Below are positions 1 to 34,642 of a stretch of 34,642 nt of DNA, in pieces. Both the position numbers and the translations under genes were made by a program. The DNA is from Saprospiraceae bacterium. GTDB taxonomy: Bacteria; Bacteroidota; Bacteroidia; Chitinophagales; Saprospiraceae. The stretch's first letter is position 1; the number at the start of each line of letters is the position of its first letter. The stretch lies in the NCBI GenBank assembly GCA_027488855.1, contig JAIYAV010000196.1, positions 1 to 34,642 of the forward strand, given 5' to 3'. A model generated the notes under the pieces. The model worked only from the letters and a program-made list of their open reading frames with translations, was not told where the DNA came from and did no database searches.

Positions 1-85
1 ATCACAACATGGCAGCCTTCGACTGTGTTTGGTAGCTCCAACTCAATGTTTTTGATGCCCTAAGATAATTTCTTTTTTCATTTTT

Positions 86-108
86 AGCAACCGCCGCAGG
101 CGGCTGCT
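86..108. repeat. short GC-rich hairpin upstream of the metalloprotease
   Basis: The inverted repeat AGCAaCCGCC-gca-GGCGGcTGCT is near perfect, with one internal mismatch. It stands out in an AT-rich stretch about 20 bases before the metalloprotease start. A T-rich tract precedes it and no T-run follows it on either strand, so it is not a clear intrinsic terminator. Bases 1-85 hold no gene I can recognise; they may be the 3' trailer of a gene outside the window. Confidence 0.5.
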
Positions 109-128
109 AAATAGTTACAAAAAATATT

Positions 129-2051
129 ATGAAAAAGCGTAACTGCATGATTTTTAATGGCAAACTTATTGTACTATTAACCACTTTTATTGGGTTTTTC
201 TACATGCTCCCTGTTGGAGTTGGTCAAAATCTCTTTTCCGAATCTGAATTTATAGTAGAAGAAAGTAAAAATAAAGATCTAAAAGATCGTATAACTAAGT
301 ACAAGAAAATTCCAATAAACAAGAGTGTTTCAAAAATATCAATCAACAAGATAAAGAATATTCAGAAAGATGGAAAATTTGTGTTGCGACTCCCTGCTGA
401 CAAACGGTCTTTCACTTGTGAAGCTCAATATGTTGAATCTATTGATGAAGAAAACTATCAGTGGAATGGTAAAATATCTGATGAAACCAACCAGGTAATT
501 GGTGATATAATGATCAATTGTGTGGAATCAGCAATTTTTGGAGAGATTAATGTAGAAGATAGGATTTTTGTAATTGAGGACTTTGGTAAATCATACACTT
601 CTAATTCAAGGAATACTTATCTAATTGAAAAGAATAGCGAAATGTTCTCCGAGGCTATTTGCGGGGTTACAGCTGATGATAAAACAGATGGAAAACCTCG
701 ACTTCGACCAGAGGCATTCCCTGAGCTAAGAAGTATATGCACAAGGAATGTAAGAGTGCTCGTGCTGTTTACTACCGCAGCAAACAATGCAGCAAATGCC
801 ACGCAGGCTGCCACTAATTTTATTAACCAGAGCAATCAAGCCTTGAGAAATAGTGGGATAACCGCAGAGCAACTGACTTTTCAACTTGCTGCGGTACAGT
901 TATTTAATGGGGTTAACGATCAAATTGCAGTGAGTAACCCCAATAGCGGTTTTAACCCGGCCACACTAACTGCTGAATGGATTTTAAATGACCTGAATAA
1001 TAATGCCCAAGTTGAAAACTTAAGAGCCAATACTTTTGATGCAGATTTGGTAGTGCTATTGATCAATAATCCCACCATGGCAGGGGTCACAGCGGGCAGG
1101 GCTAATTTGCATAATTTAAACGATAGAACCCGGGCGCATTCAATTGTTCAAATATTAGAAGGAGCTCGATTTACATTTACGCATGAAATGGCTCACAATT
1201 TTGGATGCAAACATGACAATGATAATGCAACAACTAATGGTCTTACTACATTTGCTCGTGGTAAAGGTTGGACGCAAGGTGGTACTGTAAGAAGAACCAT
1301 TATGGCAGATGCCGCAGCTAACCAAAGAATTTTACATTTTTCTAGTCCAGGTATAAATTTCAATAATATATCTACCGGAGCCGCTGATAGAGACAATGCG
1401 AGACAACTGAGAGAGCAGGCCTTAAAGATTTCTAATTATGAAATTGGCGGTGATCCACTTCAGACCATAGTACAAGGCCCCTCTACCATCTATAATTCTT
1501 CAGAAAACTACACATGGTGTGCATCTAATTGTAATCAAACTGTAAATAGTTATTTGTGGTCCTGGAGCCCAGATGGTTTTACTTACTACAACCTAGGGTC
1601 GAATTCATGCCTAACTGCATCTGGTAGCATTTTTAATTCGAGTGCAACCACTATCTTCATTAGAGTAATTGCATATTATGCTGGAGGACAGAATACAACT
1701 ACCATACTTCCTGTTGCAAATAATCAGGGAAATCCATTCTTTAGAGAGACTGGTATGCTTGAATTGGCGAGTGCTAGTTCATACTCCGTAAGAGCAATGT
1801 ATAGTGTATTCCCAAATCCTACAAAGGATTGGGTAAGGCTAAAAATAAGCACGCAAAAAGCAATTAAATTGAAAATCAATGTATATAACGAGTTGGGTCA
1901 ATTAGAACCAGCCTTTAGCAAGGATAAGGAATTTCCCAAGGGGGTCAATGACCTACTCATAGATTTATCCCTACTTAGCAAAGGGATAAAGTATATAAGT
2001 ATTGACGATGGAATTCGGGTTGAAACTTTGCCTGTGATTCTAAGTAACTAA
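129..2051 (+). CDS. secreted M12/reprolysin-like zinc metalloprotease with T9SS type A sorting domain
   Basis: This is a predicted extracellular metallopeptidase of 640 aa. Residues 1-33 form an export signal with a hydrophobic core ending near VGVGQ. Residues about 35-200 look like a propeptide. The metzincin zinc site HEMAHNFGCKHD is at 352-363 (ligands H352, H356, H362; catalytic E353), and a Met-turn candidate (RRTIMAD) lies about 45 residues further on. After the protease domain comes a Cys-containing Ig/PKD-like segment (about 440-540). The C-terminal 80 residues begin YSVFPNPTKDWVRLKI, the type A sorting signal of type IX secretion, so the protein should cross the outer membrane. The gene is visibly AT-richer than the core genes to its right, which suggests transfer. 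No downstream partner is evident. The family assignment is firm; the substrate is unknown. Confidence 0.88.
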   Translation: MKKRNCMIFNGKLIVLLTTFIGFFYMLPVGVGQNLFSESEFIVEESKNKDLKDRITKYKKIPINKSVSKISINKIKNIQKDGKFVLRLPADKRSFTCEAQYVESIDEENYQWNGKISDETNQVIGDIMINCVESAIFGEINVEDRIFVIEDFGKSYTSNSRNTYLIEKNSEMFSEAICGVTADDKTDGKPRLRPEAFPELRSICTRNVRVLVLFTTAANNAANATQAATNFINQSNQALRNSGITAEQLTFQLAAVQLFNGVNDQIAVSNPNSGFNPATLTAEWILNDLNNNAQVENLRANTFDADLVVLLINNPTMAGVTAGRANLHNLNDRTRAHSIVQILEGARFTFTHEMAHNFGCKHDNDNATTNGLTTFARGKGWTQGGTVRRTIMADAAANQRILHFSSPGINFNNISTGAADRDNARQLREQALKISNYEIGGDPLQTIVQGPSTIYNSSENYTWCASNCNQTVNSYLWSWSPDGFTYYNLGSNSCLTASGSIFNSSATTIFIRVIAYYAGGQNTTTILPVANNQGNPFFRETGMLELASASSYSVRAMYSVFPNPTKDWVRLKISTQKAIKLKINVYNELGQLEPAFSKDKEFPKGVNDLLIDLSLLSKGIKYISIDDGIRVETLPVILSN

Positions 2052-2154
2052 GAATTGTATTAGTTAAAATAGTGTCTTTGAGCTGAAACAAAGATTTCTG
2101 TGTCTGGTTCGTAAAACATAGTAATTGGAGAATTATGACCTAAAAAGACTACAG

Positions 2155-2175
2155 TTAGACAAATTCTTTGTCTAA
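2155..2175. repeat. small perfect hairpin 3' of the metalloprotease
   Basis: TTAGACAAA-ttc-TTTGTCTAA is a perfect 9-bp stem with a 3-base loop, followed by AAGAAGG rather than a T-run. It could end transcription or protect the 3' end of the protease mRNA. The rest of 2052-2280 has other imperfect inverted repeats (for example CTTTGAG near 2074 and CTCAAAG near 2191) but no open reading frame that looks real. Confidence 0.4.
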
Positions 2176-2280
2176 AAGAAGGTTGTTTCTCAAAGAGCTT
2201 GGAATTTCTAATGACTCAAAGTCGCTATCATTTTATGCTGTCTTTAGAGTCGTTTGAGAAAAAAATCATCAAAACACTTC

Positions 2281-2382
2281 TATACCTCACTGTGTAAGAA
2301 AAAGTGCAAATGAAATTCAGGAACGCTGTATCCTTCTGACGTTCCCAGCTCAAATGCACGTTTTCTCATGCAGTGAGGTATA
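2281..2382. repeat. 102-bp long imperfect palindrome (MITE-like) directly upstream of a lipoprotein gene
   Basis: The outer arms TATACCTCACTG (2281-2292) and CAGTGAGGTATA (2371-2382) pair perfectly. Pairing continues inwards with few mismatches through TGCAC/GTGCA to GGAACG (2320-2325) and CGTTCC (2340-2345), leaving a loop of about 14 bases. No coding capacity is seen. The right end lies 16 bases before the ATG of the next gene, so the element must form part of its leader or promoter region. The size and full-length symmetry fit a miniature inverted-repeat element or a REP-type hairpin. Confidence 0.7.
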
Positions 2383-2398
2383 AATAAAACTTTTTGCC

Positions 2399-2965
2399 AT
2401 GAACAAATTCTCTTTTTTTTATTTTTTTATTTTAACTGTGGCTTTCAGTTGTTCGAAGCCTGAGGAATGTAATGAGCGTAGCTGGACAGACTTTCCTCGA
2501 TTAGATCAAGGTTTTTACATGAAAGGTATGATGAATGGAAAGCCGTGGGATGCAGCATCTGGTTTTTCAGGAACTGGTGGAGAAATAAACCCCATAACCC
2601 TGAAATTTGATACAACTTATTATGCTTTGAATGGTGTAGTGCGTACTAACTGTGGTGATTTAATCAATTATGTTGAATTTACATCAGAAGTTATCCCACA
2701 ACTAAGGGTAAAGTACCCTAACCCAAATTTTACATTTCAGTTCTCTTACGATCAATCTTATGAATCGTATTTATCTCCTAAATATGATTCCATTTTAGTG
2801 ACGAAAGATTTTGAAAACTATCTCCAATTTACTTCTTTCTCAAAAGACACTTCAATTGTTGAAGGTGTTTTTCAAGTTCAGTTAACAAGGCAAAATATCG
2901 AACCTAATGAACCCAAAGTCATTAGATTCAGCAATGTGAAATTCAGAATGAAGAATGTGTTTTGA
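2399..2965 (+). CDS. hypothetical lipoprotein (188 aa), AT-rich orphan
   Basis: I do not recognise a family. The N-terminus has a short hydrophobic stretch ending TVAFSCSKPEEC, a lipoprotein signal with the modifiable Cys at residue 18, so the product should be a membrane-anchored periplasmic or surface lipoprotein. The mature part is rich in aromatic and beta-forming residues. It contains a segment MKGMMNGKPWDA of the kind seen in small Bacteroidota lipoproteins with a beta-sandwich fold (weak resemblance only). The gene stands alone between two palindromic elements: one ends 16 bases before its start codon, and a hairpin repeat plus a second long palindrome follow its stop. Base composition matches the AT-rich protease upstream and not the acs gene downstream. 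Confidence 0.65.
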   Translation: MNKFSFFYFFILTVAFSCSKPEECNERSWTDFPRLDQGFYMKGMMNGKPWDAASGFSGTGGEINPITLKFDTTYYALNGVVRTNCGDLINYVEFTSEVIPQLRVKYPNPNFTFQFSYDQSYESYLSPKYDSILVTKDFENYLQFTSFSKDTSIVEGVFQVQLTRQNIEPNEPKVIRFSNVKFRMKNVF

Positions 2966-3034
2966 CCTGATTTAGGGGCAAAAAATACTACAACAAGCTT
3001 TGGGGCATGAAACCCGCTAGCGCATGAGACGCAC

Positions 3035-3075
3035 GGATATTGGTACAAGTCTGGATAGACTTGTACCAGCTAAGC
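3035..3075 (+). repeat. GTACAAGTCT hairpin repeat, copy 1
   Basis: This copy carries a perfect 12-bp stem TGGTACAAGTCT-ggat-AGACTTGTACCA (3041-3068), preceded by GGATAT and followed by GCTAAGC. A second copy with about five differences lies in inverse orientation at 29581-29625, and a half copy at 29071-29088. Copies 1 and 2 both follow the stop codon of an AT-rich orphan gene. No T-run follows, so a simple terminator is unlikely. Confidence 0.65.
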
Positions 3076-3080
3076 CTATC

Positions 3081-3244
3081 TTATAACTCACATTACGCAG
3101 GAGAGCAGCTTCGCTGCTTAATATTTACCACGACGACGACCGACGATTAAGCGCGAAGCGCACAAAACCTAGTGTCTGTCGTGTCGTCGTGGTAAAATAA
3201 AAAAACGAGCAGCGAAGCTGCTTACTGCGTAATGTGAGTTATAA
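3081..3244. repeat. 164-bp palindromic MITE-like element whose right end overlaps the acs stop codon
   Basis: The terminal 20 bases TTATAACTCACATTACGCAG (3081-3100) are repeated as a perfect inverted copy at 3225-3244. Inside each arm is a smaller palindrome of the GCAGC-GAAG/CTTC-GCTGC type (3105-3119 and 3208-3222), then TACCACGACGACGAC paired with GTCGTCGTGGTA. The centre holds another small palindrome, GCGcgaaGCGC. No coding sequence is seen. The outer TTATAA is itself palindromic and may be the target sequence. The right end supplies the TAA (3239-3241 on the minus strand) that ends acs. Confidence 0.75.
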
Positions 3245-5143
3245 CTGAGCCGCCCCACTCTTGATCTCCTCCACCACTTCCGGGTTGAGGAGGGTAGAAA
3301 TGTCGCCGAGATTGGACGTATCACCCTCGGCAACCTTGCGCAAAATCCGCCGCATGATTTTGCCCGAGCGGGTTTTTGGCAATCCGTTGACGATTTGTAT
3401 TTTATCCGGCTTGGCGATGGGGCCAATTTCTTTGCTCACCACCTCCATTACTTCTTTGCGGAACTGGTCTTCATCACTGACCGGGTCGGTCGTAATCACG
3501 TAGGCATAAATCCCCTGTCCTTTGATGTCGTGTGGGTAACCGACCACGGCGGATTCAACCACACCAGGGTGTTGATTGATCGCATTTTCTACTTCCGCTG
3601 TTCCTAGCCGGTGGCCCGATACATTGATGACATCGTCTACGCGGCCAATGATGCGGTAGTAACCATCTTTGTCCCGGCGTGCACCATCGCCCGTGAAGTA
3701 CATACCTTTGATGGGACTAAAGTAGGTTTGGCGACAACGTTCGTGGTCGCCGTAAGTCGTACGCAAGATGGAAGGCCAGGGGAATTTGATACAGAGCAAA
3801 CCCTCTACATCATTTCCTTCAATTTCTTTCCCTTCAGAAGTCGTCAAACAAGGTTGTACCCCCGGCAAAGGCAGGGTAGCGTAGCAGGGTTTGAGTGGCG
3901 TTATCCCGGCGAGGGGAGAAATAAGGATGCCGCCCGTTTCGGTTTGCCACCAGGTATCTACAATTGGTGCATTTCCTTTGCCAATTTTGTCAAAATACCA
4001 GCGCCAGGCCTCTTCATTGATGGGTTCGCCGACACTGCCCAGTACTTTGATGCTGGACAAGCTGTACTTTTCAACCCAGGAATCACCCTGAGCTTGTAGT
4101 GCCCGAATGGCGGTAGGGGCGGTATAAAAATGGGTTACCTGGTGTTTGTCGCAGATTTCCCAAAAACGCCCGGCATCGGGATACGTAGGAACGCCTTCAA
4201 ACATAATCGAAGTAGCGCCACTCAACAGCGGCCCATACACAATGTACGAATGCCCGGTAATCCAGCCAATATCGGCAGTACACCAATAAATATCGCCATC
4301 CTGAATCTGAAAAACATTGCGGAAACTGTAAGCCGTGTACACCATATAACCGCCACAGGTATGAACTACGCCCTTCGGCTTGCCCGTAGAGCCGGAAGTA
4401 TAGAGGATGAAGAGCATGTCTTCGGAGTCCATTGCCGTGGCGGGGCAATCACTGGATTGGGGATTGACCTCCTCGTGCCACCATTTGTCGCGCCCGGCTT
4501 GCATGGCTACGGGAGCTTCTACGCATTGGTAAACCAGCACGGTTTCAATGGAATCACAACCCATAGCCAAAGCTTCATCGACCACCTTTTTGACCGGAAT
4601 GTGTTTGGCACCACGGCTGTTGTAATCGGAAGTGATGACCATTTTACAGGTGGCGTCTTTGATGCGGTCGGCCAGCGAATGCGCTGAAAAACCTGCAAAA
4701 ACAACCGAGTGGATGGCCCCAATCCGCGCACAGGCCAAGATGCCAATCGCCAACTCAGGTACCATCGGCATGTAAAAACAGACCCTGTCGCCCTTTTGAA
4801 TGCCATTGGCTTTGAGGGCATTGGCGGCTTTACATACCTCGGTATGAAGCTGACGGTAAGTGAAGCTGCGATTGGGCGCTTCGGGGTCGTTGGCTTCCCA
4901 GAGGAGGGCGACTTGGTCTCCTCGTGTGGCCAAGTGGCGATCCAGACAATTTTCGGTGATGTTGAGCTGTCCGCCCAGAAACCATTTGATGTCAGGTTCT
5001 TCGAAATTCCAGTCTAAGACTTTATCCCAGGGCTTGCGCCACTGAAAGGTTTCAGCCTGTTCTGCCCAAAATGCTTCGGGGTTTTCAACTGCGCGTTGGT
5101 AGGCCGCGTAGTATTCTTCAAGGGTACGGATTTGCAGAGTCAT
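3239..5143 (-). CDS. acs: acetate-CoA ligase (acetyl-CoA synthetase, AMP-forming)
   Basis: This enzyme activates acetate to acetyl-CoA through acetyl-AMP in the cytoplasm. The 634 residues match the usual length of about 630-650. The adenylate-forming P-loop YTSGSTGKPKGVVHT lies near residue 250, the substrate/ATP region DTWWQTETGG near 400, the hinge/adenylation motif FTGDGARRDKDGYYRIIGR near 485-505, and the C-terminal PKTRSGKIMRR with the catalytic, acetylation-regulated lysine at about K595. The N-terminal ACAS extension is present, so the start at 5143 is credible. It is a single gene with no co-directional neighbour. Its last codons run into the 164-bp palindrome, so the C-terminal few residues and the stop may have been reset by that insertion. 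Activity is not expected to suffer. Confidence 0.96.
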   Translation of the reverse strand: MTLQIRTLEEYYAAYQRAVENPEAFWAEQAETFQWRKPWDKVLDWNFEEPDIKWFLGGQLNITENCLDRHLATRGDQVALLWEANDPEAPNRSFTYRQLHTEVCKAANALKANGIQKGDRVCFYMPMVPELAIGILACARIGAIHSVVFAGFSAHSLADRIKDATCKMVITSDYNSRGAKHIPVKKVVDEALAMGCDSIETVLVYQCVEAPVAMQAGRDKWWHEEVNPQSSDCPATAMDSEDMLFILYTSGSTGKPKGVVHTCGGYMVYTAYSFRNVFQIQDGDIYWCTADIGWITGHSYIVYGPLLSGATSIMFEGVPTYPDAGRFWEICDKHQVTHFYTAPTAIRALQAQGDSWVEKYSLSSIKVLGSVGEPINEEAWRWYFDKIGKGNAPIVDTWWQTETGGILISPLAGITPLKPCYATLPLPGVQPCLTTSEGKEIEGNDVEGLLCIKFPWPSILRTTYGDHERCRQTYFSPIKGMYFTGDGARRDKDGYYRIIGRVDDVINVSGHRLGTAEVENAINQHPGVVESAVVGYPHDIKGQGIYAYVITTDPVSDEDQFRKEVMEVVSKEIGPIAKPDKIQIVNGLPKTRSGKIMRRILRKVAEGDTSNLGDISTLLNPEVVEEIKSGAAQL

Positions 5144-5305
5144 GATGCAGGTACTATGGTTCGTTGGGTAAATTTAAGCGCTGTACCTGAACAAGCAAAA
5201 GAATTAGAAGAAAAAACAATAAAGTATACACTCTAAAAAAATGATTATTTTTATGAATCGTAACTCGCTATACAAGAATGTAAATACACCCTAAAACCAT
5301 TTAAT

Positions 5306-7222
5306 ATGTATAACAAGAACAAGTTACTGATTTTGATGGTCGTACTACTGGCTTACACCTGCAGTAATCTCGAAAAGCAGGGAGCCGATCCTCAACCACA
5401 GGTATCCTGGAATGTACCCACCGAAGTAAGTGGAGGTTTAAAAGGAGGAGACATTGGAAAAATACAAAAACAGGTGAACGTTTTTGCCTGGGAAACCTTT
5501 TTAGCCATCAATTGGCCTGCCTTGTCCAATCAGTCGGGTGTGCCGGATACCACTAAAACCATTGCGGATCATGGACCAAGGGTTTGGGAAACCTGGAAGG
5601 AAACCAGTGAAGTCTATTTGGAAGATGGACAAAAACCGGCACCCTGGGGACAAAACACGACCCTGCCTGGCCTCAAAAAAGGCATCAAAGTGTTGTCACG
5701 TTGGAGCAAAAATGATGAATTTTTGAACGACGACCTCCAACCCACCAAAGCAAATAAAACCCTACTAGGCACTTTGACCGATCAAGACAGCAACATTGTT
5801 TATTATGAAATCCGGCTCAATGAAGTGCTCTTTGACTACATCGTTCAAAATGGCTATTACAACGCCTCGACTCAAGCCAAGGCAAAACTCATCAGCGCAC
5901 CGGCTGGTTCGATGTTGATCAAAGCCGCCTGGAAACAGTTGGATTCCAGCGAAGTTAAAAATTACTTGGTTGTAGATGCTTACGTCAGTGATGACCCCGA
6001 TCGGAAGAATGCGAAGTACCAGCTCAAAAAAATGGGCTTGGTCGGTCTGCACATCATGCACAAAACCCCCGATGCGCCCCAGTGGATTTGGTCAACCCAT
6101 GAACAGGTACAAAACCTCCAGGGAATTCATCCTTCTTTCAACAATCCGGATTGTACCAATTGCCCGGTGAACCAGCAGACCAAACCTGGAATACCCAATC
6201 AAGTGGTACGAGATAAGGCCATTGATCCAGCCACCCAACAATTAAACCAGGAAGTACAGGGTTTATTAGGCACAGCCAAGTTAGCCCAGTATGAATTGAT
6301 AGGGGCTCAGTGGCCGATTCCCTCGATGAAGCGCGACAGCAATCCCAATACGGTATTCGAGGTCGCCCCAACGCTATTGGCGAATTCCACCATGGAAACG
6401 TTTATCCAAAACAGTTCCTCCTGTATGGGCTGTCATGCCATGGCGCGTACGGTGAACCCGGATGACTTCGTAGCAGCCGATTTTTCTTTTACGTTTAGCG
6501 ATGCCAGGCCGGTTCTATCCATCAATAAAATTGCCCTGCCACCCCAACAAAATGGCTCAATTTACCCTGCCGCGCAGTGGAAGAGTATCGTACGTGGTTA
6601 TGATTTGACCATTTGCACCTATGAGTTATTGCCAAAAAATGTCCCGGTAGCCAAATTGCACTGTGGAAGTTGTCACCTGGATGCCGGAACCGACCCTGAT
6701 GCAGCCTGGTGGGTGGGGATGCGGGATTCCCGCAATTATCCTACCCGACAAGACATTACGCGTCGCATCAATAAATGTTTTACCAATAGTTTGAATGGAG
6801 TGGCCCTTTGCCCGGATACCGCGACTACCAATAAGGACATGAATGCCTTGATTGATTACATGTCCTGGTTGGATACGCAAGCCAAAACCATTCCTAAACC
6901 GCTGAATCCATTCCCGGCGATACCCACCTTGGTTGGAGATACCATCCGTGGCAAAAGTATCTTTTTGCAAAAATGTGCTTTTTGCCACCAGCGCGACGGG
7001 CAGGGGCGTTACGAAAGCAATACCTATTATCGCCCGGCTTTGTGGGGGGCGCGTTCCTACAACCAGAGTGCCGGCTTTTATCAAGAAGTAGGGATGCTCG
7101 CAGCATTCATTCATGGAAACATGCCCTTGGGTTCTGGAGGGGTACTCACTCCACAGGAGGCCACGGATTTGGCGTATTACATCAAAGGCAAACGGCGTCC
7201 TGTAAGAAAAAACAATAAATAG
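5306..7222 (+). CDS. triheme c-type cytochrome lipoprotein
   Basis: The protein has 638 aa with a lipoprotein signal (hydrophobic core, then AYTCSN, Cys at 19), so it should be anchored in the periplasm or outer membrane. Three covalent heme sites are visible: CMGCH at 373-377, CGSCH at 453-457 and CAFCH at 557-561. The last sits in a typical class I cytochrome c domain (FLQKCAFCHQRDGQGR, later GNMPLGSGG with a possible Met ligand, then ATDLAYYI). The first 370 residues have no heme motif and no fold I can name; they include a Cys pair (CTNC near 285) that is not a heme site because no His follows. The likely role is electron transfer in the envelope, possibly with an oxidation function in the N-terminal part. 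There is no operon partner: acs is divergent and groEL convergent. Confidence 0.82.
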   Translation: MYNKNKLLILMVVLLAYTCSNLEKQGADPQPQVSWNVPTEVSGGLKGGDIGKIQKQVNVFAWETFLAINWPALSNQSGVPDTTKTIADHGPRVWETWKETSEVYLEDGQKPAPWGQNTTLPGLKKGIKVLSRWSKNDEFLNDDLQPTKANKTLLGTLTDQDSNIVYYEIRLNEVLFDYIVQNGYYNASTQAKAKLISAPAGSMLIKAAWKQLDSSEVKNYLVVDAYVSDDPDRKNAKYQLKKMGLVGLHIMHKTPDAPQWIWSTHEQVQNLQGIHPSFNNPDCTNCPVNQQTKPGIPNQVVRDKAIDPATQQLNQEVQGLLGTAKLAQYELIGAQWPIPSMKRDSNPNTVFEVAPTLLANSTMETFIQNSSSCMGCHAMARTVNPDDFVAADFSFTFSDARPVLSINKIALPPQQNGSIYPAAQWKSIVRGYDLTICTYELLPKNVPVAKLHCGSCHLDAGTDPDAAWWVGMRDSRNYPTRQDITRRINKCFTNSLNGVALCPDTATTNKDMNALIDYMSWLDTQAKTIPKPLNPFPAIPTLVGDTIRGKSIFLQKCAFCHQRDGQGRYESNTYYRPALWGARSYNQSAGFYQEVGMLAAFIHGNMPLGSGGVLTPQEATDLAYYIKGKRRPVRKNNK

Positions 7223-7268
7223 ATTTAAATAATCTGAAAATCAATGATATATACGAAAATCTAAAACC

Positions 7269-7299
7269 CCTCCCCGAAGGTTTCAAACCTTCGGGGAGG
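7269..7299. terminator. strong hairpin between the cytochrome gene and groEL
   Basis: CCTCCCCGAAGGTTT-c-AAACCTTCGGGGAGG is a perfect 15-bp inverted repeat. It lies 46 bases past the cytochrome stop. On the minus strand it is followed by a T-rich stretch (GGTTTTAGATTTT), so it is a plausible second terminator for groEL and a 3' end structure for the cytochrome mRNA. Confidence 0.65.
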
Positions 7300-7304
7300 T
7301 CGTG

Positions 7305-7354
7305 CAACGCAACAAAACAAAACGAGGGAGTTGATGCAAGCACCAACTCCCTCG
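7305..7354 (-). terminator. rho-independent terminator of groES-groEL
   Basis: The stem CGAGGGAGTTG (7323-7333) pairs with CAACTCCCTCG (7344-7354) around a 10-base loop. Reading on the minus strand, the hairpin is followed at once by TTTTGTTTTGTT. It lies 43 bases past the groEL stop. Confidence 0.75.
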
Positions 7355-7396
7355 AATATTTTATACAATTTGCCAAAAATATGGCAAATCATCCAA

Positions 7397-9079
<1,683 letters not shown>

Positions 9080-9123
9080 CTATGTCATGCGCCCAACGTA
9101 AGTACGACGAAGTGGCAGATTGC

Positions 9124-9387
9124 TTAAATCACCACCAGAATGTCGTCTTCACGCATGATCAGGTAATCTTGACCTTCGAAGTTCAGCTCTTGACCGGCGT
9201 ATTTGCCATAAAGAACGATGTCGCCAACCTGTACGGTCATCAAATTACCGTCTTTACCTGGGCCAATGGCTACAACTTCACCGCGCTGTGGTTTTTCCTT
9301 AGCAGTGTCAGGGATGATGATACCACCTTTGGTTTTCTCTTCAGCCGGAGCGGGTTTAACAACAACTCGATCGTTGATAGGCTTCAT
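9124..9387 (-). CDS. groS: 10-kDa co-chaperonin GroES
   Basis: This is the lid of the GroEL chamber. The 87 residues begin [17 protein letters not shown], the mobile loop [19 protein letters not shown] follows, and the protein ends REDDILVVI, all typical. It is the first gene of the groES-groEL operon. No CIRCE element (TTAGCACTC-N9-GAGTGCTAA) is visible upstream, and no Bacteroidota housekeeping -7 box either. Instead a sigma-54-like -24/-12 sequence lies 58-73 bases before the start codon (9445-9460). Confidence 0.97.
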
Positions 9388-9444
9388 AATCAGAATATTA
9401 GTAAAGAAATTAGAAATTTTAGGTTCAACTAACGACTAACCTTT

Positions 9445-9460
9445 AGCATATGTCGTGCCA
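9445..9460 (-). promoter_or_regulatory. sigma-54 (RpoN)-like promoter of groES-groEL
   Basis: The minus strand reads TGGCACGACATATGCT. The sigma-54 consensus is TGGCACG-N4-TTGCW; only the first T of the -12 box differs, and the GG-to-GC spacing is exact. Transcription would start near 9434, leaving a leader of about 47 bases before the groES ATG. The sequence match is direct; use of RpoN for this operon is an inference. No activator binding site was identified. Confidence 0.55.
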
Positions 9461-9627
9461 ATATAGGGTCGGATGTCAAAATGGCAGGGCTGAAGGTTTT
9501 TGATTTCCAATTGTTTTTTCACCATCTAAGACAAGCTCGGGAAAGTGGTTCCCCGATTCCGGGAAGTGGCACACTAAAAACTTGGAAAGCCAGTCAAGGT
9601 TTTATTTCTTGCCAAAAAATTGTTTTT

Positions 9628-11565
9628 ATGAAATTGTTCAGATCGCTTGCAGGAACTTTACTTTGCTTTGGGCTACTGGGGCAGCCGCTACTTAGGGCCC
9701 AAACCATTTACGACAATGATCCCATGCAACGCTTGCCCATCGGCATGCAACTTTCGGAGTACCAACAACATTTGCCAACGGGCGGCAAGGTGGATAAAGC
9801 CCGAATCTGTCCGCCCAACTGGTGGGTCGGGATGAAAAATGCCAACCTACAAGTGATGATTTACGACCAGAACATCAACAAATGTTCCGTAAAAATCAAA
9901 TATCCTGGCGTAAAGGTTCTGAAGGTACACGCAGCCGAAAACCCCAATTATTTGTTCATCGACCTACAAATCAGCCCTGCGGCCAAACCCGGCCAAATGC
10001 TCATTTCCTTGTGTGATGGGCAAAAGTCTTACCCTTACGAGCTGCGTGCCCGCGAGCGTAGTCCCTTGCGCAATCAAGCCCTAAGCCCGGCTGACAACAT
10101 GTACCTGATCATGCCAGACCGTTTCGCCAATGGAGATTCAAGCAACGACAGTTATAAGGACATGAGTTCAGATCTGGTGAACCGGGATAAAATCTATTTC
10201 CGCCACGGTGGAGACATTCAGGGCATCATTGATCGACTGGATTATCTGCAAGACTTGGGCATCACCGCTATTTGGGTCATGCCAGTACTGGAATCCGATC
10301 AGCCCTATGAGTCCTACCACGGGTACGCGCCCACCGATCACTACACAGTCGACAAGCGTTACGGCAGCAATGAATTGTACAAACAACTGGTTGAAAAGGC
10401 CCATGCCAAAGGCATCAAAGTGGTGATGGACATCATCCACAACCACGTCGGAGATCGGCACTGGACGATTCGGGATATTCCCTTCAAGGATTGGATCAAC
10501 CAGGAATGGCCTACCTACACGAAATCCAATTACCGCGATGCGGTATGGATTGATCCTTACGTTTCGGAAGCAGATCGGCGGCGCTTGGCGAATGGTTGGT
10601 TTGATAGCCATATGCCTGACCTCAACCAGCGCAATCCATTTCTGGCCAATTTCCTGCTCTACAGCAACCTGTGGTGGATGGAATACTCCGGTCAGGATGC
10701 TTTTCGTATCGATACCTATTTTTACCCTGAACAGGACTTTATGATCAATTGGGGCAAACGGATGCAAGAGGAATACCCGGGCTTTACTTCTTTCGCTGAA
10801 ACCTGGGTACAGAGCACACTTTCTCAGGCGCAATTCACAGCAGGGAACCGACTGACAGAAGGCCAGCGTTTCTTGCCCTCGGTGACAGATTTTCAGTTGA
10901 ACTACGCTCTCGTTGAAGCCGCGGCAGGCCGACAGGGCTGGACCGACGGTGCCAATCGCATTTACCTCACCCTCAGCAACGACTTTTTGTACCAAGATGC
11001 CCGCCGCAATGTTACCTTTTTGGACAATCACGATGTGAGTCGTTTTTTATCGGTGTTGAACAATGACTGGCAAAAATACCACGCCGGATTGACGGCTTTA
11101 CTGACCATCCGGGGTTTGCCTTGCTTGTATTATGGCACTGAAATTGGCATTACGGGTGCTGGAGGCTCCTTTGGTGAAGCCGGGCGAAAAGATTTTTTGG
11201 GCGGCTGGAAGGAAGATAAGCTGAACAAATTCACAGCAGCGGGTCGCCAGGGGATGGAAGAAACGACTTATCAGCTGTTGCGTAAGTTGTTGAATTATCG
11301 GAAAAGTACTCCCGCCCTTCAAACGGGCAAAACCCGGCATTTTATTCCTGAGGATGGTGTTTATGTGTATTTCCGCTACGATGACAGCAAGCGGGTGATG
11401 ATGCTTTGGAATACTACGGATAAAGCTCAGGAACACAAGCTTGAGCGCTATGCCGAAATGCTGAAAGGGTATCAGAAAGGCCGGGATGTGCTCAAGGAGG
11501 AGACGGTGAATTTGAATGCGATTCGGATTGAGCCTTTTTCGGTGCGGGTCATAGAGTTGCAGTAG
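9628..11565 (+). CDS. exported GH13 alpha-amylase/neopullulanase-like enzyme (cyclomaltodextrinase type)
   Basis: This enzyme is predicted to cleave alpha-glucan oligosaccharides in the periplasm. I chose the ATG at 9628, not the upstream in-frame ATG at 9481, because it gives a clean signal peptide (MKLFRSLAGTLLCFG...LRAQ). That makes 645 aa. The N-terminal beta domain carries PPNWWVGMKNANLQVMIYD, typical of Bacteroidota cyclomaltodextrinase/SusA-like proteins. The (beta/alpha)8 motifs follow: DIIHNHVGD, AFRIDTYFY (nucleophile D362), SFAETW (acid/base E391) and FLDNHDVSRF (D469). A C-terminal beta domain ends the protein. All three catalytic acids are present, so it should be active. There is no SusC/SusD pair beside it, so it is not part of a classic starch locus here. 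Confidence 0.9.
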   Translation: MKLFRSLAGTLLCFGLLGQPLLRAQTIYDNDPMQRLPIGMQLSEYQQHLPTGGKVDKARICPPNWWVGMKNANLQVMIYDQNINKCSVKIKYPGVKVLKVHAAENPNYLFIDLQISPAAKPGQMLISLCDGQKSYPYELRARERSPLRNQALSPADNMYLIMPDRFANGDSSNDSYKDMSSDLVNRDKIYFRHGGDIQGIIDRLDYLQDLGITAIWVMPVLESDQPYESYHGYAPTDHYTVDKRYGSNELYKQLVEKAHAKGIKVVMDIIHNHVGDRHWTIRDIPFKDWINQEWPTYTKSNYRDAVWIDPYVSEADRRRLANGWFDSHMPDLNQRNPFLANFLLYSNLWWMEYSGQDAFRIDTYFYPEQDFMINWGKRMQEEYPGFTSFAETWVQSTLSQAQFTAGNRLTEGQRFLPSVTDFQLNYALVEAAAGRQGWTDGANRIYLTLSNDFLYQDARRNVTFLDNHDVSRFLSVLNNDWQKYHAGLTALLTIRGLPCLYYGTEIGITGAGGSFGEAGRKDFLGGWKEDKLNKFTAAGRQGMEETTYQLLRKLLNYRKSTPALQTGKTRHFIPEDGVYVYFRYDDSKRVMMLWNTTDKAQEHKLERYAEMLKGYQKGRDVLKEETVNLNAIRIEPFSVRVIELQ

Positions 11566-11575
11566 GCAAAAGCGA

Positions 11576-11680
11576 CTGAGGTGTTTCTTAGGTGCCTTCG
11601 GTTTCTTAGGTGGTGAAAATATGCTTTGCTTGGTTTTTTTTACCACCTAAGAAACCTGAGGCACTGAAGAAACACCTTAG
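11576..11680. repeat. CTTAGG/CCTAAG palindromic element, copy 1
   Basis: This is a 105-bp element with arms of about 39 bases. The left arm reads from CTGAGGTGTTTCTTAGGTGC to TTTCTTAGGTGGT, and the right arm from ACCACCTAAGAAACC to GAAACACCTTAG; only a few positions mismatch. The loop holds ATGCTTTG and a run of eight Ts. It begins 10 bases after the GH13 stop codon and ends 27 bases before the RidA-like start. A second full copy lies at 19846-19944 after glmM, and a half copy at 28997-29025. Confidence 0.8.
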
Positions 11681-11707
11681 AAAAAGTGTATTTTGCACAG
11701 AAAAAAC

Positions 11708-12259
11708 ATGCGCAATCTTCACCTCTTTTCTCTCCTTTTTTGTTTCCTGATCACAGGAATTACGGTACAGGCTCAGAATAAAAAGCCAACAAAAGGCCAA
11801 GCCAGTATTGATCAAAAATTAACGGAACTGGGGATTGTTCTTCCCTCCGTTTCCGCTCCAATTGCAAACTACGTCAACGCTGTCCAAACCGGGAAACTCA
11901 TCTTTTTGGCTGGCAAAGGCCCCCGCAAGGAAGACGGCACCTACATTATGGGCAAAGTAGGCATTGACTTGACGATTGAGCAAGGCTACGAGGCTGCACA
12001 ACTCACTGCCATTCACCAATTGGCTGCGCTAAAGGCAGAAATTGGCAGCCTGGATCGAGTCAAACGGATTGTAAAAGTATTGGGTATGGTCAATTGTGGA
12101 CCTGATTTTGGAGATCAACCCAAAGTCATCAATGGATTTTCTGACTTAATGGTCAAAGTATTTGGCGAGAAAGGCAAACATGCCAGGTCGGCGGTGGGCG
12201 TAAGTTCGTTGCCCAATAGGATGGCCGTGGAGGTGGAAATGATCGTCGAAATCTGGTAG
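11708..12259 (+). CDS. exported RidA/YjgF/L-PSP family protein
   Basis: RidA-family proteins hydrolyse reactive enamine/imine intermediates or have other trimeric ligand-binding roles. This member differs from cytosolic RidA in carrying a signal peptide (MRNLHLFSLLFCFLITGITVQAQ). The start at 11708 was chosen over an in-frame ATG 15 bases upstream because it gives the more compact signal. The length is 183 aa. The core has FLAGKGPRKEDGTYIMGKVG and the family signature HARSAVGVSSLPNRMAVEVE near the C-terminus, with the conserved Arg that binds the substrate carboxylate (R in HARSAV). It resembles the longer YjgF-like subgroup of about 150-160 aa rather than the 128-aa RidA. Its periplasmic substrate is unknown. 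It stands alone, just after the first CTTAGG palindrome. Confidence 0.85.
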   Translation: MRNLHLFSLLFCFLITGITVQAQNKKPTKGQASIDQKLTELGIVLPSVSAPIANYVNAVQTGKLIFLAGKGPRKEDGTYIMGKVGIDLTIEQGYEAAQLTAIHQLAALKAEIGSLDRVKRIVKVLGMVNCGPDFGDQPKVINGFSDLMVKVFGEKGKHARSAVGVSSLPNRMAVEVEMIVEIW

Positions 12260-12367
12260 GGGCAACCCTCGCGGGTGCCCCTGTCCATGTGATAATCGCA
12301 AAGGTGGGGCACCCCTCGCGGGTGCCCCGTTTTATGTGATAAGCAGGGCGCCCACGAAGGGGCGCCC
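12259..12367. repeat. three tandem GC-rich hairpins between convergent genes
   Basis: Three hairpins follow one another: GGGGCAaCCC-tcgc-GGGTGCCCC (12259-12281), GGGGCACCCcTCGCGGGTGCCCC (12306-12328, then GTTTT), and GGGCGCCC-acgaag-GGGCGCCC (12346-12367). The spacers share ATGTGATAA (12288-12296 and 12333-12341), so the unit of about 46 bases is itself repeated. The first hairpin includes the last base of the RidA-like stop codon, and the third ends 6 bases before the stop of the convergent esterase-like gene. A bidirectional terminator function is plausible. The array is much GC-richer than its surroundings. Confidence 0.75.
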
Positions 12368-12373
12368 ATACGA

Positions 12374-13975
12374 TTATTTCAATATCAATTTCTTCGCCAC
12401 AAGCCCCTTATCAAAGCGAACCTGCAGCACATATGTCCCCGGAGGTATACTCCCCCGTTGCAACTCAAAATCATTTTCGTCCACATTCGCATAACCACGC
12501 ACCATGCGGCCATCCAAGCTATACAGGGCGATGTCGCGCATTTTAAACTCGGTGGCACTCTCCAGATATATCCGGTCGGCAACCGGGTTTGGCCCGATTT
12601 TCAATTTCACTACATCTTCCGAGATGATTTCCTGGGTAGAAGTAGCCAGATTGAGTTGGAGATAAGCACGAGGTATGAACACTTGCATCATGGTATCGAT
12701 GTAAGCCATAGCTTTGGCTTTGCTCATATTCGGGTTGGTCAACAAACCATTGGTGTGCAATACCTTCCAGTCATCTTTACGTCCGGTTGCCGCATTGAAA
12801 CCAGCTACGACCAATTTCAACGTAGTTGTATCCCACCATTCCCATGGGCCCGCTTCAAAACGGTTGCCTGGAGTCACGAAAGGATACATGTTGTCCGCAG
12901 AAAGTGTAGTCGCCTGACCGCCGATGTTGGTGTTGGGGCCATTGGGTATTGGGACATTTTTAAGTACCTGGTTTTTCAAGTTGACGAAAGATTGCTCAGT
13001 ATTGGCTGGAGCTAACTTTGTGTTCAAACCGGTGGTATTGGCTTTCTGCACGATTGAACGGGTACCGGATACACTCACCACGAATTCGCGGGTAGTAGGT
13101 ACAATTACCGCTCCATCGGCAAATGGTGCAAATGGGTCGGACAATACGTGGAAACCGATCATGGCAGGTTCTCCTGCTTTGCCTTCCAGCCAGCTGGCAT
13201 CTCCCAACGCTCCACCCATGTTTACCGCCAATTGGAAACTAGAGCTGTAAGTTGGATTGTTAAGCAGGTTCAGCGGCTTGGCTGTTGAACCAAATGGATT
13301 GCTACTCAATGCCGTATCAACATAGGCGGTCAACGTCTCAGTATTGATGAACTTGGGAATTTCAATTTCTTCTTTGAAACGATCCAGATAAGCTGCACCC
13401 ATGCTGATGTAACCACCAGTACCCTGGCCCCACAACACCATCCGATTTGGGTCGATACCATATGGGTTATTGTCCACTGCAACTGTTTTGCGCAAGAAAC
13501 GAATGCAACTCCGCGCATCCTGAACCCCACGGTAAGCTGCACCCAGCAAGGTACCTGTACGCGTGTTTTGTCCAGCAGGCCCCGTAGCAGCTGGGTTCCA
13601 GCCCAAACGGTAAGTAGGAACAAATACGACATAGCCCAAACGAGTGAAGCGACGTGCAAATTCTACGACCGAAGAATCACTGCGTGCTCCGGTAATGCCA
13701 CCATTGATGATGGGAGGAAGAAAGCTGCCAGTATGGAAGTACATCACTGCAGCACGATTGGTGGCATTGTCGCCAGCTGGAGTATACACATCCATCACCA
13801 GGTCCTGAGCAGCAGGAGCACCTGTCAAAACGGATATATTTCTGGCATACACCACGTTTCTTTGAACCGAAAAACTGCTGAACACATCCGTGCGATATCT
13901 ACCAGGTTGGGCAGATAAACCTATTGTTCCCAGCATCGTAATCAACAACAGCAGCAAAGTGTTGAGTTGTTTCAT
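12374..13975 (-). CDS. T9SS-exported alpha/beta-hydrolase (carboxylesterase-like), nucleophile Ser replaced
   Basis: The start at 13975 (MKQLNTLLLLLITMLG...LSAQ) gives a clean signal peptide and 533 aa; an in-frame ATG 18 codons upstream does not. The fold resembles hormone-sensitive-lipase or carboxylesterase-type hydrolases: LVMDVYTPAG, an oxyanion-hole-like YFHTGSF where the family has HGGG, then RGVQDARSCIRFLR and DPNRMVLWGQGTGGYIS. The nucleophile elbow, normally GxSxG, reads G183-Q-G185-T-G-G, so the Ser position is Gly. The C-terminal 75 residues (KIGPNPVADRIYLES to LVAKKLILK) are a type A T9SS sorting domain. The gene lies 94 bases downstream of a TonB-dependent receptor on the same strand with no promoter box between, so co-transcription is likely. 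It may be a binding protein rather than an esterase. Confidence 0.82.
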   Translation of the reverse strand: MKQLNTLLLLLITMLGTIGLSAQPGRYRTDVFSSFSVQRNVVYARNISVLTGAPAAQDLVMDVYTPAGDNATNRAAVMYFHTGSFLPPIINGGITGARSDSSVVEFARRFTRLGYVVFVPTYRLGWNPAATGPAGQNTRTGTLLGAAYRGVQDARSCIRFLRKTVAVDNNPYGIDPNRMVLWGQGTGGYISMGAAYLDRFKEEIEIPKFINTETLTAYVDTALSSNPFGSTAKPLNLLNNPTYSSSFQLAVNMGGALGDASWLEGKAGEPAMIGFHVLSDPFAPFADGAVIVPTTREFVVSVSGTRSIVQKANTTGLNTKLAPANTEQSFVNLKNQVLKNVPIPNGPNTNIGGQATTLSADNMYPFVTPGNRFEAGPWEWWDTTTLKLVVAGFNAATGRKDDWKVLHTNGLLTNPNMSKAKAMAYIDTMMQVFIPRAYLQLNLATSTQEIISEDVVKLKIGPNPVADRIYLESATEFKMRDIALYSLDGRMVRGYANVDENDFELQRGSIPPGTYVLQVRFDKGLVAKKLILK

Positions 13976-14069
13976 TTGAAATTGTTTTGAATGAATTAAG
14001 ATGAAATGACCATGAGCAAATTCAAGCATGCATCCACCCTTGTGGATTTACGATTGAAGTTACTCTATT

Positions 14070-16904
14070 TTATTTTTTGTTCCAATCGTATAGGAGCGAC
14101 AAGTAAGCCAAACGACCAATTCTAGGCCCTCCATAAGTTTGGAACGTCAAATTGTTCAAGATGTTCGATGCGCCCAATTTAAAGGTGGTGTTGATCTTTT
14201 TGACATGCCAGTTCATTTGGGCGTCGAGCATGCTGTAACTTGGAATGATACCCGTAAACTGGGGGGAACCTTCGAATATAAATCCATCAATCCACTTGTA
14301 ATTGATGTTGAAGCCAAAATCGGGAAAATTCATGCCAAGGAATTTTACAGCCAAGTCCCGTCCCGAAAACCCTAAATTGTATTTGTGCTTTGGTGTATTG
14401 AACGCAGGAATGATGGGGTCATCGCTGACACTGTTTAGTTGATTGAAGGAGTAGTTGCCATTCAAGACATAGTTTTGACCAAAATAATAGCTGCTGCCTA
14501 TCGAAAACCCTTGGGTAGTCACCCGATCCCTGGCGTTTGCCGCCACTCGGTAAGCTTGTACCCGACTAGGCAATCCCGTCAATTGATCAAAAGCCGCATC
14601 TACCCCGATGTTGAAGCCAATGAAATCTTGATAAAAGCTATAATAGTAGGTTGCATCTACGTAAATTTTTTCAAAGAAGGTATTGCGGTATCCAGCTTCA
14701 ATGGTGCGTACTTGCTCAGGTCGAATGGGGGCTACATCGAAATAGCTCAACTTGGTCTGGTCCCTTGTGTTGAGGTATTCCCGTAGGGATTCGATGGTCA
14801 ATAAATCATTGAACCCATTCAAATTCCCGATGAGAATGGCGCGTCCTACGTTGTAAAAAAGGTATTGATCCGCCAGGGTAGGGTTGCGAATGGCTGAGGA
14901 AAAGGAAAAGCGCAAAACCTGATCACGGGTGGGCGTATACACCAGCGAGGCGGCAGGAGAGAGCAGGTAATTGAAATTCTGGTGTTTATCCAGACGGATC
15001 GAGCCACTGATTTTTAGCCTTTTGTCCAATTCCATGGTGCCACCACCATAGATGCCATACTCATAGGTGTTGATGTTGACATTGCCGGTGTCCAACAAGA
15101 GCGAACCCCTGGAGTTTGGCGTATACAGTCGGAAATTTGCACCAACCAAAAGATCCAGGTCGGTTATTGAACCACCCTTGTCGGGCTTAACGAGGTCGTT
15201 AAATTTGTACTCACCGTGGGTGTGATACAGGGCTGAACGGTCAAAAAAGCGAGTTCCCCCTTCGCTGTAGCCCAAACGGGAGGTGATGCTATTGAATTCC
15301 TGCTGAAAACGTGCCGTACCTGGCTCAAAAAAATCAACTGACTGAAACAAGGGATTGCCCTTCTCGACTTGCAGTTGCGCTAAAGAATGGTACAAAGCGA
15401 GGGAGTCCTGTACTCGGCTATTGCCTAAGAATGCATTTTGGACAGTTCGAAACTCATTCGGGCGGCCAATGTAGTCAATCGGATTGGGGTAACCCTCAAT
15501 TTTGCGTACCCTTGGATTGATGTTGGTTTGCCAAAAATTGATGTAGTCCGAAGCCCATCTGATGTCTTCCTTTGCGTTGTTTTGCAATTGCAAGGCAGTA
15601 AAATACGGATCGTAGGAATTCCCGGCATCTTCATGGGTTACATAAAAGCGAAGGAAATACTTCTCATTTTGCTTCAATTCAATTTTGTGTTGAAAGAACT
15701 GAATGTCTCGCAAGCTGTAGCGGTTGTCACCTTGATATACGGTGGTTCCGGTACTGTAGTTCGTGCCCAGTACCAACTCAGGTGAGTTAATATCTTTGGC
15801 CGGATTCAAGCGCAGGTGAAAAGCCGTTGCTGCTTTAAGGTTTTCAGAGTCATAATCGACCAGATCAACTTCTCGGTAACCTTTGCGGTGAATGATGCCC
15901 ATCCCGATCAGGTTGAAGTTGCCGGTAAAGTCGTTGGAAATCAGGTATTCGTCTCCATAAGTATTCACCGCATCATAACCACCAGGGTTGCTGGCTTTAC
16001 TGGGGGTATCAAAAACCGGATCGTAATTGTCGGCTACCCAGTCATTGGCACGGAAACCGGAAAGATTGAATTTATAAGCAAAAACATCTTTACCTGCTTT
16101 GTTTTTGACTGCATCCGCCCAACGTAAGCCTGCTTCAAACAAGCTTCTTTCCCCTCCTTTTACCACAGCTTCCAAACCCTTGTGCAAAAACGGATTTTTG
16201 GTTTGCATGCTCACCACACCGTTAAATGCATTGGGGCCATAAAAAGCCGAAGAAGCACCTACAATCAGGGTTACTCCATTTACGTCCAACTCTGAAGCAC
16301 CCAAAAAGTTGCCCAGGGAAAAGTTCAAACCCGGTGATTGGTTGTCTACGCCATCGATGATTTGTAGCGAACGCACCGGACTGGTACTGTTGAACCCCCG
16401 GGTATTGATGATTTTGAAGCCCAAACTGGCTGCGGTAAGGTCTACATCTTTTAAGGAACCCAAGCCATCGTAAAAGTTGGCCGCGGGTGTTTCCGTGATC
16501 GCGATGGCGTCCATGGTTTCCATGGTCAAGGGGGATTGCACTTTCTTTTCAGAGATGCGCCTCCCTTTAACTTCCACTTGATCAATCGTCACTGCATCCT
16601 CGCTCAATTCGATAACCAGTTTGGGTTGGACACTGTTGAGTATGACTTCCTTATCGGTATAGCCTACATACGAAATGACCAGGGTAAGGGGAAATTTTTG
16701 AGCCGTGGAGAGTTCAAATTTCCCTTCCAAATCAGCCACTGTCCCCTCGGTAGTCCCTTTAATTACTACTGTCGCATTGGTCAGGCCCTCTTTATTTGCC
16801 GCATCTTTTATTTCTCCCCGTATGGTCGTTTGAGCATAAATGATGCATGAACAAGAGAAAATCAAAATGATGCTAAGCATCAATGACTTGTATAGATATT
16901 TCAT
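14070..16904 (-). CDS. TonB-dependent outer-membrane receptor with carboxypeptidase-regulatory-like domain
   Basis: The protein is a 944-aa outer-membrane transporter driven by TonB. A signal peptide (ending IIYAQ, residue 25) is followed by a CarboxypepD_reg-like domain (TIRGEIKDAANKEGLTNATV; about 26-105), then the plug (VQSPLTMETMDAIAITETP to VVSMQTKNPF; about 120-235) and a 22-strand-type barrel ending YLSLLYDWNKK. No SusD homologue is next to it, so it is not a SusC in the strict sense. The substrate cannot be told from the sequence. It is the first gene of a probable two-gene operon with the downstream T9SS hydrolase-like gene. The 197-base upstream gap (16905-17101) carries a near-consensus TAATTTGC box on the minus strand near 16950. 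Confidence 0.93.
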   Translation of the reverse strand: MKYLYKSLMLSIILIFSCSCIIYAQTTIRGEIKDAANKEGLTNATVVIKGTTEGTVADLEGKFELSTAQKFPLTLVISYVGYTDKEVILNSVQPKLVIELSEDAVTIDQVEVKGRRISEKKVQSPLTMETMDAIAITETPAANFYDGLGSLKDVDLTAASLGFKIINTRGFNSTSPVRSLQIIDGVDNQSPGLNFSLGNFLGASELDVNGVTLIVGASSAFYGPNAFNGVVSMQTKNPFLHKGLEAVVKGGERSLFEAGLRWADAVKNKAGKDVFAYKFNLSGFRANDWVADNYDPVFDTPSKASNPGGYDAVNTYGDEYLISNDFTGNFNLIGMGIIHRKGYREVDLVDYDSENLKAATAFHLRLNPAKDINSPELVLGTNYSTGTTVYQGDNRYSLRDIQFFQHKIELKQNEKYFLRFYVTHEDAGNSYDPYFTALQLQNNAKEDIRWASDYINFWQTNINPRVRKIEGYPNPIDYIGRPNEFRTVQNAFLGNSRVQDSLALYHSLAQLQVEKGNPLFQSVDFFEPGTARFQQEFNSITSRLGYSEGGTRFFDRSALYHTHGEYKFNDLVKPDKGGSITDLDLLVGANFRLYTPNSRGSLLLDTGNVNINTYEYGIYGGGTMELDKRLKISGSIRLDKHQNFNYLLSPAASLVYTPTRDQVLRFSFSSAIRNPTLADQYLFYNVGRAILIGNLNGFNDLLTIESLREYLNTRDQTKLSYFDVAPIRPEQVRTIEAGYRNTFFEKIYVDATYYYSFYQDFIGFNIGVDAAFDQLTGLPSRVQAYRVAANARDRVTTQGFSIGSSYYFGQNYVLNGNYSFNQLNSVSDDPIIPAFNTPKHKYNLGFSGRDLAVKFLGMNFPDFGFNINYKWIDGFIFEGSPQFTGIIPSYSMLDAQMNWHVKKINTTFKLGASNILNNLTFQTYGGPRIGRLAYLSLLYDWNKK

Positions 16905-17101
16905 GCTGAAAACCGAAATAGTGAGCGAATAAAATTCTTAATGGGGGCAAATTAGTGAAAATTCGCTAACAAATGAATCTTTGTAAACCGAATTTTATCC
17001 AATTGTAAGGTTAAGTACCATTTTTTATTCGGAACATTCCACATGTCAAGAAATTAATTTGTGTATGCTACTTATAAAAAAGAGATTTCCAAAATAATTG
17101 A

Positions 17102-17842
17102 CTAGTGGAAATGAATGGCGGATAAAGCGAAACCCAATAAAAGAGCCAACCATTTGCCCCAGGAAAAATGATGACTCGTATGGGCGTCGTTTTCAAAAAG
17201 GATCGTCGAGCCAATTTGTAACAAGTTACCGGTGACAATCGACAGCAAAATGTGCAACACCTTGGGATCCTGAAAAAAGAATTGTGCAAAAAATGCAGCC
17301 AATGGTGACATCCCTGCAAAAACTAGTAGCAGTAATGCCGTAGAAATTTTTTTGATTCCACTCATCAACAAAAAAGAAGTGAGCGCAAAAGCTGCCGGGA
17401 TGTTGTGGACGGTGATGCTCATCAAGAGGTGATAAAATTGATCGTTACCATTTTTTTCGGCAAAAGACTCAATGAAAGCCCGGTAGCCTCCCAAGGGCAA
17501 TCCTTCAATCAAGGCATGTAAACACAAACCCAGCATAATTGAAAAGGCCAACCAACCAGTTTTTTTTTCATGCGTATGCACATGGCCGTGTTCAACGCCT
17601 CCCGACCACTCTTCCAGCAACAGTTGAATGGCAAAACCAAGCAACATCCACAGGCCGGTGTAGTGATCTCCTTTGGCAAACAAATCAGGCAAGAGCTGCA
17701 CCAGAACTACCCCCAGTATAAATGCACCATTGAACAACATGACGAAGCGCACCAATTTAGGCTTTCGATCGCCTAAATAAAATGCGGGTATGCCTCCGAT
17801 AAAGGGGGTTAGAAAAAGGAGTAGGTATTCCCAAATGTGCAT
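17102..17842 (-). CDS. ZIP family metal transporter
   Basis: This is a predicted inner-membrane importer of Zn2+ or other divalent metal, 246 aa with about eight hydrophobic segments. The transport-site helices are visible: TM4-like LCLHALIEGLPLGG and TM5-like TVHNIPAAFALTSF. Canonical ZIPs have HNxP(D/E)G and HNIPEGxA; here the first motif lacks Asn-Pro and the second lacks the Glu, so the metal site is a divergent version. A His-rich cytoplasmic loop (EHGHVHTHEK) precedes TM4, as usual for the family. It overlaps nothing but starts only 5 bases after the stop of the PAP2 phosphatase gene, so the two are an operon transcribed from the promoter near 18456. Confidence 0.85.
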   Translation of the reverse strand: MHIWEYLLLFLTPFIGGIPAFYLGDRKPKLVRFVMLFNGAFILGVVLVQLLPDLFAKGDHYTGLWMLLGFAIQLLLEEWSGGVEHGHVHTHEKKTGWLAFSIMLGLCLHALIEGLPLGGYRAFIESFAEKNGNDQFYHLLMSITVHNIPAAFALTSFLLMSGIKKISTALLLLVFAGMSPLAAFFAQFFFQDPKVLHILLSIVTGNLLQIGSTILFENDAHTSHHFSWGKWLALLLGFALSAIHFH

Positions 17843-17847
17843 TCGTG

Positions 17848-18426
17848 TTAAACTTGAGTCTGTAGAAATGGGCTTTTAAAAAGACGAAGGTACGTTTTTG
17901 CAACAATGTTGCCAATAATGAGACCTAAAATCGCGCCAATAAAAATATCCAGCGGAAAATGCACCCCCACATATACTTGCCCAAGCGCAATACTCGCCGC
18001 CCAAAGGTACAATGGCCAGCGGATGCGACGATAATGCAAACCCAGGGTCAAACTCAAAAAAGCCGCCACTGCAAAATGATTGGAAGCATGCGAGGAGGTA
18101 AAACTGTAGCCACTGCCGCAATGTACCAGTAGCTGTACCTCGTCTTTTAGCGCAGGATCATTGCAGGGGCGCAGGCGATGTACCGATGGTTTGATGATTT
18201 TGCTACTCACCGTATCAGCCAGACCCACTGCCAAAGCCAGGGCCAGGATCAGGTACAAGCCCTGCAAGCGGTATTTGTACCCCACAAAAGCAGCCAACGC
18301 TATATATAATGGTATCCAGGTGGATTTTTCACGCCAAATGGGCATCAACCAATCCAGCACCGCATTGTGGGCCTGACCATTGATTAGTTCAAATAAAAAT
18401 TGATCAGCGGCAATGACTTGTTCCAT
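17848..18426 (-). CDS. PAP2-family membrane phosphatase
   Basis: The protein has 192 aa and about five or six membrane helices. The three motifs of the type 2 phosphatidic acid phosphatase family are present: KIIKPSVHRLRP (motif 1, KxxxxxxRP), a TSSHASNHF version of the PSGH motif (motif 2, catalytic His), and GQVYVGVHFPLDIFIG (motif 3, nucleophile His and Asp). Motif 2 has SSHAS where PSGH is common, a change seen in undecaprenyl-diphosphate phosphatase and lipid A phosphatase relatives. Substrates would be lipid phosphates such as undecaprenyl diphosphate or phosphatidic acid. It is the first gene of the operon with the ZIP transporter and is divergent from glmM with a 47-base shared promoter region. 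Confidence 0.9.
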   Translation of the reverse strand: MEQVIAADQFLFELINGQAHNAVLDWLMPIWREKSTWIPLYIALAAFVGYKYRLQGLYLILALALAVGLADTVSSKIIKPSVHRLRPCNDPALKDEVQLLVHCGSGYSFTSSHASNHFAVAAFLSLTLGLHYRRIRWPLYLWAASIALGQVYVGVHFPLDIFIGAILGLIIGNIVAKTYLRLFKSPFLQTQV

Positions 18427-18444
18427 GCTGTAGAATTAAAATGA

Positions 18445-18452
18445 TAATTTTG
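18445..18452 (+). promoter_or_regulatory. -7 box of glmM (Bacteroidota TAnnTTTG)
   Basis: TAATTTTG fits the Bacteroidota sigma-A -7 consensus TAnnTTTG exactly. A TTG lies 24 bases upstream, slightly long for a -33 box. Transcription would begin near 18459, giving a leader of about 15 bases. The box lies next to the oppositely oriented one at 18456-18463. Confidence 0.5.
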
Positions 18453-18455
18453 CCC

Positions 18456-18463
18456 CAAATCTA
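18456..18463 (-). promoter_or_regulatory. -7 box of the PAP2-ZIP operon
   Basis: The minus strand reads TAGATTTG, an exact TAnnTTTG match, with TTG 21 bases upstream (minus strand, 18485-18487), the expected spacing to a -33 box. That upstream part lies inside the first codons of glmM, so the two divergent promoters overlap the facing genes. Confidence 0.5.
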
Positions 18464-18473
18464 ATCTAAACCA

Positions 18474-19853
18474 ATGGCATTAATCAAGTCTATTTCCGGA
18501 ATTCGTGGCACCATCGGCGGTGTGCCCGGCCAAAACCTGACCCCACAAGACATTGTAGAATGTACCGCCGCTTTTGGTACCTGGTTGCTGCAAAAAGGCA
18601 ATACGCCCAAAGTGGTGATTGGTCGCGATGCCCGCATTTCAGGGCAAATGGTACGGGATTTGGTAGTCAGTACGCTTACCGCACTGGGCATTGATGTGAT
18701 CGATCTGGGCTTGTCCACTACCCCTACCGTAGAAATGGCGGTGGGTTTTGAAGGTGCCGGAGCGGGCATCATCATCACTGCCAGTCACAATCCCAAAGAG
18801 TGGAATGCCCTGAAATTCCTGAATGAAAAAGGGGAGTTCATCTCTGCGGCCGATGGCGCTGCGGTTTTAGACTTGATTTCCAATGGTGGCATTCAATACC
18901 AGTCTGTTGATGCCTTAGGCAAAGTGTTAGAAGGCGGCGACTTTTTGCAAAAACACATCCAAGCCATCATCGACCTGCCCGAAGTCGAAGTGGATTTGGT
19001 GCGGGCGCGGGGTTTTAAAGTTGTACTTGACCCCGTCAACTCATCCGGGGCGATCACCGTTCCCGATTTATTGGAATACCTGGGCTGCGATGTCATCATC
19101 ATTAATGGTGAAACCAATGGCCAGTTTGCTCACAACCCGGAACCATTGCCCGAACATTTGCGGGATTTGTCAGCTGCCATCCTGGAACATCGCGCCGATT
19201 TGGGTATTGCCGTCGACCCGGATGTGGACCGCTTGGCGCTGGTTTGTGAAAATGGCGAAGCTTTTGGCGAAGAATATACCCTGGTGGCCGTGGCTGACTA
19301 TATGTTGCAACACAGCCCCGGGAATACCGTCTCCAACCTTTCTTCTTCCCGTGCGCTGCGTGATGTCACACTCAAACATGGCGGCCAGTACTTTGCGGCG
19401 GCGGTAGGTGAAGTGAATGTGGTGGAAAAAATGAAAGCGGTCAATGCCAGAATTGGTGGGGAAGGCAATGGGGGCATCATCGTACCTGAATTGCATTATG
19501 GTCGTGATGCGCTGGTAGGTATCGCGCTGTTTTTATCCTGGTTGGCCAAATTTGGGGGCAGCACTTCCGCCCTGCGAGCTACTTACCCGGATTATCAAAT
19601 GGTGAAAGACAAAATTTCGCTGCCTGAAGGGCTGGATATGGAAGCCATCTTGCGCCAATTGGAGGAAAAATACCAGCACGAGGAGCACAGTACCATTGAT
19701 GGACTAAAAATTGATTTCCCCCAAAGTTGGTTGCACTTGCGCAAGTCGAATACGGAGCCGATCATTCGGATTTATGCGGAGGCGCCGAGTTTGGCGGAGG
19801 CGGAGGCTTTGGTCGGGAAGATTAAAGCAGAGGTGTTGTCGCTGATTGCTTAG
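18474..19853 (+). CDS. glmM: phosphoglucosamine mutase (phosphohexomutase family)
   Basis: This enzyme is predicted to convert glucosamine-6-phosphate to glucosamine-1-phosphate for UDP-GlcNAc, peptidoglycan and lipid A synthesis. It has 459 aa. The phosphoserine loop TASHNPKEWNALKF carries the catalytic S104, the metal-binding loop is DPDVDRLALV (about 247-256), the sugar-specificity loop GEGNGGIIVPELHYGRDA is near 333, and the phosphate-binding loop RKSNTEPIIRIY is near 425. GEGNGG matches the glucosamine type rather than the GEESGG of phosphoglucomutases. No partner gene is next to it. Its stop codon TAG is formed inside the left arm of the second CTTAGG palindrome. Confidence 0.9.
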   Translation: MALIKSISGIRGTIGGVPGQNLTPQDIVECTAAFGTWLLQKGNTPKVVIGRDARISGQMVRDLVVSTLTALGIDVIDLGLSTTPTVEMAVGFEGAGAGIIITASHNPKEWNALKFLNEKGEFISAADGAAVLDLISNGGIQYQSVDALGKVLEGGDFLQKHIQAIIDLPEVEVDLVRARGFKVVLDPVNSSGAITVPDLLEYLGCDVIIINGETNGQFAHNPEPLPEHLRDLSAAILEHRADLGIAVDPDVDRLALVCENGEAFGEEYTLVAVADYMLQHSPGNTVSNLSSSRALRDVTLKHGGQYFAAAVGEVNVVEKMKAVNARIGGEGNGGIIVPELHYGRDALVGIALFLSWLAKFGGSTSALRATYPDYQMVKDKISLPEGLDMEAILRQLEEKYQHEEHSTIDGLKIDFPQSWLHLRKSNTEPIIRIYAEAPSLAEAEALVGKIKAEVLSLIA

Positions 19854-19944
19854 GTGCCTCTTCGGTGCCTTAGGTTTCTTAGGTGGTAAAAAACATGCTT
19901 TCACCACCTAAGAAACCTAAGGTACTAAAGACACACCTAAGCAA
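19846..19944. repeat. CTTAGG/CCTAAG palindromic element, copy 2
   Basis: This is a 99-bp element. The outer arms TTGCTTAGGTG (19846-19856) and CACCTAAGCAA (19934-19944) are perfect, and the inner arms CCTTAGGTTTCTTAGGTGGT and ACCACCTAAGAAACCTAAGG are perfect over 20 bases. The loop includes ATGCTTTC, close to the loop of copy 1. The glmM stop codon lies within the left arm. A short T-run (TTTTCTTG) follows. The gap 19945-20022 holds nothing else I can name. Confidence 0.8.
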
Positions 19945-20022
19945 TTTTCTTGTGCAGATCAAAATGCAGATACCCCTCTTCCGCTCCAGTCTAAATTCTG
20001 TAGCTCAATTATAACAAAACGC

Positions 20023-20592
20023 TTAACCCTGCTCTTTTTTCAATTGCTCGTACACGGCGGGCACCCGATGGTAACCATTGCTGGTAATACGTTCACCCAG
20101 TTTTTGGTAGAATGCCCCTTCACTGGGCGTCACACTGGCCAAACCATCGACGTACTTGTTGTACAAGCAGAACAATGCGGCAATCAGCACCGTGTCGTGG
20201 ATTTCCCGATCAGTGGCACCCGCGTTTTTCGCACGGTCAATTGCAGTTGAAGTGACGTTTTTCCCATTTTGTTGGGCTAGTGCGGCAATGGCCAATAAGG
20301 CTTTCATTTTTTCGCCCAGTTCCGCCTGTTCAAAATCGTCAATGACCTGAGCGCAGGTTTGGGTTTCACCCAGCAGGATATTGGCCGCAGCGGTATGTGC
20401 GGCGGTGCAAAAGCGGCATTGGTTGCGTGAAGATACCAGGGTGGCGATCAATTCACGTTCGGCTTCGCTGAGGGTGGATTCGCCTCGCAACAAAATTTGG
20501 GTGAGTTCACGGATGGGCGCCGCCGTATCCTGGCGGTACTCCAACAAACCCGTAATGCCCGGCAAATGGGCCTCTAAGGGAATATGTGGCAT
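20023..20592 (-). CDS. AhpD-like/carboxymuconolactone decarboxylase family protein (peroxidase-related)
   Basis: This is a 189-aa all-helical protein with the AhpD redox motif RNQCRFCTAAH: C59, C62 and H66, fitting the CxxC-x3-H pattern, with the conserved upstream Glu (SEAERELIA) also present. Relatives reduce peroxides or act as thiol-disulfide adaptor proteins; some are annotated as uncharacterised peroxidase-related enzymes. No signal peptide is present, so it is cytoplasmic. Its start at 20592 is the only ATG that keeps the N-terminal HIPLEAHLPGI segment usual in this family. It is a single gene, convergent with glmM and divergent from the permease gene. Confidence 0.87.
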   Translation of the reverse strand: MPHIPLEAHLPGITGLLEYRQDTAAPIRELTQILLRGESTLSEAERELIATLVSSRNQCRFCTAAHTAAANILLGETQTCAQVIDDFEQAELGEKMKALLAIAALAQQNGKNVTSTAIDRAKNAGATDREIHDTVLIAALFCLYNKYVDGLASVTPSEGAFYQKLGERITSNGYHRVPAVYEQLKKEQG

Positions 20593-20627
20593 TGAATGAG
20601 TTTGAACAAGTTAAAAAACAGAAAATC

Positions 20628-20659
20628 ACCCTTGTCAGCAGGAAGGGTGGCCTGACAAG
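20628..20659. promoter_or_regulatory. mutually exclusive short hairpins between divergent genes
   Basis: CTTGTCAG (20631-20638) pairs with CTGACAAG (20652-20659), while ACCCTT (20628-20633) can pair instead with AAGGGT (20643-20648). The two stems share bases, so only one can form. A perfect 10-bp palindrome CGATTAATCG lies at 20678-20687. The region separates the AhpD-like gene (minus) and the permease (plus) and may hold operators. Function is not shown by sequence alone. Confidence 0.35.
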
Positions 20660-20840
20660 TCCGCAATGGTGACATGGCGATTAATCGTGTCATCGTGACG
20701 AAAATAGAAAAAAAATTGTATTTGCACTCTTTTTACCGAATTGACCTTTTTGTAAAGCGGAGATTAATTTTTGCACAAATCTGAGCAGGAATAACTGAGT
20801 TCAATCTGAATTGTGCATTTTGTGCTTCAAATTCCCTGCA

Positions 20841-22097
20841 ATGTCCATTTCCCGTCGTGACCTTCAATTTACCATCCTGGCTGCTGTGGCTGCATTTGGA
20901 ACCTATACTTGCATGTACGCCTTTCGCAAAGGCATCACCGCTGCCACCTTTGAAGGCATGGAATACTGGGGCCTGAGTTACAAAATCTGGTTGGTCAACT
21001 TACAGGTTTTTGGCTACGCGTTGTCCAAACTGATTGGCATCAAGGTCGTTTCGGAAGTAGCCAGGCATTTGCGGGGTTGGTACATTTTGGGTTTGGTGAG
21101 TTTTGCTGGCTTAACGTTGGTGGGGTTTGCACTGGTGCCGCCCCCTTACAACATGTTCTTTTTCTTCCTCAATGGATTGCCCCTGGGTATGATTTACGGC
21201 TTGGTATTGGGCTTTTTGGAGGGTAGGCGGCAAACCGATGTTTTGATGGCTGCCTTGACCGCTTCCTTTATTTTTGCCTCAGGTTTTGTCAAAACCATTG
21301 GCCTGTACGTGATGCAAAACTGGGGGGTATCCGAGTTTTACATGCCGATGGTTACAGCGGGTTTGTTCATCCCGGCCATTGCGGTATTTTTGACGATGTT
21401 GATGCGTTTACCCGCGCCAAATGCAGAGGACGAAGCCTTGCGCATGGTGCGGGTTCCTATGAATCGGGAGGATCGCCACAAATTTGTACAAACCTTTTAT
21501 CGAGGGGTAGTTTTTTTCATCATCGGCTATGTACTGCTCACCATTCTCCGGGATTTTCGGGACAATTTCGGGAGAGAAATTTTTCAGGAACAAGGGGTCA
21601 ACAACCCAGGCGTTTTTTCGGCAGTAGAAACCCCCATTGCCCTAGGAATATTGGTCATGCTTGGTTTTCTTGCTCGGGTGCAAGACAATTTTCGGGCTTT
21701 TACCATTGTCAATTGGCTCACCTTTTCTGGGGTCGTCCTGGCCATTGTTGCCACCGTCCTTTTTCAGGCCAATCTGATTCGGGTGGAATATTGGATGTTG
21801 TTTGTGGGAGCAGGCATGTATTTGGGGTACGTACCTGCCAATGGCATTTATTTTGAGCGGATCATTGGCGCGTTCCGGTATCCCGGTACGGTGGGCTTTA
21901 TCGTGACTTTGGCCGATACCTGGGGTTACATGGGTAGTTTTGGGCTGCAACTGTACAAGAACTTTGGACAGGCCGACATTTCCTACACCACTTTTTTGAT
22001 TTACGCGGTATACTTGTTGCTGGGAAGTTATGGAATCTTGGTATTGTTTGCCTATCGTTATTTTCAAAAACGATTTATAGAATTGGCAAAGGCTTAA
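20841..22097 (+). CDS. MFS-type permease (DUF5690-like)
   Basis: This is an inner-membrane protein of 418 aa with about twelve hydrophobic helices, of the major facilitator type. The start at 20841 (MSISRRDLQFTILAAVAAFG) follows the usual N-terminus; an in-frame ATG 10 codons upstream is less likely. The segment TCMYAFRKGITAATFEG and the loop NGLPLGMIYGLVLGFLEGR resemble the Bacteroidota family that I recall as DUF5690, a remote relative of sugar-phosphate or organic-anion MFS transporters (recalled, not checked). The substrate is unknown. The last 23 bases overlap the 3' end of the convergent DinB-like gene. Confidence 0.8.
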   Translation: MSISRRDLQFTILAAVAAFGTYTCMYAFRKGITAATFEGMEYWGLSYKIWLVNLQVFGYALSKLIGIKVVSEVARHLRGWYILGLVSFAGLTLVGFALVPPPYNMFFFFLNGLPLGMIYGLVLGFLEGRRQTDVLMAALTASFIFASGFVKTIGLYVMQNWGVSEFYMPMVTAGLFIPAIAVFLTMLMRLPAPNAEDEALRMVRVPMNREDRHKFVQTFYRGVVFFIIGYVLLTILRDFRDNFGREIFQEQGVNNPGVFSAVETPIALGILVMLGFLARVQDNFRAFTIVNWLTFSGVVLAIVATVLFQANLIRVEYWMLFVGAGMYLGYVPANGIYFERIIGAFRYPGTVGFIVTLADTWGYMGSFGLQLYKNFGQADISYTTFLIYAVYLLLGSYGILVLFAYRYFQKRFIELAKA

Positions 22098-22647
22098 CCT
22101 CTTGCAGGATACGTTCCATTTGTTTGCTATGCCGATCAAAATGCACCTGAAAAAAGCGCAGCATCCCTTCAATGCTCAACATCCCGCTGCGTGGGTGGCG
22201 GTAAACCTCTTTGTCAAAAATCTCCAGGGGCAACTCGCTGAGAAATTGGCGCAATTCTTCGCGTTGTTTTTGCCATTGCCCACTCAGCGCGGCAAAACTT
22301 TCCACGGGCACAAAAACTTCTACGCTAGCACCTTTGGGCGCTTTGAATTTGATGGGGGAGCGCATGATCAGTTCAAGTAGCCAGGTACGAAATTCTGCTC
22401 GGACACCCGCTGGTTTGAGCTCGGCCAAACCCAGGGATTTTTTGCGCAAATACTTGAGCGAATTGCCTTCCGACAACATCAAATGTTGCATCACCTCGTA
22501 CACCGACCAGCGTTCAGGTGACAGTTTTTGGTCTAAATAACTGGGGTCTTGCTGAAGCAGCCGCTCAAATAAGGCATTTAGGCTTGTGTCCAATCGATTA
22601 AGGTGTTCGAGGATTTGAGGTGTCATTGGTTCTATTGATTTTTCCAC
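22075..22647 (-). CDS. DinB-like four-helix protein
   Basis: The protein has 190 aa with the DinB/YfiT helical-bundle pattern: RLDTSLNALFERLLQQDP, then SPERWSVYEVMQHLMLSEG with the first metal-type His, and a C-terminal LRFFQVHFDRHSKQMERIL that carries the second His pair. Family members bind Ni or Zn and include bacillithiol or mycothiol S-transferases; many have no known reaction. A bacillithiol link is possible because YtxJ lies 2.6 kb away, but this is inference. A shorter start at residue 8 (MTPQILEHL) is equally possible. It overlaps the permease gene tail to tail by 23 bases. Confidence 0.8.
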   Translation of the reverse strand: MEKSIEPMTPQILEHLNRLDTSLNALFERLLQQDPSYLDQKLSPERWSVYEVMQHLMLSEGNSLKYLRKKSLGLAELKPAGVRAEFRTWLLELIMRSPIKFKAPKGASVEVFVPVESFAALSGQWQKQREELRQFLSELPLEIFDKEVYRHPRSGMLSIEGMLRFFQVHFDRHSKQMERILQEVKPLPIL

Positions 22648-22713
22648 AAAATATTAAAGATTTTTCCACCACCTATTTTTTAACCCTTAAACCATAAACT
22701 TTTCAACTTTTTC

Positions 22714-25125
22714 CTACCGAAACAAGCTCACTTCGCCTTGCACCAATTGATTTCCCGGCCCTCTGTCGTCAATGTATTCAATCCTGAACCAATACCGGTA
22801 CACGCCTTGTTGGGCGATTTGTCCACGAATGGAGCCATCCCAGCCGGTATTGAGGTCGACGGAGCGAAATACCCGCCCGCCCCAGCGGTCGTATACTTGC
22901 AACTCATAACTTTTCACTTGTACGAATTCATTGACGTACGGGCGAAAAGCCTCATTGGCATTGTTGCCATTGGGTGAAAAGGCGTTGGGGGTAAATGCGT
23001 TAAACAATACACATTGCTGGAAAGTCAATTCCATTGAATCGATGCTGGAACAGCCGTCTTTGGAGGCTTCGACCCAATAGGTACCCGGTATTGTAGTACT
23101 AAATGAAGTTTTGGTGCTCCCATCAGGCCAAAGCAGTTGTAGGCCCTTACTTGAAATTGCATGCAATAGGTAGGGTTTATCGTCACACACCGTTGTATCC
23201 TTGCCCAGAGACACCACCGGTAAAACAGGACATGCCGTGACTGCGATGCTATCCCGAGCACTGCAGCCCCCATCATTGACTTCGACCCAAAAGGTGCCGG
23301 ATGTGCGGACGAGTAGGGTGGGAGCTGAGCTGTTGTCGCTCCACAAATAATTTCGGCTACCCGTTTTGGAGGCATCCAATAGCAAAGACTCGGTGCCACT
23401 GATGATGGTGTCGCGCCCCAGATTGAGGGCGGCGGCGCTGATCATGCGTACCATTGTTGAATCTGCTACACTGCAGCCAGAGAGTTCTACCACAACTTTG
23501 TGTATGCCCGCTTGAGCAACCACGATTTGTGCATTGCTGGAGCCATCATGCCAGCGGTAGGTTGCGCCAATCAGCTTGAGGTCGGCGTTGAGCGACAAAT
23601 TTTGGTTGGCGCAAAGTGTAGTATCATTGATCAGCGCGAGTTTAAATTCGTCGAGGGATAAGACCTTGACAGTATCGTACAACACACAGCCAACCCGATA
23701 AGTTACGGCCACATGGTGGGTGCCAGCCTGACTAACCAGCAGAGTGGCTTGGATACTGCTGTCGCTCCAGAGGTATTTTTCGTTGAAGTTGAAGGTGTGG
23801 GCATCAAGGGTGATGGATTCGGGGTTGCACAAGACCATATCTTTACCTAAAACGCCTGCATCAATATAATCTATCGAGGATTTAAATACCCAGGTTTCAT
23901 TGCTATTCTTGAGGTTGGTACTGTTGCCACCCGCTAAAAACTGGGTTGATCCTACACCGCTTTGATCGCGCATTTGAACAAAATCAGCCCGGATTACGCC
24001 ACCATTCATTTGTACAACGGACTTACGCCCGGGGAGCGTGGAGCGCAGTTCAATGGAATCACAGGGATTGCCTACCAACTGGAAGTACTCATTAATGGTT
24101 TGAGCATGAGCAGCATCTAAATCATAACTTTTACCTGCTGTGAAGACGAGGGAATCGATCACATTTTCACCCAGAATAATCCCACTGTTGCGCATTTCAA
24201 GTCGATTGAAGGTACTGACTTTGGGGATTTTGTCGCCAGCTGCTTCATAATCGCTCAGGAGGGAAGCCGTGCCTTCTGGATTAGAGAACAAAACATTGTG
24301 AAATTTGACATCAGCATACGCGATATAAGTGGGCGTTGTATTCGTAAATTCCAATAGTGAAGTACCCGCATCAACAGTCGCTTTTGGCCCAATGAAAAAA
24401 GAGTAAAGCGAGGAGGGTAAAGAGCCATTCCTGGTGATGCGCCAGTGGCTATTGCCCATTTTAAGGCTTGTAGAATCTTCGTTTAACATAAAAAATGTTT
24501 CCGTTGTAACGGGGTTGCCGTTGGAGTTGAATTCACCGGCACGTAGGTACAAATTCGTAGCGCTTAAGGTATCTAGTAAAATCCAAGAGCCTGTACCATT
24601 CAAGTGGGCATTGTAGATGTGGTATCCACGGGTGAGTAAGGTTTGATTTTGATCAGGCGATAGCAACCTCAATTCGGAGATTCCTCCCACTTTATTTTCA
24701 GGTAGCTCAACCGACCCGTAGGCGTTCAAAATCCACATGTCAAAGTTGATGGGATTGTTGGTCACCCCGGTCCAACTCATGTTTTTACAATACGCTTGAT
24801 GGTCTCTGCTGATTACTTTTTGGTAAGGGCCATCAAAGGAGTTGGCATCAAAAAAAACATTGTCCATGGCGGTGGGAATAGATTCTCCGCCTGTTCCACC
24901 ACTGGCTGCAGCCCAATTGGCAGGGTCGTACCAACTGCCCGTGCCGCCTTTTCCCACCCAATAGAGATCGCGTCCACCCAGTTTATTGATGGTTCGCCGC
25001 TGGAGGTTCTGATAGAAGCTAGTATTCGACCTGTTTCCATTGTCGTCTACCGAGTAATAATCAGTGGCTTTCGCCACCTGGCCGATCAACAGGATGATTG
25101 TTGATAAAAGTAGGGGTTTAAACAT
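22714..25125 (-). CDS. large secreted protein with gliding-motility-associated C-terminal (T9SS type B) domain
   Basis: The protein has 803 aa. A signal peptide (residues 1-20, ending VAKA) is followed by DLYWVGKGGTGSWYDPANWA, the start of the beta-helix-like region common in Bacteroidota surface proteins. Residues about 420-710 hold four tandem Ig/PKD-like units of about 70-85 residues. Each has a W-D/S-D-x-S turn (LWSDSS, RWHDGS, LWSDNS, LWPDGS) and ends with a G-C-x(3-5)-D-S/T stretch. The last 95 residues (NAFSPNGNNANEAF to QGEVSLFR) form the gliding-associated/CHU_C type sorting domain, which directs type IX export and surface release or attachment. No catalytic motif is seen, so an adhesin-like role is the best guess. 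It is a single gene; its 164-base leader has an inverted repeat (GAACCC at 25145, GGGTTC at 25167). Confidence 0.85.
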   Translation of the reverse strand: MFKPLLLSTIILLIGQVAKATDYYSVDDNGNRSNTSFYQNLQRRTINKLGGRDLYWVGKGGTGSWYDPANWAAASGGTGGESIPTAMDNVFFDANSFDGPYQKVISRDHQAYCKNMSWTGVTNNPINFDMWILNAYGSVELPENKVGGISELRLLSPDQNQTLLTRGYHIYNAHLNGTGSWILLDTLSATNLYLRAGEFNSNGNPVTTETFFMLNEDSTSLKMGNSHWRITRNGSLPSSLYSFFIGPKATVDAGTSLLEFTNTTPTYIAYADVKFHNVLFSNPEGTASLLSDYEAAGDKIPKVSTFNRLEMRNSGIILGENVIDSLVFTAGKSYDLDAAHAQTINEYFQLVGNPCDSIELRSTLPGRKSVVQMNGGVIRADFVQMRDQSGVGSTQFLAGGNSTNLKNSNETWVFKSSIDYIDAGVLGKDMVLCNPESITLDAHTFNFNEKYLWSDSSIQATLLVSQAGTHHVAVTYRVGCVLYDTVKVLSLDEFKLALINDTTLCANQNLSLNADLKLIGATYRWHDGSSNAQIVVAQAGIHKVVVELSGCSVADSTMVRMISAAALNLGRDTIISGTESLLLDASKTGSRNYLWSDNSSAPTLLVRTSGTFWVEVNDGGCSARDSIAVTACPVLPVVSLGKDTTVCDDKPYLLHAISSKGLQLLWPDGSTKTSFSTTIPGTYWVEASKDGCSSIDSMELTFQQCVLFNAFTPNAFSPNGNNANEAFRPYVNEFVQVKSYELQVYDRWGGRVFRSVDLNTGWDGSIRGQIAQQGVYRYWFRIEYIDDRGPGNQLVQGEVSLFR

Positions 25126-25289
25126 GGGTTACACGCTTTGTGGTGAACCCGGAGTTGTGGATCATTGGGTTCATCGTTGTTTGACAAACCCCTTCGAACT
25201 TGTTTTGCTCTGCTTAGTGTGAGTTCAATTTAGGAAAATTCTTCAACTATTCAAAAGAATGCGGTATGTTTTTAATCCTTTTGGTTCTA

Positions 25290-25670
25290 TTAGAGGTTTT
25301 TCCGCAAACCATCTACACTAATTCGATGGTGCGAGGTATGAAAAGTGACCTCACCATCTTTGACCAACAATACCTGTGGAGATTGGTGGGTAACCTGAAA
25401 ATCTTGCGCAATGCGATTGGAAATCGGGCGATGCTTGAGCAAATCCAGGTAATAAAAATCCAGTTCATGCCCCTCAAAATCCCAGTTTTCCATCAGGTTA
25501 TATTTGGCCCCTTCACTAATTCCGCACGTGGTGCTGTGTTTAAAAATTACTACAGGTTTGTCTTTGGAGGTGGCCAAAATTTCATCCAATTGTGCTTCGT
25601 CATGCAGCACTTTCCAAGCGTCGAAATTTAAGCCTTGTTGCGCCAGTTTTATATTTTCTAAGTAGCTCAT
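25290..25670 (-). CDS. ytxJ: YtxJ-family bacillithiol-linked thioredoxin-like protein
   Basis: The protein has 126 aa and a thioredoxin-like fold. The active-site region is FKHSTTCGIS with a single Cys at C49, where Bacillus YtxJ has a TCPIS-type site (monothiol bacilliredoxin). The ELDFYYLDLLKHRPISNRIA and THQSPQVLLVKDGEVTFHTSH segments, including the cis-Pro loop (SPQ), are typical. It probably reduces bacillithiol-mixed disulfides in the cytoplasm. The Gly in place of Pro after the Cys is a minor variation. It lies between the gliding-associated gene and the divergent nuclease gene with no operon partner. Confidence 0.88.
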   Translation of the reverse strand: MSYLENIKLAQQGLNFDAWKVLHDEAQLDEILATSKDKPVVIFKHSTTCGISEGAKYNLMENWDFEGHELDFYYLDLLKHRPISNRIAQDFQVTHQSPQVLLVKDGEVTFHTSHHRISVDGLRKNL

Positions 25671-25769
25671 CCTTGTTTTAATGGTTTAATGGCTCTGTTG
25701 TGCAAAAGAACCGTTGAATTGTGCAAAAAGTTTTCGCAGAATCCTGAAATTCATGGCAAAATAAGCAAC

Positions 25770-27017
25770 ATGAGAATCATCCTGTTATTCTTTTTACTCA
25801 GTTATAATTTTCTCGCAGGTCAAAACGTAGAAATACAACTTAAAAACCTGGAGACCAAACTAGAAAACCTGCGTCAGCAGCAAAAAGAGGTAGTTCTGGC
25901 CATCGAAGACCTGAAAATGCAAAAGGTGATGGTCGATTTGCAGCCCATGTTGCCAGCTTTGGGGGTAGGAGAGGAGGTGGTGAGTCATTCGCTGATGGCA
26001 CTGGTTTATGCAGAGGCCTACGAACAGGCCCGTTGGGTAGGGCACATCATCACCCCGGATGTGGTGAATGGGGTAGTGGGCCGCACCAACGATTTTCGAC
26101 CCGACCCCAAAATCAAAACGGGTTCGGCGGTGGAACAGGATTATTTTCTCAAAGTACTGCAGCCCGACAGCGCTTATGTGTACGATGGTTTTGGCTATGA
26201 TCGGGGACACTTGGCGCCTTCCGCAGATTTTCGTTGGTCCGAAAAAGCGCTTTCCGAATCATACTTCTACTCCAACATGTCGCCCCAACTGGCCGAGTTC
26301 AACCGAGGCATTTGGGCAGATTTGGAGAGTTTGTTGCGGGCCTATTTGTTTCGCAATACCACCACACAGTTGTTCGTGTTCACGGGGCCAGTGTTGAAAC
26401 CAGGTTTGCCCACCATTCCTCGCGCCAAAAACAAGGTAGCCATCCCAGAGCAGTATTGGAAAATCGCGCTGGACTTCAAAAACCGCAAAGCCATTGCCTT
26501 TTTGGTACCCCAAAATACCAAAGGTTATCCGCTGACCAGTTTTGCTACATCCATTGATGAGATTGAAAAAGTGACCGGGATTGACTTTTTTGCTGGCCTG
26601 GACAACACTTTGGAGGAAACCTTGGAAAAACAAATCGACAAAAGTTCGTTTTTGACCACGATTGCCTCCGGTGATGTAGAGCCGCTCAGTGCGGTAACCC
26701 TACCTCCGGCACATTTCAACTCCGTACAAGCCCGCTTGTTCATGGGACGAAATGAAGAAATTAAAGTGTGTGGAAAAGTGGTCGGTGCCCGGGCCAGCCG
26801 CAAAGGTAACATCCTGCTCAACCTGGATCAGCAATACCCCAATGAGCTGTTCACCATTTTTATCAACAAAGAGCAACTAGTCAATTTTTCTTACGACCCC
26901 CTCAGCAATTGGAAGGACAAATACATCGTGGTAAGGGGAAAGGTGAATAACCTGGGCAATGTGCCCGTGATTTATGTGGAGAAAGAAAACCAGTTGAGCG
27001 AATTCCGGGAAAAATAA
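25770..27017 (+). CDS. secreted DNA/RNA non-specific endonuclease with extra C-terminal domain
   Basis: The ATG at 25770 gives a clean signal peptide (MRIILLFFLLSYNFLAGQ) and 415 aa; upstream in-frame codons do not. Residues 20-55 form a coiled coil (LKNLETKLENLRQQQKEV). The Endonuclease_NS domain follows, with the catalytic DRGH (144-147, H147 the base) in YDRGHLAPSADF and the metal-binding Asn (N178) in YSNMSPQLAEFNRGIW. The final 100 residues contain KVCGKVVGARASRKGNILLNL and KYIVVRGKV, an OB-fold-like pattern not part of the nuclease core. The enzyme should degrade extracellular or periplasmic nucleic acid, perhaps for phosphate and nucleoside scavenging. No immunity gene is beside it. 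Confidence 0.88.
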   Translation: MRIILLFFLLSYNFLAGQNVEIQLKNLETKLENLRQQQKEVVLAIEDLKMQKVMVDLQPMLPALGVGEEVVSHSLMALVYAEAYEQARWVGHIITPDVVNGVVGRTNDFRPDPKIKTGSAVEQDYFLKVLQPDSAYVYDGFGYDRGHLAPSADFRWSEKALSESYFYSNMSPQLAEFNRGIWADLESLLRAYLFRNTTTQLFVFTGPVLKPGLPTIPRAKNKVAIPEQYWKIALDFKNRKAIAFLVPQNTKGYPLTSFATSIDEIEKVTGIDFFAGLDNTLEETLEKQIDKSSFLTTIASGDVEPLSAVTLPPAHFNSVQARLFMGRNEEIKVCGKVVGARASRKGNILLNLDQQYPNELFTIFINKEQLVNFSYDPLSNWKDKYIVVRGKVNNLGNVPVIYVEKENQLSEFREK

Positions 27018-27032
27018 TTTTGCATTTTTTTC

Positions 27033-27111
27033 AGCGCCTAAAATGAAAACCCCAAAAAATATTTGACTTAATCTATTGAATTTTAATTTTTTAACAACAA
27101 TTATTGGCGCT
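27033..27111. repeat. inverted AGCGCC/GGCGCT pair 3' of the nuclease gene
   Basis: AGCGCC (27033-27038) and GGCGCT (27106-27111) could pair around a 67-base, strongly AT-rich loop, and eight Ts follow (27111-27118). It may be a weak terminator of the nuclease mRNA. Inside the loop is TTGACTTAATC, which looks like a -35/-33-type box. Confidence 0.3.
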
Positions 27112-27163
27112 TTTTTTTCAAAAAACACTGGAACGAGTACAAGACATCAGCTTAAAACGCCCC

Positions 27164-27171
27164 TATCTTTG
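27164..27171 (+). promoter_or_regulatory. -7 box (TATCTTTG) of a probable small RNA
   Basis: TATCTTTG is an exact match to the Bacteroidota -7 consensus TAnnTTTG. Transcription would begin around 27178, about 55 bases before the end of the intrinsic terminator hairpin. No convincing -33 TTG lies at the usual distance. Confidence 0.45.
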
Positions 27172-27177
27172 TAGTGC

Positions 27178-27240
27178 AAAGACTGATTACCGGGCTAGAT
27201 TAGTAGTTCAGAAGGCTGCCAAGCGCAGCCTTTCTTTTTT
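27178..27240 (+). ncRNA. candidate small non-coding RNA between promoter box and terminator
   Basis: The segment runs from a TAnnTTTG box to a strong intrinsic terminator in about 60 bases and holds no plausible reading frame with a ribosome site. It could be an independent small RNA or a prematurely ended leader. The distance of about 180 bases to the next gene, which has its own promoter box at 27391, favours an independent RNA. No known RNA family is recognised. Confidence 0.4.
27212..27240 (+). terminator. rho-independent terminator
   Basis: AAGGCTGC-caagc-GCAGCCTT is an 8-bp perfect stem with a 5-base loop (27212-27232), followed by TTTCTTTTTTG. It is the clearest intrinsic terminator on the plus strand in the window, yet no protein gene ends in front of it within 190 bases. 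Confidence 0.75.
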
Positions 27241-27390
27241 GACCAAAGTTACATCGAAATATATCAGGCAGCCACTTTTCTGGATGGGAAAGTGGCTGTT
27301 GTGTTTAGGGTATTTGGAGTCTAGATAAAGTACGCTCCATTTTGAACTCGCCTATAGAGCTGCCATAGCTGTTAGGTACAATTTTTTCCC

Positions 27391-27398
27391 TACCTTTG
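27391..27398 (+). promoter_or_regulatory. -7 box (TACCTTTG) of the ATPase-nuclease gene
   Basis: TACCTTTG matches TAnnTTTG exactly and ends 21 bases before the ATG at 27420, giving a very short leader of about 15 bases. A TTAG about 20 bases upstream may act as a poor -33 box. Confidence 0.5.
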
Positions 27399-27419
27399 TA
27401 ACAAAATTAATCACTCCAC

Positions 27420-28937
27420 ATGCGTATATTCAATACCTCTGGGCCGAATATCCCTGCCAAGCACTATACCTTGTTGCGTGAAGCACTGGTGGAGCAGGGC
27501 ATCCAGATGGTACGAGATGAACGTTATTTCACCATTTGGGCACCGCGCCAGACGGGGAAGAGTACCTATTTTTTGCTCCTCAAAGCAGCCTTGGAAAAAC
27601 AAGGATATGCAGTTGTCAAGATCAATGTGGAGGATTTGATCAACGCATCGCTGGAGACCTTGGTTGCTCGGTTGGAGCAGGAGTTTCGAACCATTGGCAT
27701 CGCCTTAAGCCCCATTGATAGCCTGGGCGATTTGACCAACTTCATCACCAATTTATCCCTTGAAAAATTGGTGCTCATTGTAGATGAAATTGAAGGGCTC
27801 AATCCAGCACTATTGGGGCAATTTTTACACGCCATCCGTAGTCTGTACCACAGTCGCGATCAAAACCCACTCAAAAGCGCCATCTTGGTTGGCGTGAGCA
27901 ACATTGTGGGAGTTATGGAAGACAATGCCAGTCCTTTCAACATCGCTGATACGCTCAATATCCCCTATTTCACGGATGCAGAAACCGGTCAACTCCTCCA
28001 GCAGCACGAGTTGGAGAGTGGGCAAGTTTTTGCCCCTAAAGTAATTGAAGAAATCCGACGCATCACCGCCAATCAACCAGGCTTGGTCAATGGTTTTGCA
28101 CAACAACTGGTGGCCCGCAACCCCGGTAAATCCACGATCAGCTACGAAGATTACCTCCGGGTAGAAGATTGGTACCTGAACGAGGCCATCGATAAAAACT
28201 TTGCCAACATCCTGAAGCAGGCCAAAAAGCATCGGACTTTTTTGGAAAAATTGCTGTTTCGCGAAATCGAAGTCTCTTTTGAGATAGACCGTGAGACGAT
28301 CAAAGCCCTGCATGTCAACGGCCTCATTCGTCGGAATGCTGCTGGGATGGTGGAATTTTGGGTGCCTTTTTACAAAAAGCGGCTTCAAAAAGCCTTTTAC
28401 CCTTATACCAACGGTGAAAAAGACGAGCTGAGCAGTAGTTTGTATGCCCCAGAATTTTTTACTCAAGCGGGCAAATTGGCAATTGACAAACTCATTGACG
28501 CGTACAAGGCTTACGTCAAAAGAAGAGGTTTTTCCGTGTTCCGCGAAAAGGATGAAGCGGGTAATTATACCTCCATCAAAGAAGCCGGGCTCATTTACAG
28601 TTTTGAAACATTCATCGCAGCTTTTTTGCTACAAGCCCAGGGCAAAAGTTACCGGGAAGCGAATACGGGCCTGGGAAAAAGTGATTTGATCCTCAACATC
28701 CAGGGGGAAGAAATTTTATTTGAAAGCAAAAAGTACTATGGTTTTGCCCAGTTTGAGGCGGGCAAAAAACAACTGGCGTATTATGCCGAAAGCCTGGCAC
28801 TTCAGGAGGCAGTGTATTTGGTTTTTGCGCCCAATCACCTGCGGTATCCGGCGCTGGTACACGAGGGGGAAGAAGAAATTCGCGGGGTACACATCACTAC
28901 TTTTTTGATCGATTACGACGAAGAGAAGGATTTTTGA
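27420..28937 (+). CDS. AAA-type ATPase fused to PD-(D/E)XK nuclease domain
   Basis: The protein has 505 aa. The N-terminal ATPase half carries Walker A APRQTGKST (41-49, Ala in place of the first Gly but G46-K47-S48 kept) and Walker B LVLIVDEIEGL near 112-122. After a helical winged-helix-like middle (about 190-330) comes a C-terminal nuclease-like domain with GKSDLILN (D422) and ILFESKKY (E435-x-K437), the D-x13-ExK spacing of PD-(D/E)XK enzymes. This architecture resembles the AAA-ATPase-like/DUF1703 group, which is greatly expanded in Bacteroidota and whose function is unknown; defence or selfish-element roles have been suggested. It is a single gene with its own promoter box and a strong terminator. 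No toxin, methylase or other system partner is adjacent. Confidence 0.85.
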   Translation: MRIFNTSGPNIPAKHYTLLREALVEQGIQMVRDERYFTIWAPRQTGKSTYFLLLKAALEKQGYAVVKINVEDLINASLETLVARLEQEFRTIGIALSPIDSLGDLTNFITNLSLEKLVLIVDEIEGLNPALLGQFLHAIRSLYHSRDQNPLKSAILVGVSNIVGVMEDNASPFNIADTLNIPYFTDAETGQLLQQHELESGQVFAPKVIEEIRRITANQPGLVNGFAQQLVARNPGKSTISYEDYLRVEDWYLNEAIDKNFANILKQAKKHRTFLEKLLFREIEVSFEIDRETIKALHVNGLIRRNAAGMVEFWVPFYKKRLQKAFYPYTNGEKDELSSSLYAPEFFTQAGKLAIDKLIDAYKAYVKRRGFSVFREKDEAGNYTSIKEAGLIYSFETFIAAFLLQAQGKSYREANTGLGKSDLILNIQGEEILFESKKYYGFAQFEAGKKQLAYYAESLALQEAVYLVFAPNHLRYPALVHEGEEEIRGVHITTFLIDYDEEKDF

Positions 28938-28966
28938 GCGGTGGGGAAGGATAGAGTAAGTCCAGT

Positions 28967-28995
28967 GCCCTGCTGCCGCAGGGCTTGGTTTTTTT
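28967..28995 (+). terminator. rho-independent terminator of the ATPase-nuclease gene
   Basis: GCCCTGC-tgcc-GCAGGGC (28967-28984) followed by TTGGTTTTTTT; it lies 30 bases past the stop codon. Confidence 0.8.
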
Positions 28996-28996
28996 G

Positions 28997-29025
28997 AACC
29001 ACCTAAGACATCTAAGGGCATCTTA
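28997..29025. repeat. half copy of the CTTAGG/CCTAAG element
   Basis: ACCACCTAAGACATCTAAGG followed by GCATCTTAGG resembles the right arm of the complete elements at 11576-11680 and 19846-19944 (ACCACCTAAGAAACCTAAGG), with decayed positions and no matching left arm. It follows the terminator, so it again lies at a gene end. Confidence 0.55.
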
Positions 29026-29070
29026 GGGGTCCGTTGGCCTAAGTCTTCTTCCATTCACCAGCGATGGATA

Positions 29071-29088
29071 GGCACTTGTATCAGTGCG
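29071..29088 (+). repeat. half copy of the GTACAAGTCT hairpin repeat
   Basis: Together with the preceding TGGATA (29065-29070), GGCACTTGTATCAGTGCG resembles the right half of the repeat at 3035-3075 (TGGATAGACTTGTACCAGC), with a 2-base insertion. It lies 31 bases upstream of the AT-rich membrane protein gene, whose other side carries a full copy in opposite orientation. Confidence 0.4.
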
Positions 29089-29118
29089 GTGAATTTCTTA
29101 AAACATTAAAACAACCTT

Positions 29119-29565
29119 ATGCTTGAAAGAAATAAATTGAAAATTAAAATCCTGCCAGTTGGAATGATTATACTTTCTATAGCAGCGATTTCTAATGTGG
29201 TTGTCGACTATTTTTCCTTTGGAGTGGCTAATTATTGTTCTGTAATAGTTTCAATAATTGGACTTGTCGGAGGGTATCAATATCTAAAAAATGGTAAGCC
29301 GACAAATTATTTGGTAGAACTTTGGATTATTTTACAAATACCGTACATCGATAAGATAATATTTGCAACCCCAACAAAAACTGAGTACAATAATCCGATA
29401 TTTGACGCAAGCCAAGGCATCAAGAGTGTTTTATATTTACATCTAACATCAGCCGATTCTATGCTTTTAATAGGATTCAATTATCTTCCTTTAATTCTGA
29501 TTGGGGTATTGATTTATTTTAATATTCCATATCTAAAAAAACATGGGCTGTCAAATCCAGAATAA
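29119..29565 (+). CDS. hypothetical multi-pass membrane protein (148 aa), AT-rich orphan
   Basis: I do not recognise a family. The sequence has three or four hydrophobic segments: LPVGMIILSIAAISNVVVDY, then CSVIVSIIGLVGGY, then LVELWIILQIPY, then FNYLPLILIGVLIYFN. A short charged C-terminus (YLKKHGLSNPE) follows. It is probably an inner-membrane protein. Its AT-rich composition resembles the accessory genes at the left end and not its neighbours. Repeat sequences lie on both sides, a half copy upstream and a full inverted copy downstream, which suggests it arrived as a small cassette. No ribosome site is obvious and no partner gene is present. Confidence 0.6.
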   Translation: MLERNKLKIKILPVGMIILSIAAISNVVVDYFSFGVANYCSVIVSIIGLVGGYQYLKNGKPTNYLVELWIILQIPYIDKIIFATPTKTEYNNPIFDASQGIKSVLYLHLTSADSMLLIGFNYLPLILIGVLIYFNIPYLKKHGLSNPE

Positions 29566-29580
29566 GACTTAGTGACTCCT

Positions 29581-29625
29581 GCTAAGCCCCCGCTGATACA
29601 AGCCTCCAGACTTGTACTAATATCC
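29581..29625 (-). repeat. GTACAAGTCT hairpin repeat, copy 2
   Basis: The minus strand starts GGATATTAGTACAAGTCTGG, continues with GCTTGTATCAGC, and ends CTTAGC. It matches copy 1 (3035-3075) at nearly all positions apart from a few substitutions and a short G-rich insertion before CTTAGC. It begins 16 bases past the stop of the orphan membrane protein gene. Confidence 0.6.
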
Positions 29626-29660
29626 TTACGTGTCAATCCCATCCACTGACCCTCTTTTAA

Positions 29661-29702
29661 TAAGAAAAAAACCGCCACCTCTCCAAACGGAAAAGTGGCG
29701 GT
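29661..29702 (-). terminator. rho-independent terminator of the second TonB-dependent receptor gene
   Basis: The stem ACCGCCAC (29671-29678) pairs with GTGGCGGT (29695-29702). Reading on the minus strand, the hairpin is followed by TTTTTTTCTTA. It lies 22 bases past the receptor stop codon. Confidence 0.75.
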
Positions 29703-29724
29703 CATGTTGTAAAACCTCACTCCC

Positions 29725-32466
29725 TTAGAACCGGAAGTTATAAGACAAATTAAAGATCGTTCCCAACTGGCTAAAGTGAGAACCATCGTACGTCGTAGTT
29801 GAATACCGTTGGTTGAAAGTAATCAGGTTAGAGTTGACCTTCAGCGCCGCAGCGTCTTTCAACAGAGTTTCACCTTTTGCATTTTCGGCTTTAAACTCCC
29901 ATTCTGGCAATACATTGAACAAGTTGTTGATGTTCAATGCAATCGTTGATTTTTTGCTCGTCTGGAAAGTAATCGCCAAGTCGGTAACCAATTTGGTTTT
30001 AAACTCGGTGTACAAGTTATCATCCAAACCTTGTTGCTTGAATTTCGTTGGCCCAAATAGCGTATTGCCAAGCGTAAAGATGAAGCGACCAACTTCGTAA
30101 TCCAATCCCAAAATGGTTTTGAACTTGGGACGTGAAGTGAAAAACAAGGCTTCTTGCGTCGCATTTGCCACCGATTGTCTTGCGCCTGCGATCAAAGCTG
30201 GGTTTTTTACTGCACCCACTCGTTCGTTTTGCAGCATGACGTTGCCCGCTAGGCTTACACCCAATTTTCCTGCCCCAAATTTGATGGCACGATAGTTGGC
30301 TACAAAGTCAAGACCGGAAGTTCTGGTGTCCAGCGCATTGACGAAGAAACTGAGGTCAGACAAGTTGTTGGACGACAAAATTTTATCTAGCGGAGTAGTG
30401 CCACCCGTAGACTTGATTTCGGTACTCAAGATGATCCGATCTTTCAGATTGATGCTGAAATAGTCGAGGGTAATGTTGAAGTTAGGCGCAGGTTTGAGCC
30501 CGATCCCCAAGGTGAAGTTGGTTGATTTTTCTGGATCAAGGTTCGGAATGCCCAACAAACGAGCTTCCCGAGAAACGTTGCTCACCAAACCACCTACCTG
30601 AATGCCCTGGCCAGGTACAAAGCTGTACTGTGCCTTTTGGGTATAAATCTGGTGCAGCGTTGGTGCTTTAAAGCCCGTAGAAATAGATCCACGGAGTACT
30701 ACATTGTCATCTGCCAATTTGTAGCGAGAACTGATTTTCCAGACAAAAGCATCCCCAAAGTCGCTGTAATTCTCCAAACGAGCCGTGGCATTGACCAGGA
30801 AGTTTTCGGTAAAATCAAAGGCAAAATCAGCATAAGCCCCAACGTTGTAACGGTTGAAATGGCCCGAGTTGCGTGGGTCGTTGCCTGCAAAGGAATCGGC
30901 ACCACCGTCTTCATAAGAGGCTTCATCACCCACAAGAATGGTGAAATCTTCGGTACGGAACTCCGAGCCAAAGGCAAAGCTAAATATGTTGGAAACGCGC
31001 TTGTTTACGTCGATGTTCCCTACGGCATGGGTAAAGCGGGTTCCACCTGGCCGGAAATTGATCGGGCTGTTCTCGCGGTACTTGAACGTACCATCGGGGT
31101 TAAGGGTGCGGTTGCGGTTTTGCGAATTGCGGACGGTGTAGGTCTGCTGGTTGCCACCAATGGTAAAGCTTACATCGGTATTCCAGCCATTTCTACTCGA
31201 CTTGAACCCGGCAGTAGCATGGTAATCAATGAGGTCACCGTCAAAAGTGGGCACATAACCTACGTATTTTCCATTTACACCAAAGAAATCAGTGAGATAT
31301 GGAAAATCACTCAGGGTACGCCAGTAAGGGGTACGATAGTTGGCAAAGCTGTTGACTTTTTTGAAAATGTAAGCCGCGTTGCCGTACACTTCGCTGTTTT
31401 CGCTGACTTTGCCACCAGTGTTGATCGCAAATTTCATTGCGGTTGTTGCTGGCGAACCATTGATGTTGCCAGCATCGGGACGGTCTTTCAAAAAGGCACG
31501 GACGTCGTTGATGTTGGCACCAAAGTCGGCAGCCTCACCCTCAGCATCTACTGTGCCCGGCCGATTGGCCAAACCAATTTTGGAAAGATCCAGGGTGTAA
31601 TTGAGGAATCCTCTGGCGCCCAGGCGAGCCCCATTGTTGACAGATACCCCAAACATTTCACCGTCGCCTTCACTGGTCATGCCCGTACGCAGGGTTACGC
31701 CACCTTTGTCGACATCCTTTTTCAGGATGATGTTCATTACCCCGGCAATCGCATCCGAACCGTACTGGGCAGAAGCTCCATCGCGCAAGATTTCAACCCT
31801 TTCGATGGCATCTTGTGGAATGGCTGAAATATCCGCACCCGTTTCCCCCCGACCTGGTGAGGTTTGGGTGTACAACAAGGAACTCATGTTTTTCCGTTTT
31901 CCGTTGATCAAAATCAAGGTACGGCTTGGGCCCATGTTGCGGATTTCATACGGGTCGAGCAAAGAGGTTGCATCATTGACGGGCGTTTGGACACTATTAA
32001 AGGATGGAACCCGATAGGTCAAAGCCTTGTCAAAAGTGGTTTGGCCGCTCGCGACCAAATCTTTTGCCCCCAAGATGTCGATGGGCAAAGGTGTGTCGGT
32101 AGAGGTGCGCAAGGTATTGCGGCTACCTACACTGATGACCACCTCATTCAGGTTGGTCACTGCGGATTTGAGGATGAAGTCCAACACTACATCCTGATTA
32201 CCAATGGTTACTACTTGTGCAATCGCTTCATAACCAGTGTAAGAAACATTGATGGTATGGGTTCCAGCTGGCAATGGCATTTCATACATGCCTTCCAGGT
32301 TGGTAATGACTCCAGTGGTGGTACCAGCTACGCTGATGGAGGCAGCAACCAGTGCTTCACCCTTCTCGTCTTTTACAGAACCCTTTAAAGTAGCTTGTGC
32401 CAGCAAAGCACTACTAGTGAGCAGCAGGGCGAACACTACTGAAAAAAAACGTACTCGTTTTTGCAT
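29725..32466 (-). CDS. TonB-dependent outer-membrane receptor with carboxypeptidase-regulatory-like domain
   Basis: The start at 32466 (MQKRVRFFSVVFALLLTSSALLAQ) gives a clean signal peptide and 913 aa; an in-frame ATG 12 codons upstream adds unrelated residues. After cleavage comes TLKGSVKDEKGEALVAASIS, a CarboxypepD_reg-like domain (about 25-105). The plug follows, with TDTPLPIDILGAKDL, the TLILINGKRK beta-strand, and AIERVEILRDGASAQYGSDA (about 120-235). The barrel ends with FNLSYNFRF, whose terminal Phe is typical of BAM-inserted proteins. The plug motif AQYGSDAIAGVMNIIL is the type seen in receptors for siderophores, cobalamin or carbohydrates; the substrate cannot be stated. No SusD, no TonB and no regulator is adjacent. 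Confidence 0.93.
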   Translation of the reverse strand: MQKRVRFFSVVFALLLTSSALLAQATLKGSVKDEKGEALVAASISVAGTTTGVITNLEGMYEMPLPAGTHTINVSYTGYEAIAQVVTIGNQDVVLDFILKSAVTNLNEVVISVGSRNTLRTSTDTPLPIDILGAKDLVASGQTTFDKALTYRVPSFNSVQTPVNDATSLLDPYEIRNMGPSRTLILINGKRKNMSSLLYTQTSPGRGETGADISAIPQDAIERVEILRDGASAQYGSDAIAGVMNIILKKDVDKGGVTLRTGMTSEGDGEMFGVSVNNGARLGARGFLNYTLDLSKIGLANRPGTVDAEGEAADFGANINDVRAFLKDRPDAGNINGSPATTAMKFAINTGGKVSENSEVYGNAAYIFKKVNSFANYRTPYWRTLSDFPYLTDFFGVNGKYVGYVPTFDGDLIDYHATAGFKSSRNGWNTDVSFTIGGNQQTYTVRNSQNRNRTLNPDGTFKYRENSPINFRPGGTRFTHAVGNIDVNKRVSNIFSFAFGSEFRTEDFTILVGDEASYEDGGADSFAGNDPRNSGHFNRYNVGAYADFAFDFTENFLVNATARLENYSDFGDAFVWKISSRYKLADDNVVLRGSISTGFKAPTLHQIYTQKAQYSFVPGQGIQVGGLVSNVSREARLLGIPNLDPEKSTNFTLGIGLKPAPNFNITLDYFSINLKDRIILSTEIKSTGGTTPLDKILSSNNLSDLSFFVNALDTRTSGLDFVANYRAIKFGAGKLGVSLAGNVMLQNERVGAVKNPALIAGARQSVANATQEALFFTSRPKFKTILGLDYEVGRFIFTLGNTLFGPTKFKQQGLDDNLYTEFKTKLVTDLAITFQTSKKSTIALNINNLFNVLPEWEFKAENAKGETLLKDAAALKVNSNLITFNQRYSTTTYDGSHFSQLGTIFNLSYNFRF

Positions 32467-32765
32467 AATTTGGACATTTATGTAGAAAAAAACAGTTACC
32501 ACATTGGAAGTTTATCCATAGTTACCGATGTCGATTATGGAGTCGATGCAGATGTGGAAAGGAAGACCAATGGAGTTTAAAAGTCGCTTAATAACGGGAA
32601 TCAGACCCTGAATTGCGTTTTGTTACTTATAGTTTACACGGGCTAAAATAACATAGAAGTTTGAAACCACCATGTTTTTAATCAAAAAATTAAAACTTGG
32701 CAGAATGACCTGCCCTGCACACGGTATTTGTGAGGGCAGAAAAAGCGCGCTAAAATGCCCTAAGT
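32467..32765. other. 299-base gene-free region between the GH130-like gene and the receptor
   Basis: No reading frame looks real here. One imperfect hairpin (CTGCCCT 32710-32716 with AGGGCAG 32733-32739) lies 27 bases past the GH130-like stop and may end that transcript on the minus strand. The rest should carry the receptor's promoter; I see no exact TAnnTTTG box on the minus strand. Confidence 0.5.
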
Positions 32766-33938
32766 TTACAAATGAAATTTGTTCATAAATGTTTGATTCT
32801 GGTCAATCATTTCGAGGCGCATCTTTAAGCCAGTTGAGGCATCTATTTGATTTTGAGGCGTATTGACCACATAATCCAGCAGGCGATCAAGGGGAATACT
32901 GACCACTCTGACCCGATTGTCCAAATTGGTGTAGTACAGATAAACCTTGTCTTTAAACATGGCCCAACCATTGGAGTGCAACATGCGTAGGGCGGGACTC
33001 GATTTGTCTTTTTCATTTAATTCCAAAAAATGGCCACCAGGTTGGGCGAGAATTTTAGAAGGATTATCCAAATCGGTCAAAAAAACATGCAAAATGTGCC
33101 GCCAACCATAGGAGCTCCGCCGCAAACCCGAGCACAAATGAATCCAACCCAACTCGGTTTTGATCGGGCAAGGCCCTAGGACATAGGCTGGCGTTTCAAT
33201 TTCAGGAAAAGCGATGCCTTTGAGGGTGCTTTCCTCAGTACAGGTGGCATGGGCCCAATCTTCAAAACTATTGATGGTGATTGGGCGCCTGCCCATCCCA
33301 CTTTGCAACTGGTCGATTTGTTGGCTGTACACCATGTATTTGCCATCGATCAGTGCAGGGTGCAACAAACACAAGCGTTGTGCCGAGGCGCTAAAAACCA
33401 AATCGGGTAAACTTTCCCAGTTTTGTAAGTCCTTGGTTCGGGCCACGGCATGATGGAAAGTAGCTGCGGCACTGTTTTGATCTTTTTGGCGGAGGTTGTA
33501 CAAGGCATAAATCCAACCATCTTCATGCGGAGTGAGCCGCAAATTAAAAATGTTGGTGCGCACCGTGGTCATGATCGGGATTACGGTAGGGTAGGTACGA
33601 AAACGAAAACGATCCACCCCCGTGCTGCTTTCGGCCAGAGCGAAAAAGAATTGCCCGTCAAAACTTTGCAAACGGGTCATTAGTGCAATTTTATCCCCCA
33701 CGGTCACTGCACCGGCATTGGCAATGGAGAGCACACCCTGGCGCAACATCAAATTCGGGTTACTTTCAGGATTGAGGTCGTATTGCCAGGTTAGGGGCAA
33801 ATGACCGGTGGTCAGCACAGGATGTACATAGCGATCTAAAACACCATTGCTCAGCCCTTTGTAGTCATTGGAGCGGCGCATTAGGTGTTCGTATTCGGAA
33901 GCGAGTTGGAAGAGTCTGGTTTCGTAAATCGTTTGCAT
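32766..33938 (-). CDS. GH130 family (mannosylglucose phosphorylase-like) protein with altered catalytic positions
   Basis: The protein has 390 aa, the length of GH130 4-O-beta-mannosyl-glucose phosphorylases, with no signal peptide. It keeps the five-bladed propeller landmarks: YEHLMRRSNDYKGLSNGVLD, RYVHPVLTTGHLPLTWQYDL, SNPNLMLRQGV, FFALAESSTGVDRFRF, LRLTPHEDGWIYALY and ARTKDLQNWESLPDL. Several normally conserved sites are changed. The catalytic-acid segment NVYDMRL reads NIFNLRL (N132), the phosphate-contact segment (about TERxD) reads LRQKD, and the NPxLMER segment has Leu for Glu. These comparisons use the family pattern as I remember it. The gene is 36 bases downstream of the thioesterase gene on the same strand and may be its operon partner. 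It could be a non-phosphorolytic or inactive homologue. Confidence 0.78.
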   Translation of the reverse strand: MQTIYETRLFQLASEYEHLMRRSNDYKGLSNGVLDRYVHPVLTTGHLPLTWQYDLNPESNPNLMLRQGVLSIANAGAVTVGDKIALMTRLQSFDGQFFFALAESSTGVDRFRFRTYPTVIPIMTTVRTNIFNLRLTPHEDGWIYALYNLRQKDQNSAAATFHHAVARTKDLQNWESLPDLVFSASAQRLCLLHPALIDGKYMVYSQQIDQLQSGMGRRPITINSFEDWAHATCTEESTLKGIAFPEIETPAYVLGPCPIKTELGWIHLCSGLRRSSYGWRHILHVFLTDLDNPSKILAQPGGHFLELNEKDKSSPALRMLHSNGWAMFKDKVYLYYTNLDNRVRVVSIPLDRLLDYVVNTPQNQIDASTGLKMRLEMIDQNQTFMNKFHL

Positions 33939-33974
33939 AACAAGGCAGCATTTGCTTTTGATGCGGCAAAATAA

Positions 33975-34642
33975 TTAATTTTTGGGTCGAATCAAGCCTT
34001 CTTGTACCACTGAAGCGACCAGCATGCCATCCTGGGTAAAAATATTCCCTCGGGTAAATCCGCGCGCATTCGAAGCACTCGGGCTATCGATGGCGTACAA
34101 CAACCACTCATCCATGCGGAAGGGGCGGTGAAACCACATGGCATGATCCAAACTGGCAATTTTTACATTGCCGAAAGAAGCCTCACTGCCGTGCGGCAGC
34201 AACGCAGTGGTAAGCAAATTGTAATCGGAAGTATAAGCCAACACACACTGATGGGTTTGGGCATCGCTGGGCATGTCGCCTTTGGCTTTCATCCAGATGT
34301 GCCGAAAAGGTTGACTTTTGGTAGGCAGGGCTGGATTGACCAGTTCTACCGGACGGAACTCTATCGGGCGATCCAGGTTTAAAAAATTGCGGATGTTTTC
34401 AGGCAACATCTCCCCAAATTTTTGGGCCAAATCCTCCCAACTCACCAGCCAGTCTGGAGGGGACACATTGGGCATCGCGATTTGGTGATCAAACCCTTCC
34501 TGTGCCAACTGAAAAGAAGCCGACATGAAAAAAACGACCCCGAGGATTAGCCGCATGCTGGTCCTGCCAAGATGCTCACAGGACTTCTTTGTCAAGCGCC
34601 TGGCGGACACATAGCCCCAGCTTTTATGGAGGCAGACGGCGG
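33975..34642 (-). CDS. acyl-CoA thioesterase II (TesB-like), 5' part outside the window or damaged
   Basis: The frame is open to the window edge, so the gene is listed as partial. The C-terminal hotdog domain is typical of TesB: FFMSASFQLAQEGFDHQ, HIWMKAKG, LAYTSDYNLL, then the active-site Asp in SLDHAMWFHRPF, the Ser/Thr position in DSPSASNARGFTRG, and the Gln in VASVVQEGLIR. TesB hydrolyses acyl-CoA to free acid and CoA. The stretch before FFMSASFQ (about 34545-34640) does not look like the N-terminal hotdog domain in any minus-strand frame, and another frame there hits a stop. A GTG at 34610 could start a 211-aa product, against about 290 aa in the family. The gene may be truncated, or have an internal deletion and frameshift. 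Confidence 0.7.
   Translation of the reverse strand, partial: AVCLHKSWGYVSARRLTKKSCEHLGRTSMRLILGVVFFMSASFQLAQEGFDHQIAMPNVSPPDWLVSWEDLAQKFGEMLPENIRNFLNLDRPIEFRPVELVNPALPTKSQPFRHIWMKAKGDMPSDAQTHQCVLAYTSDYNLLTTALLPHGSEASFGNVKIASLDHAMWFHRPFRMDEWLLYAIDSPSASNARGFTRGNIFTQDGMLVASVVQEGLIRPKN

Follow-up and report, generated by a model that had tools for sequence, protein, structure and literature searches.

What keeps the two arms of a long gene-end palindrome complementary when their sequences vary, and what are such palindromes for? Both questions are raised by the window, i.e., the whole 34,642-nucleotide stretch of DNA analyzed here (contig C323 of the source assembly G000), which carries two full CTTAGG/CCTAAG palindromes and one half copy. 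The source bacterium, whose habitat is sewage, is a congener of Haliscomenobacter hydrossis, and its 8.37-Mb draft genome is distributed over 422 contigs.

The two palindromes and the half copy were found where the initial annotation had placed them, with arms that are indeed inverted and 86% (element 1) or 87% (element 2) complementary. The left arm of element 1 (11576-11619, plus strand), made of CTTAGG-type units, starts 10 nt past the stop codon of a cyclomaltodextrinase/alpha-amylase-family gene (9724-11565, plus strand; PF00128, PF09087, and PF10438) and is joined through a loop centered on 11620-11636 to the right arm (11637-11680, plus strand). Element 2 comprises a left arm at 19845-19891, a loop centered on 19892-19898, and a right arm at 19899-19945, both arms being given on the plus strand. 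A phosphohexomutase gene (glmM; 18474-19853, plus strand) ends inside this element, and its stop codon TAG (19851-19853) lies within the left arm, as had been claimed; a convergent carboxymuconolactone-decarboxylase-family gene (20023-20592, minus strand; PF02627) follows downstream. The name glmM was taken over from that earlier reading, and the Pfam domains of the product (PF02878, PF02879, PF02880, and PF00408) are those of a phosphohexomutase. The half copy consists of one B-type arm (TTTTTTGAACCACCTAAGACATCTAAGG...) at about 28990-29029 (plus strand), downstream of an AAA-type ATPase gene (27420-28937, plus strand; PF14516), and a GC-rich hairpin followed by a T-run (28967-28984, plus strand) occupies the place where its left arm would be. 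A position directly 3' of a gene, which had been attributed to all three, describes the half copy only loosely, because about 50 nt separate the stop codon from its start. Predicted RNA folds reach -67.8 kcal/mol for element 1 and -56.9 kcal/mol for element 2 (z of about -12, with none of 200 shuffles equally stable); the predicted fold of the half-copy region has a z of only -2.9.

The suspicion that these elements represent a genome-wide family proved correct. With up to two mismatches, ACCACCTAAGAAACCTAAGG matched G000 68 times in the forward and 66 times in the reverse orientation, and the same sequence read backwards gave no match in either orientation of this genome at that threshold. 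Sixty places around core 20-mer matches, together with the window, yielded 64 paired copies. The family has at least about 70 copies in G000, at least as many in each of two sister species (G001 and G004), and about 20 in H. hydrossis (G002). A covariance model, to which one copy usually contributes two strand-matches, one on each strand, returned at least 147 such matches in G000, at least 149 in G001, at least 150 in G004, and 37 in G002. The model found none in a fourth congener (G003), and, across 19 other genomes, three in G006, two in G013, and none in the rest. Of the five genomes of the genus, four were likewise matched by a DNA query, which gave no match in 35 genomes from elsewhere.

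In each copy, two arms that pair at about 41 positions flank a site-specific loop of 14 to 50 nt; the arms are built of degenerate 9- to 11-nt CTTAGGTG-like words and have the consensus CTnAGGTG-ATT-CTTAAGTG-CCTTAGG-TTT-CTTAGG-TGGT. The phasing of units within the arms, first noticed in the window, extends to the family: the best internal lag is 9 nt in 49 of the 64 copies, and periodicity is significant on its own in 32. The loop motif ATGCTTT, by contrast, is real in both window copies and is not a family feature, as it occurs in 2 of 64 loops; a second loop type, TCA...TGA, was recognized in 9.

Mapping of the copies relative to stop codons upheld the proposed gene-end placement. According to a simple codon-model gene caller, 43 of the 63 copies with two neighbors lie between convergent genes, 20 between tandem genes, and none between divergent genes (one more copy has no neighbor), against 18 convergent, 89 tandem, and 57 divergent contexts among 164 control gaps of at least 100 bp without a copy (p of 4e-17 for convergent enrichment and 3e-10 for divergent depletion). 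A wider set of 197 unique copies comprises 115 convergent, 73 tandem, and 4 divergent cases, plus 5 at contig edges. Over 107 gene ends, copies lie a median of 10 nt from the stop codon; 58 of the 64 copies have a stop no more than 30 nt away, and tandem copies are nearer to the upstream stop than to the next start in 17 of 20 cases (the reverse in 2, a tie in 1). Stops in two or three frames occur in the outer 28 nt of 102 of 128 arms, compared with 89 of 269 control stretches that follow stop codons lacking a copy. The stop codon overlaps the approximate edge of the element by 1 to 9 nt in 11 cases, glmM included. At one site of the source species (L098, 3930-4024), the stops of both convergent genes lie inside the element; H. 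hydrossis has no element there, and the genes run together. Between convergent genes, the element would give the transcripts from either side a very stable terminal hairpin and would thus act as a bidirectional 3'-end structure. From this placement, we infer a role in 3'-end formation or protection.

When orthologous sites were compared, sister species frequently carried the loop in opposite orientations, with the outer arms unmoved. The 210 unique copies formed 50 clusters with matching flanks (78 to 98.5% identity) and 77 pairs; dropping one pair within G000 (L065) left 76 interspecies pairs at 49 sites. At a strict threshold, which random pairs reach in 0.8% of cases each way, 13 of these pairs are inverted, 20 have the same orientation, and 43 are not classifiable; counted by site, 10 show inversion, 16 the same orientation only, and 23 neither. 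A loose threshold gave 22 inverted (at 15 sites), 32 same-orientation, and 23 unclassifiable cases among the 77 pairs, but these counts were set aside for the strict ones because about 27% of random pairs reach it. All classifiable pairs come from three fragmented assemblies (G000, G001, and G004), none of the four pairs with an H. hydrossis copy being classifiable. Inverted loops span 14 to 39 nt. Near-exact cases comprise seven inverted and eight same-orientation pairs, the latter including the L065 pair; several inversions are exact over 34 to 37 nt, and the loops of L094/L309 (34 nt) and L147/L443 (36 nt) are perfect reverse complements. Element 1 itself is such a site: G000, G001, and G004 share collinear outer arms, and the G004 loop is approximately the reverse complement of that of G000 and is inverted relative to both other species at the strict threshold. 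The loop of element 2, taken at a wider 15 nt, reads as inverted in G004 as well, at the loose threshold only. Differences between the two arms of a copy, informative in a few cases, are swapped in three inverted pairs and direct in none, and direct in two same-orientation pairs and swapped in none.

Several alternative explanations deserve consideration. The flips might be assembly artefacts of short-read drafts, since perfect arms exceeding the assembly word length are ambiguous and the three drafts consist of 422 (G000), 1020 (G001), and 510 (G004) contigs. Yet among 17 inverted pairs defined at a middle threshold, perfect arm runs stay below 21 nt in both species in 3, element 1 included, and below 31 nt in 9, and the longer perfect run per pair has a median of 30 nt in inverted pairs and 30.5 nt in 30 same-orientation pairs. 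Because run lengths are alike and some inverted copies are without a 21-nt perfect run, misassembly is unlikely to explain all inversions, and we regard it as an improbable account of the phenomenon. A dedicated site-specific invertase, flipping the loops as an on/off switch, would be in keeping with the inverted repeats, the frequency of inversion, and orientations not far from even between species, but it would have to act at the 10 sites of the strict set with varying arms and without any relation of orientation to gene direction; we consider it improbable. The loops have also been considered as directional intrinsic terminators, i.e., a GC mini-hairpin and T-run that end transcription of the upstream gene and are selected for doing so. 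A CCTGC/GCAGG-like mini-hairpin is present in 34 of 64 loops, and a terminator-like hairpin is kept at the half copy; against this, 11 of the 64 loops are no longer than 20 nt, the loops flip between species, and among 73 tandem copies, the T-run follows gene direction in 30 and opposes it in 40, with 3 ties (p of 0.28). A small sample of copies with the core had seemed biased for the '>>' arrangement (6 with, 0 against, and 1 tie of 7) but not for '<<' (1, 3, and 1 of 5). Without orientation bias in the larger sample (30 versus 40), this candidate was rejected: the T-run ignores gene direction in tandem contexts, so a directional terminator, in our view unlikely, is not what is kept. Given this independence from gene direction, flipping is probably neutral, and what is maintained is probably the hairpin at the gene end.

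The persistence of arm pairing had been ascribed to selection or to recent spread, and a check for compensatory changes confirmed that the arms covary. In 52 aligned copies, 102 cells carry changes on both sides that keep pairing, against a shuffle mean of 61.8 and with none of 500 shuffles as high; controls with slid alignments reach at most 33 covarying cells, in a comparison where the structure, being taken from the consensus, is favored over its slid versions. Over the 41 paired columns of these copies, 88.9% of cells are paired, and the outer linkers of the two arms (3 or 4 nt) are concordant in 41 copies, discordant in 7, and of other kinds in 4 (p of 7e-5). The inner arms of 73 pairs, which are not mutually independent and exclude pairs with differing arm-word types, show 35 complementary double changes; 42 doubles were seen versus 6.6 of any kind expected by independence. 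This count supersedes that from 39 pairs including differing arm-word types (12 complementary versus 3.4 expected). Homogenization is partial, since mean identity is no higher between the two arms of one copy (0.83 and 0.85) than between corresponding arms of different species (0.85 and 0.85). Recent spread was not supported, as copies are shared at sites whose flanks differ by about 6 to 15% between species and their loops are site specific. Besides selection or recent spread, template switching is a third way to keep arms paired, and it also accounts for the inverted loops.

Loop inversion and the excess of paired arm changes together fit polymerase template switching between the arms. Maintenance of the palindrome would then take place, at least in part, at the DNA level: a polymerase replicating the element would switch template from one arm to the other, sometimes copying one arm onto its partner, a homogenization whose footprint is visible only in part, and sometimes reverse-complementing the loop in place, an event that would leave the inverted loops seen here. 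Template switching between inverted repeats is described to yield arm homogenization and spacer inversion in the cited portions of two studies (PMC8604942 and PMC8794818). We therefore favor, with a probability of roughly 0.6 for the joint statement, a genus-level family of long gene-end palindromes that have a bidirectional 3'-end role and are kept up partly by template switching.

The resemblance to the quasi-palindromes of those portions, which share homogenization and spacer inversion, has its limits: the inverted spacers reported there changed 2 to 5 bp in yeast genes, and rRNA loops measured mostly 4 and up to 7 to 8 nt, whereas here whole loops of 14 to 39 nt are inverted at 10 (strict) to 15 (loose) sites. 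Plastid 'flip-flop' inversions, in which a hairpin loop, often near gene ends, inverts repeatedly among related species, are similar too; as far as the cited part of PMC6824564 goes, they concern single sites, one table row giving a 9-bp stem and a 5-bp loop, unlike the dispersed bacterial repeat family described here, with its approximately 41 arm pairs and inverted loops of 14 to 39 nt. The conserved sequence of the arms is not explained by template switching alone. The CTTAGG family was not found in the open-licence literature among the leading matches on its words, on Haliscomenobacter palindromes, or on Pedobacter REPs, nor among those on periodic words or on template switching in bacterial intergenic hairpins.

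Could the family nonetheless be a mobile one? The idea of a TnpA-REP (Y1) transposase at work, raised in the initial annotation, corresponds to a REP/REPIN-like family moved to gene ends by a REP-associated tyrosine transposase. Such an origin would suit the high copy number, the extragenic position of the palindromes, the 13 Y1_Tnp places in G000, and half-units that occur alone, in tandem, or inverted in either order. REP, BIME, and REPIN elements are likewise presented, in the cited part of PMC3733652, as many extragenic palindromes, single or paired, that lie mostly between convergent or unidirectional genes, a bias that resembles the gene-end preference observed here, and avoidance of divergent promoters is common to both (0 of 63 copies versus 57 of 164 controls, and 4 of 192 in the wider set). 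However, CACCTAAG words occur at none of the 13 Y1 loci (flanks of up to about 1.5 kb, some ending at contig ends), where a lone match to a longer 19-mer, at L118, has five mismatches. The arms, with 41 pairs, are about three times longer or more than the REP stems of 5 to 13 bp reported there, consist of repeated words, and carry no GTAG or CGTC tag at the consensus ends (the A1 consensus ends CTnAGG/CCTnAG); moreover, copies are common to species at the same sites, and loops are inverted between species. A TnpA-REP origin was rejected for want of linked words at the 13 Y1 loci, and transposition of this kind appears unlikely. MITEs, also short, noncoding, inverted-repeat, and found in gene-end copies, differ in that the two arms nearly abut here. 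Alternatively, a DNA- or RNA-binding protein might use the phased CTTAGG words as a binding array, and their conserved sequence would then be accounted for. The spacing near 9 to 11 nt, the invariant word cores, and the presence of the same words at Pedobacter gene ends are compatible with such an array, but other long hairpins of the same genome are built of quite different periodic words and the congener G003 has no match, leaving it a rather improbable reading.

Copies of this family also differ between species. By eye, arm words at L069 and L074 are not the same in G000 as in its sisters, no element is present in H. hydrossis at the site of element 1 or at L098 3930, and the half copy is absent behind related ATPase genes in H. 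hydrossis (G002:C4) and G004 (C191); copies have thus been gained, lost, or replaced. The one clean empty site (L098 3930-4024 versus G002) is too diverged for a target-site duplication to be read. A viral collection contained one contig (L407) with one half-unit and no paired copy, and plasmid records gave one partial match, on the H. hydrossis DSM 1100 plasmid NC_015512.1.

Related sequences also occur beyond the genus. An exact pattern scan of GTDB genomes returned at least 109 stretches; among the matches listed, 61 are in G004 or G001, 39 in Pedobacter, 2 in one Flavobacteriaceae genome, and 1 each in Nubsella, a Lewinella MAG, and a Cytophagales MAG of the same series as G001, with 4 in Firmicutes that look like chance matches. 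Among 395 genomes sampled evenly across the phylum, matches were confined to G000 and two single-hit genomes. After removal of three non-Pedobacter loci, the 38 Pedobacter loci among the matches listed hold 47 half-unit clusters, of which 14 are convergent, 22 tandem, 1 divergent, and 10 at edges. Pedobacter half-units are often inside-out relative to those of the Haliscomenobacter genus and arranged in arrays (L227), and the Nubsella locus (L319) is a half-unit array too. Within G000 itself, 61 sources yielded 39 other long hairpins, one of them an inside-out CTTAGG copy; 18 of the 38 others have periodic arms of quite different words (p of 0.05 or less each), some being copies of one another. 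The gene-end half-units of Pedobacter and these 18 hairpins suggest that the CTTAGG family may belong to a wider class. By eye, H. hydrossis carries palindromes of other words where the source species has a CTTAGG copy, namely, behind glmM and at the L084 site. Because of such palindromes and the other periodic-word hairpins, we tentatively entertain, at less than even odds, a broader view that treats the CTTAGG family as the commonest 'dialect' within a general bacterial class of gene-end elements. Phased 7- to 11-nt words would grow by slippage, and the palindromes would be kept paired, and flipped, by template switching; the words would differ at the same gene ends across species and be common to Bacteroidota classes, with selection acting on the presence of a hairpin and not on its sequence.

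To conclude, these palindromes document natural inversions of whole loops in bacterial hairpins at ten or more sites, a record that could be used to measure rates of template switching. They also carry a warning that compensatory changes in the stems of hairpins need not imply selection on RNA structure. Finally, they suggest that close relatives can renew or replace their gene-end hairpins faster than the surrounding genes change.

A 188-aa open reading frame is followed by an inverted repeat (window positions 3081-3244) whose arms are perfect over 20 nt and separated by 124 nt, possibly a small mobile element. Inverted 31-nt copies of a TACAAGTCTGGA-type repeat are present at both 3025-3055 and 29605-29635, and similar sequence was found in two of the loci fetched from this and other genomes (L281 and L328). 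Upstream of the AAA-type ATPase gene (27420-28937, forward strand), a 79-bp stretch at 27161-27240 is 94% identical to a place in the congener G003, where the remaining matches to the window mostly show 65-76% identity. A copy of the ATPase gene itself, 91% identical, is carried by a 92-kb contig (C4) of Haliscomenobacter hydrossis (G002).

Hairpins of other kinds also populate these genomes. Behind a RidA-like gene, a 37-nt GGGGCA...TGCCCC hairpin occurs twice in tandem (12259-12342), and similar hairpins are present in L073 and L108. Several long hairpins (L099, L103, L107, L109, L087, and L101) have in common a whole or partial inner core like GGCTACCGC-AGCGACTTTGACAA, flanked by outer arms made of differing repeated words. 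Two further multi-copy intergenic palindromic repeats are found in L098; among the matches listed, that at 9424-9676 occurs mostly in H. hydrossis and that at 2660-2890 in the sister species G001 and G004.

The CTTAGG elements, i.e., long gene-end hairpins with arms of CTTAGG/CCTAAG-type words, are themselves associated with additional sequences. In H. hydrossis, an element of about 250 bp, as estimated by eye, with CTGTCAATTACCCACAAAACC ends lies within a CTTAGG palindrome, and an end similar to the CTGTCAATTACCCACAAAACC type adjoins another copy (loci L392 of G002 and L135). A GGCGCATCATT-like motif directly abuts several elements (L063, L081, L084, and L173).

CTTAGG copies also occur in other arrangements. 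Inside-out copies with outward ACCACC ends occur at L078 1-145, L097 4750-4838, and L099 7145-7225; the same arrangement is seen in Pedobacter. In the source genome G000, the two copies at positions 4029 and 8735 of L065 have nearly identical flanks and represent a within-genome duplication.
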